This document shows, one piece after another, positions 1 to 64,000 of a DNA stretch of 64,000 nt. Both the position numbers and the translations under genes were made by a program. A model generated the notes under the pieces. It had not been told where the DNA came from. It saw only the letters and a program-made list of their open reading frames with translations, and made no database searches. Each line of letters starts with the position of its first letter. Position 1 is the first letter of the stretch. This stretch comes from Lacihabitans soyangensis (GTDB lineage Bacteria; Bacteroidota; Bacteroidia; Cytophagales; Spirosomataceae): NCBI RefSeq assembly GCF_024343775.1, contig NZ_RJUF01000180.1, positions 124,001 through 188,000 on the forward strand. Reading direction: 5' to 3'.

Positions 1-2
1 AC

Positions 3-1106
3 TCTCTCGAGAAGGATTGGTATGTAGAATACTACGCCTATTCTGAGCGAGATGCCAAACTCAAACGCAAGCGAGTTGTTTTGGCAGAGCCAACAGAAAA
101 ACAAAGAATCGAAAGAGCCAAATCCGAAATCAAGCTCATTTCCGAAATGCTTAAAGCTGGGGCCATCATAGACCCTATCAAAAAAAAGCTTCAGAAGTCC
201 GAAATCACCAAGACTTCCAAATTAACTGAGGCCATAAAATACTTTTTGGAGCAAAACAAAGCCACCTTGGAGCAAAACACATATGAGAGTTACAAAAGAC
301 ATCTTGATCATCTTATAAATTATCTCAATCGCCACCAAAACCAATCCCTTACACTTGAGCAGCTGGATATCCAAATAGCTTACCAATTCACCGATGAACT
401 GATATCAGAGGTAAAACATGGTAATCGAACCCGCAACAACGTAAAAGACACCTGTTCAATCTTCTTTAATTACTTTAAAAAACGTCGGATAATAGAGGAG
501 AATCCATTCAACGAAATACAAAGCCTAAGAACTCATGCCAGGAAATACACAGCCATATCAAAAGAGCATGTAAAAAAACTGCTACAATCATTCCAAGAGT
601 CAGAAGATTTGCAGCTAGATCTGTTCGTACAATTTGAGTATTACGCAGCTTTACGGCCAAACAAAGAACTTCGACTTCTTAAAATAGAGGATATCCTCGA
701 CAAAACCATAGCCGTTCCCTGCGATACATCCAAAAACAAGGAAAAGGAACACGTTCGTATTGCTCCACCGCTTGAAAAAAAGATTCAAGAACACAATCTT
801 AGAAGCTATCCGGGCGATTACTATATTTTCTCAAAAAACGGTTTACCAGGTCCAGAACACAACGGCAAAAAATACCAATACATGCGGCACAGAGAACACC
901 TCAAGGCTTTAAAAATTGACCATCTGCAGTATGATGTTTACTCCTGGAAACATTCAGGCGTAATTGCCCTATTCCTAGCAACCCAAAACCTCGAATTAGT
1001 CCGCCAACACTGCAGACACAAAGACGTGGCCACAACCATCAAATACCTGCGAGACCTCGGCCAATTCACCGATTACGACGAAATCAACAAATTCCCCGAA
1101 ATATAA
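3..1106 (+). CDS. Prophage tyrosine recombinase (integrase), 5' end outside window
   Basis: The frame is open from base 3, so the N-terminus lies left of the window; a TTG at 81 is internal. The visible start (EKDWYVEYYAYSERDAKLKR) is the beta-rich arm-binding N-terminus common in Bacteroidota phage integrases. A SAM-like core-binding domain follows (about residues 50-150 counted from the TTG at 81). The catalytic domain shows ALRPNKELRLL (box I Arg), the YSWKHSG box that replaces HxxR in this subfamily, and a C-terminal RHKDVATTIKYL with the likely nucleophile Tyr. It should integrate and excise the prophage at the tRNA-type site whose right copy is near 44.04 kb. It is the only clear recombinase in the window and converges on the late genes across a shared terminator. 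Confidence 0.93.
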   Translation, partial: SLEKDWYVEYYAYSERDAKLKRKRVVLAEPTEKQRIERAKSEIKLISEMLKAGAIIDPIKKKLQKSEITKTSKLTEAIKYFLEQNKATLEQNTYESYKRHLDHLINYLNRHQNQSLTLEQLDIQIAYQFTDELISEVKHGNRTRNNVKDTCSIFFNYFKKRRIIEENPFNEIQSLRTHARKYTAISKEHVKKLLQSFQESEDLQLDLFVQFEYYAALRPNKELRLLKIEDILDKTIAVPCDTSKNKEKEHVRIAPPLEKKIQEHNLRSYPGDYYIFSKNGLPGPEHNGKKYQYMRHREHLKALKIDHLQYDVYSWKHSGVIALFLATQNLELVRQHCRHKDVATTIKYLRDLGQFTDYDEINKFPEI

Positions 1107-1115
1107 CCCCGTACA

Positions 1116-1133
1116 GACGCCATGCATGGCGTC
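1116..1133. repeat. Palindromic mini-repeat, family A
   Basis: GACGCCATGCATGGCGTC is a perfect 18-bp palindrome flanked by GTACA and TC. It lies just after the integrase stop codon and belongs to the family found throughout the late region. Confidence 0.85.
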
Positions 1134-1155
1134 TCATAAGTATATAAATCAAAAA

Positions 1156-1179
1156 AAAGCCCCAATCTCTCAGGGCTTT
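1156..1179. terminator. Bidirectional intrinsic terminator between integrase and tail-tip gene
   Basis: AAAGCCC / GGGCTTT stem with A- and T-rich flanks on both sides. It separates the convergent integrase and tail-tip gene. A near-copy of the same hairpin is at 22263-22288. Confidence 0.75.
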
Positions 1180-1198
1180 ACTTTTGCGTCTCACATAC

Positions 1199-2620
1199 TC
1201 ACTTCTCCCAAAGCACCACCTGGCTTCTACCATTCAGCGGCAACAACGTCTCCACAGCAGCCACAAAATATTCCTTTCCCTTCACAAATACGCTATGATG
1301 GGCATTTACATTATTATGCCAGTCAATCTGATGCAAGTCCAGAGCCGTCAAATCCGCCAACACCACCTTACTTGAGGTAGATTTCCTAAAAGCCTCATAA
1401 TTGCCATAACACTTATCTTTCAAGTTATTCGCACCACTCCAGGCAATATTCCAACTGCCATAGGTCGGTGCAATCGTCGGCACTCCACCAACAACCCCAT
1501 TCCAAAGAGCAATTCTCGGAGCAAACTTCGCTCCGCCCTGGTTAAACCTCGGGCTAGCTCCTATCTGCTCCACAGTAGCCATTCCAGCCTCTACGGCCAC
1601 AGTACTTACTTTGCTCACAATCTCAAACACAAACCCTCTCTGAGTTTCAGGAGTTTGATAAAAATCAAAACCAGTAGGTAAAGGCACACGCTTCATCACA
1701 TTATCTCCTTGGTCAAGCTCCCAATCGAGCTTAATCCTGTTCAACCGCTCAGGCGTTCTAGATGCACTCGGCACAACCTTCTTAGTCCAGTTCAGCACTG
1801 TCGGTCTGGTCAGTATCTCATTGCCAAAATACGCATACATAGTCCGGCTATTTACATTAAAATAAATCGCCAAATTAAACAACTTCCTCAGCTCCTTTAT
1901 CAGCTCCGGAATCGTCACCTCAGGCAAATGATTAGCATAAGTAATAGTTGTCGCATCATCCAAGCTGAAGCAATTATACACCACAGCCCTCTTAAATACC
2001 TCACTCTCAAAAAAATCACCTTCAAACTTAAAATCACAAAGCTCACCTATCCGCTCAAACACCCATCTTAAAAACAGCATTGGCACCCGAGCATGGTTAT
2101 TCAATGATGTCGAAGTGACCCACTCATTCATTTTTCCATTCCACCCAGCCTGCACATTCGTACCATAAAAAGCACTATTCGCCACCGTCGGCCAGCACAG
2201 TATATCTGTCAAATGATTAGCCGCTATCACCGGAGGCTGAGCGGAGCCAAAGCCCGAGCTACCCAACGGCAACTTATTCATCAAAACATTCTGATACTCA
2301 CCAAAAATCTCACTCAAATTCTGGGTAAAAATCACCACATATTCCGTTTCAGTGCAATCCACCAATTCTATAAAACCTCGCTCTATTACATAGCCATCAG
2401 CTATTTTCTCGCAGTAATATTGCTTATTCGGGTACTTCATCCCAGGTTCTCTAAACCACCCAAACAGCTTATCATTAATCGGCGAAAACGGCAAAGTAAA
2501 ATCATTCACCAGGCTACCACGCACAGTATCAAAATCAAACAAACTATTCCACCTCATCAGCTTCACAGTTTGCCCAGGACTCATATCAGCCCAAACCCCA
2601 TCAATCTTTATTCCATACAT
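1199..2620 (-). CDS. Phage tail-tip / baseplate-type protein
   Basis: A 473-residue protein directly downstream of the tape measure gene in the late direction, the usual place for distal tail or tail-tip proteins. No named domain is recognised with certainty. The N-terminus (GQTVKLMRWNSLFDFDTVRG, then a LVNDFTLPFSPIND stretch) has the beta-rich look of tail hub proteins in Bacteroidota siphophages. An in-frame mini-repeat adds GFGSAQPP near residue 125, probably in a surface loop. The start ATG is preceded within 30 nt by another palindromic repeat. It is the last gene of the late transcript and ends just before the shared terminator. Confidence 0.6.
   Translation of the reverse strand: MYGIKIDGVWADMSPGQTVKLMRWNSLFDFDTVRGSLVNDFTLPFSPINDKLFGWFREPGMKYPNKQYYCEKIADGYVIERGFIELVDCTETEYVVIFTQNLSEIFGEYQNVLMNKLPLGSSGFGSAQPPVIAANHLTDILCWPTVANSAFYGTNVQAGWNGKMNEWVTSTSLNNHARVPMLFLRWVFERIGELCDFKFEGDFFESEVFKRAVVYNCFSLDDATTITYANHLPEVTIPELIKELRKLFNLAIYFNVNSRTMYAYFGNEILTRPTVLNWTKKVVPSASRTPERLNRIKLDWELDQGDNVMKRVPLPTGFDFYQTPETQRGFVFEIVSKVSTVAVEAGMATVEQIGASPRFNQGGAKFAPRIALWNGVVGGVPTIAPTYGSWNIAWSGANNLKDKCYGNYEAFRKSTSSKVVLADLTALDLHQIDWHNNVNAHHSVFVKGKEYFVAAVETLLPLNGRSQVVLWEK
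2235..2253. repeat. Mini-repeat family B inside tail-tip gene
   Basis: GGCTGAGCGGAGCCAAAGC adds the in-frame peptide GFGSAQPP to the tail-tip protein. The same peptide occurs in the kinase-like gene at 7946-8449. Confidence 0.75.
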
Positions 2621-2629
2621 ATCAGTACA

Positions 2630-2647
2630 GCCGCAATGCTTTGCGGC
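2630..2647. repeat. Palindromic mini-repeat, family A (GCCGC form)
   Basis: GCCGCAATGCTTTGCGGC, preceded by GTACA, fills the 36-bp gap between the tape measure and tail-tip genes. Confidence 0.85.
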
Positions 2648-2656
2648 TCTATTTAT

Positions 2657-5600
2657 TTACAACTTCGACTTATTCATATTCTCCTTCAACCTATCCAACG
2701 CATGCAGCACACCGCTCGACCCATTATCCTTCGAAGCAATATCCCTCAAAATCCCCGTATGCGTCTTCAGCACCTTAGCGGTTTCAGCAGTATTAGCAGC
2801 CGTTTCCTTCTGAAACTTCTTCATTTCCTCCTGCATCTTCTTATTTTCCGCTATAATAGCATCGCTACTGGCCGAGCTGCTATTATCCGCATAATTTCCA
2901 CCGCCAGAAGACCCGCCACCGCCATCGCTTTCATAAACACCACCATCAGCAAACATCCTGGCTCGGCTCACAGTCAGCACACCGCCATTGGCCATACTTA
3001 TTGGAGCACCATTATTGTAGAGGCTACTATTCAACAGCCTGTCAATTACCGGCCTATTATTCTTGTAAGTATTCCGGCTCAACACCATCACAGGCTCTCC
3101 ACCTTCTATTTCGCCCACCTCAGCACCAGTCATACGGTCATACATCGCTATTCCAGCCTGCCCATAGCTCGCACCATGGCGTGAGCCCTGAGCCACACCA
3201 GCATTTCTAAACACTCCACCACTTCTCGCCTCAAACTTCGTGTTCTTTATCTTCGTAATATCAAATGCCGTCTTCACACCAGCCACTATCGCCAACGCTA
3301 TACCCAACGGAAACGGTGGAGTGGCCAAAGCACTCAGTATCGCCATAGACCCCTGTATCAATGCCGCCGCTATTTGCATCTTCTTATTACGCTCAAATTC
3401 CTTCTTCTTCAGTGCAAGATTTTTCTGGTCAAACTCCTCCTGCAGTCTCGTTTTCTCAGCCTCTACCTGCTCTTTAGTCTTTATGCCTTTGGCTAGCTCA
3501 TCATCCAGCTTCTTAAAATTGGTCTCCTTTTCCTTCGTCAGGTTATTGATCTGCCTTTGAGTATAATCAGCGTTCAGCTTTGTTAACACCTCTATCGTGG
3601 TCAACATTACCTTACCCACATCGTTGGCATACTTCGCAAAAGCCACACTTCTCTCATTCAAGTGCTTACCATCATCCCGGGCTTTATTTTGTAGGAATGT
3701 CGTAAACGCCTGAAAATCCCCAGTCATTGCCGCATTCAGTGCATTATAAAAAGCCTCATTATTAGCCTGTCGTGCCGCATTTGCTTCCTGCTGCAGTTGC
3801 TTCTTATCCGCCTGCAGTTGAGTTTCGTTTTGGCGTTGTTCAGCCGTCAACTTATCATCTATAGCCTTCAGCTGTGCTGCCTTCGTTTCGTTGTCAGCTA
3901 TGCTCTCCGCTATCCTGGCTTTTTCTGCCGCTGCCTCCTGTGCCAGTTTGGCATTTTTATGTGCGGTCTCTATCTGCAGTATTCTCAGCTTAGCATCCCA
4001 CATGGCTTGGCTGTTCGTTTTCGTCAGTGCCAGCTCTATCTTAGCATTTGCCACCTCAGCCTTAAACTCATCATCCAGCAGCTTCTTAGTATCCGCCAGT
4101 TTTTGAGCCTTTATCTTTTTCTCATCAGCCAGATCTTTCTTATCTGCTATATCCTTTTTCTTTTTCGCAACTTCATCAAGCTTATCCTGCTTTGTTTTAG
4201 CATCCGCATTTATCTTCGCTATGTTCGCCTCGTGTAGTTTTTCGGCATTCTCCAGTGCCTTTTTCTTCGTAGCATCGCTGGCCATGCTTTTCTTTATGGC
4301 TTCCTGCTCACGTTTAAAATCCAAATCCGCCTTCGCTATAGCCCTTTTGGTATCGTCAGCTATAGCCTTTACTTGCATATCTTCAACTTTTTTCAGAAGT
4401 GCGGCTTCATCTTTCTCTTGCTTATCAAGTAGTTTCTTTTTTGTTTTATCGGCTTCTGTATCAACTTTCCCTTTAGCCGCTGATGATTTTTTATGATTAT
4501 CTTCAACTTTAAGATTCAACTGCCTATTCAGTTCTTCGGTCACTTTAGCTGTTTTAGCGACCCTTTCCTCTTCTGTTTTTGCAGTTTTGTTGATTTGATC
4601 TATTCTAGATGCGGCTTGCTGACCTAGACTAATCATTTTTTGAGATGACACCTTATCGTCATGCTCCTTATTCAGTGCCTGTATTTTATTAAGCTTTGTT
4701 TGCTCATCAGTTTCTTGCTCTAAAATTCTCTTTTTTGCTGCCTTAAGTTTATTATCCTCAATCTCAATAACAGAATCAAGCTCATCTTTCATATTGTTAA
4801 TATGAACCTCATTCATGGTTTTTGACCACCCATTTTTTATCGAGGTCATATTTTCCATGAAATTTTCTCTCATATTTTCAAAAGTTGCACTTGGGTCTAA
4901 TTTAAAGTCCGCTCCAAAAAAATTAGCTGCTTGCTTTCCTGCATCCACCAATGCTCTCAAGCCATCATACATGCCTTCAACAGCTGCCAATGCAACCATC
5001 ACAACAGTGCCAGCGGCTTGAAGTGCAACCGATAGTGTATTAATTACATCCCTGAGGGTTATTGAAGCATCACCTGTATCAAATAAAGCGTTTACTAAGC
5101 TTTTATAACTTTCCCAAACATTCTGCACAACCTCCCAAAGGCTCTCGAAAACAGATACCAATGGACCTGATTCAGTTATTAAGCCCTTGGTTGTGTCTAT
5201 AATCCAATTCATTACATCCAATATGCCGTTGAATACTGGGTTTAGCCCATCACCCAGCAAAAGTTTTAGGCTATCAAAGTTGTCACCCAAATTACTCACA
5301 CGCCCTTCCAAAGTTTCTGAAATAGCAGCCATACCACCTTGCACGCCTTCAAGCTCACCAAAAGCTAAAATAGCTCCCTGAATAGCTTCTGGAGTATTGG
5401 CCACTGTTTGTTGAACGCCTTTGAAAGCAAAAGTTACTTCATCTCCGCTCTTACTAGCTTGAATACCAAACTCCTTTAGCCGTTCATTTTCGCCAGTCAT
5501 GGCATCTAACACCGCCTCGGTCAACTGCTCAAAGCTTTTTCCCTGCGATGCTGCAATATCTCCTAACTGTGTCATTTCTCTCATAGTAGGCTGCAAACCT

Positions 5601-6277
5601 CTATTGACATACTTCACATAGCTTTCAGTCAATTCATCAACAGAAAAAGGCGTTTCAGCTGCAAAATTTTTAATCATTTCCATGGCTTTACCAGCCGCTT
5701 CATGAGTACCTAATGCATTTGTAAGTACAGCCTCATACTTTTCAAACTTAGCCGTAGTCTCAAAAATGTCCTTTCCAAAATCAAAAATCGCCCCAGCAGC
5801 TTCTTTTACTAAGCTAAAAAGCCCAATACCAGTAAAAGCACCTAATGCCGATGCTTTGAAATTATCCCAAAAACCTGGTTGTTTGTCCGCTTCTTCACCA
5901 AAGCTCTTCAGCTCCGCCCGGGCTTCGGTCAGCACCGGTTTTATTTCCTCTATTTTTTTGGTGGCAGCCACCCATTCCTCGCTACCCTGTTCAGCCTTTT
6001 TGGCTTCCTTAGTCCAGTAGTCCAGAGCTGCATGCATCTGGTCAATGCTTGCAGTACTTAGGTCTATGTTGTGTTTCAGCTCCTTTTGCTCCGATTTTAA
6101 ATCTCGTAGCTCTATCTGCAGGGCCTTGTATCCTTCACTTCCTTTTTCGCCAGCTTCTTTCAGTTGGCGTAGCTCCGTGTTAATATCCTTTATTCTCTGC
6201 CTATTTTCCTCCCACTTGGTTGTAGCATCGCTATCATCTACTTTAAGGTCTACAATAGCTTCCTCACGAATATTCAT
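2657..6277 (-). CDS. Tail tape measure protein
   Basis: At 1206 residues this is the longest phage gene here. It measures tail length and is ejected with the DNA. Long charged coiled coils occupy about residues 15-130 and 480-960. The conserved tape-measure segment is at about residues 170-290 (FEKYEAVLTNALGTHEAAGK, then AAETPFSVDELTESYVKY). There are hydrophobic segments around 410-430 and near the C-terminus (MAILSALATPPFPLGIALAI), and a Gly/Ser-rich linker (SDGGGGSSGGGNYADN). The gene starts its own unit, with the late-type CTGTCCTAT element 52 nt upstream of the ATG. A siphovirus-type tail is implied by the length and by the absence of contractile sheath genes. Confidence 0.92.
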   Translation of the reverse strand: MNIREEAIVDLKVDDSDATTKWEENRQRIKDINTELRQLKEAGEKGSEGYKALQIELRDLKSEQKELKHNIDLSTASIDQMHAALDYWTKEAKKAEQGSEEWVAATKKIEEIKPVLTEARAELKSFGEEADKQPGFWDNFKASALGAFTGIGLFSLVKEAAGAIFDFGKDIFETTAKFEKYEAVLTNALGTHEAAGKAMEMIKNFAAETPFSVDELTESYVKYVNRGLQPTMREMTQLGDIAASQGKSFEQLTEAVLDAMTGENERLKEFGIQASKSGDEVTFAFKGVQQTVANTPEAIQGAILAFGELEGVQGGMAAISETLEGRVSNLGDNFDSLKLLLGDGLNPVFNGILDVMNWIIDTTKGLITESGPLVSVFESLWEVVQNVWESYKSLVNALFDTGDASITLRDVINTLSVALQAAGTVVMVALAAVEGMYDGLRALVDAGKQAANFFGADFKLDPSATFENMRENFMENMTSIKNGWSKTMNEVHINNMKDELDSVIEIEDNKLKAAKKRILEQETDEQTKLNKIQALNKEHDDKVSSQKMISLGQQAASRIDQINKTAKTEEERVAKTAKVTEELNRQLNLKVEDNHKKSSAAKGKVDTEADKTKKKLLDKQEKDEAALLKKVEDMQVKAIADDTKRAIAKADLDFKREQEAIKKSMASDATKKKALENAEKLHEANIAKINADAKTKQDKLDEVAKKKKDIADKKDLADEKKIKAQKLADTKKLLDDEFKAEVANAKIELALTKTNSQAMWDAKLRILQIETAHKNAKLAQEAAAEKARIAESIADNETKAAQLKAIDDKLTAEQRQNETQLQADKKQLQQEANAARQANNEAFYNALNAAMTGDFQAFTTFLQNKARDDGKHLNERSVAFAKYANDVGKVMLTTIEVLTKLNADYTQRQINNLTKEKETNFKKLDDELAKGIKTKEQVEAEKTRLQEEFDQKNLALKKKEFERNKKMQIAAALIQGSMAILSALATPPFPLGIALAIVAGVKTAFDITKIKNTKFEARSGGVFRNAGVAQGSRHGASYGQAGIAMYDRMTGAEVGEIEGGEPVMVLSRNTYKNNRPVIDRLLNSSLYNNGAPISMANGGVLTVSRARMFADGGVYESDGGGGSSGGGNYADNSSSASSDAIIAENKKMQEEMKKFQKETAANTAETAKVLKTHTGILRDIASKDNGSSGVLHALDRLKENMNKSKL

Positions 6278-6328
6278 TATATATCAAAAAAGGTACGCTG
6301 CCAATTTGCAACATACCTTTCAAGCTAT

Positions 6329-6337
6329 ATAGGACAG
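6329..6337 (-). promoter_or_regulatory. Late promoter-like element 1 (CTGTCCTAT)
   Basis: Minus-strand CTGTCCTAT preceded by an A/T-rich run, 52 nt upstream of the tape measure start. It is one of six identical nonamers, all upstream of leftward phage genes. Confidence 0.7.
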
Positions 6338-6348
6338 GATTTTGTAAA

Positions 6349-6366
6349 GTCGCCATGCGTGGCGGC
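6349..6366. repeat. Palindromic mini-repeat, family A, diverged copy
   Basis: GTCGCCATGCGTGGCGGC, an imperfect member of the palindrome family, directly upstream (in the leftward sense) of late element 1. Confidence 0.7.
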
Positions 6367-6429
6367 TTCGAAGAAAACGGGAGAGACTACGTAAGCGGTT
6401 AGCCTCTTTATTCCCGTCTAAATAAAATT

Positions 6430-6452
6430 CCCCCACTGGGGGTTAGGGGGCT
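6430..6452. repeat. Mini-repeat family C (CCCCCACTGGGGG type)
   Basis: C-rich hairpin followed by GGTTAGGGGGCT. Its edge supplies the stop codon of the small gene at 6451-6735. Confidence 0.75.
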
Positions 6453-6735
6453 ACACCGCCTCAGCCATAGCCTCAAACATCCGCCTGAGCCGTATAATAT
6501 TAAAATTCACATTCCCAAGCTCCATAAACGTATTCTCGTCTCTATCTTTCAGACACATTTCAGTATTTATAAAATCCTGCATTTCTTGCAGTGGCTTTAT
6601 AAAATTATTCAGCGACCCACTCTCAGCCGAATGACATTCTTCTAGTAGCACAAACAACGGCATCACATTCACATGCTTTCCATTCATTGGGTTCTTTATC
6701 AAAAGATACTCAGGCCCTTCGTTTTTATTTTTCAT
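6451..6735 (-). CDS. Small phage protein of unknown function
   Basis: About 94 residues from the ATG at 6735, which has an A-rich leader; an ATG at 6762 would add nine residues. Mostly helical and charged (LLIKNPMNGKHVNVMPLFVL, EMQDFINTEMCLKDRDENTF). It is not recognised. It precedes the tape measure gene in the leftward operon, where tail assembly chaperones often sit, but nothing in the sequence proves that role. The stop codon falls in a family C mini-repeat, so the C-terminus was probably set or trimmed by that insertion. Confidence 0.55.
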   Translation of the reverse strand: MKNKNEGPEYLLIKNPMNGKHVNVMPLFVLLEECHSAESGSLNNFIKPLQEMQDFINTEMCLKDRDENTFMELGNVNFNIIRLRRMFEAMAEAV

Positions 6736-6964
6736 TTTTAAAATATTTAGCTGGTAATACAAGTTTTTGTCTTCTACATAATTTTATCGTAGCAATAGTC
6801 CGGATTATCTTATTTAAGTCCCTATTGCTCTGTTCCCAAAGTAAATTCCTTAATGTTCGTGTCATATATTTTGTTATTAATTATATTAACTTGTTATAAC
6901 TTGTACAAATTAATATAATTAAAATTATCTATGCAAACATTTTCTAATATAAATTATTATAACT

Positions 6965-6972
6965 TATATTTG
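6965..6972 (+). promoter_or_regulatory. Bacteroidota -7 promoter motif TATATTTG
   Basis: Exact TAnnTTTG match ending four bases before the ATG of the + strand gene at 6977. No clear -33 TTTG is seen. If it is used, the transcript would be nearly leaderless. Confidence 0.45.
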
Positions 6973-6976
6973 TTGT

Positions 6977-7141
6977 ATGAAGAAGATACAAATAGAGATC
7001 AGTGAAGAAACTCATGATGGCTTACTCGATGAGCAATTTAGGAGAAAGAAGCTTAAAAGCTCAAGGACTTCACTTGCAGAAATTGCCGCAGACTTGTTAG
7101 AATCACAAGTTGTTGCACAAAAAAAAGCCTCTCAATCTTGA
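6977..7141 (+). CDS. Ribbon-helix-helix-like small protein (moron candidate)
   Basis: A 54-residue protein on the strand opposite to the late genes. Predicted order is a beta strand (KKIQIEISEE), helix (LLDEQFRRKKLKSS) and helix (SLAEIAADLLESQV). This fits a ribbon-helix-helix DNA-binding dimer of the antitoxin or repressor type. It has its own TAnnTTTG motif upstream and a strong hairpin terminator whose 5' arm overlaps the end of the gene. That autonomous layout is typical of a gene expressed from the prophage (moron). No toxin partner is obvious. The target could be its own promoter. The function is inferred from shape only. Confidence 0.6.
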   Translation: MKKIQIEISEETHDGLLDEQFRRKKLKSSRTSLAEIAADLLESQVVAQKKASQS

Positions 7142-7152
7142 GAGGCTTTTTT
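7121..7152. terminator. Bidirectional intrinsic terminator
   Basis: Perfect 14-bp stem AAAAAAGCCTCTCA / TGAGAGGCTTTTTT with a 4-nt loop, between the convergent RHH-like and TM2 genes. Confidence 0.9.
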
Positions 7153-7167
7153 TTATTTTCGAAACTT

Positions 7168-7614
7168 TTATAATCCAGATTCTTTCTTTTCTACTTTCAG
7201 CTTGGCTTCTTCCTCATTCCAAAACTTTAATTTTTCTTGAAATTCCTCTCTGGTTAATTTACCAGCACTATAATCTGCACTTAGTAACTCCTTCTCAGTT
7301 TTTATTTCAACTTCCATTTTCTGATACAATTCTTTGATTCTTTCATTATTGGCCGCATACTTTTTTGAATTATCTGGAACGGCTTCTACATTAATGTTTT
7401 TTTGAGTTAGGATTCCATTGTACTTCAAGTCAAAATTTGCGTCACTCATCGTTAGGTAAACAATACCTTCAATAAAGCCTACAATTGCTGGTATAAAAGT
7501 CAAGCAAAATATCAAATAAATGATTCCAACACCCACCTTACCAAGGTAAAATTTGTGTATTCCAAGTCCGCCAAGTAAAAGTGCGAAAATTCCTGCTGTA
7601 GTTCTGTTTTTCAT
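7168..7614 (-). CDS. TM2-domain membrane protein with SHOCT-like tail
   Basis: 148 residues. The N-terminal TM2 domain has two membrane helices with the characteristic GGLGIHKFYLGK sequence (about residues 15-26), then VGIIYLIFCLTFIPAIVGFI. After a charged helix, the C-terminus (LLSADYSAGKLTREEFQEKL) resembles a SHOCT oligomerisation motif. TM2 proteins are common in bacterial genomes and occur as accessory cargo in prophages; their biochemical role is not settled. It lies between two terminators with its own flanks and faces the RHH-like gene. This suggests lysogenic cargo, perhaps altering the host envelope, rather than a virion part. Confidence 0.8.
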   Translation of the reverse strand: MKNRTTAGIFALLLGGLGIHKFYLGKVGVGIIYLIFCLTFIPAIVGFIEGIVYLTMSDANFDLKYNGILTQKNINVEAVPDNSKKYAANNERIKELYQKMEVEIKTEKELLSADYSAGKLTREEFQEKLKFWNEEEAKLKVEKKESGL

Positions 7615-7663
7615 ATTTCTAGCATTTTTTTAGATTAATAATGACCAATCATACAAAAAAAAA

Positions 7664-7686
7664 GACCATGGGCAAAACCCACGGCC
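7664..7686 (-). terminator. Intrinsic terminator upstream of the TM2 gene
   Basis: On the minus strand, stem GGCCGTGGG / CCCATGGTC with G-U pairs, then a run of nine T. It closes the transcript of the gene at 7710-7904. Confidence 0.75.
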
Positions 7687-7709
7687 ATTCCAAGTACATA
7701 AAAGTATAA

Positions 7710-7904
7710 TCAGCGTCTATCTCTAACCTTTTTCAGCCATACAGCCAGAAGTAGCAACGGCCATATCACTAAGCAAATCCCAAAATACAAAATCACCGAA
7801 GCCCTATATCTCATCGGCGTTTCATTCCAAAACTCCCTTGCCAAATATATACAAGGCATCAGCCCTACTGCATAATAAATCAACCAATATCTTTCCATCA
7901 TCAA
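7710..7904 (-). CDS. Small two-helix membrane protein
   Basis: 64 residues with two hydrophobic segments (YWLIYYAVGLMPCIYLA and ASVILYFGICLVIWPLLLLA) and a basic C-terminus (KKVRDRR), so both ends probably face the cytoplasm. No family is recognised. It lies downstream of the kinase-like and single-helix membrane genes and ends at its own terminator. A holin-type role cannot be excluded, but the likely lysis genes are about 5 kb away at 13-15 kb. Confidence 0.55.
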   Translation of the reverse strand: MMMERYWLIYYAVGLMPCIYLAREFWNETPMRYRASVILYFGICLVIWPLLLLAVWLKKVRDRR

Positions 7905-7925
7905 ATATAATCATTCTAGCGTACA

Positions 7926-7943
7926 GACGCAATGCATTGCGTC
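7926..7943. repeat. Palindromic mini-repeat, family A
   Basis: GACGCAATGCATTGCGTC with GTACA and TC flanks, in the 41-bp gap between two genes. Confidence 0.88.
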
Positions 7944-7945
7944 TC

Positions 7946-8449
7946 TCAAGTATCCAAAAACCCTCTCACATTCTTGAAAATCTCCTCAACACCCATCCGC
8001 TCACTATCCATCACCACATCCGCCCAATCCGCATTCAATTTCCGCTCAATATACCCAAAGCTCTCAGCGTGGCTTTTTGCAAAGGGGTACGGTGGCTGAG
8101 CGGAGCCGAAGCCACGCCTTTCAACCCGCTTCCTACTCTCCACCTCACTTACCAGCAGCCGCACCCGAGTCATCCGCATCCGCTTCGTTTCCAAAGCCTT
8201 CAATACCTTCGGGTGCACTTGGTTGGCCGTTGTAGTTTCATACACAATATTACTCTTAGCCGCATGTATGGCCGCTAGCATAGCATTCCGAGCCAAATAC
8301 TCATTTTCAAAATCAATTGCCACTCCCTTCAGGGAGTGGGCCCTAAAATCATCAATCACAATCCTACACCAGCCCTCAGCCTCAAACATCCTCCCAATCG
8401 TACTCTTCCCAGCACCAAGGTTACCCATCAGCATCAGTGCCTGCTTCAT
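7946..8449 (-). CDS. P-loop nucleotide kinase-like ATPase
   Basis: 167 residues. A Walker A motif GNLGAGKST lies at residues 9-17. A VIDDFRAH segment near 32 and NIVYETTTA near 70 follow the layout of shikimate/nucleoside kinase-like AAA_33 proteins, and a basic lid-like region (RRVERR) is present. A family B mini-repeat inserts GFGSAQPP into the lid-side loop near residue 112, so activity should be tested rather than assumed. The substrate is unknown. One known role for phage P-loop kinases is phosphorylation of modified thymine in DNA, which is worth noting because a possible DNA glycosyltransferase is encoded at 22591-23358; a link is speculative. The start overlaps the preceding gene by 29 nt. 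Confidence 0.7.
   Translation of the reverse strand: MKQALMLMGNLGAGKSTIGRMFEAEGWCRIVIDDFRAHSLKGVAIDFENEYLARNAMLAAIHAAKSNIVYETTTANQVHPKVLKALETKRMRMTRVRLLVSEVESRKRVERRGFGSAQPPYPFAKSHAESFGYIERKLNADWADVVMDSERMGVEEIFKNVRGFLDT
8094..8112. repeat. Mini-repeat family B inside kinase-like gene
   Basis: GGCTGAGCGGAGCCGAAGC encodes GFGSAQPP in frame in the P-loop protein. Confidence 0.8.
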
Positions 8450-8786
8450 TCTTATAGTCTCGTATATGCCCTTCCACTAAATCCAGTTGCCTTAACACAG
8501 CCACCAAAAAAACACCCAAATCCCCAGTATCCTTAGGCATTTTTTGTTCTGGCGGAAACAACTCACTCAGCACCTTCAGTTGCTTATAACTACACACCTG
8601 CAGAAACGAATACGCTTCTTTTTTCTCCGGCTCTTTCCTCATCGGAGGTGGCAGTGGTGGGTTCTTAAACTTCGGAAAACCCACGGCTTGGCTTGGGCTC
8701 ACAAACATCGGAAAATTAACCGTCAAATACATGGCCCCTACCAAAGCAAAGATTAATCCTACCACAAAACAAAGGAACTCAATCAT
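8421..8786 (-). CDS. Single-helix membrane protein, unknown
   Basis: 121 residues. One N-terminal membrane helix (FLCFVVGLIFALVGAMYLTV) is followed by a Pro-rich linker (PKFKNPPLPPPMRKEPEKKE) and a helical cytoplasmic part. The 3' end overlaps the kinase-like gene by 29 nt, so the two are probably translationally coupled. No family is recognised. It lies within the tail-gene region, so it could be cargo or part of virion assembly. Confidence 0.55.
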   Translation of the reverse strand: MIEFLCFVVGLIFALVGAMYLTVNFPMFVSPSQAVGFPKFKNPPLPPPMRKEPEKKEAYSFLQVCSYKQLKVLSELFPPEQKMPKDTGDLGVFLVAVLRQLDLVEGHIRDYKNEAGTDADG

Positions 8787-8836
8787 ACAAATAATAATTT
8801 TAAAATATTCATCAATCTCAATTCATCTATCGTACA

Positions 8837-8854
8837 GACGCAATGCATTGCGTC
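8837..8854. repeat. Palindromic mini-repeat, family A
   Basis: GACGCAATGCATTGCGTC with GTACA and TC flanks, in the gap upstream of the gene at 8421-8786. Confidence 0.88.
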
Positions 8855-8864
8855 TCAAGTGTAA

Positions 8865-9443
8865 TTATTCAATAATCTCAAACCCAATCTCAATAACAGA
8901 ATCTGAGGTATCTATTCTTACTTCCCCAGCCACCCTTTTCGCCAACAGCTCCGCCACCCTATCCAGTATCCTTCTCCTGGTCACATTCACCAGCTTCATT
9001 TTAGTTTCGTTGTACCATGTACCAGAGTACTTTCTTCTGGTCACTTGCACACTGCCCATGCTTTTACTTATTGCACTGGCCAGCCGTCTAATGGCCACAC
9101 TTTCGGTAGGTATTCGGCCAGTCGCTTCGTATCCAGGCACCCATGCAAAATTATTTACGCCCTTCAGCTTCACCCAAGCCTGTAGTTCCTCTATTGGAGG
9201 AGCTTTACCAGCCCATCTAAGATTCTTCATATCGCGATATCGGCCGTATTCATGAAAATTAATACTGCCCACCACGCCTTCAGCCTCTTCCGTAATCATA
9301 TGCTCAATGTCATTCATGAGGTCAGCACTAGCCACTACATCCTTATTAGCAATAGCCTTCTGAAAAAACGCCACACCCTCAGCAATCGTCTCCGGCAAAA
9401 TCTCCCTTATCGCCTGCCTGATATCATCTCCAGTCTCACTCAT
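8865..9443 (-). CDS. Virion-associated protein, unknown
   Basis: 192 residues, starting 8 nt inside the end of the large adhesin gene, so it belongs to the same tail operon. An N-terminal acidic helix (DDIRQAIREILPETIAEGV) is followed by a basic centre (KSMGSVQVTRRKYSGTWYN) and a hydrophobic beta end (VIEIGFEIIE). It has the size and charge pattern of tail completion or minor tail proteins, but no family signature is recognised. The function is inferred from neighbours only. Confidence 0.5.
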   Translation of the reverse strand: MSETGDDIRQAIREILPETIAEGVAFFQKAIANKDVVASADLMNDIEHMITEEAEGVVGSINFHEYGRYRDMKNLRWAGKAPPIEELQAWVKLKGVNNFAWVPGYEATGRIPTESVAIRRLASAISKSMGSVQVTRRKYSGTWYNETKMKLVNVTRRRILDRVAELLAKRVAGEVRIDTSDSVIEIGFEIIE

Positions 9444-11595
9444 GATACCAATTCGTTAACGGCACCAGCACCTTCGCCTGTCCGGCATAGCTCCAAGCTA
9501 TTTCAAGAGCCGCATAACCATTATATTCAAAATACTCCACCACAAAGCTATAATACTCATTAGCCGCCATACTCACCGTAAAGCTCGTTTCTACAGGCCC
9601 ATGTGTTAGCCAGTCGTCCATTCTTTTAGTCAGTACTCGGCTCACATTCGCACTTTGTGCACCCATCCACAGTCTCACGCCATCGTCATTCTTTATGTAG
9701 AAAGTCACATCTCCAGTTACAGGAGCTTTCACAAATCCCGCCGCTCTCATCGCTACATAATCCGCATTTAGCCCTAGGCTCGTCAATACCGCATCGCTTA
9801 GCTCCACAGGCCCTATAAAAGCATTCAGTACAGGAGTTCCATCAAAAACATCCGCAGGCGGCACACCAGTAGCATTCACACTGTAGCTATAAAACTTCGC
9901 TGCCAATCCACCCGGTGTATAAGGCAAGCACGTCCCCCACATATTTGCGTACGCCTGAGTATTAATCGCCTGCCATTCCAGCAATGCCTTCGCATTCGCA
10001 TTCGCCTTACTCTCCTCACTTCCCCATCGGTCCTTATCTATCTTTATACTAGCCGGCCCGCCTATCAGTCCGCCAGTACAGGTCTGGTTACTATAAGTTC
10101 CAAACGCCACATACTCATCGCTCAAAAACGGCGTCACAGCACAACCAGCATGAACCTCAGGCAGTTTATATCCGGTCTCGCCTGGTGTATTCAGCTTAAT
10201 GCTAACAGGCTTCACAGCACTATTGTCATCAACATAATACTTCTCTATATGGCTCACATGGCGTTTCCCAGTCCGCTTCCCAAACCCGTCCAGCTCGCAG
10301 CCGCCATACGCATACGTCCTCCATCCAGTAGGCCTTTCAGCTTCAGCCTCCATCTCTGGCAAATCCGAAAACCCCGATTCACTGTTTGTATATCTAAACA
10401 CAAACGTCCTACCTATCAGCTGTTCTCTACTATCAAGCGTATTATAGGATTCATCCATCAGCATCAGCGGTATATGCTCCCGGTCAGTCACTACATACAC
10501 ATCCTCACTAAAAGCCAGCTCTTCCAGCCAAGCCCTTTGTTTAGCATCCAGCCAACCAGTCGACACCGTCAATTCACGCTCACCAGTCACATTATTAATC
10601 ACTACCTCAGCAAAACTCGCCAAACTCTCAAAAGGCACAATCCGCTCCGTAGTTTCTCTGGTTACAAACACATTCTCCGTAATTCTCCCGGTGCAAGCCA
10701 GCGTATCATATCCGCCCAGGCTATTTCTAAATATCAATATCCGGCTGTCATCATAAAAGCTCCAGTCCACCTCATAGGTGTTCATCTTACTCACCACTGC
10801 ATCATTCTCATTCACCAGCCACACCATATACCTAGCAACCTTTTTAGCTCCAACAGTTGCCGAGGCTATCACATCCAATCCACACGGCACCTCATACACA
10901 TTCATCGCCTGTGTATTCAGCACACTTATAGTCTGAGCCGTAGTATCAGCAGTGCCATCTGTGTACCATCTAAAAACCCTCAGCTTCAGAGCAAAAGGGC
11001 TCGGATTCATATTCGTCAAAAAATACAAATACACCGGTTGGTTCGGCAAAACCTTGCATCCAGGATTCCACGTCAAAAATCCCTTAGTCTTAGCAAACCA
11101 CTTCCCAAAAAACCTCGAATTCCATTCTTTCCAATACTTTTCATTAATACCGGCTCTGATGGCATACATCGTTTCACTCGTGTACGTACTCAGCACGGCG
11201 GCACCATTCTTCACAGTCGCCACAAACCTAAACGGCCTCACCAAATCCACACACGGCCTGATATCCAAAGAAACTCCCCCTTTGGGGCGGTCCGGCGTTC
11301 CGGTTGGGGGGCTTGCAGCCACATAACTCTTCAGTATTTTATCCACCTCAAAAAACGCCCCTTTAGCTATCAAAGCACCTCCCAAGTCTTCCACGGGTTC
11401 CTCTACCGTTTCCATTTCGGGCAGGTCCTCCCATGTACTCGCATTCGGAAAAGGCCTCACCTGCAGCTTCAAAAAATACTTTAATCCGCTTCTATCTTCT
11501 ATCAGCAGATCAGCAGCATCAATATTTATCTCCACCTTGTTTTTCACCAAAACAAGATTCCCATAAGCCAAATTTTCCGCAATCAATAAATCCAT
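9436..11595 (-). CDS. Tail adhesin with DUF5977-like and PA14-like domains
   Basis: About 719 residues from the ATG at 11595 (MDLLIAENLAYG). An upstream ATG at 11634 lies inside a palindromic repeat and would only add repeat-encoded residues (RRNALRL), so it is rejected. The N-terminal two thirds are beta-rich with no name. A segment at about residues 490-560 (YSNQTCTGGLIGG, then ANANAKALLEWQAINTQAYAN) matches the DUF5977 pattern of Bacteroidota surface proteins. The last 140 residues (GLAAKFYSYS, KNDDGVRLWMG, FVVEYFEYNGYAALEIAWSY) are a PA14 carbohydrate-binding domain. It is likely a baseplate or side-fibre protein that binds cell-surface glycans. A family C mini-repeat adds SPPTGTPDRPKGGV. 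Confidence 0.72.
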   Translation of the reverse strand: MDLLIAENLAYGNLVLVKNKVEINIDAADLLIEDRSGLKYFLKLQVRPFPNASTWEDLPEMETVEEPVEDLGGALIAKGAFFEVDKILKSYVAASPPTGTPDRPKGGVSLDIRPCVDLVRPFRFVATVKNGAAVLSTYTSETMYAIRAGINEKYWKEWNSRFFGKWFAKTKGFLTWNPGCKVLPNQPVYLYFLTNMNPSPFALKLRVFRWYTDGTADTTAQTISVLNTQAMNVYEVPCGLDVIASATVGAKKVARYMVWLVNENDAVVSKMNTYEVDWSFYDDSRILIFRNSLGGYDTLACTGRITENVFVTRETTERIVPFESLASFAEVVINNVTGERELTVSTGWLDAKQRAWLEELAFSEDVYVVTDREHIPLMLMDESYNTLDSREQLIGRTFVFRYTNSESGFSDLPEMEAEAERPTGWRTYAYGGCELDGFGKRTGKRHVSHIEKYYVDDNSAVKPVSIKLNTPGETGYKLPEVHAGCAVTPFLSDEYVAFGTYSNQTCTGGLIGGPASIKIDKDRWGSEESKANANAKALLEWQAINTQAYANMWGTCLPYTPGGLAAKFYSYSVNATGVPPADVFDGTPVLNAFIGPVELSDAVLTSLGLNADYVAMRAAGFVKAPVTGDVTFYIKNDDGVRLWMGAQSANVSRVLTKRMDDWLTHGPVETSFTVSMAANEYYSFVVEYFEYNGYAALEIAWSYAGQAKVLVPLTNWYHE
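11275..11312. repeat. Mini-repeat family C, long form, inside adhesin gene
   Basis: CCCCC(T)TTTGGGG, GCGGTCCGGCGTTCCGG, GGGGGG layout; translated in frame as part of the adhesin. A second long-form copy is at 38775-38813. Confidence 0.7.
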
Positions 11596-11612
11596 ATAAT
11601 AATTGAAGTACA

Positions 11613-11630
11613 GACGCAATGCATTGCGTC
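11613..11630. repeat. Palindromic mini-repeat, family A, in adhesin leader
   Basis: GACGCAATGCATTGCGTC only 18 nt upstream of the adhesin start codon. It would form a hairpin in the mRNA leader next to the translation start. Confidence 0.85.
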
Positions 11631-11643
11631 TCATTAATTTAAT

Positions 11644-12120
11644 TTACCTACACAACCTACTATTTGCACCCAGCACAATCTTACAGCTCATCTTCCAGCC
11701 GGTGTGGGCATCTATCCACTTCTCCAGTGTCGGTTCTATTTCCACATCACTATCAAACTCCACATCACCCTTTCTATGTGCAAGTCGCAGTTGTCTCTCA
11801 AACTCCAGCAACACGCTCAGCGTCAAATCTTCCACATACATTTCGTCATTCTCCACATCCTCAGCACTACCATTCTTATTCAGCTTGCCTATGCACGCTA
11901 TTTCAGAATAAAACACCGTCGTAATATTTCCCATGCCATTGTCTCGGCTAGCTACCACAGGCCGGCAGACATGTATTAGCGGATAACCAAACTTCGTATT
12001 GCTCCGGCTCATGTTCGCTATCTTGGCCGCAGAACCATAAATAAACTTATTTACACCCTCCAAAGCCAGAGCCTTCTCCTCCAAAAAACTCTTGTAGGCC
12101 GTCAAATTACCTGCTATCAT
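11644..12120 (-). CDS. Tail assembly protein, unknown (terminator-like position)
   Basis: 158 residues. It sits between portal/connector-lysis genes and tail genes, with a start 14 nt inside the end of the preceding gene. The middle (FGYPLIHVCRPVVASRDNGM, IACIGKLNKNGSAEDVEN) and the C-terminal part (LEKWIDAHTGWKMSCKIVLG) are beta-strand rich, as in tail terminator or tail tube-associated proteins. No family is recognised with confidence. It is presumably a virion component. Confidence 0.5.
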   Translation of the reverse strand: MIAGNLTAYKSFLEEKALALEGVNKFIYGSAAKIANMSRSNTKFGYPLIHVCRPVVASRDNGMGNITTVFYSEIACIGKLNKNGSAEDVENDEMYVEDLTLSVLLEFERQLRLAHRKGDVEFDSDVEIEPTLEKWIDAHTGWKMSCKIVLGANSRLCR

Positions 12121-13006
12121 CCCTTTGATTTTTTAAAATTTCCTCTTCCCTTCGTTCCACCTTTTTTTGTTTGTGCCTCAGGTACAAAAACAAATTCACC
12201 ACATTGCTCTCATGCACTTTGTCCAGGTCGCCCATGGTACCTTCCTCGGCCACATCTTCCAGCATGCTCAGGCATCCTTCACCGTTCTTAAACAGCGGCT
12301 TACCATCAGCACCATTAAACAGCTCCTCATTCCTGGTCACAAAATCATTATTCATCTTCTCCCAGTACTGAAACACCGCCAGCAGAATTCCAAACGGCAC
12401 ATTCCTAAGCAGCTCCTCCCTTTCATCAGCCAGAGCCATATTAAAAGGCTCTCTAACATCACCATTCCATGCCTTCGGATTCTTCCTAAACTCCACCAAG
12501 TCCACCCGCTGCGGCCTACACAACAAAGCCACAATCTTAAAAAAGAAATCGCTATTCTGCCCCCTTTTTAAGGGGGTTGGGGGTTTAGTATACGCCAAAT
12601 AATAAATATTAAGCAAAGCCCACTCTATCGCACTCGTATCCGCATAATCCTCAGCAGGCAGATACATCTCCATTTTAGCCCCCTTTACAAGGGGGTTGGG
12701 GGTTGGTACCACAAACCACTCAAACGGCTTATTCTCCACCCTTGCCGTAAAAGCCCACCGAATCAAACACATCACCTGAGTCTTTTGCCAGTTCGTCAAT
12801 ATCCTCCAGCCGTCCATGCTCAGGTCAGGTATTAAACAAAATAAGATAGACAACTTCACCTTATCTATCTTATCCTCATTCTTATACTCTTTCGCTATAT
12901 TCAAGGCCTGTTGAGCCACCAGCACGCCAGATATTTGGTTCATATTACACTCACTAAAATTCTCCGGCACACCAAAATGTTCATTACCTATCGTTAACTT
13001 TCGCAT
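12107..13006 (-). CDS. Tail-module protein disrupted by three in-frame mini-repeats, unknown function
   Basis: 299 residues, helical, with a charged C-terminus (KKVERREEEILKNQR). No family is recognised. The striking feature is its load of mini-repeats read in frame: PTPNPLVKG (about residue 100), PPTPLKRG (about 140) and a decayed CRPQRVDLVEF (about 163) that resembles the RPEPVDLVEG element seen at 37611-37636. The protein without these inserts would be about 260 residues. The gene overlaps both neighbours, so translation is probably coupled within the tail operon. Confidence 0.5.
   Translation of the reverse strand: MRKLTIGNEHFGVPENFSECNMNQISGVLVAQQALNIAKEYKNEDKIDKVKLSILFCLIPDLSMDGWRILTNWQKTQVMCLIRWAFTARVENKPFEWFVVPTPNPLVKGAKMEMYLPAEDYADTSAIEWALLNIYYLAYTKPPTPLKRGQNSDFFFKIVALLCRPQRVDLVEFRKNPKAWNGDVREPFNMALADEREELLRNVPFGILLAVFQYWEKMNNDFVTRNEELFNGADGKPLFKNGEGCLSMLEDVAEEGTMGDLDKVHESNVVNLFLYLRHKQKKVERREEEILKNQRDDSR
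12560..12586. repeat. Mini-repeat family C, read in frame
   Basis: CCCCCTTTTTAAGGGGG hairpin plus TTGGGGG, encoding KPPTPLKRG in the overlapping gene. Confidence 0.75.
12678..12705. repeat. Mini-repeat family C, read in frame
   Basis: CCCCCTTTACAAGGGGG hairpin plus TTGGGGG, encoding PTPNPLVKG in the same gene 90 bp away from another copy. Confidence 0.75.
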
Positions 13007-13193
13007 TCAATTCCTTAATTTTTTCCTCCAAAACCCTTATTTGCTCCTTCATCACCTGCAGTCTAATCTCGTGGTCGGTAGAGCTCTCAAAAATCTTCTC
13101 CACCCTCTTAAAAATCATATTTCCAAGCCAACCCATAATCAGAGCCACCGGCAAACTACCAATCAAACTACCCACCGCATCCTTCATAATCAA
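12984..13193 (-). CDS. Small membrane protein with coiled-coil tail
   Basis: 69 residues (67 if translation begins at the ATG at 13187). One N-terminal membrane helix (GSLIGSLPVALIMGWLGNMI) is followed by a long charged coiled coil (VMKEQIRVLEEKIKELNAKV). This shape is shared by some small phage holin-accessory or anchor proteins; hemolysin XhlA-like proteins have the reverse order. It lies at the left edge of the lysis group and overlaps the start of the next gene. The assignment is by shape and place only. Confidence 0.5.
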   Translation of the reverse strand: MIMKDAVGSLIGSLPVALIMGWLGNMIFKRVEKIFESSTDHEIRLQVMKEQIRVLEEKIKELNAKVNDR

Positions 13194-13232
13194 TCATTAT
13201 AGTTCCCATTTATTGCATCTAATTAAGCAAAA

Positions 13233-13544
13233 TCAATTTTTATTCTGCAAATTCTTCATCCGCCTTTTCCATTCAGGATTCACAGGCTTCTTCACCCGCT
13301 TAAAATCATTGGTCACTAACTCACACAATGCAGGAATTTCCAAATCAAGGTTTCTTTTTGATAGGGCAAAGTTCATATCATCAATTTCTTTAAATGTTGC
13401 AGGAGGTAAATTAGCAATATCTATAAAATGAATATTATCTTCCTTAATCCTATGAGCAGCGATCAAAGCCTCACCAATGAAGCCGAAATGCAAAGGCATT
13501 CCAATAATAGCAATTCCACGTTCCTTATTTAAAAATTGTGCCAT
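13233..13544 (-). CDS. Small protein of unknown function within lysis group
   Basis: 103 residues, no signal peptide or membrane helix. The N-terminal half (RGIAIIGMPLHFGFIGEALI, IHFIDIANLPPATFKEIDD) has an alternating beta-alpha look, and the C-terminus is basic (KKPVNPEWKRRMKNLQNKN). Not recognised. It lies between the spanin-like genes and the coiled-coil membrane gene. Confidence 0.45.
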   Translation of the reverse strand: MAQFLNKERGIAIIGMPLHFGFIGEALIAAHRIKEDNIHFIDIANLPPATFKEIDDMNFALSKRNLDLEIPALCELVTNDFKRVKKPVNPEWKRRMKNLQNKN

Positions 13545-13555
13545 CTCAATTAAAT

Positions 13556-13915
13556 TTAAAAAACCAACTCATATCCCAGCACCGCACTCAGCACCACCAG
13601 GCCAGCTATCTGCACATTCTTCTTCCACACCAACCTCTTAAATTTCTTAATATCTGCAGCCTGTGTATCCCTTATCGCCTGAAAGCTCGTAATCTGCACA
13701 TTCTTCAGGTCAACTCGCATTTCCATCAGCCTGACCTTCTTAGCGGCCACCACCTGCAGCTCTTTACACTCAGCCAGTTCATTCCTTTGCAAAAGCACCT
13801 TTCTAAAACCATCAGGAGTAAGCCTGATGCTATCACTTTGTGCTATTATACAATGAATCAGCCCAAAACTGAAGGCTATCGTCAGCAATCCTCTTAATCC
13901 GTACTTTTTCATCAT
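13556..13915 (-). CDS. Candidate unimolecular spanin-like envelope protein
   Basis: 119 residues from the ATG at 13915; an ATG at 13942 would add nine hydrophobic residues. An N-terminal signal segment (GLRGLLTIAFSFGLIHC) has a Cys that might be lipidated, although the box is not classical. A charged helical middle follows, and a C-terminal membrane helix (IAGLVVLSAVLGYELVF). A signal at one end plus a membrane anchor at the other is the topology of single-molecule spanins, which join the inner and outer membranes during lysis. It overlaps the next gene (13833-14204) by about 80 nt in another frame, like Rz/Rz1 pairs. The function is inferred from topology and from the adjacent endolysin. Confidence 0.5.
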   Translation of the reverse strand: MMKKYGLRGLLTIAFSFGLIHCIIAQSDSIRLTPDGFRKVLLQRNELAECKELQVVAAKKVRLMEMRVDLKNVQITSFQAIRDTQAADIKKFKRLVWKKNVQIAGLVVLSAVLGYELVF

Positions 13916-14204
13916 TATGAGTATAAATAATAACCAATTCATGTTCCCTTAACTTCCTCATCTGATCTACTATCAAGCTGTCATCTTCAGCAGAAGTCTC
14001 AATCTTCTTATTCCAAACCTTCACCTTTTTTTGATTCAGGCGTATAGCCCTCAGCTCGTTAGTAGTGTGTATTATTACCCAAGCTATGTAAAGCATAATT
14101 GCAGCTGCCACAAAAGGCCAAAAAGCCCTAATAAACTCCCAAGCATTCAAAGCCCACCCACCAGCTCTAGAGGCTATCAACTTCTTAATCCAAACAGGTA
14201 TCAT
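13833..14204 (-). CDS. Inner-membrane spanin-like protein
   Basis: 123 residues. A short basic N-terminus is followed by a membrane helix (FVAAAIMLYIAWVIIHTT) and then a charged periplasmic helix (IRLNQKKVKVWNKKIETS, IVDQMRKLREHELVIIYTHN). This is the architecture of i-spanins (Rz type). Its stop overlaps the spanin-like gene at 13556-13915 and its start overlaps the endolysin stop by 4 nt, giving a tightly coupled lysis cassette. Sequence similarity to Rz is not visible; such proteins diverge strongly. Confidence 0.5.
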   Translation of the reverse strand: MIPVWIKKLIASRAGGWALNAWEFIRAFWPFVAAAIMLYIAWVIIHTTNELRAIRLNQKKVKVWNKKIETSAEDDSLIVDQMRKLREHELVIIYTHNDEKVRIKRIADDSLQFWADSLYNSTK

Positions 14205-14821
14205 ATCGCTTTACTTTGTTTAATACAGTCACAGTAATAAATCGGCTTCAAATCCTTATTATTCACCGAAGTCTTCAGATAAAACACCCCTTCCTTTCTT
14301 GAAGGATACTTCGTAACAGACCTTGCCGAGCTGGTATTTCCTTCATAAGTGTAGATATCCGCCATAATAGCCTTCTCAAAAAGCCCTACATGGTTTCCCC
14401 AGCTGTTCTTATACACCACCGCCGAAGCCATCGGTATCCCTTCAATATCCTTAATCGTCAGCCCAAAAAATGAAACCGGCTTCACACAATTAGTTTTCCA
14501 GTTCAATGCCCTTGGAGAGAAACTAATATTAGGATCTAACCCAGCACCTCTATACCAATACCACACCGCAAGACCACAATACGCCGAATTCAAAGCCAAC
14601 TTTCCCTTAGGATGAGCCTCATTCCACCGCTGGGCATACTTCTGAGTAAAACCCGTATTGCTCTTGCCCTCTATCAATCCCACATCTTTCTTAGCCACCT
14701 CAATTACGGCAACTCTGCTATCACTGAGCAAAACCGAAGGCTGTCCTAAGCTTTTAAAAGCAAAACATAAACACACAAGTAAATACCGTACTTTATAGTA
14801 CTTATAAGGGTTTGTTCCCAT
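14201..14821 (-). CDS. Secreted CHAP-like endolysin / cysteine peptidase
   Basis: 206 residues. The N-terminal signal (YLLVCLCFAFKSLGQ) suggests Sec export of the enzyme. The core has a candidate catalytic Cys in NSAYCGLAVWYWYRG (about residue 88) and His in NSWGNHVGLFEK (about 131), in the order used by CHAP/NlpC-type peptidoglycan amidases. The N-terminal VIEVAKKDVGLIEG matches the usual first helix of CHAP phage lysins. It should cut peptidoglycan during lysis. It overlaps the holin-like gene upstream by 76 nt and the spanin-like gene downstream by 4 nt. Confidence 0.75.
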   Translation of the reverse strand: MGTNPYKYYKVRYLLVCLCFAFKSLGQPSVLLSDSRVAVIEVAKKDVGLIEGKSNTGFTQKYAQRWNEAHPKGKLALNSAYCGLAVWYWYRGAGLDPNISFSPRALNWKTNCVKPVSFFGLTIKDIEGIPMASAVVYKNSWGNHVGLFEKAIMADIYTYEGNTSSARSVTKYPSRKEGVFYLKTSVNNKDLKPIYYCDCIKQSKAI

Positions 14822-15258
14822 TTTGTTAAATTTTCTAGGTTTTCTTGATAATCAAAAGCCAAATTCCCATTCCTTTTCATGAACACATAAAATTTGTGCT
14901 CATTAAAATACAAGCTAACGTCCACCACAAGTCTGGCCACAAAAAATCCAAAAGCAGCAAAACTGTGGCTCTCCACCATGCCAGCAAACGATGCATTAAT
15001 ATTTTCTTTGCCAAAAACAAAAAAGAAAATATTCGGCAATTGATAACTAAGCGTAGCCAGTACCGCACTTATAAGCACCGTCTTAACCAAATCAAAATGT
15101 TTGCTCTTAATCAGGCCTGCCCACTTTGTCTTGAAAAAACCCTCTGCCTTCTCCTTGAAGCTTTCTTCCTCATCTGTATTGGCCTGTTTCTCTTCTTCCA
15201 GTTTCTTGGCCTTATAAGCCATAAGAGCCTCCAAAATCTCACTATCCTTCAGTTCCAT
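14746..15258 (-). CDS. Holin-like membrane protein
   Basis: 170 residues. A charged, coiled N-terminus (EEEKQANTDEEESFKEKAEG) precedes about three membrane segments (TVLISAVLATLSYQL; SFAAFGFFVARLVVDVSLYF; C-terminal YGIYLCVYVLLLKA). It directly precedes and overlaps the endolysin gene, the usual place for a holin. No named holin family is recognised, and the large cytoplasmic N-terminal part is unusual. Alternative: an anchor protein for the lysis machinery. Confidence 0.5.
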   Translation of the reverse strand: MELKDSEILEALMAYKAKKLEEEKQANTDEEESFKEKAEGFFKTKWAGLIKSKHFDLVKTVLISAVLATLSYQLPNIFFFVFGKENINASFAGMVESHSFAAFGFFVARLVVDVSLYFNEHKFYVFMKRNGNLAFDYQENLENLTKWEQTLISTIKYGIYLCVYVLLLKA

Positions 15259-15272
15259 TTTTATAGAAAAAA

Positions 15273-16301
15273 TTAAATTGTTACATATGATTTACTCGGG
15301 TCATTCTTCGCTCTAAAATAACCCTTCGTTGTAGAGCTCACTTTGTACTCCTCAGAGTTGAAGTAAGTCGGAAAAACACTCGCACTGGCATTCTTGTCAA
15401 TCAACCACTTCAGTTTTTTCAAATACCAATTCGCCCTATCGTCACAAGTAGCCTGCAAAGCATTCCGGCGGTTAGCATCCAAAGCATACTCACCTTCAAT
15501 CAGCGAGTACTGATCAGCATTAATTAACCTAAAATCCTCATTGATATTCAAAAACGGAATCGCCTCACTCACAGCCTTATAAGCCAAAAAATACTTAGCA
15601 TATGCCTTCGCCTCAGCAATAGCATAATTCGATTCATCACCATTCCTGAGAGCATCAAAAAACGCCTTTCCAAGTTGAGGCAAAAGCTCATGTTTCTCAA
15701 CCTTTACCAAATACTCTCTGATGTTCAGGTAAAACCTTCTTTTATGCCTTGCCTGTGGAAAAAACGCAGTAAACTCACTAGCATCATTGATATAAAGGCT
15801 CTTACTAATTGAGCACTCATCACTATCAATCCACTTCTGAAAAACCTTTACACCAGTCGAAACCTCGGCATTCTGATTCTTCTCCAGCCATACCAATGCC
15901 TGTTCAAGTGCCTCGTCAGCAGCTTCAAGGCTACTATCCTTCAGTTCCTTATAAGTCCACTTATACATCGGTGAGCCACCAGTATTATTCACCGCTATAC
16001 CATTATCGCCAATCACCGTCACCAGCTGTGGCAAAGCCGCCACCAAAGCATAATAGCCCGATGCTATCATCAGCCTATCAATAATTTTCTGCTGATACAC
16101 ATTCGGTTCATACAACTCACACAGCTCATCATAAAAACTCTCCGAAATAGCCGGCACAATATATTTCAGTTCAGCCTGCTTCACAAAACTCTCAAAAGTC
16201 TCCCAGGTAATACTTTGCTGTACGCCACCCAGCACGCTCTTCAGCTCAGCTTCATTTTTTATTAACATCAGACTTTTGTTTAGTGGTTGGGTTGCTTTCA
16301 C
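15273..16301 (-). CDS. Head-tail connector/adaptor-type protein (DUF6712-like)
   Basis: 342 residues, right after the portal gene, whose end it overlaps by 50 nt. It is all helical and resembles the DUF6712 phage proteins of Bacteroidota (KYIVPAISESFYDELCELYE; two roughly repeated halves, each with a Tyr-rich YYALVAALPQL or AKYFLAYKAVSEAIPFL helix). These are thought to act as head completion or adaptor proteins. The tandem halves suggest an internal duplication. Family assignment is from recall of the pattern, not a search. Confidence 0.65.
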   Translation of the reverse strand: MKATQPLNKSLMLIKNEAELKSVLGGVQQSITWETFESFVKQAELKYIVPAISESFYDELCELYEPNVYQQKIIDRLMIASGYYALVAALPQLVTVIGDNGIAVNNTGGSPMYKWTYKELKDSSLEAADEALEQALVWLEKNQNAEVSTGVKVFQKWIDSDECSISKSLYINDASEFTAFFPQARHKRRFYLNIREYLVKVEKHELLPQLGKAFFDALRNGDESNYAIAEAKAYAKYFLAYKAVSEAIPFLNINEDFRLINADQYSLIEGEYALDANRRNALQATCDDRANWYLKKLKWLIDKNASASVFPTYFNSEEYKVSSTTKGYFRAKNDPSKSYVTI

Positions 16302-17562
16302 TTCCAGCAGGAGTCACATCAAAAGTGTACAGCTTAATATCTTTAAAAACCAAAACCTTATTTCGGCTCCATCCCATAATCTTTTTCAGTATCTGAAAAT
16401 CCTCCAACAACAGCTCCCGGTCGCTATAAGTCAAAAAACCCTGTTGAAAATTCGCAGTAGCCTCCAACTCCTTACCAGAAGTTCCAAGGCCATTTCCTGT
16501 ATCAACCCCAACCATCGACGGTAGCAACCTGTGGCCACTGGTACTTATTTGCGTCATAGAGGTCAACACCTTCATATAAGCATCATCGCTCATTGGGTTC
16601 GGCAATGGAGTTATCTTAATACCACTTTCATAAAACTTTCCATCCGTAAACACCTTATTAAAAGTGTACAGAACCTTATCCACGTTCTCAATACCAGCAA
16701 GCGAATCACCAATTTGGTCAAGCGTTTCTTGTTTCAATCGCTCCTCATCGTAGCCATCTTCGTACGCTTCTTTTTTGAAATAATCATCAGGCACCGTTAT
16801 GTGGTACTTAATATTATAGCCATTATCAAGGCCCGAGTCATGAAACTTTGGAATCTTATTGGTCACTTTTGTAGAATCCTTAGTGCCCCACCATTCACCT
16901 ATTGGGTGGTAAACTTGTCCAGGATAAATATCCTTCACATCAATAATACAAACAGGGTAAGCCGTTGGATTCATCGGGTCAAATGCAGGAAGCTCCACAT
17001 TTTCTTCTTTCTTCCATCTCTTTGTACCAAAGTTGGGATTCAAAGCATATCTAGTCACCTCACTTTCACCATCCAACATCCTGTAAGGCCTACAATGAAA
17101 CGTATCAACCCTTTCAAATCGCTCTACTTTGGCGTTAGGTGCAAGCGTCATTTTTACATAATATCTCCCACCCCAAACCAAGTCAATTGCCCTTGCCCTT
17201 AAATTCCGTTTGTATTGGATAGATTCCAAAAAATCTTCAATGGCAATTGTCTCCGGTTCTTCATCCAAAACAAACACTTCCTCACCAGCTTCAATCTTTC
17301 GGGTTCTAACCTCTACGCCCTTACCAATCATCAAGTCACGCTTGGTTCTAATCAATGACCATTTGTTAGCACTTTCAGACACAAGTAAATGCAACTCATG
17401 CATTATCTCATCTTTGTTACCAATCGGCACATGGTCAGCCTTATCAGCCTTGGCCTTAGAAATGCCGTTATAACCAATATCAGCTCCAGCTCCAAACTGA
17501 ACACCCACATCGGCCACCTTGCCTCTAACTACATAAACACTTTCGGTTAATCTAACAGCCAT
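16252..17562 (-). CDS. Portal protein
   Basis: 436 residues. The layout is that of portals: N-terminal region with VSESANKWSLIRTKRDLMIG (near residue 60-80, a stem/clip-preceding helix), the mid-domain FLESIQYKRNLRARAIDLVW, and a C-terminal helix-rich crown (TSGKELEATANFQQGFLTYS, LEDFQILKKIM). It lies between the terminase and connector genes, as expected. The dodecameric portal is the DNA entry channel of the capsid and the docking site for the terminase. The start (MAVRLTES) is preceded by the small gene at 17564-17821 with a 1-nt gap. Confidence 0.8.
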   Translation of the reverse strand: MAVRLTESVYVVRGKVADVGVQFGAGADIGYNGISKAKADKADHVPIGNKDEIMHELHLLVSESANKWSLIRTKRDLMIGKGVEVRTRKIEAGEEVFVLDEEPETIAIEDFLESIQYKRNLRARAIDLVWGGRYYVKMTLAPNAKVERFERVDTFHCRPYRMLDGESEVTRYALNPNFGTKRWKKEENVELPAFDPMNPTAYPVCIIDVKDIYPGQVYHPIGEWWGTKDSTKVTNKIPKFHDSGLDNGYNIKYHITVPDDYFKKEAYEDGYDEERLKQETLDQIGDSLAGIENVDKVLYTFNKVFTDGKFYESGIKITPLPNPMSDDAYMKVLTSMTQISTSGHRLLPSMVGVDTGNGLGTSGKELEATANFQQGFLTYSDRELLLEDFQILKKIMGWSRNKVLVFKDIKLYTFDVTPAGSESNPTTKQKSDVNKK

Positions 17563-17563
17563 T

Positions 17564-17821
17564 TTATTCGGGTCTAATAATCTCCATACCGTTGTAGGTC
17601 ATAATCAAGTCAATCGTACAATCAAAAAACTCATCCTTCTTTGGTACATAGCAATTCAACACACCATTTCGATTCATCTTTTTTCTATCACCCAGTGAAG
17701 TCTTACGGTTAGTCACATCGTGTTTAGTCACAAAACTTCCGTCAGCCTTCCAAAACCCAATCGAAAAGACCGAATTCGGTTTGTTCATATCTCCCAAAGC
17801 CTCACTGATTAAAATTTTCAT
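17564..17821 (-). CDS. Small protein upstream of portal, unknown
   Basis: 85 residues (KILISEALGDMNKPNSVFSI, LNCYVPKKDEFFDCTIDLIM), beta-rich, with no family recognised. It starts the second late unit, with late element 2 located 50 nt upstream, and ends one nucleotide before the portal start, so the two are cotranslated. It could be a head-associated or regulatory peptide. Confidence 0.5.
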   Translation of the reverse strand: MKILISEALGDMNKPNSVFSIGFWKADGSFVTKHDVTNRKTSLGDRKKMNRNGVLNCYVPKKDEFFDCTIDLIMTYNGMEIIRPE

Positions 17822-17870
17822 AAATCATTCAAATTGACAATGCAATTCTACATTTCGTATCCATTTCTAC

Positions 17871-17879
17871 ATAGGACAG
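17871..17879 (-). promoter_or_regulatory. Late promoter-like element 2 (CTGTCCTAT)
   Basis: Minus-strand CTGTCCTAT preceded by AAAATAAC, 50 nt upstream of the gene before the portal. Confidence 0.7.
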
Positions 17880-17940
17880 GTTATTTTTGAGGTACTATTT
17901 TACATGTTTTGCAATGCTTTTTTTTGCAACCCTCAAAAAA

Positions 17941-18054
17941 CTAAAGACTTACCTCCAAAAAGTTAATTTTTTTTGACTTCATGTCTCGCATCCGTAGCCC
18001 GCACTTTGACAGAAACGGCAATTGCCATATTCGAATTTGGAATATAAATACCAT
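17941..18054 (-). CDS. Possible 37-residue peptide
   Basis: Small open frame (MVFIFQIRIWQLPFLSKCGL then basic) that starts 8 nt after the terminase stop and fills the otherwise non-coding gap between terminase and portal units. It contains the palindrome GGCAATTGCC. No clear ribosome site. It may be a real microprotein or only structured leader DNA. Confidence 0.22.
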   Translation of the reverse strand: MVFIFQIRIWQLPFLSKCGLRMRDMKSKKINFLEVSL

Positions 18055-18061
18055 GTCCGGA

Positions 18062-19663
18062 TTACTTAGGTCGGTAAACGTAAAGTTGATTTTGTTGAGT
18101 CATTGAATCAGGCAAACGGTTGTGGAACCTGGTCCATAGGTAATAGTCCAATGCATCAGTTCCATCTGGTGCGTACTCCCTATGCTTCAGAGGCAGGTTC
18201 TTCTCACTCTTCTTGACCTTTTGATACTCTTCGTTGACAGGTGTTGACTGAAGCTGCAGTATCAATACCTTATTGGTATGCTGATTCACCCTTAGCTTAG
18301 GTAGCCTGGTTGAATCCTCTGATAGTATATCGTTGACCAATCTGTATTTCCGCTTATGTAAAGGCCGTGATTTAGATTCCTTCCTAAATACAACCCATCC
18401 ATTGGCTTTGAGCTCTTTTTGGAATCGGTCAAAATCTGGCCTATGTGTATCTGAAGTGCCTGAATTCTTGGCATTTCCAGAAGGATCGCCGTATATATTG
18501 ACCTCTTTAGTAGGGTGGTTAATGTAGGTCTTACAGAACCATTTGGCATTCTGTACCACTATATCTGTGGTTTCCTTGGCTTCAGTATCTGAATTTGCTT
18601 CTTTTACTAATGTTGGTTTTATAAAGTTTGAATTAATCACCCTAACTTCATTCTTAACTTCCTGCAGAACTACTGCCCAGCAAATCTTAGCATTGAAATC
18701 AAGGGTAACATCAAGGGCTAAATCGTCTCTATAGTCATTTGAAAACGATAAATGAAGTCCTGTTTTATCGTCGTATTCATAGCGTTGTTTTTCCCAATAT
18801 AAGTGCCTTGATGTTTTAAAGGCATGGTAAAAACCATCAGGAAGGCTAGTCAAGCGAATATTTGCTACCTCAACATCAAAAACTAACGGGTCTTCTCCAG
18901 CCTTTTGTTCATCCCAATATTTTTGACCTGCCAATGGGTTGTCTAAACAAGTGGCCTCCAAAATCAGATGTTTTGGAGGTGTTTTAAGTCGTTGTTGTTG
19001 TGTTAAAAATTCTCTAGCTGCAAATTCGGATTTATAAAGTTCCTCGTTTCTATAGATGTGCATTCCTTCCTGGTACCAGGCTGCAGAAGAAAATTGGTAG
19101 TGGCAATGAAAAAATTTCGATTTCGAGATTTTTTTGTGCGTATTGCCTCGAATTGCTTTTTTTAGAATCTTGTAAATAAAATCTTCTCCAACAGTTGCAG
19201 CTTCATCGACCAATAGGCCGTCTATATTCAAACCTCTGTGAGTTTCCGCTCTATCTTCACTTACAAATTGGATTGTAAAGCCGTTGATAAAACTCATACA
19301 GTACTGATATCCTAAACGGCCAACTTTTTTGTATGGACCAGGCCAATCTTCTGGAGGTTTTTTGCCAACTACATAATGTCCAAAAGGATTAGCCTTTGAA
19401 TATTCGTAAATACCCATGTATTCAAGCGATTCCTTGATTACAGGTAGGGTTACCAGGTCAATCGTTACATATGTTACGCCAGCGAGAGCAAACTTCGCCC
19501 TTGGCATTTCTCGGTAAGCCATACCTACAACCTTACCGATGGTATCTGTTTTTGCACAACCCCGACCGCCCAAAAAATCTTTTATTTGAGCACGAGAACC
19601 TAAGAACTTCTGTTGCTTGAGGTTGGCAAAAACCTTCAATTTGTCTTTATTTGCCTCAATCAT
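18062..19663 (-). CDS. Terminase large subunit (ATPase-nuclease)
   Basis: 533 residues. A Walker A-like GGRGCAKT lies near residues 27-34 and a Walker B segment LLVDEAATVGEDF near 150. The nuclease half has an acidic LALDVTLDFNAKICWAVVL (about 312), VNIYGDPSGNAK (about 395) and the late GTDALDYYLW near the C-terminus, matching RNase H-like terminase nucleases. It pumps DNA into the procapsid and cuts the concatemer. It overlaps the small subunit gene by 8 nt. The gene is collinear and intact. Confidence 0.9.
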   Translation of the reverse strand: MIEANKDKLKVFANLKQQKFLGSRAQIKDFLGGRGCAKTDTIGKVVGMAYREMPRAKFALAGVTYVTIDLVTLPVIKESLEYMGIYEYSKANPFGHYVVGKKPPEDWPGPYKKVGRLGYQYCMSFINGFTIQFVSEDRAETHRGLNIDGLLVDEAATVGEDFIYKILKKAIRGNTHKKISKSKFFHCHYQFSSAAWYQEGMHIYRNEELYKSEFAAREFLTQQQRLKTPPKHLILEATCLDNPLAGQKYWDEQKAGEDPLVFDVEVANIRLTSLPDGFYHAFKTSRHLYWEKQRYEYDDKTGLHLSFSNDYRDDLALDVTLDFNAKICWAVVLQEVKNEVRVINSNFIKPTLVKEANSDTEAKETTDIVVQNAKWFCKTYINHPTKEVNIYGDPSGNAKNSGTSDTHRPDFDRFQKELKANGWVVFRKESKSRPLHKRKYRLVNDILSEDSTRLPKLRVNQHTNKVLILQLQSTPVNEEYQKVKKSEKNLPLKHREYAPDGTDALDYYLWTRFHNRLPDSMTQQNQLYVYRPK

Positions 19664-20216
19664 CGGGATCTAGTTCTTTTTGGCGTTGGTGTAAAACATT
19701 GATATTGTTGGTGAAAACAAAAGTCGATGGATGCTTGAAGTCATCTGGATCCAGTCCTTGCATTTCAGATTCAAATAAGCCTTCGAGCTTGTCAGCTTTC
19801 TCCCACAGCTTCCCTGCAGCTTCGTAGTCTTTATCTTTAAATGCCAAGTTGGCAAGTGTTCTGTAGAAGTTTATAGAAGCTCTTTTCTTACCAACCCTGT
19901 CAGCTTCACCTACAATGCCATAAATCAGATAGGCCTCCTTAACAATATTGTAGGCTTGGCGATATTCGATTTCATATTCTTTGGTAAGTACTGAGCGAAT
20001 AAACTCATCTGTACGGCCGATATCAAAAAGAGAGAAAACCCGACGAATCCTTTCAAACTTGGTTCTTTCGGTTTCTGTGAGAGATTCTTTGTGCGGAAAT
20101 TGTGGGTCTGGCTCAAGCAATATCTCATCATTGTAGAACCTCAGATACTTCTCTATCTTGGTTTCGTCTACCTTCAGTAATGCCTTTGCTTGTTTTAGTG
20201 TAAGTGCTTTGCTCAC
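19656..20216 (-). CDS. Terminase small subunit-type protein with GTG start
   Basis: 186 residues, immediately upstream of the large subunit and overlapping it. The N-terminal part (ALTLKQAKALLKVDETKIEK; later LTKEYEIEYRQAYNIVKEAY) is helix-turn-helix-like, as expected for DNA recognition, followed by a helical oligomerisation part. The start codon is GTG. It lies in one arm of a perfect 11-bp inverted repeat (20212-20222 with 20249-20259), so the mRNA can bury its own start site. Late element 3 lies 53 nt upstream. The family name is inferred from position and size. Confidence 0.7.
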   Translation of the reverse strand: MSKALTLKQAKALLKVDETKIEKYLRFYNDEILLEPDPQFPHKESLTETERTKFERIRRVFSLFDIGRTDEFIRSVLTKEYEIEYRQAYNIVKEAYLIYGIVGEADRVGKKRASINFYRTLANLAFKDKDYEAAGKLWEKADKLEGLFESEMQGLDPDDFKHPSTFVFTNNINVLHQRQKELDPDD

Positions 20217-20259
20217 GCTTTGCTACCATTTTTGATTTCTCAAAGCAACAAAGCGTGAG
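20212..20259 (-). promoter_or_regulatory. Leader hairpin covering the terS start codon
   Basis: Arms CTCACGCTTTG (20249-20259 read on the minus strand) and CAAAGCGTGAG (20212-20222) are perfectly complementary over 11 bp with a 26-nt loop. The GTG start codon is inside the second arm. It lies downstream of late element 3, so it would be part of the transcript. Confidence 0.6.
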
Positions 20260-20268
20260 TGAGGCAGT

Positions 20269-20277
20269 ATAGGACAG
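20269..20277 (-). promoter_or_regulatory. Late promoter-like element 3 (CTGTCCTAT)
   Basis: Minus-strand CTGTCCTAT preceded by TTTTAAAATC, 53 nt upstream of the terminase small subunit start. The preceding 10 bases nearly match element 1. Confidence 0.72.
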
Positions 20278-20281
20278 GATT

Positions 20282-20842
20282 TTAAAACAACCCATTACAA
20301 AGCCCAGACAATGCCTTCAAAGCATTCTCTTTGGCTTCATCTTCGTTGGGTTCGGGGTGGAAATTCTCCAACTTGCAGCCCTCTTCAATAAAGTGTGACA
20401 TTGAACGTCCCATTTTTTTTCCTTTCCTGGTATGTTTATCATAGGCAAAGTCCGGCACCGGTCTGAACCTTGAGCTGTGGCACCCAAACACATACACCGT
20501 TTGCCAATCTACATACCGGCTTTTCTTGGCTCTACAGAGCATTATCACGGCATGCACTAGAAACAACCTTTCCGGAAAGTGCTTATCGTCCTTTTTCTTG
20601 GCCATGTCCTTCCACATTTGGTAGAGGCTGTTGATCTCAGTACTGATGCCAGGAGTAGCGAAGCCCACGTCTTCGCTACTGATTACTTTCAATCTTTTCC
20701 ATGCATATTCTGGCGTTTTGAGGCTCAGTTCCACCGCCCAAAACAGTGCATCATCTTCCATCCCTCTCCTGATACATTTCTGAAAAGCCGAGCTGGCTTC
20801 AAAAAAATCATATCCGTTTTCTGTCTTTATCTCGCTGATCAT
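20282..20842 (-). CDS. Stand-alone RarA/MgsA C-terminal-like domain protein
   Basis: 186 residues. It resembles the C-terminal cluster of RarA/MgsA AAA+ proteins: FFEASSAFQKCIRRGMEDDA followed by ALFWAVELSLKTPEYAWKRL and ISSEDVGFATP. In cellular proteins this region forms the tetramer and contacts SSB; here the ATPase part is absent, and phages often carry this domain alone. A role in replication or repair of phage DNA, perhaps as a modulator of host RarA, is an inference. It overlaps the SymE-like gene upstream by 4 nt (ATGA). Confidence 0.7.
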   Translation of the reverse strand: MISEIKTENGYDFFEASSAFQKCIRRGMEDDALFWAVELSLKTPEYAWKRLKVISSEDVGFATPGISTEINSLYQMWKDMAKKKDDKHFPERLFLVHAVIMLCRAKKSRYVDWQTVYVFGCHSSRFRPVPDFAYDKHTRKGKKMGRSMSHFIEEGCKLENFHPEPNEDEAKENALKALSGLCNGLF

Positions 20843-21015
20843 ATCGATAATATTGTTAATCGTCCGTTTTCTACTTTAATACTGCAGGTCATTCCCGCTT
20901 CAAATCCAGCTTCTTTCAGCCACTCTCCTTTTAGCAGGAGTTGAGGTACAACCTTCAAGTCCCATTTGCGTTTTTCCCATTTCTCTTGGGTTTTTATTTT
21001 CCTAAATTCTTGCAT
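20839..21015 (-). CDS. SymE-like AbrB-fold protein
   Basis: 58 residues from the ATG at 21015, chosen because AGAGG lies 8 nt upstream; an ATG at 21063 is less likely. The core VPQLLLKGEWLKEAGFEAGM followed by a short beta end (IKVENGRLTIL) matches the SymE toxin family, whose members fold like AbrB antitoxins. In E. coli SymE is an SOS-induced RNA-associated toxin, but many phage homologues are uncharacterised and may be DNA- or RNA-binding regulators. A repeat box (21032-21052) precedes it. No antisense RNA is recognised. Confidence 0.7.
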   Translation of the reverse strand: MQEFRKIKTQEKWEKRKWDLKVVPQLLLKGEWLKEAGFEAGMTCSIKVENGRLTILSI

Positions 21016-21031
21016 ACATTTGCCTCTGTTT

Positions 21032-21052
21032 AAATTTATTAGTGAGATAATC
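21032..21052 (-). promoter_or_regulatory. Leader box GATTATCTCACTAATAAATT, copy 1
   Basis: The same 20-base sequence lies just upstream of three start codons in the phage (also 38732-38752 and 39340-39360), always in the same orientation and 9-17 nt before ATG. Confidence 0.6.
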
Positions 21053-21066
21053 GGTTTGAACAAACG

Positions 21067-21090
21067 AAAGCCTGATTCCCGTCAGGCTTT
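21067..21090. terminator. Hairpin after small gene, weak terminator
   Basis: AAAGCCTGA / TCAGGCTTT perfect stem with a 6-nt loop, but no good T-run on the minus strand. It may stabilise or process the transcript between 21097 and the SymE-like gene. Confidence 0.45.
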
Positions 21091-21096
21091 CACTTT

Positions 21097-21267
21097 TTAG
21101 TCAAAAAGCTTCGTTTGGTTGTCTTCATAAAAAAGTGGTAAATCATTCCAACCCAGCTGTAGAGCCTTTTGCACACCTCCTATTTTCATATTTGGGTTTT
21201 CCTTTACCATGGCCACTAAAGCCTTTTGTTCTTGAGTCATTACTCGTTTTTTAGCTCGCTTTGCCAT
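21097..21267 (-). CDS. 56-residue basic protein, unknown
   Basis: Starts 2 nt after the stop of the upstream gene (21269-21973), so it is clearly in the same operon. Basic N-terminus (AKRAKKRVMTQEQKALVAMV), then a helix with GGVQKALQLGWNDLPLFYED that could be the recognition part of a small helix-turn-helix. Not recognised. Followed by a hairpin and the SymE-like gene. Confidence 0.55.
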   Translation of the reverse strand: MAKRAKKRVMTQEQKALVAMVKENPNMKIGGVQKALQLGWNDLPLFYEDNQTKLFD

Positions 21268-21268
21268 A

Positions 21269-21973
21269 TTAGAAAGGATATTGATCTGTTGAAACCTTCA
21301 CAAACTCACAGCTCTTAATCAAGTGCTCAGCATAGTAGTCTTTTATCTGAAAACCAACTACCTCCTTAAACTTCTCCTCTACTCTCTCCTTCAGCACCAA
21401 TCTTGGATTCTTGTATTCACCAGGCTTGTAGCTTTTCACAAACTCAAGCACATCATCAATACCGATTTCCATTCCACACTCTTCGCTAAGGGCTTCAACT
21501 TTCACATCGATGGCAATGGCATCCTCAAAAAACCATTTCTTAGAGATGTTCCAGTTTTTATCTCCCCAGCGTTCTAGATCTGCTTTCTTCAAGCCATAGA
21601 ATTTTTCCGATATCACCGTTTCTTTGCTAACATAGTTCTTGGCATCGGCTTCAAGGTCCTTCCACATCTTTGCTAGCTCATAAGGATTTGTGGTGGTTTC
21701 AATTATCTCCACAGGATTACTCAAATCCACATGCTCAGGTACATTTACATTCACAAAGGCCAGATGAGCGATATTGTAAACATTGAATTTTTCGCACAGA
21801 AAGCCATCGTGGCGGCTTATCGTTACCTTTTGGGCTGTACGTTTGGCAAAGCCCTCATAGTCGCTTCCTTCGCCATGTTTTTTAATGTGGCGTTCAAAAT
21901 TCGCCCCTATTTTTACTTCAGCTTTCTTCATGTCAGTAGGCTCTGGCAAGTCTTTTGATTTTGCTTTTTCCAT
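21269..21973 (-). CDS. Phage protein of unknown function
   Basis: 234 residues from the ATG at 21973. This start was chosen because GGGAGGAAG lies just upstream, a strong ribosome site; an ATG at 22078 would overlap another gene by most of its length. The protein is alpha/beta with many Lys/Glu (VTISRHDGFLCEKFNVYNIA, LKKADLERWGDKNWNISKKW, FKEVVGFQIKDYYAEHLIKS). No motif is recognised. It is the second gene of a short unit that also holds a small basic protein, a SymE-like protein and a RarA C-terminal-like protein. Confidence 0.6.
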   Translation of the reverse strand: MEKAKSKDLPEPTDMKKAEVKIGANFERHIKKHGEGSDYEGFAKRTAQKVTISRHDGFLCEKFNVYNIAHLAFVNVNVPEHVDLSNPVEIIETTTNPYELAKMWKDLEADAKNYVSKETVISEKFYGLKKADLERWGDKNWNISKKWFFEDAIAIDVKVEALSEECGMEIGIDDVLEFVKSYKPGEYKNPRLVLKERVEEKFKEVVGFQIKDYYAEHLIKSCEFVKVSTDQYPF

Positions 21974-22148
21974 ACTTAACTTCCTCCCAGATTTCGGTGA
22001 GCTTACTTTTACAAAAACTGGCTTTTTCGATTTCGATTTCTGCGTTTGCATTTTTACTATAAAATTTAAGTGAAACATTATTTTCTCCTTTAAAAACCAG
22101 CTTTCCTGGTATGTCTTTAATTTCTACTATCTGATTGAAATACAACAT
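21933..22148 (-). CDS. Small protein of unknown function, first gene of the unit
   Basis: 71 residues, beta-rich start (LYFNQIVEIKDIPGKLVFKG) and basic end (KYGKSKIKRLARAY). It carries the ribosome site for the next gene inside its own frame and overlaps it by 41 nt. The dyad at 22165-22183 lies directly upstream. Unknown family; translation is plausible but not certain. Confidence 0.45.
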   Translation of the reverse strand: MLYFNQIVEIKDIPGKLVFKGENNVSLKFYSKNANAEIEIEKASFCKSKLTEIWEEVKYGKSKIKRLARAY

Positions 22149-22164
22149 GTTATTTGCGTTTTGA

Positions 22165-22183
22165 CAGTACGAACGTACGACTG
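22165..22183. promoter_or_regulatory. Operator-like dyad upstream of the 22.1-20.3 kb unit
   Basis: CAGTACGAACGTACGACTG: CAGT...ACTG outer and GTAC...GTAC inner symmetry, 17 nt upstream of a start codon and downstream of a terminator. Compatible with a regulator site. Confidence 0.4.
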
Positions 22184-22262
22184 ATTAACAAGGAGCCAAA
22201 ACAGTGAATCTTAAATTTTTAGCCAAGTTTTCCACAGCCTTTTTGGCAGAATTGGGCACAAA

Positions 22263-22288
22263 AAAAGCCCCGATTTCTCAGGGCTTTT
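22263..22288. terminator. Intrinsic terminator
   Basis: AAAAGCCC / GGGCTTTT stem flanked by A-runs and T-runs; near-copy of the hairpin at 1156-1179. It ends the transcript from 22321-22563. Confidence 0.75.
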
Positions 22289-22320
22289 CAGCGAAACTAT
22301 ACTCTACTTAAAGAAACACC

Positions 22321-22563
22321 TTACGGCTCATTTCGCTCTTCATTCGTGGGCTCAAGGCCTCCTTCATTATTGCCTTTTATTGAAAATTCCTCAATATCCT
22401 CTAGAGCATTTTTTAAATGACTATCAAAATTTTCAAGAATAATTTTATCATAATCTAAATCATGCTCTTTTATCAATATATCTAAAATTGAATTTAGCAC
22501 TGCATTATTTAAAAGTGCCATCTGAAGATTCGCCTTTGCCAAACCATCAGAGGTAAACTTCAT
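22321..22563 (-). CDS. Small acidic protein, unknown
   Basis: 80 residues, helical and acidic (AKANLQMALLNNAVLNSILD, KNALEDIEEFSIKGNNEGG). Follows the glycosyltransferase-like gene with a 27-nt gap and precedes a terminator, so it is the last gene of the 25.0-22.3 kb block. No family is recognised. Confidence 0.5.
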   Translation of the reverse strand: MKFTSDGLAKANLQMALLNNAVLNSILDILIKEHDLDYDKIILENFDSHLKNALEDIEEFSIKGNNEGGLEPTNEERNEP

Positions 22564-22590
22564 ATCCTTAAATTCCGTAATCTCAGTTGT

Positions 22591-23358
22591 TTAAAATGGT
22601 ACTTTAAAATTCATTTGGAACTGGTGGTTTCTAGTACCAGTTTTTCTTACGCAAATTACATATTCGCCGAAAAATCCTTGCAATTCGCCCAATATTTTTT
22701 CCAAAGTCTCCATATTTCTAAACTCCGCCAATCCTCCAGAGCCTACCCAAGTATCGCCGTAGTGGAAGTAAAACCGATTATCACGCCAAATCTTCCTATG
22801 CAAATAAGCATTAAGCCCACAAATCCAATAATCCTCCTGGTATCGCTGTTCAGGTCTAAAATACAGTTTCGAGCCTTCCAATAACCCAAATGCACAAGTA
22901 TTCACGTAGCCACTCAGCTGGATGGGTGCCAAACTCGCATAAGTAAAAGGTTTACCTGAGGTATTAAATCCAAACAAAAAAGCCCCAGACTGTCTGGCAG
23001 CTCTGGCAGTGGCTTGTATAACATCAAAAATCTCCTGTGGACTCAATTTGTCCTTTTCACCTGTTTCGGTATAAATCCGCTTCATATACATCAGGTCATC
23101 ATCCATATGAAACGCATCACCAAAATACTCATACATCCATTGGCGTTTCCAGCTAAGGCCAATAATTGAGTCAGGATGGGTCACAATCTCAGCATCCGGG
23201 CAATGTTCGCGATACTCACCCAATTGGCTCTCAGGTATGCAAATAATACTATTCGCCACTTTCTTATGAGTAGTAATCTTATCAGCTCGTTTGTGCGAAG
23301 CAATAAGCACCTTTATCTCCCCCACTGGGGGCTGGGGGGCCGTCATTTCCTCTGCCAT
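22591..23358 (-). CDS. TET-associated-type glycosyltransferase (possible DNA modification)
   Basis: 255 residues. The core begins KVLIASHKRADKITTHK and includes IIGLSWKRQWMYEYF and the acidic AFHMDDDLMYMKRIY (a DDD metal/sugar-nucleotide motif, about residues 80-95), plus QEDYWICGLNAYLHRKIWRD. This pattern resembles the TAGT glycosyltransferases that occur in phages and decorate hydroxymethylated bases. No TET/JBP oxygenase or hydroxymethylase is visible in the window, so the substrate is open: phage DNA base, or a protein/surface glycan. A family C mini-repeat adds APQPPVGE after a five-residue new start. The start lies 16 nt inside the ParB-like gene. Confidence 0.65.
   Translation of the reverse strand: MAEEMTAPQPPVGEIKVLIASHKRADKITTHKKVANSIICIPESQLGEYREHCPDAEIVTHPDSIIGLSWKRQWMYEYFGDAFHMDDDLMYMKRIYTETGEKDKLSPQEIFDVIQATARAARQSGAFLFGFNTSGKPFTYASLAPIQLSGYVNTCAFGLLEGSKLYFRPEQRYQEDYWICGLNAYLHRKIWRDNRFYFHYGDTWVGSGGLAEFRNMETLEKILGELQGFFGEYVICVRKTGTRNHQFQMNFKVPF
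23318..23341. repeat. Mini-repeat family C at the N-terminus of the glycosyltransferase
   Basis: CCCCCACTGGGGG plus CTGGGGGGC, translated as APQPPVGE. The same peptide occurs in the scaffold-like protein at 27917-28354. Confidence 0.8.
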
Positions 23359-23969
23359 GCTTCAGTAAATTGTTTAGCGGTCATCACATAGCTTTCTCCC
23401 ACATTGCTGGTCTTATAATCCTTGGCTTTGCCAAGTCCAAGCACCTCACGTACATAATTCTCATCAATGCTATTTTCGCACATAATTATCACTGCAGAGT
23501 ACTTCTCAGAGTATTTGGGCACTATCGGCATTTCGGGCTCATCACGCATGGCCTTTTCGTTTCCTGTGTCTAGGTCTTTAGTCAGGTCATCCATGCTGAT
23601 ATTAAAATCATCAAGATTCACATATTCCTCAAACTCATCATGTAGCATCTGCAGGTCAAACTCCCCGGCATGAGTATTCTCAATCACCATGATTTCCTTC
23701 AGCTCCACATCTGTCAGTTTCCTCACGGCAGTTCTTACGTCTATCACCATATCGCCCATGCCATAGTCTCTAAGTACCTGGCATCTCTGGTGGCCACTAA
23801 GGAGGGTTCCATCCGCATCCCTTACAGGAATACCAATCAAGCCAAATTTCTGCAGTCTAGCCCAAAGTTTTCCTTTCTCAAGCTGCTTTATCTTTCGTGG
23901 ATTCAGCGTATGAGGCACCAGCTCAGCCACACTTACCTTTTCGGTCACAAACAATTCCTCAACCTTCAT
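23343..23969 (-). CDS. ParB/Srx-type nuclease-like protein
   Basis: 208 residues. N-terminal ParB/sulfiredoxin domain: VAELVPHTLNPRKIKQLEKG, then FGLIGIPVRDADGTLLSGHQ with the GHQR motif (LLSGHQRCQVLRDYG, about residues 55-70). Phage ParB-domain proteins act as nucleases, kinases or adaptors and are often linked to base-modification genes. It directly overlaps the glycosyltransferase gene (16 nt) and is overlapped by the gene upstream (11 nt), so the three are coupled. A real partitioning role is unlikely: no ParA is present. Confidence 0.8.
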   Translation of the reverse strand: MKVEELFVTEKVSVAELVPHTLNPRKIKQLEKGKLWARLQKFGLIGIPVRDADGTLLSGHQRCQVLRDYGMGDMVIDVRTAVRKLTDVELKEIMVIENTHAGEFDLQMLHDEFEEYVNLDDFNISMDDLTKDLDTGNEKAMRDEPEMPIVPKYSEKYSAVIIMCENSIDENYVREVLGLGKAKDYKTSNVGESYVMTAKQFTEAWQRK

Positions 23970-24282
23970 ACAAATTCTCCCATTTATCGGTTAAAACGCC
24001 ATTTCCTTCCTGATGACTTAGCGGAGCAGAAGTCACAAACAACCATGTAAACCGCTTCCCTTTAGCAAAAACACTACGTTTAACATCAAAAGACACATAA
24101 CCATGTTGGCTACTCGATAAGGGCTTTATTTGAGCTTTAAAATTCAACTTCGTAAAAATCCCAAATCTCACTTCCACCAACAGTTCACCGGCTGGAGTGG
24201 CAGCTTTGTCATTTTCTAGCTCAAAAAACATCCGAACAGTATCCTTATTGATACGCTTGTTTATTTTATTACTTACTTTCAT
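23959..24282 (-). CDS. Small protein coupled to ParB-like gene, unknown
   Basis: 107 residues, beta-rich (RMFFELENDKAATPAGELLV, HGYVSFDVKRSVFAKGKRF). It overlaps both neighbours by a few bases. No family recognised. Its strict coupling to the ParB-like and glycosyltransferase genes suggests a shared role. Confidence 0.5.
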   Translation of the reverse strand: MKVSNKINKRINKDTVRMFFELENDKAATPAGELLVEVRFGIFTKLNFKAQIKPLSSSQHGYVSFDVKRSVFAKGKRFTWLFVTSAPLSHQEGNGVLTDKWENLYEG

Positions 24283-25010
24283 AACGTACTCATTAACTGG
24301 TCAATAGTATTAATCTTAATCGTCGCAATGCTTATATTCTTATTTTGTGAAGCTTTCTTCACCTCAGTCTTGGCAGCTGCTAGTCTGGCCTTAAATTTAC
24401 TCAAAGAACTCTCCAGGCTTTTTTTCATCTTATGCAGTGCCAACTTATCTCTCGGCAACGACTTCACAAACTCACTATCATCAAAACTCACCAATTCTGA
24501 ATTTAATTCTCCAGGTCCTTGAGCGGAGTCGAAGGCAGCCGAGACACGCTCCCCATGCCTTTTAAAATAATAAACCTCATCGCTCTTATTTACATACTCC
24601 TCTCTCAAGGCCTTAATTTCCGTCACAAGTGGCAGTTGATTACTATCGCGAGGCATCTTAGCCAGCTCATTGATCTTCTTATTTTTCCGCATGTCTACTT
24701 CATGCAACTCTGCTTGTATAGCCTCCAGTTCTGCAGCTTCATCAAAACTTTCATCTACTATCAAACAATTTGGATTCAATCCTCTCTGGGTTTCCGAAGG
24801 TACTTTTACATTAATATCAGCACGAGGTGTAAAAATAACCTTCTCAGGCTTCGCAATCATTGCAGGGTCAAAACCCTTTAAATCCTGCCAAATCTTCCTT
24901 TTGGCTTCCAAATCATCCTTAGTAGCAAGACCGTGCTCAAACAGCTGCAGAACACTATCAAAATGAGCCTTAGCCAATATCTTCTGTCTTCGTAATTCCT
25001 TATCATCCAT
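24279..25010 (-). CDS. Coiled-coil phage protein, unknown
   Basis: 243 residues from the ATG at 25010 (MDDKELRRQK); the ATG at 25037 lies in a terminator hairpin and is rejected. Largely helical and charged; a central segment (VPSETQRGLNPNCLIVDESF, EYVNKSDEVYYFKRHGERVS) and a Lys-rich C-terminus. Could be a terminase-associated or scaffold-type factor, but there is no family signature. A family B mini-repeat adds AFDSAQGPG near residue 167. Confidence 0.5.
   Translation of the reverse strand: MDDKELRRQKILAKAHFDSVLQLFEHGLATKDDLEAKRKIWQDLKGFDPAMIAKPEKVIFTPRADINVKVPSETQRGLNPNCLIVDESFDEAAELEAIQAELHEVDMRKNKKINELAKMPRDSNQLPLVTEIKALREEYVNKSDEVYYFKRHGERVSAAFDSAQGPGELNSELVSFDDSEFVKSLPRDKLALHKMKKSLESSLSKFKARLAAAKTEVKKASQNKNISIATIKINTIDQLMSTL
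24517..24535. repeat. Mini-repeat family B, read in frame
   Basis: CCTTGAGCGGAGTCGAAGG encodes FDSAQG in the coiled-coil gene. Confidence 0.75.
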
Positions 25011-25023
25011 GTTACGAAAATAC

Positions 25024-25045
25024 AAAAAAAGCGGCAATTGCCGCT
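25024..25045 (-). terminator. Intrinsic terminator
   Basis: Minus strand AGCGGC-AATT-GCCGCT hairpin followed by seven T. It closes the short transcript of 25105-25320. Confidence 0.7.
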
Positions 25046-25072
25046 AAGACGTAATACTTTCAAATGTTGTTG

Positions 25073-25090
25073 CCTGAGTGGAGTCGAAGG
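25073..25090. repeat. Mini-repeat family B, intergenic
   Basis: CCTGAGTGGAGTCGAAGG between the terminator and the stop of the gene at 25105. Confidence 0.65.
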
Positions 25091-25104
25091 CTGGCGGCTC
25101 AGTT

Positions 25105-25320
25105 CTATCTCAGCAACCTCATAAACCCTTCAATAGCATCCACATAATCACGCAATTCGATGTATTTCATGGGGTCTTCATAAGCCTGAAATTCATCTGC
25201 AGTAACTTCATTCACTATTTGCAAGTGATCATGCACAACAGACTTAAATTCCTTGATAGAGCTGATATCTTTCAGCAATTCAGCGAGAGACGGAATATTC
25301 CTTTCTTCGAGTAGATACAT
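25105..25320 (-). CDS. Small acidic protein behind a structured leader, unknown
   Basis: 71 residues (LLEERNIPSLAELLKDISSI, EDPMKYIELRDYVDAIEGF), helical, acidic. No family recognised. Its ATG lies two nucleotides past one arm of a 10-bp inverted repeat (25323-25332), and it is followed by its own terminator, so it is a single-gene unit with possible leader control. Confidence 0.45.
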   Translation of the reverse strand: MYLLEERNIPSLAELLKDISSIKEFKSVVHDHLQIVNEVTADEFQAYEDPMKYIELRDYVDAIEGFMRLLR

Positions 25321-25322
25321 AA

Positions 25323-25438
25323 GTTCGGTTGGTCACCGCTTACCCATTATTGCTTACGCAAAAACAGACAGGGACTCGCACCCCATGCCAACCGAACAGT
25401 TTCTTTCGGTTGCGTAAGCCAATAAATAATGAGTAAGC
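25323..25438 (-). promoter_or_regulatory. Complex leader with alternative hairpins upstream of 25105-25320
   Basis: GTTCGGTTGG (25323-25332) pairs perfectly with CCAACCGAAC (25388-25397). ACCGAA (25391-25396) can instead pair with TTCGGT (25405-25410). An outer pair runs from GCTTAC...CTTACGCAA (25338-25361) to TTGCGTAAG...GTAAGC (25410-25438). The first helix abuts the ATG, so the pairings are mutually exclusive and could switch translation. It may also be an inserted element. Confidence 0.4.
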
Positions 25439-25455
25439 ACCACAAATATAGTAAA

Positions 25456-25473
25456 GACGCAATGCATTGCGTC
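25456..25473. repeat. Palindromic mini-repeat, family A, tandem copy 1
   Basis: GACGCAATGCATTGCGTC; first of three copies at 42-bp spacing with related AATAAAATCATAAA spacers. Confidence 0.88.
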
Positions 25474-25497
25474 TCACAGCAGCAATAAAATCATAAA

Positions 25498-25515
25498 GAC
25501 GCAATGCTTTGCGTC
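25498..25515. repeat. Palindromic mini-repeat, family A, tandem copy 2
   Basis: GACGCAATGCTTTGCGTC, middle copy of the three. Confidence 0.88.
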
Positions 25516-25539
25516 TCACAGCATCAATAAAATCATAAA

Positions 25540-25557
25540 GACGCAATGCATTGCGTC
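25540..25557. repeat. Palindromic mini-repeat, family A, tandem copy 3
   Basis: GACGCAATGCATTGCGTC, third copy; the equal 42-bp spacing suggests local duplication. Confidence 0.88.
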
Positions 25558-25573
25558 TCTTAGGCACAAAAAA

Positions 25574-25598
25574 AAGCCCGAGACATCGCCCCGAGCTT
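25574..25598 (-). terminator. Intrinsic terminator of the capsid block
   Basis: Minus strand AAGCTCGGG / CTCGGGCTT stem with G-U pairs, then T8. It lies directly after the gene at 25625-26026. A similar hairpin is at 36990-37014. Confidence 0.75.
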
Positions 25599-25624
25599 TT
25601 CCAACTAATCTAAAAAATTCAATA

Positions 25625-26026
25625 TTACTTTTTCACTTCAGCAGGCTCCCCTGCATCCTTGACAAGAGCCTTAAATCCAGCCAATTCATTCTGGAGTGCC
25701 GCTATGGTCTCGCTCATCGTATCTGCAGACTTCTGCAAACCCTCATAAGCCTCTTTTACAGTTGCAAGCTCCGCACTTACTGCAGTTAGCTCTTCCTGCT
25801 TTTTTTCAGCTTCTCCAGCTATTCTTAGCACCTGCTGTTCAGCTTTTTCTTTAGCCTCTATGGCCTCCTGTAGTTCCATCTGGATATCCTCCAAATTCGA
25901 TGCTGCAGTATCGTCCTGCTCTTCATCCGAGGTACCACCTGTCAAAGCCGCATTCTCTTCCACAAAAGCATCCAACTCCGCCTGAGCAGCTGCCTTAATT
26001 CTCTCCTCTCTAGTCTGTTTCATCAT
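25625..26026 (-). CDS. Coiled-coil virion or scaffold protein
   Basis: 133 residues, almost entirely coiled coil (IQMELQEAIEAKEKAEQQVL, TMSETIAALQNELAGFKALV) with an acidic linker (GGTSDEEQDDTAAS). It lies at the end of the capsid block and shares one base with the next gene's stop (ATG/A overlap at 26026). It could be a head fibre or internal scaffold; no family is recognised. Confidence 0.5.
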   Translation of the reverse strand: MMKQTREERIKAAAQAELDAFVEENAALTGGTSDEEQDDTAASNLEDIQMELQEAIEAKEKAEQQVLRIAGEAEKKQEELTAVSAELATVKEAYEGLQKSADTMSETIAALQNELAGFKALVKDAGEPAEVKK

Positions 26027-26244
26027 TATGCAGTTTGAGAGTCGTTATTAGTTCCAGTCAATCGAGCTGTTTTTTGAGTTTTTTCTTGAACTTCCTCAAA
26101 AAACGGACTTTTGGCAGCTATAGCAGCTTTAGCCATATCGTCAGTCAACACTTCCGCATCAAGCGGCACCAGGCCGAATCCTGGTATAATAGCACCCGCA
26201 TTTTTGTGCGAGTCTTCGTCTACTATTCTATAGTTTTTAAGCAT
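26026..26244 (-). CDS. Small head-associated protein, unknown
   Basis: 72 residues (KNAGAIIPGFGLVPLDAEVL, then DDMAKAAIAAKSPFFEEVQE). The short beta-turn N-terminus followed by an acidic helix resembles small head-tail joining or capsid cementing peptides next to major capsid genes. No family name is certain. Confidence 0.45.
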   Translation of the reverse strand: MLKNYRIVDEDSHKNAGAIIPGFGLVPLDAEVLTDDMAKAAIAAKSPFFEEVQEKTQKTARLTGTNNDSQTA

Positions 26245-26254
26245 AAAATTAAAA

Positions 26255-26815
26255 TTAAGCAGGAAGCGGCACCAAGTTTGGCGACAACGTAGCCAGTAGT
26301 GAGCTCTGCAATGTTACAAGTCCAAACGTCAAACCATCCACCTCTGCTTTCAGAGTATAACCACGCTTATCGTTACCCTTTTTGCCAAGAGCAAACGACT
26401 TCTTCAAGAAACCAGGATCATCAGTACTAAACACAAGAATGTACTCACCATCCTTATCTTCAATCAGAAACAACGCACCGGCATTGATGTACTTCCTCAT
26501 CTCAGCTCTCAGTGCCTTGCTCTTACCAGCCATCATAAACTCTATCATGTGCTTATAAGACTGAAAACTAGGGTCTCCGCTATCATCTATCTTATAGTCA
26601 AGCGTTCCGTCAGGAAACAAATACTGCGACCACTTCTTAGTAGCCACCAAAGTAGGCAACGCCGTCAGCTCCGTTCCATCTGCATTAAAATGCTCAGGCA
26701 AAGGATAATTACCGACAACATCTTTGGCAAGTATCGCAAACAAATTACGACCACCGCCAGGGTTAGCTTGCTGGAAACATTGTCCATCCACAGCACCCAA
26801 ACTCAATACAGGCAT
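26255..26815 (-). CDS. Virion protein downstream of capsid, possibly tail tube-like
   Basis: 186 residues, beta-rich: N-terminal GAVDGQCFQQANPGGGRNLF, middle DPSFQSYKHMIEFMMAGKSK, C-terminal KRGYTLKAEVDGLTFGLVTL. A compact single domain with a Gly-rich N-arm and a strand-rich end is seen in both decoration and tail tube proteins. It follows the major capsid gene after a gap that holds a mini-repeat. Neither identity is proven. Confidence 0.5.
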   Translation of the reverse strand: MPVLSLGAVDGQCFQQANPGGGRNLFAILAKDVVGNYPLPEHFNADGTELTALPTLVATKKWSQYLFPDGTLDYKIDDSGDPSFQSYKHMIEFMMAGKSKALRAEMRKYINAGALFLIEDKDGEYILVFSTDDPGFLKKSFALGKKGNDKRGYTLKAEVDGLTFGLVTLQSSLLATLSPNLVPLPA

Positions 26816-26854
26816 ATTATTAAAGATTTAAAATTCAAAAAAAACAAACGTAGA

Positions 26855-26872
26855 GCCGCAATGCTTTGCGGC
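26855..26872. repeat. Palindromic mini-repeat, family A (GCCGC form)
   Basis: GCCGCAATGCTTTGCGGC in the gap between the capsid gene and the next virion gene. Confidence 0.85.
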
Positions 26873-26889
26873 TCTCACACCAAAGGCTA

Positions 26890-27885
26890 TCAAACCCCGT
26901 CGTTAGTCCAAACGTGCTTACCATTACCAAAACCGGCACCAGCTTGAGCATCAACAACAGCCGCTATTGACCTTTCCTTTATATCACGCACAATCTCCAA
27001 TTCAGCCATACTTGAGCTATCATATAGCCTAGCCAAGTTTTTCCTTGTCGTAAATATTGGACGATTAAAACCATCAAGACCAGGCTCCACCATAAACTCT
27101 ATACTTGTACCGTCTATTTTCGGCTTTTTCTGACCAAGGTTATAAGGCAAAGTTCCGTATCTAGTACGGTAATCGTCTTCATAGGCCTTCTTCGCAGTTC
27201 TTGAAACTAAACAAACCACTTTGCTAAGCATCTTTGTTGGAATACCCGCCACTATGGTTTCAAAAACATTCACACCAGAAGTAGCACTCAAAACAGCTGT
27301 ATCTACAACATTACTTGCAGGTATTTCTCCAGACGTAATAGCCGCTAGCAATTGGTGTCTATAGCCATTAAATAACTGCAAGAAATTAGTTCCTTGAGGA
27401 TTATGCACGGCCATCCAGTATGCAAGTCTCAATTCTTCCTTAGCCATTAAAGCCAATTCATCCAACAAAAACTGACCAAACGGAATCTCATCAGCTTTAA
27501 TAGCCTTTCTCTGGATTGCGTTCAAATATGATTTCTTTAACAAAATCAAATCGGCTTGGCTCCATTCAAAGTTTTGCGAAATATGTTCTACCCTTGCAGA
27601 CTTTGGCTTCAAAACAACAGCATCTGGTGTAGGGTTAAAAACCTTTCCAGTAGCTGTTTTTTTGCCGCCAGGTTGCCATGCACCGGTAGCCCATACATTA
27701 GTAAAAATCACCTCATTAGGGGTGTCAAATTCAGCACAATAATCCGCCATAGACGGAATTGAATTCTCCGGATCACTATCATTTTCACCCAGGTTGTATA
27801 CCTCAGTAAAAAAATGATCCTTCTTGTCAGTAGCAACATCCTGCAGCTCAGCTGATATGTCACTAAGTTTAATTGAAGTCGGCAT
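26890..27885 (-). CDS. Major capsid protein
   Basis: 331 residues, placed after the head protease and scaffold genes. A helical spine segment (FGQFLLDELALMAKEELRLA, about residues 135-155), a beta-rich region, and a P-domain-like end (TRKNLARLYDSSSMAELEIV) fit an HK97-type shell protein. The WATGAWQPGG and GQKKPKIDGTSIEFMVEPGL segments are conserved-looking loops. It has no N-terminal delta domain; scaffold is supplied by 27917-28354. Assigned by position and architecture. Confidence 0.75.
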   Translation of the reverse strand: MPTSIKLSDISAELQDVATDKKDHFFTEVYNLGENDSDPENSIPSMADYCAEFDTPNEVIFTNVWATGAWQPGGKKTATGKVFNPTPDAVVLKPKSARVEHISQNFEWSQADLILLKKSYLNAIQRKAIKADEIPFGQFLLDELALMAKEELRLAYWMAVHNPQGTNFLQLFNGYRHQLLAAITSGEIPASNVVDTAVLSATSGVNVFETIVAGIPTKMLSKVVCLVSRTAKKAYEDDYRTRYGTLPYNLGQKKPKIDGTSIEFMVEPGLDGFNRPIFTTRKNLARLYDSSSMAELEIVRDIKERSIAAVVDAQAGAGFGNGKHVWTNDGV

Positions 27886-27916
27886 TCGCTTTAATACAAT
27901 TTAAATTTTTCAAAAA

Positions 27917-28354
27917 TTACTTACCTGCCCTCTTAGCCTCCAAAGCCTCAGCCTCTTTCGTCACTGAACTTTTGTGTCTAGTCTTGGTCTTTTGCTCCTG
28001 ATTGGCATCCTGAGCCACATTTTTCACACCAACGCTCTTCACATTGTTGTACCACGTAAACAACTGTCTGGTTTCGGCCAAAAAATCCGCTCTAGCTGCA
28101 GGAGTAGCACCAAACTTCTTAAGTTCGGCTTCAGCAGCAAGCAAGGCATTGTACCTTTCAGTACTTATTCCGGCACTCGGCTTCTGAGCATCCTCATGAG
28201 TATCTTCAGAAGTCTCTTCTTCAGATTCCTCTTCATCATTCTCATCAGCATCCGCAGACTCCCCCACTGGGGGCTGGGGGGCTCCTGAGTCATCCGTGGC
28301 ATCTTCAGTAGCCTGCCCTTTCGGTTTAAAAAAACTAGCTAACGTTTTAAACAT
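27917..28354 (-). CDS. Acidic scaffold-like protein
   Basis: 145 residues between the head protease and the major capsid gene, where scaffolds lie. A very acidic N-terminal half (DADENDEEESEEETSEDTHE) and a Lys-rich helical C-terminus (VTKEAEALEAKRAGK) is the usual charge layout of scaffolds, with the C-terminus contacting the capsid. A family C mini-repeat adds GAPQPPVGES near residue 24. It would be removed by the S49-type protease during maturation. Family unnamed. Confidence 0.6.
   Translation of the reverse strand: MFKTLASFFKPKGQATEDATDDSGAPQPPVGESADADENDEEESEEETSEDTHEDAQKPSAGISTERYNALLAAEAELKKFGATPAARADFLAETRQLFTWYNNVKSVGVKNVAQDANQEQKTKTRHKSSVTKEAEALEAKRAGK
28261..28283. repeat. Mini-repeat family C, read in frame
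   Basis: CCCCCACTGGGGG plus CTGGGGGGCT, encoding APQPPVGE in the scaffold-like gene. Confidence 0.8.
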
Positions 28355-28393
28355 GTTATAAAAAAATTAAATTAAAAAATCACATCAAGTAAA

Positions 28394-28411
28394 GCCGCAA
28401 TGCTTTGCGGC
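28394..28411. repeat. Palindromic mini-repeat, family A (GCCGC form)
   Basis: GCCGCAATGCTTTGCGGC in the gap between protease and scaffold genes. Confidence 0.85.
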
Positions 28412-28421
28412 TCACACAAAA

Positions 28422-29327
28422 TCAAGCACTCTTGCTCGCCAACAAATCCGCCCTATAGACAGCATCGCCCAGGTATCCTATACTATCCGCCATACCTTTC
28501 TTAATAGCCTCCTTTCCGAAGTACATTTTACCCGTAAAAACATCGTCAGATATACCTGGTCTACCAGCTTTCACATTCTTTATAAAAGTGCCTCTAACTA
28601 CATTCAGCTCAGCCTTCACAGTACTAAGCAACTCCGCCGATAGCGGCTCAATACTATTATAAAGAGCCTTATCCTCAGAGCCATCCGACCTGATGATATT
28701 AATCTTGTAGCCCTCTTTTTCGTAGAACTTCGAAGCATCCACATGCATGCTCAGTACACCTATACTGCCCACTTCGCTAGTGGTTTCACTTTCCATAATG
28801 ATTTCACGGCACTGGCTAGCTACCCAATAATGAGCACTCGCAGCCATACCGGCCACATACGCCACTACAGGTTTTCTCGAGTTTTTCACCACAGCACCCA
28901 GCATCTCAGTACCGTCCACTTCACCACCAGGGCCATTCATTTCCAGCACTATCGAGCTTACGTAGTCCATGCTATTGGCCTCCATAATCCAGCTCGCAAA
29001 ATCCTCGCTTCCATAGCTACACATTCCGCCATAACGGGTCATGGTGCCTATCATAGGTATAATGGCCACTCCACCACCTTTAGCCTGAGACAAATCCCAC
29101 GGTTTCCATTTCCCATCAGCTCCTATATGGCTTGCAACAGGTGACTGAGCGGAGCCGAAGTTACTAGGTGCCAAATACGGCCCATGCTTCGCTTTTTGCT
29201 CATCCCAAGCCGCCTTCATCTCAGCCATTGAGCCGCCTTGGCTAAGTTTCCTTAGCATAAGAGCGGCCTGGACCTCGTTAAAACGAGGCTCCAAAGCCCA
29301 AGTTTTTGAAATTAATTGCTCTATCAT
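28422..29327 (-). CDS. S49-family prohead protease
   Basis: 301 residues, SppA/ClpP-like fold. Segments in order: VAIIPMIGTMTRYGGMCSYG (about residue 87), IVLEMNGPGGEVDGTEML, VVAYVAGMAASAHYWVAS with the candidate catalytic Ser (about 164), and SEVGSIGVLSMHVDASKFYE. The nucleophile and its following helix are intact. Such phage S49 enzymes mature capsids by cleaving scaffold. A family B mini-repeat adds NFGSAQSPV near residue 60, before the catalytic fold. Starts a late unit with late element 4 located 33 nt upstream. Confidence 0.88.
   Translation of the reverse strand: MIEQLISKTWALEPRFNEVQAALMLRKLSQGGSMAEMKAAWDEQKAKHGPYLAPSNFGSAQSPVASHIGADGKWKPWDLSQAKGGGVAIIPMIGTMTRYGGMCSYGSEDFASWIMEANSMDYVSSIVLEMNGPGGEVDGTEMLGAVVKNSRKPVVAYVAGMAASAHYWVASQCREIIMESETTSEVGSIGVLSMHVDASKFYEKEGYKINIIRSDGSEDKALYNSIEPLSAELLSTVKAELNVVRGTFIKNVKAGRPGISDDVFTGKMYFGKEAIKKGMADSIGYLGDAVYRADLLASKSA
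29143..29160. repeat. Mini-repeat family B, read in frame
   Basis: GACTGAGCGGAGCCGAAG encodes FGSAQS in the protease linker. Confidence 0.75.
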
Positions 29328-29359
29328 AAACCAAGATTACAATACACATTCACCTCTCA

Positions 29360-29368
29360 ATAGGACAG
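29360..29368 (-). promoter_or_regulatory. Late promoter-like element 4 (CTGTCCTAT)
   Basis: Minus-strand CTGTCCTAT preceded by TTATTATTC, 33 nt upstream of the protease start, just downstream of a terminator. Confidence 0.7.
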
Positions 29369-29376
29369 GAATAATA

Positions 29377-29415
29377 AAAAAAGTGCGAGACCCTATAAGA
29401 ATCTCGCACTTTTTT
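29377..29415. terminator. Bidirectional intrinsic terminator
   Basis: AAAAAGTGCGAGA / TCTCGCACTTTTT stem. It isolates the small secreted gene from the protease unit. Confidence 0.88.
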
Positions 29416-29435
29416 AGCTTTTGTAATCAACGCCC

Positions 29436-29729
29436 TCAATCACATAAACCAGGGTCTATATGCAGGCTAACAAATTCTTGATCAACTCCATTAGGCTCAG
29501 CAAAAGCCTCATTTTTACCTAAAGAGTCACTAAAGATACCAATGGTATCAGTAAGGTAAGCAGGCATCTCTACAACAGTAGAAACCGTATTTCCAGCCAC
29601 AATCTTGCAACTGTCCACACTTGCCACTTTTACCTTCAAACCATCATCTACCTTTATCAGACCCTCAGCTTGAGTAATACCAACAAAGCTAAACAGCCCC
29701 ATTAAGCACATTACAATAAACTTTTTCAT
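29436..29729 (-). CDS. Small secreted protein, unknown (cargo candidate)
   Basis: 97 residues with a clear Sec signal peptide (KKFIVMCLMGLFSFVGITQA, cleavage probably after QA at about residue 21). The mature part is acidic and beta-like, with two Cys (DSCKIVAGN and the last but one residue, GLCD) that could form a disulphide. No family is recognised. It has its own late element 5 (61 nt upstream) and its own terminator, forming a single-gene late unit. A periplasmic or surface function, such as superinfection exclusion or lysis control, is only a guess. Confidence 0.55.
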   Translation of the reverse strand: MKKFIVMCLMGLFSFVGITQAEGLIKVDDGLKVKVASVDSCKIVAGNTVSTVVEMPAYLTDTIGIFSDSLGKNEAFAEPNGVDQEFVSLHIDPGLCD

Positions 29730-29789
29730 GATAAATAAATTAGATAAATTTTACAATGAACCAAACCTACACTATCTATTTACAACATT

Positions 29790-29798
29790 ATAGGACAG
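29790..29798 (-). promoter_or_regulatory. Late promoter-like element 5 (CTGTCCTAT)
   Basis: Minus-strand CTGTCCTAT preceded by GATTTGTG, 61 nt upstream of the secreted gene and right after the stop of the tail-fibre gene. Confidence 0.68.
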
Positions 29799-29804
29799 CA
29801 CAAA

Positions 29805-31196
29805 TCACACAACATAACCATACGCTTTTGCGATATTTCTGCCAGTAGTGCTTTTAACAATGCTAATTGCCTCTAAAGCAGAAAGATTTATACTAGTTCC
29901 ATTTACAGGATTAATTGTCGCACCTGTTGTTGTCGTGTTCACAATAATAATCTGCCTATTTTGAGGGTAATTAGTTAAGTTTACGGTCTTTGCTCCTGCA
30001 AACGTAAGTTCTACCATCATTGGTCTAGGGTCGTTCGCATCTTCCTCTACTGTTACACTTGCAGTGTTCCGGACTTGAATGTTGAAGCTGCTTAATTGAT
30101 TTTCAGCCTGACCAACCACAACCTTACCCACCGAATTTATCATCAAAGACCTATCAGCTCCTACCGATGCCTTCGCACTAGCATTATTTAAGTCAGCAAA
30201 CCTCAGAGGGCTAGCAGTACCCAGTACTAGTGCATAGTCAAAATTCCCAGGTACATGCTGTGTCTTCAGTGCCATTCCTGTACCAACTATCATCACTGAC
30301 CCCGAAAAATCCACCGTCGGGTAGCTATTCAGGCCAAAACTCACCGTATTTATGATGTGAGTATAAAAATTATACCCACCTCCAGTAGTACTCCACTTTA
30401 TGCCCGTGTATGCTCCTGTGTTAAGTACCACAGACTCCGTATGGTTACCTATCCACACACTCGCAGCTCCATTGCCATTATTATGAAACACCTGCTGGTT
30501 ATTAGACCCAAAATTCACCGTCAATCCTCCCTGAAAATTCACAAATGCGGCTCCAGACATACCAATAAACCGCAAAGCCGCAGCCGCAAGCGTCACCTCC
30601 AGCTGTCCACATGCCAAGCTACTTTGGCTTGTTAGATATATACTCTGCTGTCCATTCTGCACAATATTACACCTATATATATTAGCAGCTGTGTTTATAA
30701 AGCTCAACCGGCCATTAGCCGTAAAACTTATAAAAGCCGTGCCAATAGCTGAATTAGTTGAACCACCAAAATAAAACTCCCCTTTATGAAACATAATCAG
30801 CGAAGTATCAATCACCCAAGGGTCGTTCGCCGTCGTTCCTAGCAGGTAAATTCTTACATTCTGAATATTCAGCTTATTTACATAATCCCAGCACTTCTCC
30901 ACGCTCTGAAACCAGTTCTGGTTATTCAGCGAGCCCGCCAAATACTGTTCATCCGTCAAATTATCACTCCCCAGCGTCCTATGACAGTACAACGTCGTCA
31001 GCACATAATTCCGCCCGTTCGGTGCATTCAGCACAGCAGAGCCAGTTATACCCACAAAACTACTATACAGCTTCTTAAACTCACCCACTATCAGTTTCAG
31101 TATACTCTTCGTAATACCCTCGCTACCAGCCACTCCACGCCTAGGTGTATTATCAATGATGTTGTTCACACCAGCTTCAAACTCATCTGCAGTCAT
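29805..31196 (-). CDS. Tail fibre-type protein
   Basis: 463 residues. A short helical N-terminus (DEFEAGVNNIIDNTPRRGVA, ITKSILKLIVGEFKKLYSSF) is followed by a long beta-rich body with repeated short strands (FQGGLTVNFGSNNQQVFHNN, VVLNTGAYTGIKWSTTGGG). This is the layout of trimeric phage fibres with an N-terminal attachment part. The C-terminal domain (AGAKTVNLTNYPQNRQIIIV) is a compact beta unit often seen at fibre ends. A receptor-binding role is inferred. It has no late element directly upstream and is probably read from the 32.7 kb promoter. Confidence 0.65.
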   Translation of the reverse strand: MTADEFEAGVNNIIDNTPRRGVAGSEGITKSILKLIVGEFKKLYSSFVGITGSAVLNAPNGRNYVLTTLYCHRTLGSDNLTDEQYLAGSLNNQNWFQSVEKCWDYVNKLNIQNVRIYLLGTTANDPWVIDTSLIMFHKGEFYFGGSTNSAIGTAFISFTANGRLSFINTAANIYRCNIVQNGQQSIYLTSQSSLACGQLEVTLAAAALRFIGMSGAAFVNFQGGLTVNFGSNNQQVFHNNGNGAASVWIGNHTESVVLNTGAYTGIKWSTTGGGYNFYTHIINTVSFGLNSYPTVDFSGSVMIVGTGMALKTQHVPGNFDYALVLGTASPLRFADLNNASAKASVGADRSLMINSVGKVVVGQAENQLSSFNIQVRNTASVTVEEDANDPRPMMVELTFAGAKTVNLTNYPQNRQIIIVNTTTTGATINPVNGTSINLSALEAISIVKSTTGRNIAKAYGYVV

Positions 31197-31207
31197 CTTA
31201 TTATTAT

Positions 31208-31723
31208 TTAACTATTAAAATCCTCACTAAAATCAAAACCAAAATCCGTACTCTCAAAAACCACCGCCACGTCCGAAGACCGCAACGCCACCGCACCTTC
31301 TCTACACACACCAGCCACATTCATCACATAGCCAGTCTTATCACCTACTTGCTTTCTGTGTATCACATCCAGTCCGGTCACATCATCACCTATAAGCCAT
31401 GCATTCTCATTCCCATCACGAAAAAAACACACTACTTTAGCATTCCTATTTGCTTTCAGCCAAGCGTTCACATCAGCTCTCAGTATAGGCATCTCACAGT
31501 CTATTGCACAGCTATACGCATGTCCATTATCAGTCAGTTCCTCGTTTTCAGTATAAAAACAAGTATTCTGGGCAAACACCATCTTCGTCACCTCAGCATT
31601 CAGCTTCACCACAAAGCCGTTCACACTCAGCACGTCAGCCTGTTTCACCAGCCACAGCTCCTTCACCATACGGCCATTGGTCATTCCCTGCCAATCGCCC
31701 AGTTCACCAACATTCACATACAT
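31208..31723 (-). CDS. Virion protein upstream of fibre gene, unknown
   Basis: 171 residues from the second of two adjacent ATGs (31723). Starts MYVNVGELGDWQGMTNGRMV, with a series of short beta segments (FFRDGNENAWLIGDDVTGLD) and three central Cys. No family recognised. Probably part of the tail fibre or baseplate, given its neighbours. Confidence 0.45.
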   Translation of the reverse strand: MYVNVGELGDWQGMTNGRMVKELWLVKQADVLSVNGFVVKLNAEVTKMVFAQNTCFYTENEELTDNGHAYSCAIDCEMPILRADVNAWLKANRNAKVVCFFRDGNENAWLIGDDVTGLDVIHRKQVGDKTGYVMNVAGVCREGAVALRSSDVAVVFESTDFGFDFSEDFNS

Positions 31724-31789
31724 CATAATCCAAACCTATACATATATATACATATCCAATAGTACAGCCGCAATTCAGCACTTTCTCAG

Positions 31790-31806
31790 CCTGAGCCTGT
31801 CGAAGG
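31790..31806. repeat. Mini-repeat family B (CCTGAGCCTGTCGAAGG)
   Basis: CCTGAGCCTGTCGAAGG, the palindromic variant of family B, intergenic. Confidence 0.75.
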
Positions 31807-31833
31807 CACGCAATCCAAGTTCTCCATCACTGG

Positions 31834-31867
31834 TGGCTGAGCGAAGCCGAAGCCAGCGGAGCCGAAG
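31834..31867. repeat. Mini-repeat family B, double copy
   Basis: GGCTGAGCGAAGCCGAAGC followed at once by AGCGGAGCCGAAG: two overlapping units. Confidence 0.7.
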
Positions 31868-31964
31868 TGAATAAAGAACCCGTCCTACAAGCCCTCCAAA
31901 AACATCCAAATCCAAGACAACTTTAACATGCATAAGACCAAAAAAAAAGAAATAAGACAGTACA

Positions 31965-31982
31965 GCCGCAATGCATTGCGGC
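31965..31982. repeat. Palindromic mini-repeat, family A (GCCGC form)
   Basis: GCCGCAATGCATTGCGGC preceded by GTACA; a half copy follows 15 bp later. Confidence 0.85.
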
Positions 31983-32008
31983 TATTTGTACAACCGCAAT
32001 GAATAATA

Positions 32009-32659
32009 CTATTTCCCCTTTTGGGGGTTAGGGGGCTGCACAAACCTAAAACTCTTCCTCGGCAAACCCGTCGCCTCTATCGGGTCCTTCATCTCATTAT
32101 TCTCCCGTTGGATGATCTTATCTAGGTTATCTCTAGTCAGCGTGTCTTCAGCAAAATCAAACAGCTGATGCATGATAATAGCCGAGTTCCGGCTACTATT
32201 AAAATAGCACCGGCAGCCATGCGAAAACCCCTTCGCATAAATCCTCGCATAACTTTCCAGAGCCTTTCCAATCTGCTCTAGCATATCTGGCATAATCACA
32301 CCACGCTCAAACTTTCCACCTACCAAAAACCTCAACTCCACACAATCCTCGGGCATCTCTATCTCCAGCTCATTAGCCTTCGCTCCTTTTTTCTTTCCTG
32401 GTGGCAGTCCATCATCATCCGTCGGATTATTCAGGTCTTCCACAATCTCATTCAGCATAATTTGCCTTTCATCATCCTCCAGTTCATACAGCAGTTGGCC
32501 CCGCCATTTGAAATTCAAATTCAGATACGCCTTCCTAAGCACAGCCAGCAGAAAAATCTGTCCGATATCCGTATTAGCCCTTATCGGTATCGGCTCTTTA
32601 CCATAATGTTTCAAAAGGAGATGCCGCACATACGGCTTTACAGGGATCGGCAGAAGCAT
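32009..32659 (-). CDS. Phage protein under an early-type promoter, candidate regulator
   Basis: 216 residues, helical, with a highly charged C-terminal half. N-terminal IPVKPYVRHLLLKHYGKEPI, then ANTDIGQIFLLAVLRKAYLN; near the end FAEDTLTRDNLDKIIQRENN. No domain is recognised and no clear helix-turn-helix is seen. The C-terminus VQPPNPQKGK and the stop codon come from a family C mini-repeat. Its promoter is a near-copy of the main early promoter with the same operator-like sequence, unlike all other late-region genes. It may therefore be a middle-stage regulator or a gene made before the late switch; a structural role is the alternative. Confidence 0.55.
   Translation of the reverse strand: MLLPIPVKPYVRHLLLKHYGKEPIPIRANTDIGQIFLLAVLRKAYLNLNFKWRGQLLYELEDDERQIMLNEIVEDLNNPTDDDGLPPGKKKGAKANELEIEMPEDCVELRFLVGGKFERGVIMPDMLEQIGKALESYARIYAKGFSHGCRCYFNSSRNSAIIMHQLFDFAEDTLTRDNLDKIIQRENNEMKDPIEATGLPRKSFRFVQPPNPQKGK
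32014..32038. repeat. Mini-repeat family C supplying a C-terminus
   Basis: CCCCTTTTGGGGG plus TTAGGGGGCT; encodes PPNPQKGK and the stop of the overlapping gene. Confidence 0.75.
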
Positions 32660-32681
32660 AATTTCATTTTAGATAGTTTCC

Positions 32682-32713
32682 CAAAACTATCAAATAAAGT
32701 GATAATTATCAAA
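32682..32713 (-). promoter_or_regulatory. Bacteroidota-consensus promoter with repressor-like operator (copy of early promoter)
   Basis: On the minus strand TTTG, 20 nt, TAGTTTTG: exact fit to the TTTG / TAnnTTTG consensus. The spacer ATAATTATCACTTTATTTGA differs at only three positions from that of the early promoter at 43358-43389. The ATG lies about 23 nt past the -7 box. Confidence 0.78.
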
Positions 32714-32732
32714 CAAAATAACATTTCGTACA

Positions 32733-32750
32733 GTCGCCATGCTTGGCGAC
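32733..32750. repeat. Palindromic mini-repeat, family A (GTCGCC form)
   Basis: GTCGCCATGCTTGGCGAC just upstream of the 32.7 kb promoter. Confidence 0.85.
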
Positions 32751-32759
32751 TCTTGTATC

Positions 32760-33249
32760 TAAACAACTCCAAAGCCAGCTATTTGCACAATTCCAATATC
32801 ACACCTCACTACAGCCAAATTGCAGTGCCGCTAAAAACCAACCACCAATCTACCCAAACTCGTAATAAACCGTAATTTTGTAATAAACACACAATTAATT
32901 GATTATAAGCATCTAACAACTATACACCGACCAAATCAAACCTGAAAGAACCCTCCGAAATTCTGTAAGAATGTAATAATCAGTCTATAGTAGAAACCAA
33001 CTACCCTCTATTATTACTAATTTTTGTAATTTCTTACTAAAAAATACAAAAAATAAATAGATTTTGTAATACACAATACTCTCAAATACAGACACTTAAA
33101 CCCAAACACACTAAAACATTACATTCTTACAAAAAAAACGAAGTTACTAACTGGAAAGGTAAGGAAAACCAAAAGCCACCGCCCGTGCCGCCTTACGAAA
33201 TTGCACAAATCGGAGAAAATCGGAACCATTCTGTAATTTACCATCAACA
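32760..33249. promoter_or_regulatory. 490-bp AT-rich non-coding region with GTAAT repeats
   Basis: No gene seen on either strand. GTAAT occurs at 32862, 32872, 32880, 32973, 33026, 33066 and 33233. GTAAGAATGTAAT at 32965-32977 has an exact inverted copy at 33118-33130. Base composition drops to mostly A and T near 33000-33070. It could be a replication origin, a regulator binding region or relic DNA. Confidence 0.4.
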
Positions 33250-33276
33250 CCGTACAGCCGCAATGCTTAGCGTCTA
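33250..33276. repeat. Palindromic mini-repeat, family A, decayed
   Basis: GTACAGCCGCAATGCTTAGC then GTCTAA: left half of the GCCGC form joined to a right half of the GACGC form. Confidence 0.6.
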
Positions 33277-33327
33277 ATACACTAGCCAAGCAGAACCAAA
33301 CCAATCTCCCCATTTGGCCAAAAAAAA

Positions 33328-33350
33328 GAGCCAGCATCACTGCCAGCTCT
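33328..33350 (-). terminator. Intrinsic terminator of the tail-fibre unit
   Basis: Minus strand AGAGCTGGC / GCTGGCTCT imperfect stem followed by T8. It lies downstream of the large fibre gene at 33421-35400. Confidence 0.75.
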
Positions 33351-33357
33351 CAGTACA

Positions 33358-33400
33358 GACGCCATGTGTCACCCCGAGCGAAGTCGAGGGGCTTGGCGTC
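33358..33400. repeat. Family A palindrome with another mini-element inserted at its centre
   Basis: GACGCCATG (33358-33366) and CTTGGCGTC (33392-33400) together rebuild an 18-bp family A palindrome. Between them is a 25-bp element (33367-33391, CACCCCGAGCGAAGTCGAGG core) with its own CCCCGA/CGAGGGG symmetry. The insertion is after exactly nine of the 18 bases. Confidence 0.8.
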
Positions 33401-33420
33401 TCATAATAAATCCTAAAACC

Positions 33421-35400
33421 CTACAACACAGCCGGAATCAAATCCGTATTACTCTTCACGGCCTGCACCGTGGCCTCCTTAGCTGCAAGGTCTATCTTGC
33501 TAGAGAGCGATGCCAGCTGGGCCGTTGTGCCGAGGTCGAGCAGGTTATCTCCGACAACAATATCCCGATTAACATTAAACGGAATACCACCCGCCACACA
33601 CCTCAGGTACAGTGTGCCGGACATTGTGGAGCCGTTCTGCACCGACCCGAACTTAAACGCATAAGAACCCGTAAAACTGCCAGAAGCGTTTTGGTTTAGG
33701 TCTCTATCATTTGCCGAGGGGTGAAAAGTCACCACATCGGCACCTACTACCGCAATAGTACTATCTATGAAGTTGATTTCAGCATCAACGTAGTTTGCTC
33801 TGCTAGCATTTATCTTATTAATTGTAATTATGCCCGTGCCGTTGTTTACAACAGTATTCAACGTACAGTTAGTAATCATAATAACAGCAGCCACATTCGT
33901 ATTATAAGTAAGCGTACCCGATATACTCACATTAGTCAAACTCGAAGGAGTATTCTGCGTCACATCTCCTACTATAGAGAAATTAGCAAAAGCTCCGTTA
34001 GCGGTTCCGTTAGCTTGAATCTTTTTAAATTTCGCTCCTCCCGTCAAAAACTCTAGCCCTACTATGCTCATTGCTGTAATCAGCGTATCACCACTTGCCA
34101 CCACTGGCTGAGTGCCTATAGAGGGATATTCCAGTTGTGCTTTTACATTTCTTGTTTTAAAGGCTTTCATGACATCATACAAGTCATCCAAGGTGCTGAG
34201 TGCGGTTACTGTTATTGTATTTGTTCCGATGTTAACATTAAATGAAGAAGCCAGTTTTGCGACCGCATTTGTTTCAGAAAGGGTTACATTATTATCAACA
34301 ATGATATTCGGAGATAAAGAAAAAGCATTAACTGCGTCTGCTTGTGTAATATCAAACTGAGAAATTACCTGAGTAGATAAAACAGAGTTGTACGTGGCGA
34401 ACTGTGCAATTAACGGCATCTTATAAGCACCTGTGCGATGAACAGAAGGATTTGAAACAATTTGCGAAGCAACTACTTTGTCAGTAAGTATATCAGGATT
34501 ATAATTTGCCGGTGGGTGAGGTACCTCGCCCCACTGAATTGCAATATCAGCTACATTTCCCGCAGAATCTGTTGTTTGATTTATTAATATCGAATTTACA
34601 TTATCCCACAAAACAAATCTCTGACTTTGATTATTACCAACAGCTTTTACATTTAATGTTCTAAAAAATTTAAAACAAGAAGTTGTTGGACTACTCTCCT
34701 CTCTGCAAGCAACCCAATCCGTCATCTGTACATCATATAGATTTAATGTGTTTGATGACCTTTGAATCATCGCCCTTGGAATTGATGACTTTTTAATCGT
34801 AACGTTGATATTATAACCATCGATGCCTATACCCCAATCTACATTTGTGAGCTTTAATTTCTCAGCGATTAAAGGACTCGCTTGAAAAAACACACAAAGT
34901 GCATTTCTCCAGGAAACATTACTTAACACACCACCACCTCCAATGTAGTGCCAGCCTTTTGTGCTACCGATTTTTATGAAATTTACATTTTTAGCGTTAA
35001 GAATCCAGCTCGAAAGGTAAGCACCAATTTCAGCACCACCGCCTCCAGCAGCTACAATAATATTTGTATTGTTTAAAGAAATTGTTGCTCCATTTGTAGC
35101 ATATAGAGCTCCTGAAGTAAATCCTATAGTTGGATTTTGTATATATATAGTCCCGCCCGAAACTAGATTACCATCATCGCTCCCTATTGTTAATATAGCC
35201 GTAGATCCGTACGCAAAAATAGTGGCAATCTGCAACGTTTCTTTAGGTACACTTAACTGCCCGCTCACAGCTAAATTGTCAGCAGTTGCGTATAAATTAC
35301 CTCTAGCCGGGGCAGTTACTCCTGCAATAGAGGACAAGCCTGATGGATTAACATCAACCGAAGATTGTATTACTGTGCTTCCTGATTTTATGAACGTCAT
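33421..35400 (-). CDS. Large beta-helical tail fibre / receptor-binding protein
   Basis: 659 residues, rich in Asn, Thr, Ser and Val with regular short strands (GNLVSGGTIYIQNPTIGF, TISLNNTNIIVAAGGGGAEI, INVTIKKSSIPRAMIQRSSN), typical of a right-handed beta-helix fibre. The second half (VVADTTFHPSANDRD-like region, NQNASGSFTGSYAFKFGSVQ) is repetitive and strand-rich. The end LASLSSKIDLAAKEATVQAV plus SNTDLIPAVL is a short coiled coil likely to trimerise. No enzymatic motif is visible. Probably adsorbs to a host surface glycan. Confidence 0.68.
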   Translation of the reverse strand: MTFIKSGSTVIQSSVDVNPSGLSSIAGVTAPARGNLYATADNLAVSGQLSVPKETLQIATIFAYGSTAILTIGSDDGNLVSGGTIYIQNPTIGFTSGALYATNGATISLNNTNIIVAAGGGGAEIGAYLSSWILNAKNVNFIKIGSTKGWHYIGGGGVLSNVSWRNALCVFFQASPLIAEKLKLTNVDWGIGIDGYNINVTIKKSSIPRAMIQRSSNTLNLYDVQMTDWVACREESSPTTSCFKFFRTLNVKAVGNNQSQRFVLWDNVNSILINQTTDSAGNVADIAIQWGEVPHPPANYNPDILTDKVVASQIVSNPSVHRTGAYKMPLIAQFATYNSVLSTQVISQFDITQADAVNAFSLSPNIIVDNNVTLSETNAVAKLASSFNVNIGTNTITVTALSTLDDLYDVMKAFKTRNVKAQLEYPSIGTQPVVASGDTLITAMSIVGLEFLTGGAKFKKIQANGTANGAFANFSIVGDVTQNTPSSLTNVSISGTLTYNTNVAAVIMITNCTLNTVVNNGTGIITINKINASRANYVDAEINFIDSTIAVVGADVVTFHPSANDRDLNQNASGSFTGSYAFKFGSVQNGSTMSGTLYLRCVAGGIPFNVNRDIVVGDNLLDLGTTAQLASLSSKIDLAAKEATVQAVKSNTDLIPAVL

Positions 35401-35414
35401 ATTTTTTTAAAAAT

Positions 35415-35777
35415 TTAACTATATATAATTGTAGGTAATTTGTCTGCGTAAGTTGTCACTGTCTTCACCAGCTCTATGCCCGCAGGCGTAGTGCCAGCTA
35501 GCGTCACTACTATAGTGTTAGCACTAGGCCGTGTAATGGTCTTCACCACTCCGTTTGCATACGTCATGCTGTTTGCCGTGCTAGCAACTATGTCTATGCC
35601 CCGTAGGTTTTTAGATACCGTCTCGAAGGTTTCTTTGCTATTCAGCTCAAACACCGCCGCACCCGTGGCGTCGGACACAAACAAGCTAAAACCCGTACCC
35701 ACCCGCACCACATATATGGCGTTGGGCGTGTACGGAGTCGGAATGGCCGATATCTCTTTATATATCTTCAGCTCCAT
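35415..35777 (-). CDS. Fibre-associated small protein, paralogue of the next gene
   Basis: 120 residues. The N-terminus (ELKIYKEISAIPTPYTPNAI, then YVVRVGTGFSLFVSDATGAA) matches the N-terminus of 35781-36338 (KIFKVFKETAVPATWQADAV, then YFIQAAGATYMEIYTT) in length and pattern. This suggests a shared attachment domain used by two fibre subunits. The rest is beta-rich. Likely a tail fibre component; no named family. Confidence 0.55.
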   Translation of the reverse strand: MELKIYKEISAIPTPYTPNAIYVVRVGTGFSLFVSDATGAAVFELNSKETFETVSKNLRGIDIVASTANSMTYANGVVKTITRPSANTIVVTLAGTTPAGIELVKTVTTYADKLPTIIYS

Positions 35778-35780
35778 CTA

Positions 35781-36338
35781 TCACCAGTTTGTCGAAGCCC
35801 ATGCGGTTTTTGGCAGGCTACCGTTGTAGTACAAGTTGCCGTCTGTCTCGCTTATTTTGTCCAGCTGTGTCTTGTTAGCATGCGAGTGGCTGTTGCCCAC
35901 AGCAGCGTCTATTTGTGCCGCCGTGCTGGTAGGCTTACCCTGTAGAGCGTTCCAAGTCAGTACCACATCCAAGCTTTCGGCCTCGCTGGTTTTTATCCAA
36001 GCTGTGTTGGCCAGGTCATAGAGGTAGTATGCTCCACCGCTTGCTACGGTAGTGTCTGCTGTAGCATTACGCACAAACACATTCATCGCCCTTGTAGGAG
36101 CCAAAGCGTTACGAGCAGCTATGTCTGCCACTATAGTGAGCTCATTGGCCGCTGCCAGCCCTGCCGATATCATACTTGTGATATCCGCCTCGTTAATCAG
36201 CCGCTTAGGTACACCAGCCGCACTGGTGGTGTATATCTCCATGTAGGTAGCCCCAGCTGCCTGTATAAAATAAACTGCGTCGGCCTGCCAAGTAGCCGGC
36301 ACAGCCGTTTCTTTGAATACCTTAAATATTTTGTTCAT
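35781..36338 (-). CDS. Tail fibre/connector protein ending in STNW
   Basis: 185 residues: N-terminal attachment-like domain shared with the gene at 35415, then helices (ANELTIVADIAARNALAPTR), a beta part (TTVASGGAYYLYDLANTAWI) and the motif NSHSHANKTQLDKISETD, a His-rich stretch common in phage fibre proteins. It ends SLPKTAWASTNW. The neighbouring 53-residue collagen-like protein ends EVYWGSTNW, so the two share a C-terminal tag. Probably part of the distal tail. Confidence 0.6.
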   Translation of the reverse strand: MNKIFKVFKETAVPATWQADAVYFIQAAGATYMEIYTTSAAGVPKRLINEADITSMISAGLAAANELTIVADIAARNALAPTRAMNVFVRNATADTTVASGGAYYLYDLANTAWIKTSEAESLDVVLTWNALQGKPTSTAAQIDAAVGNSHSHANKTQLDKISETDGNLYYNGSLPKTAWASTNW

Positions 36339-36363
36339 GTTTATGAATTATAAAAATTATAAA

Positions 36364-36525
36364 TTACCAATTTGTACTGCCCCAGTATACCTCACCAGGC
36401 TCACCTTTGGGGCCAGGCAAGCCTATGTAATTTGCCAGCCCAGGAATAACGCCTACCTCGGGTTCTAAAACCAGCTGTAGCTCAATGGGTGGCTCCACTT
36501 CCAACAAAAGTTCTACCTCAGCCAT
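36364..36525 (-). CDS. 53-residue collagen-like microprotein with STNW end
   Basis: Starts at the TGATG overlap with the gene at 36525-36854. The acidic Leu/Val/Glu-rich first half (AEVELLLEVEPPIELQLVLE) leads into a collagen triplet stretch (GLPGPKGEPGE) and then VYWGSTNW. Collagen-type Gly-X-Y runs in phages make trimeric stalks of fibres; here it is only a few triplets. The tag STNW is shared with the next gene downstream. Too short for routine gene finding, but the overlap and shared tag make it convincing. Confidence 0.65.
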   Translation of the reverse strand: MAEVELLLEVEPPIELQLVLEPEVGVIPGLANYIGLPGPKGEPGEVYWGSTNW

Positions 36526-36854
36526 CACAATCTCGTTTTAGTCAGTTCAAAATCCCCCATTCCTATTGTCACCTCTTTGCCATTCTTCACAGCCTCTAGC
36601 TCCCAGTCATACAGCCCATGTTTATTCAGCGTATCAGCCTTATTTATCACAATCTCCAGCCTTTGGCCGGTGGCCACTATAGCCGTTCCAGTCTTCTCAA
36701 AAACCAACCTATACGGCTGTGTTTTATCATACACCGCAAACTTAAACGTCGTCCCAGCCACCTGAAACACATCCGGCACATTAAAAACCACGTCACAGTC
36801 ATTACCTGCCTGACGTCTAATCTTAATCCTATTCTTAACCAAATACGTCGCCAT
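36525..36854 (-). CDS. Baseplate-type small protein (BppU-N/DUF2479-like)
   Basis: 109 residues: IKIRRQAGNDCDVVFNVPDV, GTTFKFAVYDKTQPYRLVFE, then LYDWELEAVKNGKEVTIGMG. The beta-sandwich-like pattern with an Asn/Asp-rich start and a closing GDFEL strand resembles the N-terminal domain of baseplate upper proteins. First gene of the fibre unit, with late element 6 located 45 nt upstream. Confidence 0.6.
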   Translation of the reverse strand: MATYLVKNRIKIRRQAGNDCDVVFNVPDVFQVAGTTFKFAVYDKTQPYRLVFEKTGTAIVATGQRLEIVINKADTLNKHGLYDWELEAVKNGKEVTIGMGDFELTKTRL

Positions 36855-36898
36855 AATTTCAATTTATACTCAATACTAAACCCCTCAAAACAATACTC

Positions 36899-36907
36899 AT
36901 AGGACAG
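36899..36907 (-). promoter_or_regulatory. Late promoter-like element 6 (CTGTCCTAT)
   Basis: Minus-strand CTGTCCTAT preceded by ACTTAAT, 45 nt upstream of the first fibre-unit gene. Confidence 0.7.
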
Positions 36908-36916
36908 ATTAAGTAC

Positions 36917-36934
36917 AGCCGATATGCATAGCGG
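36917..36934. repeat. Palindromic mini-repeat, family A, diverged, with adjacent half copy
   Basis: GCCGATATGCATAGCGGC preceded by GTACA, followed 12 bp later by the half ATGCATTGCGTCTC. Confidence 0.7.
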
Positions 36935-36989
36935 CTCTAGCAGGATTTATGCATTGCGTCTCAGTATCTGAGCCGAAGCCAAAAAAAAA

Positions 36990-37014
36990 GACCCGGAGCA
37001 TCGCCCCAGGCCTT
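36990..37014 (-). terminator. Intrinsic terminator of the early operon
   Basis: Minus strand AGGCCTGGGG, loop CGAT, GCTCCGGGTCTT then T8. It separates the early genes from the first late unit. Confidence 0.7.
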
Positions 37015-37064
37015 TCTAGTAAACCCTAAAATTAAAGAACTCATATCACACCAAGGTGATACAT

Positions 37065-37193
37065 TCATTTAACAGTCTTCAATATCTTCTGCGGCCTACA
37101 AGCCACACATCGCACACCATTCTCCCTAAAAAAACAACGCCCACTACAGGAATCCGATTCAGTTCCCCCACCGGGGGCTAGCCGGCTCCTCAC
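37065..37193 (-). CDS. 42-residue four-cysteine peptide (zinc-finger-like)
   Basis: GTG start overlapping the previous stop (GTGA). Contains CSGRC then RCVAC (Cys at 16, 20, 29 and 32), spacing suited to one zinc ion, and a basic C-terminus. The N-terminal SRLAPGGGTES comes from a family C mini-repeat, so the original gene may have been shorter. Last gene before the terminator. Low certainty. Confidence 0.35.
   Translation of the reverse strand: MRSRLAPGGGTESDSCSGRCFFRENGVRCVACRPQKILKTVK
37164..37186. repeat. Mini-repeat family C variant
   Basis: CCCCCACCGGGGG plus CTAGCCGGCT at the end of the early operon. Confidence 0.7.
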
Positions 37194-37429
37194 CGCGTCA
37201 AATCCAGATTTTTACGCACAACCAGCAGCTCAGCCATAGCCGCTTTGGCCATATCCGATATCTCCTTCAGTCTTTTCCTGGTACGTATTCCGGCCGCTTT
37301 ATTTCCAGCATAAGCCTTTTTTTGATCATCATAAAAAGCCTCACTTTTCACAGCCGCTTCCAGCTGCTCAATCTTACTCGGATTCAGGCTCAATTGTCTC
37401 CTCAGAGCCTCCTTATCATTGTTATTCAT
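37190..37429 (-). CDS. Histone H1-like (Hc1-like) protein
   Basis: 79 residues. The segment NKAAGIRTRKRLKEISDMAK matches the Bacteroidota Hc1-like histone H1 family, where a Gly-Asn-Lys-Ala-Ala-Gly stretch precedes a basic helix. N-terminal helix LSLNPSKIEQLEAAVKSEAF. Such proteins bind DNA non-specifically and could compact or silence DNA early after infection. It lies in the early operon. A host chromatin effect is an inference. Confidence 0.65.
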   Translation of the reverse strand: MNNNDKEALRRQLSLNPSKIEQLEAAVKSEAFYDDQKKAYAGNKAAGIRTRKRLKEISDMAKAAMAELLVVRKNLDLTR

Positions 37430-37447
37430 AAAACATTTGTTAATAAT

Positions 37448-37732
37448 TTAAAAAATATCAGCCTTAAAAATCACCTTCCCAAAATAGAAATCAAACTCCT
37501 TCTCATAAGAGTCAAACCTATCAGAAGCCCAAAACATCCTTCCAATAAACCCTCTTCTTTCGTTTTCATTCTTCCCTTCTATTTTCTTTTCTCTAAAAAC
37601 ACCGTCATCTCCTTCAACCAAATCAACCGGCTCAGGCCGTGCCATGTAGTACATTTTCTCCAAGGTCGTCAACCCACTGCTGTCTGCCTGAGCCTGTCGA
37701 AGGCCACAATCACAATCCTCCAGCGTCATCAT
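37448..37732 (-). CDS. Small early protein carrying two mini-repeat peptides
   Basis: 94 residues. About a third is from repeats: LRQAQADSSG (family B) near residue 12 and RPEPVDLVEGDD (family D) near residue 33. The remainder (FIGRMFWASDRFDSYEKEFD, FYFGKVIFKADIF) is aromatic-rich, unknown. The start overlaps the upstream stop by 4 nt. Without the inserts it would be about 65 residues. Confidence 0.45.
   Translation of the reverse strand: MMTLEDCDCGLRQAQADSSGLTTLEKMYYMARPEPVDLVEGDDGVFREKKIEGKNENERRGFIGRMFWASDRFDSYEKEFDFYFGKVIFKADIF
37611..37636. repeat. Mini-repeat family D (RPEPVDLVEG element)
   Basis: CCTTCAACCAAATCAACCGG then CTCAGG; imperfect relative of family B with a centre insertion, read in frame. 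Confidence 0.7.
37686..37704. repeat. Mini-repeat family B, read in frame
   Basis: GCCTGAGCCTGTCGAAGGC, a near-perfect palindrome, encodes LRQAQA. Confidence 0.78.
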
Positions 37733-38070
37733 ACATTCCCCCAGGTTTTAATTTTATACAATCCCGCCAAATAACTATACAGCTCAGGTGATCCAGGCGG
37801 AAAACCTCCATCTTCAGAAGGCTTTTCCTTTGGTTTCCCCACAAACTTTTCCTTCTCCTTCCTGAGTTTATACTCCTTCTCTGCCTTCAGCCAAGCACTC
37901 ACACGCTTATTTTCAATAACACCAGCGTTTACCAGCACCTCTATCTCCTTCACGCTCAACCGCTTCACTATCTTATCATTACCTTTCTTAATCCTGTACA
38001 ACAGCAGTAAGTCCCTTCCAGTCTTACAATGCTTCGACCACCTAATTTCGTATTCGTACATCCTTGCCAT
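37729..38070 (-). CDS. Early protein, unknown
   Basis: 113 residues, very basic (KAEKEYKLRKEKEKFVGKPK). N-terminal YEYEIRWSKHCKTGRDLLLL and IVKRLSVKEIEVLVNAGVIE could form a small winged-helix-like domain. No family is recognised. A nucleic-acid-binding role is plausible from charge. It overlaps the next gene by 4 nt. Confidence 0.5.
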   Translation of the reverse strand: MARMYEYEIRWSKHCKTGRDLLLLYRIKKGNDKIVKRLSVKEIEVLVNAGVIENKRVSAWLKAEKEYKLRKEKEKFVGKPKEKPSEDGGFPPGSPELYSYLAGLYKIKTWGNV

Positions 38071-38071
38071 A

Positions 38072-38617
38072 TCAGTATTTTAAAGAAGTCCAGTGAATAA
38101 TCCTGCCTTTGTACCCAGCTCCAAACCACTCAAAAAACTCATCAACAGTATCAAAGCCATCATTCTTTGCTAGCTTCTTAATTTCGTTTTCCCACTGGTA
38201 CCTGTTATCAATTCTTACGCTAAAACACAGCAGAGCCTCCTTACCCGTTTTTTTATCTATTTTCTTCAAATAAATGCGAGGGTGATCAAGGCTATGCGGC
38301 TTAGGAGGCTCAGGTATAATTTCAATCTTCTGCACACTCACCACAGACACTCTAGGAGCAAACCTATAAGCATTATTAGTCCGCACTCCAGTGTAGAAGT
38401 CTATCATCACACCAGGCTTCCATCTAATGTCCTCTCTTATTGAGTGCAGCTTTGGGGCATAAGTCCCCACCGCCATCTGTCCATAAGGGCTATCTTTCAT
38501 AATATCGTTCCAGTCCACTATCTTAATCAAAACCTCCGACATCAAGCACAGCAGCACCTTCTCCGGAAACAAAGTAGGCTTACCGTCATCCGTTTTAGTT
38601 TTAAATCCTAACGTCAT
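38072..38617 (-). CDS. Early protein, unknown
   Basis: 181 residues, mixed alpha/beta, with a C-terminal WENEIKKLAKNDGFDTVDEF segment followed by FEWFGAGYKGRIIHWTSL. The final GRIIHWTSLKY and the YKG turn resemble the ASCH/PUA-like end of phage proteins of the kind that bind RNA, but the match is weak. One nucleotide separates it from the next gene. Not assigned. Confidence 0.45.
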   Translation of the reverse strand: MTLGFKTKTDDGKPTLFPEKVLLCLMSEVLIKIVDWNDIMKDSPYGQMAVGTYAPKLHSIREDIRWKPGVMIDFYTGVRTNNAYRFAPRVSVVSVQKIEIIPEPPKPHSLDHPRIYLKKIDKKTGKEALLCFSVRIDNRYQWENEIKKLAKNDGFDTVDEFFEWFGAGYKGRIIHWTSLKY

Positions 38618-38621
38618 CGCC

Positions 38622-38723
38622 TTAGCAGTTTACATTTTTATCAAAAATCCCCAAATCCTCCAGAGCCTGGCATACATCACATTTCAGCCGGTACAACACA
38701 TACAAAAAACCTATCAATTTCAT
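38622..38723 (-). CDS. 33-residue peptide behind leader box copy 2
   Basis: KLIGFLYVLYRLKCDVCQAL, then EDLGIFDKNVNC: a hydrophobic start with a CDVC pair and a terminal Cys. The leader box GATTATCTCACTAATAAATT ends nine nt before its ATG, as for two larger phage genes, which supports translation. Function unknown. Confidence 0.4.
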   Translation of the reverse strand: MKLIGFLYVLYRLKCDVCQALEDLGIFDKNVNC

Positions 38724-38731
38724 TTTACCAA

Positions 38732-38752
38732 AAATTTATTAGTGAGATAATC
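38732..38752 (-). promoter_or_regulatory. Leader box GATTATCTCACTAATAAATT, copy 2
   Basis: Identical over 20 bases to copy 1; 9 nt before the ATG at 38723. Confidence 0.6.
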
Positions 38753-38768
38753 AATTTACTTATTCAAA

Positions 38769-39095
38769 TCAAGCTCCCCCACTGGGGCGGTCCGTCGTTA
38801 CGGCAGGGGGGGCTAAAGCTGGATGCTCAGCCAAGCCTAGCAACGCATTCTGTTGCCAAGTCAAAAACGCCTTCAGATAAGCCAGATATTCAGCCTCGTG
38901 GCAAGCCTTCACTGTCTTGGCCGCCACACCTTCAGCTATAAAATCCGCAGTCCGCTTCTCAAACGTGAAAAACTCATACCGGCTCTGATTCCCGTCAGTC
39001 GATACAAACCACCTAAACCCACGCCCTTCATTCCCATTGCCCTCTACCTTGTAAAAAGCATTAAAAGCAGGATACATATACCATCCGTTTGTCAT
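38769..39095 (-). CDS. Early protein, unknown; C-terminus replaced by a mini-repeat
   Basis: 108 residues from the ATG at 39095, which directly follows GATTATCTC, a partial leader box; an ATG at 39125 would add ten residues. MTNGWYMYPAFNAFYKVEGN, then RYEFFTFEKRTADFIAEGVA. The last residues (PPAVTTDRPSGGA) and the stop are encoded by a long-form family C mini-repeat. No family recognised. Confidence 0.5.
   Translation of the reverse strand: MTNGWYMYPAFNAFYKVEGNGNEGRGFRWFVSTDGNQSRYEFFTFEKRTADFIAEGVAAKTVKACHEAEYLAYLKAFLTWQQNALLGLAEHPALAPPAVTTDRPSGGA
38775..38813. repeat. Mini-repeat family C, long form, at a gene end
   Basis: CCCCCACTGGGG, GCGGTCCGTCGTTACGG, CAGGGGGGG. Same layout as at 11275-11312. 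Confidence 0.72.
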
Positions 39096-39102
39096 GAGAT
39101 AA

Positions 39103-39330
39103 TCAATTTCCAGTAGTTTCTTCAATAATCAGCCTATCCAATATTGGTAAAACAGCTTCAATACTTTTGAACTGTTCATTAGTGTCTAAGTGGCTTAAAT
39201 AAACCGTTCCATTTTTCTCAACAATCACAATGCAAAGAGGAAAACAGATAATCTTTTCGCCTTCAGAATTGTAATTCTCATAATTAAAATCCATCCCGGA
39301 TTCAATTAACTTAGTTGCAATTTTTAACAT
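39103..39330 (-). CDS. Early protein, unknown
   Basis: 75 residues from the ATG at 39330; AAAAGG and leader box copy 3 lie just upstream, so the more distal ATG at 39390 is rejected. LKIATKLIESGMDFNYENYN, IICFPLCIVIVEKNGTVYLS; ends with acidic helix. No family recognised. Confidence 0.5.
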   Translation of the reverse strand: MLKIATKLIESGMDFNYENYNSEGEKIICFPLCIVIVEKNGTVYLSHLDTNEQFKSIEAVLPILDRLIIEETTGN

Positions 39331-39339
39331 CCTTTTACT

Positions 39340-39360
39340 TAATTTATTAGTGAGATAATC
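39340..39360 (-). promoter_or_regulatory. Leader box GATTATCTCACTAATAAATT, copy 3
   Basis: 20-base match to copies 1 and 2; 10 nt before the ATG at 39330. Confidence 0.6.
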
Positions 39361-39386
39361 TAAAATCCTAAATCTAAAATCGACAA

Positions 39387-42300
39387 TCAAAACGCCTTCA
39401 ACTGCCCAGAATCACCGGGTACAGGATTACCCTGGTCACTGACCTGCGGTGCCTGAGCGGAGTCGAAGGCAGTCTTAATAAAAATACACTCCTTCGTTCC
39501 CTTCGCCTCAGTTGCCCTTATTTCGCCATTTCTGTACTCCTCTACGTTCACATGCTTCATAATTCGGCCATCTTTGCCTAGCAGATTCTTCGGATTCATC
39601 ACATAGCCTTTATACTGGCACCACGCCCTCATTCTGTCCATAAAGCCCTGAGGAGTCAAATTCGGGCTGATTCGTTTCTTGGCATCCTCAAACACCACAT
39701 GTCTCTGTACAAAGCTGTCCAACCTACCATTATCCTGGTGGAAAAACTCATCTGCCCAAGCCATCATACCAGGGCCCATTCTTTGCACCAAAATATTCTT
39801 CAGTACATTTTCCTCGGCACTCTCTACTTTGCCATGTATAAGCCAGCTCTGCACGCACCTCGCAAACACATTATCCGTCAGATTCCACTGTTCAGCGTCA
39901 AAATCCTCAAACAACGTCATACCAAACTCATCCTTCGGCAATCTCTCCTCCCTGTATTCACCGTTAGGGTTCTTGTGGTAATAGTCCGAAAAACTACTAA
40001 ACCACATCCTTCTCCTGGTACTTTTGTCATTCCTCGCAGGAGCAAAATTGCTCGTAATCGTCATCTTAGGGCTATCCGAAAAAGGAATAATATACTCCGT
40101 ATTGCCTTTTGGGTTTACAGGCATAAACCCCGTTATAAGGCCATAAAAAAAATCAAAATCAATACCCTTCATGGCATCGTCCACAAACAGATAATCCGTG
40201 TGTTCAGTCGTGCCTTCCATTATGTGCGGGTTCTCCAGTTGTTTCTTATCACGGCCATTCAAAAACTTCGTTCTCATGTAGCGGCTCAGTATCTCATAGC
40301 TAATACTCTTACCAGTTCCGCCATGGCTTTCGTTTTCGTCACTGGCTCCGGTCATCATATTGTAGTCCATCACCCACACACAATACGCCTCGGCCTTATC
40401 CTTATATCTATGCAGCAAATACCCAAACGTCTGCAGCTTCGAAATCAAAATCAACTTTTGCTCATGTATCTCCTGAGCTGTCAAAAGTGGCCCGTCAATA
40501 CTAAACTGATGCTCCTTCTTATACTTAGCTTGCTCCTCATCAGTCAGTTTATCCAACCTTTCCTCCAGCTCCACACGCCAATACACCCGGCTCGTATTAA
40601 TCAAAAAATTCAAAAAATGGCAATCCTTCCGTAAAATCTTAATATCAAACTCACCACTTTCATTCTCAAAAACCTCAAAAACAGGTTCCAAAATCTTCAC
40701 TCTGTCAGGTATTACCTCTTCCTCCCAAGCCACTGCAGGCACTTTGTTGTGTTGTATCGCCTTAATTCCCGTCCGTTCTATTTTCCAGGTTTCGTTCTCA
40801 AAAAACATCAGCTGATGACTCTTCCCGGTATCCTTAAAATCAAGGCTCAAATACTTCAAATTATCCATACTCGCCTCCGAAAACTGAGCCGAACGGTGAA
40901 ACGCATTCCTGATATCCACATAATTGTACCCAACCAACCTCATCACACTATCCACGTTCAGAAACTCCTTCACAAACTGATTAATATTCCTAAATCCAAT
41001 CTTTTGAACCACATTGCCCTTTTTCCTTACCAATATCTGTCCTGACTTCACCGAAGGCATTTCATAAAGCCCAAAATCATTTCTGTAAAGAAAATTATAC
41101 ATCAGCTCATTATTAGGCTTGTAATCAATCTGAGCACGGCCATTCTTCTTCACCACCTTACCCTCTTTATTCAGCTTCATATTCTCATCCCAGAATCTCA
41201 TTGGCATGCTCTGCTTCAGACAAGTATCAAACTCTCTTTGTCCATGATTTCTAAAAAAATCCCGCACATCCTTACACTGATTTCCCCTCAGATCATACTC
41301 TTTCTTCAGGTCATTTGGCAAAAAAATCAAATGAATATTCAGCCACTCCATGCCTATCTTCACCGCCTCCTGTACACCCGTTGTGTCTATGTCAGGCAGA
41401 TAATACACCTTCTCAGCTATTCCTGAAAGTTTACTATACTCTTCACTCGTTAGGCTAAACATCTCACTATCAAACCACACCACAGCATAACCCATTGCCG
41501 CCACATTCAAGGCATCAGAACCACCAGAGCATATAATAATCTCATTCAGTTTCTTAGCTGGTTTTCTATTACTTTCAACCTCATCCTCCTGCCCTGAGCC
41601 TGTCGAAGCGTCACTGTCTTCCAACAGCTGCTCATACTTCTTCTTAGCCATCGCATAGCCAAACATCACACGGCTCTTCTCTCCCCTGATCACGAACCTA
41701 TACTTCTTATCTCTAGCACTCGGTTTATAAATTTTCTGCCAGGTACCAGCTTCCCACATCAGTATCGGAAAACTAGCCGTCGACCCAAACCTATGCGTTA
41801 CCAGGTTACCGCTTTTCTCCTCTCTTGAGGTCAAATCATAATGTTTCAGAGAAATCAACCCATACTCCTTGCATAGGTCAATAGCATTCCTCATCGCCAC
41901 ATCATCACCTTTGGCCTCCAACTTATCCTTTTCCAGCTTCAAGTTCAGTCCTTGCAGTCTATCCCACACACGCCTTGCAAAAACCGTCTGAAGCTCACCT
42001 TTGTCCCATTCCTTGGTTTCAAAAGCAATATTTCCCACAGGTGCACCCTCTACAGGAGGCAGTTTCTCATACTTATACTCAGCCTTTTGCTTAGTCGTTT
42101 CTTGGCTCAGTCCATGCTTTTCAGCCAAAATATTCAGACACTCCACAAAGCTCGGCTTTCGGCTATCCTCACGCATCATCACCTCAAGAGCATTCATCAC
42201 CAAGAAACCGCCCTTGGTAGTGCCACTATCACCAAAATCCGTTACATAGTAAATACCATTGTACTCCGACAACCTACAGCTCGCACTTCCTTCGTCTCTA

Positions 42301-42428
42301 ATCTTAAAATACTTCTTCGTACCCTCCTTGCCAACAGACTGCGGATAATACTCATGAATAATATCCAAACCACCATTAGTGGCATCATACACCATCTGGG
42401 GCGTTACTTTCCATTCCTGTTGTGTCAT
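39387..42428 (-). CDS. Primase-helicase type replication protein
   Basis: 1013 residues. The N-terminal region (QSVGKEGTKKYFKIRDEGSA, YYVTDFGDSGTTKGG) looks like a primase zinc-less DNA-binding part. A TOPRIM-like module at about 300-360 has IIICSGGSDALNVAAMGYAV and VYYLPDIDTTGVQEAV. A superfamily 3-type ATPase at about 710-860 has GGTGKSISYEILSRYM (Walker A), YLFVDDAMKGIDFDFF (Walker B) and ITSNFAPARNDKSTRRRMWF (sensor/arginine). It should unwind and prime phage DNA. In-frame mini-repeats add DASTGSGQ near 280 and AFDSAQAPQ near the end. Confidence 0.82.
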   Translation of the reverse strand: MTQQEWKVTPQMVYDATNGGLDIIHEYYPQSVGKEGTKKYFKIRDEGSASCRLSEYNGIYYVTDFGDSGTTKGGFLVMNALEVMMREDSRKPSFVECLNILAEKHGLSQETTKQKAEYKYEKLPPVEGAPVGNIAFETKEWDKGELQTVFARRVWDRLQGLNLKLEKDKLEAKGDDVAMRNAIDLCKEYGLISLKHYDLTSREEKSGNLVTHRFGSTASFPILMWEAGTWQKIYKPSARDKKYRFVIRGEKSRVMFGYAMAKKKYEQLLEDSDASTGSGQEDEVESNRKPAKKLNEIIICSGGSDALNVAAMGYAVVWFDSEMFSLTSEEYSKLSGIAEKVYYLPDIDTTGVQEAVKIGMEWLNIHLIFLPNDLKKEYDLRGNQCKDVRDFFRNHGQREFDTCLKQSMPMRFWDENMKLNKEGKVVKKNGRAQIDYKPNNELMYNFLYRNDFGLYEMPSVKSGQILVRKKGNVVQKIGFRNINQFVKEFLNVDSVMRLVGYNYVDIRNAFHRSAQFSEASMDNLKYLSLDFKDTGKSHQLMFFENETWKIERTGIKAIQHNKVPAVAWEEEVIPDRVKILEPVFEVFENESGEFDIKILRKDCHFLNFLINTSRVYWRVELEERLDKLTDEEQAKYKKEHQFSIDGPLLTAQEIHEQKLILISKLQTFGYLLHRYKDKAEAYCVWVMDYNMMTGASDENESHGGTGKSISYEILSRYMRTKFLNGRDKKQLENPHIMEGTTEHTDYLFVDDAMKGIDFDFFYGLITGFMPVNPKGNTEYIIPFSDSPKMTITSNFAPARNDKSTRRRMWFSSFSDYYHKNPNGEYREERLPKDEFGMTLFEDFDAEQWNLTDNVFARCVQSWLIHGKVESAEENVLKNILVQRMGPGMMAWADEFFHQDNGRLDSFVQRHVVFEDAKKRISPNLTPQGFMDRMRAWCQYKGYVMNPKNLLGKDGRIMKHVNVEEYRNGEIRATEAKGTKECIFIKTAFDSAQAPQVSDQGNPVPGDSGQLKAF
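39451..39470. repeat. Mini-repeat family B, read in frame
   Basis: GCCTGAGCGGAGTCGAAGGC encodes AFDSAQAP near the C-terminus of the primase-helicase. Confidence 0.78.
41592..41608. repeat. Mini-repeat family B, read in frame
   Basis: CCCTGAGCCTGTCGAAG encodes STGSGQ in a linker of the primase-helicase. Confidence 0.75.
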
Positions 42429-42471
42429 ATCGCCACCAGTTTTAAATTTCTCATATAATTAGGGAAGTCTT

Positions 42472-42690
42472 TTATTTATTTGCATTGCCTGGAGTTATCC
42501 AGTTGGGTGCCAAAGGGCTTTCTTTTTGAGGGCCGTAGTCCTGCACCTTCTCGCACCAAGGGCATTTAGTCTTAATATTCTTCAGCTCAAGAGCCACTTG
42601 TACGCCATAATTAGCTTTACAACTACTGCAGTTAACCACATCATTATGCAGCTGCAGTTGAGAATTATCGGGAATGGTATTAGAATTCAT
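42472..42690 (-). CDS. Zinc-ribbon protein (Com-like)
   Basis: 72 residues with two CxxC pairs: VVNCSSCKANYG and IKTKCPWCEKVQDYG, giving a single zinc ribbon. Similar small ribbons (Com family) control translation or bind nucleic acid in phages. Its start overlaps the preceding stop by 4 nt (ATGA), so it is the fourth gene of a coupled early chain. Exact role unknown. Confidence 0.6.
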   Translation of the reverse strand: MNSNTIPDNSQLQLHNDVVNCSSCKANYGVQVALELKNIKTKCPWCEKVQDYGPQKESPLAPNWITPGNANK

Positions 42691-42884
42691 ATCCTATTCA
42701 GCAGTTTTTTAAAGGTTTTCATTTTTTGATGATACTCAGCCCGCATATGAAACTCCGTCTCTGGGTCCTGTATCACATCTTCACAAGCCGCTATCTCATT
42801 CTCCAGAAGTGTTTTAGCGTCTGGTATTTGCTCCAGCTTAATGCTTGAGTCATTAATCGCGTCAATAGTCTCTTGTAGGTTCAT
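42687..42884 (-). CDS. Small helical early protein, unknown
   Basis: 65 residues, acidic and all helical (LQETIDAINDSSIKLEQIPD; FHMRAEYHQKMKTFKKLLNR). ATGA overlaps on both sides link it to the neighbours. No family recognised. Confidence 0.5.
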   Translation of the reverse strand: MNLQETIDAINDSSIKLEQIPDAKTLLENEIAACEDVIQDPETEFHMRAEYHQKMKTFKKLLNRI

Positions 42885-42991
42885 GATTTCTTCCTATTTT
42901 TATATTTATCAATACCAATATCCACCAACAGGTACACGCCCAAAGCCGCCACACCACACCAAAGAGCCAGATCTATACATTCCTTTTTCAT
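42881..42991 (-). CDS. 36-residue single-helix membrane microprotein
   Basis: One membrane helix (IDLALWCGVAALGVYLLVDI) with a charged N-terminus (MKKE) and a basic C-terminus (KYKNRKK). Start and stop each overlap the neighbour by ATGA, so it is coupled in translation. This context makes it likely real despite its size. It might act on the host membrane early in infection. Confidence 0.6.
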   Translation of the reverse strand: MKKECIDLALWCGVAALGVYLLVDIGIDKYKNRKKS

Positions 42992-43287
42992 GGCATCACA
43001 AGTTTTTGTCGTTTCTTCAATCCATCCACATTCGTTTTGGCCAGCTCTTGAGCTTCAACCAACTTCGTCAGAGCCTCTACCACCTTCTTAGTAGGCAGTA
43101 ATCCAGCCTTTCCGGCCTTAACATTTCTCACACAATCCTTCCCTACAGCAGTCAGGAAAAAATTGTCATAAACCACGAGCTGCTTTCTTTCAAAATGCGG
43201 AGCCTTCAAATACAAATCATCAAAAAGACCCCTCCAATAGCCCACATCTAGCATTTCATTCTCTGGTTTTTCTACTTTTTTTAGCAT
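42988..43287 (-). CDS. First gene of the early operon, unknown
   Basis: 99 residues: MLDVGYWRGLFDDLYLKAPH, YDNFFLTAVGKDCVRNVKAG, then a long helix rich in Lys/Leu. Basic overall. First gene behind the repressor-controlled early promoter, 64-70 nt from the predicted start of transcription. Might be an early regulator or anti-host protein; not recognised. Confidence 0.55.
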   Translation of the reverse strand: MLKKVEKPENEMLDVGYWRGLFDDLYLKAPHFERKQLVVYDNFFLTAVGKDCVRNVKAGKAGLLPTKKVVEALTKLVEAQELAKTNVDGLKKRQKLVMP

Positions 43288-43320
43288 TTTAAGGTAGTTA
43301 TACGCTATGAATTAATTATT

Positions 43321-43357
43321 TTACGCCGTTTCTTTACGTTGTAATTTTACGGCGTAA
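43321..43357. promoter_or_regulatory. Inverted repeat over the early transcription start
   Basis: TTACGCCGT (43321-43329) and ACGGCGTAA (43349-43357) are perfect arms. A smaller dyad TTACGTTGTAA lies between them. The position overlaps and follows the predicted start of the early transcript. Confidence 0.6.
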
Positions 43358-43389
43358 CAAAAGTATCAAACAAAGTAATAATTAGCAAA
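43358..43389 (-). promoter_or_regulatory. Main early lytic promoter with repressor operator
   Basis: Minus strand TTTG, 20 nt, TACTTTTG. The spacer CTAATTATTACTTTGTTTGA includes TTTG-half sites that recur in both orientations to 43440. Predicted start near 43351. Transcribes the early operon leftwards. Confidence 0.8.
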
Positions 43390-43427
43390 TAAAGTGAGAC
43401 TTTATTTCATTATTCTTTGCAATAACC

Positions 43428-43440
43428 TCAAACAAAGTAA
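43428..43440 (+). promoter_or_regulatory. Operator half site TCAAACAAAGTAA next to the repressor start
   Basis: Copy of TCAAACAAAGTAA at 43366-43378, three nt before the repressor ATG; suggests autoregulation. Confidence 0.5.
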
Positions 43441-43442
43441 GA

Positions 43443-43832
43443 ATGTCCGATTTTAAAGAGAGATTAGCCAAGCTCATGAAAGAGCGAAACTTTAACAGTT
43501 CAACGCTAGGAGAAGCCTTAGGATACAAATCCACTTCTACAGTTTTGAAATGGATATCAGGCAAAGGAATGCCCGATTTACATAAAATTCAAGATTTAGC
43601 CAAGACCTTAGACGTAGACCCAGCATACCTACTATTCGGCACCCAACCGCCCAAACAATATGCAACAGAACAAAAACTAGGTCAATTTTTAGAGCCAAAC
43701 ACACCATACGGCATATCTCCCGAAGAGCTCATAGAATTTTACAAATGGAAGGCCAACAAAGCCACAGAAGAAGCCCAAAGAGCCAATCTTCAAGTCGAAA
43801 GACTAAAGAGTACTGAGGTGGATGCTAAGTAG
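43443..43832 (+). CDS. Prophage XRE-family repressor
   Basis: 129 residues. N-terminal helix-turn-helix: FKERLAKLMKERNFNSSTLG, EALGYKSTSTVLKWISGKGM, PDLHKIQDLAKTLDVDPAYL (residues 4-62), the standard XRE/Cro-CI layout with LLFG after it. The C-terminal tail is a coiled coil (LIEFYKWKANKATEEAQRAN) and no S24 cleavage domain is present, so induction must differ from lambda. It is on the + strand, divergent from the early operon, with copies of one half site in between. It also likely binds at 32.7 kb. Confidence 0.88.
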   Translation: MSDFKERLAKLMKERNFNSSTLGEALGYKSTSTVLKWISGKGMPDLHKIQDLAKTLDVDPAYLLFGTQPPKQYATEQKLGQFLEPNTPYGISPEELIEFYKWKANKATEEAQRANLQVERLKSTEVDAK

Positions 43833-44033
43833 CCCAAACTAACACGCAAAAAAACGACATTATACCCACCAGTTATACAAGTAGCATAGGCATGCTAGCA
43901 TTAAAATTAATGACAAAATACTGACACCGAGTGAACAATATGACAACATAAAATCCAAAATGACAACTTCAAAAAACCTATAAAAACCTTATTATCAACA
44001 ACATAAACTAAGTATTACCAAATTAACGCTGAA
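43833..44033. other. Prophage right arm, no gene seen
   Basis: About 200 bp between the repressor stop and the attachment site; AT-rich, no hairpin or open frame worth noting. Confidence 0.6.
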
Positions 44034-44056
44034 TTCGAATCCCTGCGTCTCCACGA
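44034..44056 (+). other. Prophage right attachment site: 3' fragment of a tRNA or tmRNA
   Basis: TTCGAAT loop, CCCTG (3' half of a T stem), CGTCTCC (3' half of an acceptor stem), A and then CGA fit positions 54-73 of a tRNA; the 5' half is missing because phage sequence begins there. Acceptor would be GGAGACG, compatible with tRNA-Ser or tmRNA. The intact gene should lie left of the window, upstream of the integrase. Confidence 0.7.
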
Positions 44057-44061
44057 ATACT

Positions 44062-44100
44062 AATCGTAACTATTTGATTACTAAATAGTTACGATTTTTT
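44062..44100 (+). terminator. Strong terminator of the displaced tRNA-type gene
   Basis: Perfect 14-bp stem AATCGTAACTATTT / AAATAGTTACGATT with a 7-nt loop and a T-run, immediately after the tRNA-type fragment. Confidence 0.88.
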
Positions 44101-44220
44101 ATTTGCGATTTAGCCCACATTTAGCCCACAATTTTTATTTAGGATAATTTTTGAGGTAATTAAATAACCAAAAAAGCCACTCTCAGAAATTTATTTTCCG
44201 AACGGCCAATTCATGAATTT

Positions 44221-44403
44221 TTACTCACATCTCACCTCGATCACCTCATTCAGTTTAGTAGTAAATCGTCTAGAAAGCTTCTCCTGTTTCGCTTTTTAAA
44301 CTCGAGCTTGGTCTTGTATCGCCAACTTTTCTTTTTGTCGACCTATGTCAGTAATAAGCTTATCTATTATACTAATCAATATTTTGGGCCATGGGTTAGG
44401 TGC
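44221..44403 (-). pseudogene. umuC 3' remnant (diverged second copy)
   Basis: About 60 codons collinear with the last part of the intact umuC at 57274-58539, including KLSRRFTTKLNEVIEV just before the stop. It lacks an upstream gene and has one in-frame TAA where umuC has Trp (DQARV-stop against DKDRVW). Many synonymous and other changes make it a diverged relative rather than a recent copy. It follows the tRNA-type fragment and terminator in the same order as near 57.1 kb. Confidence 0.85.
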
Positions 44404-44684
44404 CTAAATGGAGATTTAAACATTCATTATGAAGCTTCTCCATATAGGACATCAACAAATTTAACATTAGCTGTAATGTCAATGATGGGGATTTGAGAAT
44501 TCATTCCGAAGCAGAATACAAGAGCAGGTTTGAATATTTACTTCAAAAAGGAGTCGATATGAGTAACGACCCCTCCTAGAAGTTCTTTAATTGTATTCTA
44601 AAAACAGGTTAATCAATTTTCAAAACCTTTCTAATGAATGGAAAGTTATGACATTTTGACCAAGCTGAGCTCTAGTATATTCTT
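44404..44684. other. Degenerate stretch, no intact gene
   Basis: A broken + strand reading (SEAEYKSRFEYLLQKGVDMS near 44500-44575) ends in a stop and has no start. It may be the end of a lost gene. Nothing else is seen. Confidence 0.4.
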
Positions 44685-46163
44685 TTATTTCACGAAATTG
44701 AAATTAACTGAGCCTCCAATGTTTTTCGGAAAAACAAGGTTGGTTAGCACAGCCTGACCTTCGTTTGCGAATATTTCAACAATTGATTTATCAACGAAAA
44801 TATCTAACTTAATGATGTTGTTTTCGGGCTCTACAGTCATTCTTTCAACGCTTGGAAATTTTTCATTGAAATTTACTACACCTGATTTTGTTCTGTCAAA
44901 GCTCAGTTTTTTGGTGATTGAATCATAATTTATGGTTGATTTTTCGTCACCATTTTTTAATAAATCAATAGAAAATCCTTTTGAATCTGTCAGGTCTATT
45001 GTGAAATTCAGACGATAAGAATTGCTTTTCATTTCAATGGTTTTTCGATTTGCTGAGTTATTCATACTGAAATTGAGCACTTCGGTTTGAATATTATCTG
45101 AAAATATAGGTTTCTGAACCATCTTATATTTCCCATTTTTTTCAATCAAGGAAATTTTTCGGGGCATCGAAAACATTGCTCTTCTGCCTTCAGCTGTAAG
45201 ATCAACTGCGTAAGCCCAATTGTTCACCCAAGCCATAATTATTGGGTTCTTTTCTTTTTCAGGTAGATTATTGAAGGGCACAGCCGCATAAAAATCTTTA
45301 CCGTAGTCTATTCTTAAAACCCCTGTTTGAGCATCCGGCGTGAATTTTTTTCCATCAAATTCACCAACAAAATACTGCATTCCTACATAATCCGTATCTT
45401 CATGTGCACTCGATATCATTGAAATCCACTTAAATTTATCACTGTTTTCAATCGGTACTTTAAATAGCGATGGACATTCCCATATTTTAGCATAATCTCC
45501 AATTTTTCCAAATTCGCTCACTAATTCCCAGTTTTTTAGGTCAGCTGATTCATAGATTTGGGCAGTATATTCTAGCGATTTTACGACAATCATTTTCCAT
45601 TTGCCTTCATGCCAAAAAACCGATGGGTCTCGGAAGTCAGTCATTTTGAGGTCAAGTATGGGGTTTTTATCGTAGAATTTCCATGTTCTTCCTTTGTCCG
45701 AACTATAGGCCAAACTTTGTGCTTGCCCGATACCTTTACCATCCTTCTCAATATGGGCAGTATATATTGCTACCATCCCAGACTTGAATCCTTCTTCAAA
45801 AAGTCCAGATGTATTTAAAGTATCTATCACAGCACTTCCCGAGAATACCATGTTTACAGATCCATCGGAATTCTTGGTTTCTGGAATGGCTACTGGCAAT
45901 TCTTTCCATGTCTTAAGGTCAGCTGACACGGCATGACCCCAGCTCATGTGGCCCCATTTTTCGCCAAAAGGATTATATTGATAAAATAAATGGTACTCGC
46001 CGTCTAAATGTACCATGCCGTTAGGGTCATTTACCCAGTTTTTTTCTGAGGTATAATGATAGTCAGGATGATAAGTTGTCAAATCTCTTTTGCTATCTGC
46101 CGATATGGTGGTACAAGAATAAGAAATGATGGCAATTATCAGAATGATAAATATATTTTGCAT
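44685..46163 (-). CDS. GH32 fructan hydrolase, lipoprotein
   Basis: 492 residues. The signal ends ISYSC (Cys17), so it is probably a lipoprotein. GH32 motifs in order: WVNDPNG with nucleophile Asp46, FRDPSVFW (RDP, about 178-180) and WECPSLF with the acid/base Glu229. The C-terminal beta-sandwich (KIDIFVDKSIVEIFANEGQA-like end) completes the family architecture at normal length. It should release fructose from levan, inulin or sucrose; the exact specificity cannot be read. Last gene of the locus, behind a hairpin that may reduce its transcript level. Confidence 0.93.
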   Translation of the reverse strand: MQNIFIILIIAIISYSCTTISADSKRDLTTYHPDYHYTSEKNWVNDPNGMVHLDGEYHLFYQYNPFGEKWGHMSWGHAVSADLKTWKELPVAIPETKNSDGSVNMVFSGSAVIDTLNTSGLFEEGFKSGMVAIYTAHIEKDGKGIGQAQSLAYSSDKGRTWKFYDKNPILDLKMTDFRDPSVFWHEGKWKMIVVKSLEYTAQIYESADLKNWELVSEFGKIGDYAKIWECPSLFKVPIENSDKFKWISMISSAHEDTDYVGMQYFVGEFDGKKFTPDAQTGVLRIDYGKDFYAAVPFNNLPEKEKNPIIMAWVNNWAYAVDLTAEGRRAMFSMPRKISLIEKNGKYKMVQKPIFSDNIQTEVLNFSMNNSANRKTIEMKSNSYRLNFTIDLTDSKGFSIDLLKNGDEKSTINYDSITKKLSFDRTKSGVVNFNEKFPSVERMTVEPENNIIKLDIFVDKSIVEIFANEGQAVLTNLVFPKNIGGSVNFNFVK

Positions 46164-46199
46164 TGAATAAATGTTTAAATAATATATTAAGATTTAAAA

Positions 46200-46231
46200 A
46201 AATGGTAGCAGTAAATCAACCACTACCATTT
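46200..46231 (-). terminator. Hairpin between susD and GH32, partial terminator
   Basis: AAATGGTAG / CTACCATTT 9-bp stem with a 14-nt loop, followed by a T-run on the minus strand. Confidence 0.6.
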
Positions 46232-46260
46232 TGGACAATCAAATCCTATGAAGATTTATT

Positions 46261-47967
46261 TTAATACCCTGGATTCTGTTTGTATAATCCATTGGTAAAG
46301 GTAATTTCAGCCTGAGGTATTGGTAAATACTCATCTCTTCCTGCAGTAAATTTGGCAGTTGCTAAAAATGTTCTTCTTGTTTTTTCTTTATCGATATATT
46401 TGTTTAGTGTAGCCTCTGCTATGCCCCACCTTACCAAATCAAAAAAACGTGGGCCTTCTGTGGCAAACTCTAATCGACGCTCCCATTGTAAAGCTTTAAA
46501 AGCGAAATCTTTTGTCCAACCAGTAGCTGAATAGGGCTTTACATTATAATTAGAAGAAAAAGTGCCATCGGCTTTCTTAAGACGCTCGGTGCTTATTGCT
46601 GCTCTCTCTCTGACTTGATTGATAAGTGGTAGGGCTTTGTCTTGTTCGCCAAGTTGAATGTATGCCTCTGCTTGTATTAACAATATGTCATCATAGCGGA
46701 GTACATCATAGTTTTTGGCTGTTCCCATGAATGGCCCTAATTTGAAATAAGAACCGCTTGAGGCCAATTGCTGAAAACGCATGGTGTGATAATTTCCGTA
46801 TACACCTGGGTCTCGAACCCAACTATTGCTAAACAATTTCGTATTATCGTATTTGTAAACATGGCCATCAATTCCAACGGTATGGTCAAGTCTTGGATCT
46901 ACTGATTGTTTTGACAAATCGGCAATGCCTTCGTTAAATGTATCGAAGTTCGGCCATCCGTTGGCATCCGTTGTATGTGCATTCACCAAGTTTTGGCTAC
47001 CAGCGTGGAATCCACAACAACCATACTGAGGTGCACCATGTGGGTAGTTTAGGCCATCTTCATAGCTCATTCTACCAGCAGTTGTACCGTCATTTACTGT
47101 AAATTGAATGGCAAAAATGGATTCTGGGCCGTTTTCTGTTTCTGGCAAAAAGTTATCACCGATGTCCTTGCTTAATCTATACTTACCTGAACTTATGACA
47201 GATTGAGTCAATGTTACCACCTCTTGTAATCTCGTTTTGTTGATATTGGTCACTTTATGGGTGGCATCTTGTTCATATGCTTGAAATAACCTCAACTTGG
47301 CCAAATAAGCCTGGGCTGCATATTTATTTGCTCTACCCAATTCTGGCTGGTTTGTTGGTAAATTGTCTATTGCAAATTGAAAATCCGCGGCAATTTTATT
47401 CCAAGATTCTTCATTACTAAGTGTATTTGAAACCTTCAAAATGTCTTCTTCAGTGGCGGTTTCGTCAAATATTGGAATGTTTTTGTACAAAAGTTTCATA
47501 GTAAAATAACTATGGGCTCTCAAAAACTTAAGTTCGCCTAATCTTACTTTTTTGTTTGGGAAACTTGTCTCATCGAGATTATTTACTGCTCTTATGGCCA
47601 CGTTTGCTCTAGAGATTGATTTGAACAAGTTTTGCCAAGTTCTTGTAACAAAGGCACCCATGGAAGGCGTTACAAGATTGTAATGTTCCAATGCATCAAT
47701 TTCACCGACATCACCCGTGCCACCACCGCCTTTGTAGGCGTCGTCAGAACGCACCGAGCCATAAGCCCACATACTGTAGATTGGTCCAATCATGTCGCCG
47801 TTGCCAATGGCGGCATAAGCAGAGGTCACCAAGCCATCAACCGCTGTTGGTGAGGTTAGGTCTGATGAAGAAAGAACACCTTTGGGAGTGTACTCTAGCA
47901 CGTTTTCGCAAGAGCTGAATGCCAGCAAGCTAGAGGCTAAAACTGTTATAATAATTTTATTTTTCAT
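46261..47967 (-). CDS. SusD-family fructan-binding outer-membrane lipoprotein
   Basis: 568 residues. Lipoprotein signal LLAFSSC (Cys20). SusD-like N-terminal TPR region with SSDLTSPTAVDGLVTSAYAA, LGELKFLRAHSYFTMKLLYK, and a C-terminal RagB/SusD domain ending NGLYKQNPGY. The conserved FLRAHSYF and LLIQAEAYIQLGEQDKAL helices are clear. Forms the lid of the SusC transporter and captures fructan oligosaccharides. The start is 40 nt after the SusC stop. Confidence 0.95.
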   Translation of the reverse strand: MKNKIIITVLASSLLAFSSCENVLEYTPKGVLSSSDLTSPTAVDGLVTSAYAAIGNGDMIGPIYSMWAYGSVRSDDAYKGGGGTGDVGEIDALEHYNLVTPSMGAFVTRTWQNLFKSISRANVAIRAVNNLDETSFPNKKVRLGELKFLRAHSYFTMKLLYKNIPIFDETATEEDILKVSNTLSNEESWNKIAADFQFAIDNLPTNQPELGRANKYAAQAYLAKLRLFQAYEQDATHKVTNINKTRLQEVVTLTQSVISSGKYRLSKDIGDNFLPETENGPESIFAIQFTVNDGTTAGRMSYEDGLNYPHGAPQYGCCGFHAGSQNLVNAHTTDANGWPNFDTFNEGIADLSKQSVDPRLDHTVGIDGHVYKYDNTKLFSNSWVRDPGVYGNYHTMRFQQLASSGSYFKLGPFMGTAKNYDVLRYDDILLIQAEAYIQLGEQDKALPLINQVRERAAISTERLKKADGTFSSNYNVKPYSATGWTKDFAFKALQWERRLEFATEGPRFFDLVRWGIAEATLNKYIDKEKTRRTFLATAKFTAGRDEYLPIPQAEITFTNGLYKQNPGY

Positions 47968-48007
47968 TACTTAAATTTTTTAAATTTATTTCAAATTCAC
48001 TTGTTTA

Positions 48008-51000
48008 TCAAAAGAACGCATTAACACCAAACGTGTAAGTTTTTGGAATTGGAATTGGGTCAAGATCAATACGTTCTGGATCTGGGCTTAAATAGCTTTT
48101 GCTTTTTATCCAGAAAATATTTTCAGCCATACCAAAAATACGAACACTTGAAAATACCTTTTTAGGGTTCAAATTATAACCCAGCTGAATGTTTCTCATT
48201 TTGAAATAAGAGGTATTTACTATGAAATAATCGGAAGTACGACCCTCGCCATTGTTATCTTTTAGTGTCAAGGCAGGTACTCTGGTATCAGTATTCTGAG
48301 GGGTCCATGCATTGAACACGCCGGGTCCTACATTTTCTCTACTTCTCATGAGGTTGTTGAACACTGTATAGACATCAAATCCTTCTCTCCCAGCAACACC
48401 AGAACCAAAGACAGACAAATCAAATTTTTTGTAGGCCAAATCAACTCTCAATCCGTATTCCAATGACGGAAGCGTAGTTCCTATCCAAGTTCTATCGAGG
48501 TCATCTATTCTGCCATCGTTATTGATATCTACATATTTTATTCTACCTGGACCTGCACCTACTTGGTCAGCGGCTGCATCAACTTCGGCTTGAGACTGGA
48601 AGAGCCCGTCTGTTTTATAACCGAAAATATCAAATTGAGAGTGTCCAATGATAGTGTTGACTAGGTTTCCTGCATAAGCTGGACGTACGTTTTCAGGTAG
48701 CTCTGTTATTTTATCTCTAAAATGAGTCAAATTGGCCACAACATTATATTTTAAGTTGTTATTTGTGTTGCCTTTATATCCCAAAACAAACTCCCAACCT
48801 TTATTCGACTTTGCAGCACCATTTACGGCTTTTGTTTGGCCTTCGCCAAGCGTGGCTGCCACTGGTGGCGTAATTAATATACCTGATGTTTTTCTTGAGA
48901 AATAGTCAAATGAACCGAAGAATTTATCTTCCATCAAGCCGAAATCAAGACCAACATTGATCTCATCAGTAGTTTCCCATTTAAGTGCTGAGTTGGCGGC
49001 TTGCGTTTGAACAAAGCCTGACGGCAAAGTACCCGTATTGGCTCCACTGAGGGAATAGGCGGTGCCGATGTTCATGTATTGTTCCCAAAAACCACCTACT
49101 AACTGAGCCTGAGTAGTTCCATATCTTGTATCGAAAAGACCAAAACGAGCTAAGTCACCGATTTGTTGATTTCCAACACGACCCACACCGATTCGTGCTT
49201 TTAACTCACTAAATACTTTACTATTTTCCATGAATCGCTCTTTGTCAATTCTCCAACCAGCTGAGGCAGCCGGGAAAATACCATATCTGTTGTCCGCACC
49301 GAATCTTGAAGATCCATCACGGCGGACGGTTATGGCAAGGAGATATTTATCGGAATGGTTATAATCAACACGGCCAAATTGAGAGAGTAATCTATGTCCT
49401 GTTGAGCTACCCGAAACTGTGGTATTACCAGTACCAGCATTTAAAGTGAAATAGTCTTCAGATTGAAGGGCAAATCCTTCTTTTTTGGTTGTTTGGAAAT
49501 CTACATTTGTGTTGATGTATTCTGTTCCGACCAAAAAGTTGAAATTGTTTGTTTCGTTCAGGTTCCAGTTATAACGGACCGTATTCGACCAAGTAGTACT
49601 TAAATAATGATTTTGGTCAAAAGTAAGACTATTGGTGGTACGGTTAAAAGCACCTTCAGAAAAAGTAGGCGTGATTACCTTATTTAAGAACCGAGCATCG
49701 TCAGCTCCTAAATTTGACTTGAAAAACAAGTTTTTAATTGGCTGAATTTCTAAGAAAACATTACCGAAAGTACTTTGTCTGTTGGCATTGTTCCATTTGG
49801 CTATGTCCTGCATGTGAAGAGGATTGTTTCTATCCGAATATCCACCGCCCGAAGCTCCGGCATAAGTACTTCCGTCTTTCTGGTATACCGGAATAGTTGG
49901 AGCCAAGGATACAGCCAAAAAGGTTGTAGAGGCACCACCTAAGTCTCTTGCCGTAAGTGTTTCATTAGAATTGGCTATTCGAAGGTTTACACCAAAACGA
50001 GCTTTATCGTTAAAAGCACGTGTAAGGGCATTAATGCTTCCACTCAGTCGCTCATAGCCAGTGAATTTTAACATGCCAGTGTTTTTCAAATGGCCCAAGT
50101 TTATTTCTAAAGAAGAATGTTTGTTTCCGTATGAGGCTGTTAGGTCATTTTTAACAACTATGCCAGTTTTGAACATTACACTTTGCCAATCGGTGTCGCC
50201 AACAGGTGTATTAGCATCTCCACCCACAAATGGCTTAGCACTTACACTGTTCAAAATTGGGTTTGTGAAGTTTTTATTCCAATCAAAATTGTATATTTCT
50301 CCATACCCAGCCGCTGGGTCTTGACCGTCGTTTACAGAAGCCTGCCAAAGAGCTTTACCTCTATCTACCGAATTTAACATATTAAAACGCATAGATTTTT
50401 CTGACTGGGCAGAAACACTGCTATTGAACTGAAACTCTACCTTTCCGTTGGTATCTCCACCGTTTTTGGTAGTTACTATTATGACGCCATTAGAGGCTCT
50501 TGCACCATAAATAGACTCTGCTGATGCGTCTTTTAAAACCTGAACAGACGCAATATTGGCGGGGTTCATGTTTTGGAATACTTCTGGACGAGTAGTAGGA
50601 ATTCCATCAATAATATAAAGTGGGTCGTTGTTTCCGAGTGTATTGGCTCCACGAATTAAAATCCGGCCGTTTGATCCGTTTGGTGAACCGTCTTTTTCGA
50701 TGTATAGCCCTGAAACCCTTCCTTGAAGTGATTGCATAGGGTTTCCCGAGCTATTATTTTTAACGGGTTTTAAATCTACCACAGCAACTGAACCAGTCAA
50801 GTCGGTCTTTTTTTGAGTTGTATAACCCACCACTACCAATTCACTCAATGCTTCACCAGCAGAAAGTACTATTTGGAGGTTATTTTGGACAGCAGTTAGT
50901 ACTACATCTTTAGATTGGTAGCCAATAAATGACACAGTTAAAGTACCGGCATCTTTGGGCACCTCTAATAAAAATTTACCGTTTACGTCGGTAGTGGTAC

Positions 51001-51151
51001 CCTTGGTGGTTCCTTTGAGAGTTACACTTGCACCTATTAAATAATCATTGGTGTCGCCCCCCTTTACCACACCAGAAATAGTCCTCTGGGCAATAGCCAA
51101 TTGCAACGACAACAACATTGCAATGAAAGATAATAAAGTTTTTTTCATCAT
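48008..51151 (-). CDS. SusC-family TonB-dependent fructan transporter
   Basis: 1047 residues. Signal peptide (SFIAMLLSLQLAIAQ), carboxypeptidase-like N-terminal domain (TISGVVKGGDTNDYLIGASV), then plug (LQGRVSGLYIEKDGSPNGSN, ANGVIIVTTKNGG) and a long beta-barrel to the end YTFGVNAFF. This is the normal SusC layout and length. Imports fructooligosaccharides with SusD. Directly downstream of the fructokinase gene (42-nt gap) and followed by susD. Confidence 0.96.
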   Translation of the reverse strand: MMKKTLLSFIAMLLSLQLAIAQRTISGVVKGGDTNDYLIGASVTLKGTTKGTTTDVNGKFLLEVPKDAGTLTVSFIGYQSKDVVLTAVQNNLQIVLSAGEALSELVVVGYTTQKKTDLTGSVAVVDLKPVKNNSSGNPMQSLQGRVSGLYIEKDGSPNGSNGRILIRGANTLGNNDPLYIIDGIPTTRPEVFQNMNPANIASVQVLKDASAESIYGARASNGVIIVTTKNGGDTNGKVEFQFNSSVSAQSEKSMRFNMLNSVDRGKALWQASVNDGQDPAAGYGEIYNFDWNKNFTNPILNSVSAKPFVGGDANTPVGDTDWQSVMFKTGIVVKNDLTASYGNKHSSLEINLGHLKNTGMLKFTGYERLSGSINALTRAFNDKARFGVNLRIANSNETLTARDLGGASTTFLAVSLAPTIPVYQKDGSTYAGASGGGYSDRNNPLHMQDIAKWNNANRQSTFGNVFLEIQPIKNLFFKSNLGADDARFLNKVITPTFSEGAFNRTTNSLTFDQNHYLSTTWSNTVRYNWNLNETNNFNFLVGTEYINTNVDFQTTKKEGFALQSEDYFTLNAGTGNTTVSGSSTGHRLLSQFGRVDYNHSDKYLLAITVRRDGSSRFGADNRYGIFPAASAGWRIDKERFMENSKVFSELKARIGVGRVGNQQIGDLARFGLFDTRYGTTQAQLVGGFWEQYMNIGTAYSLSGANTGTLPSGFVQTQAANSALKWETTDEINVGLDFGLMEDKFFGSFDYFSRKTSGILITPPVAATLGEGQTKAVNGAAKSNKGWEFVLGYKGNTNNNLKYNVVANLTHFRDKITELPENVRPAYAGNLVNTIIGHSQFDIFGYKTDGLFQSQAEVDAAADQVGAGPGRIKYVDINNDGRIDDLDRTWIGTTLPSLEYGLRVDLAYKKFDLSVFGSGVAGREGFDVYTVFNNLMRSRENVGPGVFNAWTPQNTDTRVPALTLKDNNGEGRTSDYFIVNTSYFKMRNIQLGYNLNPKKVFSSVRIFGMAENIFWIKSKSYLSPDPERIDLDPIPIPKTYTFGVNAFF

Positions 51152-51193
51152 TTTGAAAGGTTTTAATTAAACATAAGTTAAAAAGGAATTATA

Positions 51194-52105
51194 CTATAAA
51201 TCGCTCAATTTGAGTTTCTTAGAAATTAGAAGCTGAATCTCTTCTTTCGAAATAAGGGGTGATGCCCCATGATAAGTAGCTACCAAAGCCCCCATGGCAC
51301 AAGCCTCGATTAGGGCGTTTTGGACAGGATTGTTTTTTAGGAAATTAGAAATAAAGGATGCTAAAAATGAATCGCCACTACCGATAGTATCCACAACTTC
51401 CACTTCAAAGCCTGCACTTTTGAAAAACTCATTGTTGTGCAAAAGCAAAGCTCCATCTTCGCCGAGTGTTACACAAATTGTTTTAATTTTAAACTTTTCT
51501 GACAAACGACTTAGGTTTTCTTGAATCGTTCCCGATGGGAAAAACCACGCAGAAACTTCGGCAAGTTCTAAATGATTGAGTTTCAGTAAATCAGTATTAT
51601 TCAATAAAAACTCAATCGTTTCTTTGTCATAATAAGGCGGACGTAAATTAATGTCCAACACCTTAAATGAAGCAACCGCCAAAAGTTTCTTGAGGGTTTC
51701 AAAAGTCTGTTCCGACCTTGCTGAAAGGCTTCCAAAGACAAAGCAATCTGATTTTTTTACTGCTTCCAGTGTCTCTGTTTCTAACAAAATATAATCCCAC
51801 GCAACGGGCTTTACGATTTTGTAGCTTACGTTATTTTTATCATCCATGTTCACTTTCACCACCCCTGTTAAGTGCGTTTGTCCATGTTGGATAAATTGCG
51901 TATTTAGACCATTTTCTTCAACAAAATCTATCAGTTCAGTACCTAAATCGTCGGTGCCAACCCTACTTATGACAGTAGCGTTATTGCCAAAGTTTTTTAA
52001 GTGAATAGCTACATTCATTGGGGCTCCGCCAGGCATTTTTCCTGTGGGCAACATATCCCAAAGCATTTCGCCGAAACAAACGATGTATTTTTGATTGTTT
52101 TCCAT
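51194..52105 (-). CDS. PfkB-family fructokinase
   Basis: 303 residues. N-terminal PfkB signature GGAPMNVAIHLKNFG (about residues 25-39) and C-terminal VVDTIGSGDSFLASFISNFL with the catalytic Asp in GSGDS. Sequence pattern and locus fit fructokinase (fructose to fructose 6-phosphate or 1-phosphate). Its start lies 10 nt from the transporter stop, so transport and phosphorylation are cotranscribed. Confidence 0.9.
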   Translation of the reverse strand: MENNQKYIVCFGEMLWDMLPTGKMPGGAPMNVAIHLKNFGNNATVISRVGTDDLGTELIDFVEENGLNTQFIQHGQTHLTGVVKVNMDDKNNVSYKIVKPVAWDYILLETETLEAVKKSDCFVFGSLSARSEQTFETLKKLLAVASFKVLDINLRPPYYDKETIEFLLNNTDLLKLNHLELAEVSAWFFPSGTIQENLSRLSEKFKIKTICVTLGEDGALLLHNNEFFKSAGFEVEVVDTIGSGDSFLASFISNFLKNNPVQNALIEACAMGALVATYHGASPLISKEEIQLLISKKLKLSDL

Positions 52106-52114
52106 GATTCTTTT

Positions 52115-53464
52115 TTAATGAACTAAAACAACTGAATCCATGTTTTCCAATGATTTCCCTTTGGTTTCGGGCATGATTTTCCATGCAAAAAGCAATTGCA
52201 AAACCATCATAAGAGCAAAAAAAGCAAAGACGATTCCGCCACCGAAGGTTTCGGCGATATAAGGAAAAGTAAAAGTGATGATACTCGCCATCAACCAGTG
52301 CGTGAAACTGCCCAAGGCTTGACCGTTAGCACGAACTTCGTTAGGGAAAATTTCGGAGATAAAAACCCAAATAACGGCACCTTGTGAAAAGGCAAAAAAA
52401 GCAATGTAGGCAAACAAATAGAAAGGAACATTCATGCCCATTCGTTGGGTAAAAAATGCTTGGGCAACCAAAAACAGTGTAAGAATAAGTCCGCACGAAC
52501 CTGCAATCATTAAAGCTCTACGGCCAAATTTATCAATCAATGATATGCCTAAAAGTGTAGAAACGAGGTTGATTAGTCCAATCCCTGCTGATGAAAGCAA
52601 AGCCGAATCTTTGCCTATTCCTGCCATTTCAAAAATACGTGGGGCGAAATAAATAATGGCGTTAATTCCCGAAACTTGATTGAAGACTGCAAATAAAACC
52701 GCCAATATAATAGGTTTACTGTAACCCTTTTGGAATAATGAAATCTGTACTTTTGAAGTATTTTGTTTAATCGAAGAAATGATTTGTTCGGCAGAATTTT
52801 CGTCAATCGTAAGTAGAATTTTACGAGCAGTTGAAATATCACCCCTTTTCAGAATCAACCAACGAGGGCTTTCTGGAATTAATAAAACCGTAATAGTAAA
52901 TATAATTGAAGGAAAAGCCTGCACGCCCAACATCCAACGCCATTCGTTTTCACCAATTCCAGACAATAAATAGTTAGAAAGGTATGCCATCAAAATACCA
53001 AAAACGATATTGAACTGAAACATGGCTACTAAACGACCACGCTTGTGAGCAGGAGCGATTTCGGAAATATATAAAGGAGCAACCACCGAAGAAACGCCAA
53101 CGCCAAGCCCACCCATAAATCTAAAAACCAAGAAAACTGACCAATCAACGGCGTAGGCTGTGCCAAGTGAAGAAACCAAATAAAGTAATGCAATAATAAG
53201 AAGTGATTTTTTTCTGCCTAATTTTTCGGCAGGAATACCTCCAATTACTGAACCAACAACTGTACCGATTAAGGCAATAGAAACCGTTACGCCATGCTCG
53301 AAGGAATTGAGATTCCAGAGTTTTTGAAGCGTTTGTTCTACGCCCGAAATAACGGCAGTATCGAAGCCAAATAGAAAACCGCCGAGTGCGGCAGAAAGTG
53401 ACCAGAAGAATATTTTTAGATTTTGATTCATTTCAAACTTGTTGAGTTTTTTTTGATGAACCAA
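52115..53464 (-). CDS. MFS sugar porter (fructose uptake)
   Basis: 449 residues, about 12 membrane helices. Sugar porter signatures: GFLFGFDTAVISGVEQTL, LGRKKSLLIIALLYL, RFMGGLGVGVSSVVAPLYIS, PESPRWLI, QVSGINAIIYFAPRIFE and the C-terminal PETKGKSLENM. Probably proton symport of fructose released in the periplasm. Alternatives: glucose or sucrose. Inner membrane. Located directly before the fructokinase gene. A start nearer MNQNLKIFFW (codon 12) is also possible, since the first 11 residues are basic. Confidence 0.92.
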   Translation of the reverse strand: MVHQKKLNKFEMNQNLKIFFWSLSAALGGFLFGFDTAVISGVEQTLQKLWNLNSFEHGVTVSIALIGTVVGSVIGGIPAEKLGRKKSLLIIALLYLVSSLGTAYAVDWSVFLVFRFMGGLGVGVSSVVAPLYISEIAPAHKRGRLVAMFQFNIVFGILMAYLSNYLLSGIGENEWRWMLGVQAFPSIIFTITVLLIPESPRWLILKRGDISTARKILLTIDENSAEQIISSIKQNTSKVQISLFQKGYSKPIILAVLFAVFNQVSGINAIIYFAPRIFEMAGIGKDSALLSSAGIGLINLVSTLLGISLIDKFGRRALMIAGSCGLILTLFLVAQAFFTQRMGMNVPFYLFAYIAFFAFSQGAVIWVFISEIFPNEVRANGQALGSFTHWLMASIITFTFPYIAETFGGGIVFAFFALMMVLQLLFAWKIMPETKGKSLENMDSVVLVH

Positions 53465-53628
53465 AATTACAACTAAACTTTAAGGGTGGATTTTAGTATT
53501 CATTCAAATACTTATGATTTTGATACATTTTTATAAGTTATTGATAATCAATAAAATAGTATTATTTTTACTTATATTTTAAATTTTAGATACTATAATT
53601 GTAACACGAAATATCACTATTGTTACAA
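53465..53628. promoter_or_regulatory. Regulatory gap between sensor and transporter
   Basis: AT-rich gap likely to hold the promoter of the transporter-to-GH32 operon. An inverted repeat ATTGTAAC (53598-53605) / GTTACAAT (53622-53629) straddles the sensor stop; it could be an operator for the AraC domain or a weak terminator. Confidence 0.45.
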
Positions 53629-56337
53629 TTAACCATTTCGCCATTCAGTAGGCGTTTGATTGGTTTTTTGTTTGAAGAAAGTCGTGAAATAACTTGGAGT
53701 ACTGAAACCCAATTCGTAAGCTATTTCGGCAATATTTTTTTCTTGTTCTTTCAATAAAATCTTTGCTTTTTGGAGTTTGTATTCTGCAATATAATCCGCT
53801 ACATTTTTGTTGGTCAATGCAGATATTTTTCTAAATAGTTGCACCCTCGACATTCCCATTTCGTGACTTAATTTCTCAACCGAAAGCGTACTATCTTTGA
53901 TGTTTTTGTCAATTAAAGCTTCAAATTCTAATAAAAATCTGCGTTCTCCTTTTTGCAATTGATTGGGATTAATGACTTCATTCGAGAATCTTCGCCTCAT
54001 TCTATCACGATTTTCTACCAAACCTTTTAGTTTTTCTTCCAACAACTGTTGGTTAAAGGGCTTCAAAATATAATCATCCGCACCTGCTTTTGTACCTTCA
54101 ATCTGACTTTCGATTTGACTTTTAGCGGTCAATAGTATCACTGGAATATGCGATGTTCTGAAATCAGACTTTACTTTTTGGGTTAAAGTAAAACCGTCCA
54201 TTCCCGGAAGCATCACATCACAGATAATAACGTCAGGAATATACGACAGAATTTCTTGCCAGCCATGTTCGGCATTTTCTGTGGCAACAACATTATATTG
54301 TTTTTCTAATTTTTGATTTAAAAACAAGTTCAAATCTCGGTTATCTTCGATAAGAATGATGGTATTTTCAAAGGTATGTTTGGCGTTGTTTTTAATTAAA
54401 TTTGCTTCGTTATCTTCAAATTCACGAATTATTTTAGAAGAAATCATAGCAGATTTTTCTTCCAAAACGTGCTTCGTTTCAATTATTGGCAAGATAATCT
54501 TGAAAGTTGTGCCTTTGTCTTTTTCAGAGTTTATTGAGATTTCTCCACCATGCAGCGTTACAAATTCTTGTGAAAGTGCCAAACCCAAACCCGTTCCCAA
54601 TGAAATGTTTTTATTTCCTCTATAAAACAAATCAAAAGCGTGTGCTTTTTCTTCTGCGTTCATACCGATGCCATTATCGGCAATATTGATTTCGATTTTA
54701 TCAGTATTCTTTAAAATCGAAACATGAATCAAGCCCCAGTCAGGGGTATATTTAAAGGCATTTGAAATGATATTGAACAAAACTTTGTCTAATTTTTCAG
54801 CATCAAAAGCAAAAGATAACTCCTTAAATGGACTGATAAATTGAAGGTCAATGTGCTTTTGTTTGGCTTTAACGCCAAAATCTCCAACAATATCTTTGAT
54901 AAAAGCAACTAAATCATTTTGACTTAGTTCTAATTCCATTTTTCCTGCATCCAACTTTCGCATTTCTAAAAGTTGATTAACAAGCCGCAAAAGGCGATTG
55001 GCATTTTTGTAGATCAGTTGTAGCGTGCCTCGGGTTTCTTTTATATCTGTATTTTTTCGTTGAAGTAAGTCTTCAGTGGGAGTAAGAATAAGGCTCAATG
55101 GCGTTTTGAATTCATGAGAAATGTACGAGTAAAATCGCATTTTGTCTTCAGTGGCTTTTCGAGCTAATTGCGATACTTTTTCTATTTCATTTTTTTGTTC
55201 AAGAATTGCTAAATTTTGTTCCTCCAAAATCCTATTAGAATGTTGTTTTTCCTGCAAAAGAAAATATAAAATGGCTCCCAAAATCACCACAATAGTAAGC
55301 AGAGCACTAATAAAATAGAGTCTGTTTCGCTGAGTAGAATAAGTTTTATTTAACTCTGTAATTTTTAAAGTTTCCCGCTCAATTTCGACTTGTTGTTCTT
55401 TTATTTTCTGAATTTGTGAGAGCATAATATCCACATTATCTGACGTTATTACATTGGTCAAAAGTGTATTTTCTTTCTTAAAGGGTTGTTTTTTAAGAAT
55501 TTTTATAGCCGTTTGAATTGCCTCTGCCCCCCCAGTTGGATACAATAATGTAGCATTCAGAGTGCCATTTTTTACTTCTTGCATACCTTTTGTTACGGGA
55601 ATAGCATCAATACCAACAAAGAATAGATTTTTAGATTTACCCTCTCTTTCTATTGCTTTGTATGCGGTTAAGGCAAGAAAATCGGTGTGAGCAAAAATAA
55701 TATTTGTTTGAGGGTGCTCCTTCAGGATACGTGGAATGTTCGTTTTGATGTCCTCTATGCCATTTTTTGTTTCGAGAGATTCTATTATTCTAAGATTTGG
55801 AGTGTCAGCAATCGCATCTTTAAACCCCCGATTTCGTTCAGTTGCAGGTGATGATGTCATTTCTAATTGTACCTCGATGATATTACCTCCATCTTTAAAT
55901 TGACTGGCAAGGAATTTACCAGCAGTCTTGCCTATTTCATAATTATCAGCACCAATGAAGGCCGTGTAATTTCTAGATTCGGTTTTTCGGTCTACAAAAA
56001 CAATAGGAATACCGGCTTTATAAATTTCTTCGATTGCAGCAGTTAGAGGCTTTGATTCATTGGGTGTAATAATTAACAAATCAATTTTTTGCTTTGCTAA
56101 GGATTTTAATTGTTCAATTTGCTTTTCGGTATTGCTATAAGATTCAATGGTTTCCAACTTTACATCTGGATGAAAAGCTAATTCTCTTTTCATTTCGCTA
56201 TTCATCACATCTCGCCATTCATCGTGGCAGCATTGCAAAAATACAATGCGGTACTTGTGTTCTTGTTGATAAGAACACGAGGTGATTGCAATCAAAATAA
56301 ATGCAATGAATGAAACTTTTAAAACTGGAGCCTTCAT
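53629..56337 (-). CDS. Hybrid two-component regulator with sugar-binding periplasmic domain
   Basis: 902 residues. Signal ending ITSC (Cys21), then a LacI/ribose-binding-type sensor (about 27-320: VFLQCCHDEWRDVMNSEMKR, TAFIGADNYEIGKTAGKFLA). A membrane helix (YFISALLTIVVILGAILYFL) leads to a histidine kinase with SYISHEFKTPLSLIL (H-box), DNGIGMNAEEKA and GTGLGLALSQ, then a receiver with VIICDVMLPGMDGFTL (acceptor Asp) and an AraC helix-turn-helix (EIAYELGFSTPSYFTTFFKQ). This architecture is that of fructose-sensing hybrid regulators of fructan loci. The Cys21 box could make the sensor a lipoprotein, which is unusual for a protein that also spans the membrane. Activates the genes downstream. 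Confidence 0.94.
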   Translation of the reverse strand: MKAPVLKVSFIAFILIAITSCSYQQEHKYRIVFLQCCHDEWRDVMNSEMKRELAFHPDVKLETIESYSNTEKQIEQLKSLAKQKIDLLIITPNESKPLTAAIEEIYKAGIPIVFVDRKTESRNYTAFIGADNYEIGKTAGKFLASQFKDGGNIIEVQLEMTSSPATERNRGFKDAIADTPNLRIIESLETKNGIEDIKTNIPRILKEHPQTNIIFAHTDFLALTAYKAIEREGKSKNLFFVGIDAIPVTKGMQEVKNGTLNATLLYPTGGAEAIQTAIKILKKQPFKKENTLLTNVITSDNVDIMLSQIQKIKEQQVEIERETLKITELNKTYSTQRNRLYFISALLTIVVILGAILYFLLQEKQHSNRILEEQNLAILEQKNEIEKVSQLARKATEDKMRFYSYISHEFKTPLSLILTPTEDLLQRKNTDIKETRGTLQLIYKNANRLLRLVNQLLEMRKLDAGKMELELSQNDLVAFIKDIVGDFGVKAKQKHIDLQFISPFKELSFAFDAEKLDKVLFNIISNAFKYTPDWGLIHVSILKNTDKIEINIADNGIGMNAEEKAHAFDLFYRGNKNISLGTGLGLALSQEFVTLHGGEISINSEKDKGTTFKIILPIIETKHVLEEKSAMISSKIIREFEDNEANLIKNNAKHTFENTIILIEDNRDLNLFLNQKLEKQYNVVATENAEHGWQEILSYIPDVIICDVMLPGMDGFTLTQKVKSDFRTSHIPVILLTAKSQIESQIEGTKAGADDYILKPFNQQLLEEKLKGLVENRDRMRRRFSNEVINPNQLQKGERRFLLEFEALIDKNIKDSTLSVEKLSHEMGMSRVQLFRKISALTNKNVADYIAEYKLQKAKILLKEQEKNIAEIAYELGFSTPSYFTTFFKQKTNQTPTEWRNG

Positions 56338-57092
56338 CTTTCAAAATTATGCAATTACTTGATGAAAGCATTATTAAAAAACGAACAAGTAATATCAAAA
56401 ATGTTACATTAACATGAATTCGTAATATTGATTGGAATAAAATAATTGTTCAAGATAGATTTTTGTTTACTCGTATTGGACAATCTATTATTTAACCCTA
56501 ATTTTTCTTCTTGTTCACCATGATAAAACTTATAAAGCTTACTTCGTACATTATGTTCTTTGTCAGAAGTTTCAAAAAGGAACTTAGAAGCTATGAAATT
56601 AGCCTTAGAATACTATAAGAAAGCTAGAATATAGCTTCTCAATTGACGGATTCTGAAATTATTACGATAAGGATTCGGTTTCACTCTAGGGCTCATTTGT
56701 CGTTTTAAGCTTTACTACTTGCTAGTCATCAAAGAAAAATCGATTCAATTGTATCCTAGCGTGGTTTGTTACACCCGTTTTATTGAATTACATACGAAGG
56801 TGTCAATGACATTTATACTTTTTTGAAAGAGTTTGAATTGTGAAAGTGAGCTATTTTATGAATTTAAAGACGACAAAGCGATAAAATTTTGCCGAATTTA
56901 AAGGATTACAACGATCATACTCTAGCTCAGGTTATTGAATTCCAAATTGCTCTTGATGTTCACTTTTTAGAAAAAACCGCTTATCCCAGCATCTTGAATA
57001 CAATTCAGCCATTTATAAATACCTACAGTGCTGACACCATGCAAAAAAAACCTAGGCAAAAATATGGAGTCCGTAAAATCTTACAACTAATT
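56338..57092. other. Non-coding stretch with decayed genes
   Basis: No intact gene. It contains an IS982-like remnant (56731-56826), other broken readings such as IEFQIALDVHFLEKTAYPSI (56934-57000), and the likely promoter of the sensor gene near 56340-56420. No good TAnnTTTG promoter is found. Confidence 0.5.
56731..56826 (+). pseudogene. IS982-like transposase remnant
   Basis: KEKSIQLYPSVVCYTRFIEL then a stop: resembles the N-terminal third of IS982 transposases (YPxLVSYNRFVEL). No ends, no repeats and no catalytic DDE part are visible, so the call is tentative. Confidence 0.4.
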
Positions 57093-57190
57093 GCATCTCC
57101 AAAATTTAAAAGCGTAACTATTTACATAATAAACATTTGGTTTTTTTTATTTGAAGTTTAGTTAACATTTAGCACACATATTTTGTAAAG
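57093..57190 (+). other. Decayed copy of the 44.05 kb tRNA-end and terminator junction
   Basis: GCATCTCCA, 7 nt, AAGCGTAACTATTT, then ATTTG, TTTAG, ACATTTAGCACACA align in order with GCGTCTCCA, TCGTAACTATTT, ATTTG, TTTAG, ACATTTAGCCCACA at 44045-44132. The T-loop TTCGAAT is not retained. The intact umuC end follows after a similar distance. Confidence 0.65.
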
Positions 57191-57273
57191 TTGTAATGAT
57201 TAAAGGCTAAAGATTAATCAAGGTAAAAAAACCAGTATTGTTCCGCCAGTTGCATTAATAAATATGTATATAT

Positions 57274-58539
57274 TTACTCACAACAAACCTCAATCACCTC
57301 ATTCAGTTTAGTAGTAAATCTTCTAGAAAGCTTCTCCTGTTTCATCTTCCACACCCGATCCTTATCTTGTATTGCCAACTTCACTTTCTGTTGACCTATG
57401 GCTGCATTAAGCTTGTCAACTGTTCTCATTAAAATTTTATGCTGTGGATTTGGAGCCTCAAAAAGCGTATGCTGTATTTCATTCTCATTACAAAAATCCA
57501 ATAGCATTACGCCAGCCTTTTTATACTGGTAGCCTGGTTTGAATATTATCTCAAGCCCTTGAAGTGCATACTTCGTAATATCAATGCTTGAATTTGTTGC
57601 ATAAGGAAGTCTAACCACGATGCTTTTGTTATACTGCGGTTGGTCAGTTCTGAAAAAGTTTGTATTCAAAAACACCATGACGGCATTACAGCAGCTATTT
57701 TGTCGCCTTAATTTTTCAGCAGAAATTACTACAAAAGTACTGACACGCTCTTGGAGGTCACTAATGTTAGTGTAGCTTCGGTCAAAAGACCTTGTGGTTG
57801 CAATGTTTTTTTTAGGTGCTTTTTCCTCTAGACCCAAGGTTTCAATGCCTTTGAGTTCTTTTTGTAGCCGCACACCAACTATTGCCATGTTTTTCTTAAC
57901 CCACTGGTCGTTTAATTCCGTAAAATCGTATGCGTTGACTACCCCAATTGCGTTTAACCTTTTGGCATGTTGTCGGCCAACACCCCATACATCCTCGATT
58001 TTAAGCCATTTTAGAGCTTTAATTCGTTTTTCTAAGGTATCCATCACAAAAACACCTTTGGTTTGCTCTGGGTACTTTTTTGCTATTCTATTAGCCACCT
58101 TTGCTAGAGCTTTTGTCGGAGCAAAACCTACACTGACTGGAATTCCTGTGGCTTTTCTAACGTGGTAGGCCATTTTTTCACCATATGCCTTTAGATCGTA
58201 GTTTTTTGTAAAGGACTTAAAATCCAAAAAGGCCTCATCAATACTGTAAATTTCTATCTCTGGGCAATAGCCCTTCAAGAGGTCCATCACCCGGCTACTC
58301 ATATCACCGTACAAGGCAAAATTGGCGGAGAATACTTTTACATCATGTTTTACGAATAGCTCCTCAAATTCGAAAGCTGGAGCACCCATTGGAATACCCA
58401 TGGCCTTGGCTTCATTGCTTCGAGCTATAACGCAACCATCATTGTTACTAAGCACGACTAAGGGCTTGTTGTTGAGGGCTGGATTAAATACTCTTTCGCA
58501 TGAAGCGTAGAAGTTATTACAATCTACTAAACCATACAT
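57274..58539 (-). CDS. umuC: UmuC, Y-family DNA polymerase V catalytic subunit
   Basis: 421 residues. MYGLVDCNNFYASCERVFNP with the palm Asp6, GCVIARSNEAKAMGIPMGAP and YSIDEAFLDF (catalytic Asp-Glu) are all intact, and the helix-hairpin-helix and little-finger regions follow (IEDVWGVGRQHAKRL). C-terminal DUF4113-type end (QEKLSRRFTTKLNEVIEV). Error-prone lesion bypass with UmuD. One nt after the umuD stop, so one operon. A diverged 3' remnant of the same gene lies at 44221-44403. Confidence 0.95.
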   Translation of the reverse strand: MYGLVDCNNFYASCERVFNPALNNKPLVVLSNNDGCVIARSNEAKAMGIPMGAPAFEFEELFVKHDVKVFSANFALYGDMSSRVMDLLKGYCPEIEIYSIDEAFLDFKSFTKNYDLKAYGEKMAYHVRKATGIPVSVGFAPTKALAKVANRIAKKYPEQTKGVFVMDTLEKRIKALKWLKIEDVWGVGRQHAKRLNAIGVVNAYDFTELNDQWVKKNMAIVGVRLQKELKGIETLGLEEKAPKKNIATTRSFDRSYTNISDLQERVSTFVVISAEKLRRQNSCCNAVMVFLNTNFFRTDQPQYNKSIVVRLPYATNSSIDITKYALQGLEIIFKPGYQYKKAGVMLLDFCNENEIQHTLFEAPNPQHKILMRTVDKLNAAIGQQKVKLAIQDKDRVWKMKQEKLSRRFTTKLNEVIEVCCE

Positions 58540-58540
58540 A

Positions 58541-58990
58541 TCAAAAAGACTTTATAACATTCGTCACAATTCCCCAAATCATAAAATCATTTTCTTTGGT
58601 TACTAAAATAGGTTTGTAACTTGCGTTTGCAGGCAAAAGCCAAATGCTATCTTTTTCTATTTTTAGGCTTTTAACAGTGAATTCACCATCAATATAACAA
58701 ACTGCCACTTTGCCAGTTGCCGGTTCAAGGCTTTTATCAATAACTAAAAGGTCACCATCATGAATGCCTAGGTCTTTCATTGAGTTACCTCTTACTTTGC
58801 CAAAGAATGTAGAGCTCGGGTGTTTAATAAGTTCGTGGTTAAGATCGATGGCCGTGTCTATAAAGTCATCGGCAGGCGATGGAAAACCAGCCGAAATACC
58901 TTCTTTCACAAATGGAAGTTTGAGGGCAATGTCAATTGAAGCAGGAAATATCTGAATTTTGGGTAAGTTGAAGTTTCTAAAAACGGTCAT
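58541..58990 (-). CDS. umuD: UmuD, S24-family self-cleaving peptidase
   Basis: 149 residues. Cleavage site AGFPSPADD (between Ala34 and Gly35), catalytic Ser70 in RGNSM and Lys107 in FTVKSL. RecA-stimulated cleavage yields UmuD', the partner of UmuC. SOS induction is expected; no LexA box is clearly recognised upstream. A 5' neighbour of umuC in a two-gene operon. Confidence 0.95.
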   Translation of the reverse strand: MTVFRNFNLPKIQIFPASIDIALKLPFVKEGISAGFPSPADDFIDTAIDLNHELIKHPSSTFFGKVRGNSMKDLGIHDGDLLVIDKSLEPATGKVAVCYIDGEFTVKSLKIEKDSIWLLPANASYKPILVTKENDFMIWGIVTNVIKSF

Positions 58991-59422
58991 TTGTTATGTA
59001 TTTGAAGCACAAATTTGATTGTAAAATTTCTACCTAGTATCAACAAAATACATAAATCTTCAAGAATGCTACAATTTGGAGCATTCAATATCAATCTTTG
59101 TAAAATTCTCAATTCTTGTATAAACCCACAAACGATTAAATTAAATTTTATGAAGTTGGAAAGAGAAATTAAATTGCTAAATTTTATTTAGATATTGACA
59201 TGGGCACTCTTTATACCTTGTTTTATTATCCTATTCAACTTTTTTTTGCTGCACTTTTACAAAAGTATCATGGACCATGGAACTCTTGGAAATATCAAAA
59301 TAATACAATGCCAAAAAATAAATATATCACCAATTTAAGCTCGAAAACACATTTAAAATGTAGAAATAATCTATATTTATGAAAGTTGAAATCTAATCAC
59401 TGGATACTATTTAAAAAAAACT
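58991..59422. other. Intergenic, no supported gene
   Basis: AT-rich. It includes the umuD leader and a 60-codon + strand reading at 59200-59382 that lacks a convincing leader or composition and is not called. Confidence 0.5.
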
Positions 59423-59608
59423 GGTGCACACACCTAGTGTGTTCACCCAAAATACGCCTCAAAATAACCTACACACCATGAACACACCTGTGAACACACC
59501 CCGCACACAGGGTGTGTTCATATGGCAAAAATAGGTGAACACACGTCATTTCACCGAGGTGAACACACCTTTAGCAAAAGTGAACACACCTAAAATAAAG
59601 TGAACACT
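59423..59608. repeat. Iteron-like cluster, nine copies of GTGAACACACC
   Basis: Units start near 59423 (GGTGCACACACCT), 59436 (inverted), 59477, 59490, 59509 (inverted), 59534, 59558, 59580 and 59600 (short). Consensus GGTGAACACACCT; seven point in one orientation and two in the other. Spacings range from 11 to 41 bp. No replication gene is adjacent. Confidence 0.8.
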
Positions 59609-60275
59609 TATTATTTGTCGGACAAACTATAACAGAAGATAGCAATCTTAAAAAAATGCAAAGAAAATAGGGATCCAGACGACGAAGAAAGAAGAAAAAC
59701 TTACTATATATACTACCCAACATTGACATGAGACCCACCATTACCAAAATGAAAACCCAAAATTATTATTCGTAAGGATTATTTTATCTAATAACCTAAT
59801 CGAGCATATTTCATACAAGATGATACTCTAGCCAGTGAACTTACGCAACTAGGAAGATTATTGGTAAATAATCAGTGTACTCTTATCCTCAATACTACTT
59901 TGGTTTGTAAGCACCTTTTACTTTACAAAACTTACTTATTCTGCAGCATCAGACACAATAATTCTTTTATAGATATCAAGATTCATACACATCTAGAATT
60001 TGGTCTTATAACCTGAATGAAGACTGATTATGTATTTTTCTTATGTTTCACTACCACAACATTTTTTCCTAAGAACTTGATTACGATTTGCTTTTCATTC
60101 AAGAGAATATTTAGATAATTGGAACTTCTTAAAGAAACTGGAGTTTTATGGTAGCTTAACTAAATTTTTCACTTTATTTAGAAATGATTATAGCTGGATG
60201 TTATTTCAGAAGGCAGCTAAGAATTGTAATTATGATATTTAAGAAACCTTGTAAGACTCAACTCTATTAATAAAA
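59609..60275. other. Intergenic, no gene seen
   Basis: AT-rich sequence between the repeat cluster and the protease gene. No clear open frame or terminator. Upstream of 60276 there is no exact TAnnTTTG match. Confidence 0.5.
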
Positions 60276-61274
60276 ATGAACAACAATGACATTATTTGGC
60301 AAGATATTGATCCTATTGAGACTCTGAAGTTTTGGGATTGTATTTTAAAAAACAAACCTGTCAAGGTTACCAAGATTGATGAGCCGTCAGTTGTGAAAAA
60401 AGACTTTGAGGACTTAACAAACTTTTTAGGACCATTTGTAAGCCGTGATGGCTGGAGCATCCCAAATGCTCCAATTTCTGCGAACTCGGTATTCAAATAT
60501 GGAACCGAAAACATACCTGTTAAACTGACAAAATCAACACAAATCGACTATCCATATAGTGCGGTAGGTAAACTATTGTTTGCTCTTGTTGTAGACGACG
60601 AATATTCACTTTTTGAAGGTACTGCTTTTGTTTATCAAACAAGCAATGAGAATGCCATTTTTACCGCTGGCCATTGTCTGTTTTCTGAGCATGACCTAAA
60701 GATTCCTAGGCAATGGGCCCAACATGTGATTTTTATTCCATTCTTCGAGATGGAAAATAGGCCGTTATTAGATTATTTTGAAGCAGGAGAAGTTTATGTT
60801 GCAAATGGTCTAGGTGTGGCAAGGAAATGGTATGAATCGAGTTTAGATAAAAGGTATGGCTATGACCTTGGTTGTTTAACACTCGAACCGAGTTTACCAA
60901 AATTGCGAGACAAGACTGGTTCATTAGGTTGGATAGCAGGTGATTTTGATATTAACAAGTATAATAACTTTCAATCTATAGGGTATCCAGTTGGAAAGGA
61001 GTTTGAGCCTGGTGGTCTTTGGGCTACGAATTTTGAATTATTATTCCTAAACTTCATCGGTGGAGAGCCACACATTAGAATGAAGGGTAACCGCTTTAGC
61101 CAAGGAGCAAGTGGTGGCCCGGTTTTAGTTTCAGCAATTGATAACCCTAAACAGTATTACGCCATAGGTTTGAATGCATGTCTTTCCGATTATGGCCCAG
61201 ATTTTCATTATTGGGATTCCCCACGTTTTGGCAGAACATTTTTGTCAATGATTGATTTTTTGGAAAACAAATAA
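60276..61274 (+). CDS. Trypsin-like serine protease without signal peptide
   Basis: 332 residues. Complete catalytic triad: TAGHC (His133), YGYDLGC (Asp197), and QGASGGPV (Ser279 with oxyanion Gly). The 80-residue N-terminal part has no signal sequence or membrane helix, so the enzyme is probably cytoplasmic unless exported by another route. Trypsin-like proteases without signals occur in bacterial defence and signalling modules, but no partner domain is fused here. Convergent with the paralogous family at 61.3-64 kb across a 68-nt gap. Confidence 0.9.
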   Translation: MNNNDIIWQDIDPIETLKFWDCILKNKPVKVTKIDEPSVVKKDFEDLTNFLGPFVSRDGWSIPNAPISANSVFKYGTENIPVKLTKSTQIDYPYSAVGKLLFALVVDDEYSLFEGTAFVYQTSNENAIFTAGHCLFSEHDLKIPRQWAQHVIFIPFFEMENRPLLDYFEAGEVYVANGLGVARKWYESSLDKRYGYDLGCLTLEPSLPKLRDKTGSLGWIAGDFDINKYNNFQSIGYPVGKEFEPGGLWATNFELLFLNFIGGEPHIRMKGNRFSQGASGGPVLVSAIDNPKQYYAIGLNACLSDYGPDFHYWDSPRFGRTFLSMIDFLENK

Positions 61275-61342
61275 ATTTCTCATTCTAGGTGATTTTCTCA
61301 TCCTTAGAACCAATTTGCCATAAAACACAACATTACAACTAG

Positions 61343-62605
61343 TTAACCACCAGACCAATTTCCAGAGGCAAAACCCAATAAACTGGCTGTCCTCTGTTGT
61401 TCCAAAGTCAAGTTGTTCCAATTTGTAGTTACCGAAAGAGGTTCAGGTGCCGTTCCACTCCAAGAAGCACTGCTCCATCCTAATTGCACCCATAAATTCT
61501 GTAATCTGACAGGAATACTTAACCATTCAAACTTCCTCCAGTAGGCCATCATATTGGCTTGTAAAGTGGCTTCCGACACCGAAGGGCCATTCCATAGTAG
61601 TTCATCGTAGCCCAACAACTTTGCTGTATTTACTTGACCAGGTAACAATTGATTCCATGGTAAATAAAAAGCTGATGGAAAACCACTCGGTATTCCGTCC
61701 CAATTTTTATTGTTCCATCCAAAATCTCCCCACAATTCTTGAGCATTTAAAGGCAACTGCTCCCAAGAAAAGCTACGCCAGTAGTCATCTCCGTTGCCCA
61801 TGGCTTGGGCGTTTTCTAAGCTAGGCACAGGTTGAAAACAACTCATGCTATGAAGAACACTCAATTGGTTTAAGCCTTGAACATATGCACTACTGCCTGA
61901 CATATTGTTTAACCAGTTTTTTACCAACTCAATTCTTGTATTTGCTACTTGATTTGAAATGCTTTGATATTCAGTCATGTTTAGGTTCAGCTTTGCCCGA
62001 TAAATATTAAAAATACTACCCAATGATGAGGTTGCATGTTTTCCACTTCCGACACTATATTTAATCACAGCAGAGGTAAAATAAAAATAGATAGAAACAC
62101 TACCATCAGTGTTGGCTTGAATGGCATGTTGCACCATTATCACGACTTCCGGCTGGTTTGGAGCTGAATAAGCAGCTTGGACTAGGTTTTGAACACTCAT
62201 TTGAAGACGTGACTTATCAGCATCCGTTATTCCAACATATGTATTTATAGCTTGTTGGACGTATGTAGGCCAATCAGATGCACCACCAATAGTTACATTA
62301 TCACCGTATTCCTGGCTAAACAAAGTATTAGATATACAAGTTTTGACTTCGCTTATCCAATTCAATAATGCACCCTGGTTGGCAGTTTGTGCTGGATCCA
62401 ATGGATTATAACCTGATTTTACCCGAGCTATCTCTAATATCGAAGCACAGCCTGTTGCAGGCGATGCCGCAAAAGCATTTAAGGTAGCCTGATTCCAAAC
62501 TCCGCTACCGCCACTATTTTGAACTTCAGCAGCTACACTCGCATCTTTTGCCAAGGCATTACGCCAGTCTCCAATAAGTTGTGGATTGACAACAATCGTA
62601 TCCAT
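61343..62605 (-). CDS. Paralogue family protein with four Trp-rich tandem repeats
   Basis: 420 residues. N-terminal 120 residues unique, then a domain (SVQNLVQAAYSAPNQPEVVI, DGSVSIYFYFTSAVIKYSVG) that is shared with the two upstream genes. The last 145 residues hold four repeats of about 36 residues with the pattern W-x2-L-x5-Q-x5-LG[YFW]-x5-W-x-G (for example ELWGDFGWNNKNWDG; LGYDELLWNG; LWVQLGWSSASWSG; LLGFASGNWSGG). Short LGY/W repeats of this kind occur in scattered bacterial and eukaryotic surface proteins. No signal peptide. Function unknown. Confidence 0.75.
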   Translation of the reverse strand: MDTIVVNPQLIGDWRNALAKDASVAAEVQNSGGSGVWNQATLNAFAASPATGCASILEIARVKSGYNPLDPAQTANQGALLNWISEVKTCISNTLFSQEYGDNVTIGGASDWPTYVQQAINTYVGITDADKSRLQMSVQNLVQAAYSAPNQPEVVIMVQHAIQANTDGSVSIYFYFTSAVIKYSVGSGKHATSSLGSIFNIYRAKLNLNMTEYQSISNQVANTRIELVKNWLNNMSGSSAYVQGLNQLSVLHSMSCFQPVPSLENAQAMGNGDDYWRSFSWEQLPLNAQELWGDFGWNNKNWDGIPSGFPSAFYLPWNQLLPGQVNTAKLLGYDELLWNGPSVSEATLQANMMAYWRKFEWLSIPVRLQNLWVQLGWSSASWSGTAPEPLSVTTNWNNLTLEQQRTASLLGFASGNWSGG

Positions 62606-62624
62606 ATTAAAAATGTTAGAAGGT

Positions 62625-63359
62625 TTACGCTTTTGTTAATTTCGTGGTATTATTGGCCATCCAATCAATTACATTGGTAAAACCTAAACCTAAAAACTGT
62701 TCGGAATTAGCCTTGAAATAACTTGCTGACTGTGCTGTTAAGGAAATTGTGGTACCCTGCTCCACAACGGTATATGTTGGAAGCTGCTTTACCTTCTTAT
62801 CAAAAATGCCATTTTTTTCAGGTGGGTAATAACTAACGGATAAAGTAGTTTTTTTCCAAACTAAGCCCAAGTTGCCATCTGAAGACTGCATGTTTTGAAC
62901 AATAAAGGACAAAGTGATAGGCGATCCTTCAAAATCACCAGCCAACAAGTCTTCAAGTTGAAGCTGTTCAGCTATTTCTGTTCTATTTGCTACGGGTACA
63001 CCGGCAGTGACGAAGCAAGTATTGATAAGGTCGACAATGGTGTGAACACTGTCTTTACCTTGAATAGGACCACTAGAAACACCTACAATAAAAGGAGCTC
63101 CATTGAACTGGTTCAAATAGGTCTGAAAATTAAGATCGGAACTTATTGCCCAATTCACCCTATTTTGTAAAAATTGAGCTAGGGTTGATAAAACATTTGC
63201 AGGACTGGCCTGAAAATTCGCTAGAAATGTAGAATACTCCACCGTACCTTTTGATGGAACTGGGGCTTGCAAATTACTTGCCTGAGCCATAATATTTTCT
63301 CTGTCTGTTCCAGTCAAACAGGTTAGAACGAAGAATAGATTTTTTGAATTAGTATCCAT
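62625..63359 (-). CDS. Paralogue family protein 2, unknown function
   Basis: 244 residues from the ATG at 63359 (MDTNSKNLFF), with an AAAGAAA leader; an upstream ATG at 63413 adds 18 residues unlike the others. The core ITLSFIVQNMQSSDGNLGLV and KTTLSVSYYP matches the shared domain of the neighbours (Q-x-DG-x-hydrophobic-beta pattern). No repeat region, no signal. Nineteen nt separate it from the next gene, so they are cotranscribed. Confidence 0.7.
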   Translation of the reverse strand: MDTNSKNLFFVLTCLTGTDRENIMAQASNLQAPVPSKGTVEYSTFLANFQASPANVLSTLAQFLQNRVNWAISSDLNFQTYLNQFNGAPFIVGVSSGPIQGKDSVHTIVDLINTCFVTAGVPVANRTEIAEQLQLEDLLAGDFEGSPITLSFIVQNMQSSDGNLGLVWKKTTLSVSYYPPEKNGIFDKKVKQLPTYTVVEQGTTISLTAQSASYFKANSEQFLGLGFTNVIDWMANNTTKLTKA

Positions 63360-63500
63360 GGTATAAATTTCTTTAAAAATTATGTAACCGAAACTTGAGG
63401 TTACAAACGACAAGTTTCGGTTAAGACATTCATATTTCTCTAAACAAAATGATTGAATAAATGAGATTTACTCAAGGTGAACAATCTACTGATGCCAGAA

Positions 63501-64000
63501 TCAAGACATACGTCTCAACATACGCTCAATACAAAGTGCCCTTGCTCCACCATTTGCTTTGACAGGTGTAGTCATACTGTTAATCCAGCTATTTGTGTCA
63601 GTATTTTGCTGCTGATTAAAATACTCCTTACAAGCATTCCAAGCAGCTGGTGAAAGTTGATACACAGCTCTTGAAACTGAATATTCAGAATGGAATGTAA
63701 CAGTACCCTTACTCTCAGTAGTATGAATACCAAAGGTGCTGGCGTATAAATGGAATTGAACATTTCCTGAACTGTCTACTTGTAGAAGGTTCTGAGCGAA
63801 ATTGGAATACTTTTCAATTTTGTCGGAATAGGAAAGAGCCGCTTTGGCAAGATTACTTACTGCCTTCGTAATCTCACCTACGTTTTCAGTAGAAATTCCA
63901 ATGAAAGCATCTACAAAAGAGTTAATCAAAGAATCTGAATTCTGACTGTTATTAATAACGTCTTGGGTATCCGCTTTTAGCAGATCCAACATAGGTGCAG
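63501..64000 (-). CDS. Paralogue family protein 3, 5' part outside window
   Basis: The frame is open to the right edge. An internal ATG at 63992 is probably not the start, because the aligned domain of 61343-62605 is preceded by about 120 more residues. Shared region: ITKAVSNLAKAALSYSDKIE, VDSSGNVQFHLYASTFGIHT, EYSVSRAVYQLSPAAWNACK. Ends ARALCIERMLRRMS with no Trp repeats. Function unknown. Confidence 0.6.
   Translation of the reverse strand, partial: APMLDLLKADTQDVINNSQNSDSLINSFVDAFIGISTENVGEITKAVSNLAKAALSYSDKIEKYSNFAQNLLQVDSSGNVQFHLYASTFGIHTTESKGTVTFHSEYSVSRAVYQLSPAAWNACKEYFNQQQNTDTNSWINSMTTPVKANGGARALCIERMLRRMS

Follow-up and report, generated by a model that had tools for sequence, protein, structure and literature searches.

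The window, that is, the whole 64,000-nt stretch of DNA analysed here, contains six exact copies of the nonamer CTGTCCTAT on its two strands, all of them on the minus strand among phage late genes. Each copy is followed by a second element, here called the -7 box, and precedes a minus-strand gene. These features, a weaker seventh copy and the candidate regulator gene are as follows.

6329-6337, minus strand: late box CTGTCCTAT; -7 box CAAATTGG at 6301-6308, its TTG one base closer; predicted start near 6296; precedes the tape measure gene 2657-6277
17871-17879, minus strand: late box; -7 box TAGAATTG at 17843-17850; predicted start near 17838; precedes an 85-aa gene (17564-17821), then gene 16252-17562
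20269-20277, minus strand: late box; -7 box TTGCTTTG at 20241-20248; predicted start near 20236; precedes the gene in the terS position (19656-20216) and TerL (18062-19663)
29360-29368, minus strand: late box; -7 box TAATCTTG at 29332-29339; predicted start near 29327, coinciding with the ATG of the head protease (gene 28422-29327) and implying a short-leader or leaderless transcript
29790-29798, minus strand: late box; -7 box TAGGTTTG at 29762-29769; predicted start near 29757; precedes a 97-aa gene (29436-29729)
36899-36907, minus strand: late box; -7 box TAGTATTG at 36871-36878; predicted start near 36866; precedes a 109-aa gene (36525-36854)
31759-31767, minus strand: probable weaker seventh copy CTGTACTAT, with TAGGTTTG at 31731-31738 after N20; a start may be predicted near 31726; precedes the 172-aa gene
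31208-31726, minus strand: 172-aa gene directly after the candidate regulator, in one family with 26255-26815
32009-32659, minus strand: gene of the candidate late regulator (216 aa), which belongs to an orphan family and lies at the early/late boundary

The six copies (the initial annotation had noticed none outside the late region) are real and far above chance, since 0.32 are expected in the window and none of 100 shuffles reached six. When one mismatch is allowed, the count (16) is near expectation (11.5, reached in 12 of 100 shuffles), indicating that the signal resides in the exact word. As had also been reported, every box lies inside a gap between minus-strand ORFs (at least 60 aa) in the orientation of the genes, and four of the six are preceded by an A/T-rich stretch and C. 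The motif ends 44, 60, 32, 52, 49 and 51 nt before the start codon, differing from the earlier figure of 33-61 nt only by counting convention. Boxless gaps also exist, as the box is present in 6 of the 24 gaps of at least 40 nt. Genome-wide (5.65 Mb) the nonamer is rare, with 15 copies, six in this 30 kb of the window and nine elsewhere, fewer than the 21 of the reversed word. Family matches support the names tape measure, S49-type head protease and, adjoining one site, large terminase, and the terS label follows from the position before TerL. The names pre-portal, secreted protein and fibre unit were not borne out, as family searches with the 85-, 97- and 109-aa genes gave no match of known function.

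Primary sigma factor promoters of Bacteroidota are described as having a TAnnTTTG -7 element at -12 to -5 (PMC9723704) and TTTG near -33 (PMC7366714), although the relevant part of the latter source reports that F. johnsoniae, too, yielded no -33 motif. The initial annotation had stated that the nonamer does not resemble the host promoter, overlooking a host-type -7 box (approximate matches to TAnnTTTG) that follows all six copies, exactly 20 nt past the box and in register at five of them; at the 6329 site the TTG lies one base nearer than at the other five. The -7 score along the window sites has a single peak at the expected offset (mean 6.2) and is below -2 at the 27 other offsets tested. 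In contrast, TTTG near -33 is absent, and CTGTCCTAT occupies its place. Thus, the nonamer would form the upstream part of a composite promoter and span about -41 to -33, the usual place of the host -33 element, and its reading as a -10-like element was abandoned once the -7 box emerged at a fixed distance. As the box stands in for the -33 region or overlaps it, transcription is predicted to begin about 33 nt beyond the box, by arithmetic from the placement of the -7 box at -12 to -5 (PMC9723704), rather than 5-15 nt beyond it; the latter distance, by which the idea was originally to be judged, could reject a correct idea. The initial annotation is therefore partly supported, being right on a phage-specific late promoter or activator element, for which conservation, fixed spacing and strand argue strongly, and wrong on the absence of host-like features. 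Its further suggestion of altered polymerase specificity alone is less likely than that of an activator, given that the -7 box is of the ordinary host type.

A putative promoter of the form GTCCT-N22-[T/C]AnnnTTG, approximately, recurs on the late strand of related prophages and of the cultured phages Leef_1 (of Polaribacter) and Ingeline_1 (of Cellulophaga); dozens of related prophages keep the element at a constant spacing, on the same strand and downstream of one conserved gene. In the gaps of 23 relative stretches, with the window excluded, TGTCCTA was found 31 times on the late strand versus four times on the other (in 17 stretches), and GTCCTGT 28 times versus none. Over whole stretches the strand bias of GTCCTAT (56 to 13) ranks only about 480th among heptamers, because coding bias is strong. 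Late-strand matches numbered 150, of which the 83 lying 15-150 nt before an ORF (21 stretches, six sites from the window) were taken as gap sites. Among these, TTG follows 25 nt past the box in 39 and 24 nt past it in 10, compared with 3 and 5 of the 65 reverse-strand controls, and 30 of the sites have TAnnnTTG at offset 20, the only one of 50 offsets at which it occurs. A PWM built from 65 relative sites, again excluding the window, ranked the six window sites first to sixth (19.6-25.1 bits, next best 12.6) and gave 0.2 matches at or above 13 bits in each of ten simulated windows. The seventh copy, overlooked by the initial annotation, is absent from the PWM scan list, its changed letter being invariant in the PWM.

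Sites of at least 13 bits favoured the late strand in three held-out sets as well (35 to 3, 39 to 3 and 9 to 0 in 11, 20 and 5 stretches). Furthermore, GTCCT was the top pentamer at the fixed distance in 20 distant stretches (19 to 0, in 12 of the 20), and the strict GTCCT composite was distributed 88 to 1 by strand over 35 stretches, with none in five stretches. The first set was assembled without the short viral contig L002 and the third G049 TerL hit; the second and third sets (31 stretches) were picked for carrying the candidate gene. The cultured phages together have four late-strand sites of at least 13 bits and one on the other strand. In Leef_1 and Ingeline_1, GTCCTTT boxes precede several late genes; these flavophages share the box spacing and a homologue of the candidate with our prophage but differ in that the box ends in TTT, and phage 6H has no clear GTCCT promoter. 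The promoter thus appears to be common to many related Bacteroidota phages. Among the literature matches listed, mostly from open-access journals, none describes the box or late-gene switching in Bacteroidota phages, and the main text of the Leef_1 and Ingeline_1 report (PMC8776804), as far as available, lacks the word "promoter".

The product of 32009-32659 is, by our inference from gene order and conservation, the best candidate reader of the box, as it represents the sole widely conserved family found upstream of the boxes. Gene clustering over 48 stretches, leaving out seven short or partial ones, placed this family in 47, and among clusters found in at least 12 stretches no other has a median place that is not downstream of the candidate. 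Of 55 cases, 25 have a site of at least 13 bits in the 260 nt after the gene and one has such a site in the 260 nt before it, and box cores repeat at 20-21 bp beside the gene in 27 of 50 relatives. In the first set of 24 stretches, five are without the gene: in G179, G000b, G049a and viral contig L003 the sequence stops 0.3-16 kb upstream of TerL, and the G141 stretch stops 19 kb upstream. Homologues annotated as hypothetical lie near the head protease in Leef_1 and Ingeline_1. Two of the three cultured-phage homologues are weak (6H, 8.8e-9; Ingeline_1, 4.7e-7), and a wider model retained that of 6H (2.4e-11) and lost that of Ingeline_1 at 1e-5. Eight genomes without a regulator match, intended as negative controls, failed as such, since the wider model finds the gene in five. 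Of the remaining three, G057 (37 kb) and G066 (a 5.5-kb contig) lack both gene and site, and G094 lacks the gene and has one site per strand.

The candidate itself has no significant Pfam, PHROG or NCBIfam match and no recognised DNA-binding domain, and members of its family match entries of these types only at E of at least 0.04. Fold models gave nothing significant against the PDB (best for the second model, TnpE at E 4.7), and the one match at E below 0.001 in a viral library was the Leef_1 protein. No sigma-type domain was found among the proteins scanned, a part of the ORFs. The 172-aa gene was first chosen as regulator since box arrays precede it in relatives; it was dropped as a family-mate of 26255-26815, and judging by its family it is probably structural.

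The box is probably read by a phage protein cooperating with the host transcription machinery. In the mechanism that we consider likely, an ordinary host sigma-A -7 box would form the downstream half of each promoter, 20 nt past the nonamer at about -41 to -33, and the orphan protein from 32009-32659, whose gene lies directly upstream of the late genes, does not itself follow such a box and is presumably expressed early, would most likely bind the nonamer. The bound protein would activate rather than repress, recruiting or remodelling host RNA polymerase so that head, packaging and tail genes are switched on together. It is less probable, though worth considering, that the same composite promoter has a different phage-encoded reader, a sigma factor or activator that escaped recognition, and that the 32009-32659 product is otherwise employed at the early/late boundary. 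The candidate's lack of a known DNA-binding fold would fit this, the box arrays beside its gene could serve a different protein, and fast-evolving genes further upstream could be missed where coverage is thin (upstream sequence totals 120 kb for the first set and 92 kb for the three held-out ones). Yet no second family present in at least 12 of the 48 stretches lies upstream of the boxes, and a LuxR-type gene noted in Leef_1 and Ingeline_1 is too rare: the ORF sets searched, with the third set of stretches left aside, contain it only in Leef_1, G185 and G186.

A composite promoter read by a phage activator has partial parallels. At T4 middle promoters, where MotA and AsiA act by sigma appropriation, the host -10 is described as kept and a phage box as replacing the -35 (PMC6755090). 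Our elements, as far as sequence can tell, likewise place a phage box at the -35/-33 position and keep the host downstream box, but they serve late genes, use the Bacteroidota sigma-A TAnnTTTG and have a box spanning about -41 to -33, not one centred near -30. Neither MotA nor AsiA relatives were found for the candidate by family or fold, or among ten early ORFs by Pfam. Late promoters of Mu are reported to carry a common site next to or over the -35 region that is read by the phage activator C (PMC4461284), which according to a figure legend there acts as a dimer. Several predicted late promoters with a common site by the -35 region, probably read by an activator, occur here too, whereas our box consists of one asymmetric word, and Pfam gave no Mor/C match up to E 1 for any of 16 proteins of the candidate's family. 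We propose a MotA-like late activator acting at a promoter that is itself well supported by the comparisons above. Whether the orphan family is a novel late activator conserved across Cytophagales and Flavobacteriia phages, re-aiming sigma-A via a phage -33 box with a preference that has diverged between prophages of the same host so that each activates only its own late genes, seems to us evenly balanced.

Activation by such a protein has also to be weighed against a role of the box as a repressor operator silencing late promoters in the lysogen, which would suit its overlap with the -33 region and the operator-like 20-21 bp repeats in relatives. This appears improbable, as a repressor site need not hold one exact distance to the -7 box, and the Cro/C1-type gene at 43443-43832, the usual kind of repressor, has its nearest exact box about 6.5 kb off.

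Six TTGCCCT[G/T]T sites occur on the late strand of a second prophage in this host genome, and at each of them a spacer of exactly 20 nt leads to a -7-like 8-mer. They precede the gene in the terS position, the pre-portal position, the 109-aa gene and others; the opposite strand of that prophage has one such word, without a -7 box. One of these boxes precedes a gene 84% identical to its counterpart here. That two prophages of one host differ in box even before this gene argues against one shared host factor, and the composite pattern occurs only five times in the genome, four of them in this prophage, versus two for the reversed pattern. A host alternative sigma factor or host activator as reader, for which the host-type -7 half would speak (PMC9723704, PMC7366714, as far as those accounts go), is thus very improbable. 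A chance or neutral repeat with no transcriptional role is hardly credible in view of the copy excess, fixed spacing, PWM ranking and held-out conservation.

A comparison of regulator and box was not decisive as proof of pairing: the GCCCT-box phages (G130, G102 and the second prophage) are grouped in the regulator tree and equally in the TerL tree, both built without G259, so the box change cannot be pinned on the candidate gene. One of these phages, G102, has a mixture of GTCCT and GCCCT boxes. The analysis gives a testable promoter with predicted starts and a candidate activator with no known relatives, and the box may serve as a handle by which late transcription units could be marked in numerous prophages that lack annotation. 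A single cell with two prophages that differ in box would provide a ready test of specificity.

The nonamer CTGTCCTAT occurs six times in the window, all on the minus strand and exactly where the initial annotation had placed it, with no further exact copy and against an expected count of 0.32. The nonamer is rare genome-wide as well: there are 15 copies in 5.65 Mb, six of them in the window, as compared with 21 copies of the reversed word. All six window copies lie in gaps, 32-60 nt upstream of a start codon. Reading of the flanks, however, contradicts the earlier view that nothing here resembles a host promoter, since a host-type -7 box is present downstream of every copy (6/6). Its TTG lies at an offset of 25 from the nonamer at five of the six sites and of 24 at 6329, and the -7 score in the window is high at the expected offset only. 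In our judgement, which is not a computed value, nonamer and -7 box very probably form a composite promoter together.

Because TAnnTTTG occupies -12 to -5 in Flavobacterium psychrophilum promoters, according to PMC9723704, the nonamer would by this ruler be placed at -41 to -33, with predicted starts about 33 nt beyond its end. A host consensus TTTG near -33 comes from a Bacteroides paper, PMC7366714, according to which the motif was not found in F. johnsoniae; a missing TTTG therefore proves nothing by itself. The predicted starts at 29327 and 31726 coincide with ATG positions, suggesting that the late mRNAs from these sites are leaderless or have a very short leader.

Of 222 genomes from the family, 74 contain relatives of the large terminase TerL (E 0.001, weak and partial matches counted). 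The genera of the matching contigs, Larkinella, Spirosoma, and Siphonobacter, place the family in Cytophagales, to which the window's own genome would belong by kinship. The first set comprised 24 stretches, namely those around 21 TerL matches, the window, and two viral contigs. Among gap heptamers of the relatives, with the window left out, TGTCCTA and GTCCTGT were prominent and strand-biased, and terminator-like T and A runs ranked equal to or above them. The profile of 71 non-redundant sites contains two conserved blocks, an A/T run followed by [N][T/C]GTCCT[A/G][T/C] and TAnnTT(T/G)G, separated by a poorly conserved 20-nt spacer; its core letters are set by the selection pattern, which leaves the flanks and the -7 block as its informative parts. 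The relatives' PWM, which like this profile and no other count was reduced for redundancy, puts the six window sites in ranks 1-6.

The strand count in the training set was 122 versus 3, a bias partly built in. Three further sets, comprising 11, 20, and 5 stretches, together have 83 sites of at least 13 bits on the late strand versus 6 on the other (35/3, 39/3, and 9/0, respectively), although such counts are not independent events because related prophages share ancestry. A box-free search of 20 distant stretches returned GTCCT as the top pentamer at the box distance (19 versus 0, in 12 of the 20). In the cultured phages, all three Leef_1 sites of at least 13 bits are on the late strand with GTCCTTT, Ingeline_1 carries three sites with GTCCTTT on the late strand, and 6H has one site per strand, with GTCCT in neither.

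Further TerL and candidate-regulator relatives are located on two separate contigs of the window's own genome (G000), C178 (L053) and C41 (L120), which we infer to be parts of one second prophage, probably of the same kind, with TTGCCCT boxes. The late strand of these contigs has six copies of TTGCCCTGT or TTGCCCTTT, all with exact 20-nt spacing to a -7-like 8-mer downstream (TAGTTTAG, CAGTTTTG, TTGATTTG, TAGTTTTG, TAGTTTTG, and TAGGTTTG); the opposite strand has a single TTGCCCTGT, without a -7-like box. One box precedes a 109-aa gene 84% identical to window 36525-36854, and there is one each before the terS-position gene, at the pre-portal position, and behind the regulator gene. Neither contig has the strict GTCCT composite, and a relative with GCCCT boxes (G130) has the same layout, TTTTGCCCTAC-N20-TACCTTTG. 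Two different boxes in two prophages of one genome fit a phage-specific factor, whereas one shared host factor would not account for them. C41 also carries tandem copies of a ~30-nt unit after its regulator gene.

The candidate for such a factor is encoded at 32009-32659 on the minus strand, directly before the late genes, and belongs to an orphan family. This family is present in 19 of the 24 first-set stretches, which were chosen by TerL, and in all stretches of the sets of 11, 20, and 5, the first two of which were selected by carrying the gene. When ORFs of 48 stretches were clustered, it was found in 47, as a single copy; no other cluster found in at least 12 of the 48 has its median place upstream of the candidate gene, and a single stray member lies there in each of eight other clusters. 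In the four genome-derived sets, sites of at least 13 bits number 6 upstream of the gene (212 kb) versus 199 downstream (1,369 kb). Around its stop codon, 27 of 50 relatives (e.g. L046, L052, and L147) carry arrays of the box core in 20- or 21-bp steps, and for the 21-bp step the comparison is 20 relatives versus 2 on the reverse strand. These arrays sit at the early/late boundary of the relatives; the window contains none.

The Leef_1 homologue was recruited in round one of the profile search (final E 1.6e-32, with a model including it) and recovered independently by fold (E 7e-4), and weaker homologues are 6H gp40 (8.8e-9) and Ingeline1_41 (4.7e-7). Two predicted structure models (pLDDT 76 and 82, pTM 0.63 and 0.73) show an alpha/beta fold with a helical C-terminal part. 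Fold searches with both models gave no significant PDB match; TnpE, a non-significant one, is presumably a helix-turn-helix protein.

Judged from sequence, a MotA-like strategy fits best, in which the phage promoter would retain the host -7 box, the upstream host box would be swapped for a phage box, and a phage-supplied protein would read the latter. The likeness to T4 MotA concerns the way of working only, as the analysis identified no relative of MotA or of AsiA. By our own uncomputed estimates, activation rather than repression is very likely, and the 32009-32659 product is a reasonably probable reader of the box, a link that is confounded with phage descent.

Other genes in the window are as follows.

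22591-23969, minus strand, in the late half, TET-associated/HMC-type glycosyltransferase (TAGT) and ParB-like protein side by side
31208-31726, minus strand, conserved family member, adjoining the candidate regulator
26255-26815, minus strand, member of the same family
20839-21063, minus strand, SymE-like toxin gene, just upstream of the terS box
20282-20842, minus strand, adjoining MgsA C-terminal-like protein, also just upstream of the terS box
43443-43832, plus strand, Cro/C1-type repressor gene, divergent and close to the probable prophage edge
44685-46163, minus strand, GH32 glycosidase gene past the repressor gene, host-DNA-like in appearance

The family shared by 31208-31726 and 26255-26815 (95 ORFs, spread over 47 of the 48 stretches) is probably structural. 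TAGT and ParB-like clusters are each present in 23 of the 48 stretches, and the pair could be a sign of base modification in the phage DNA.
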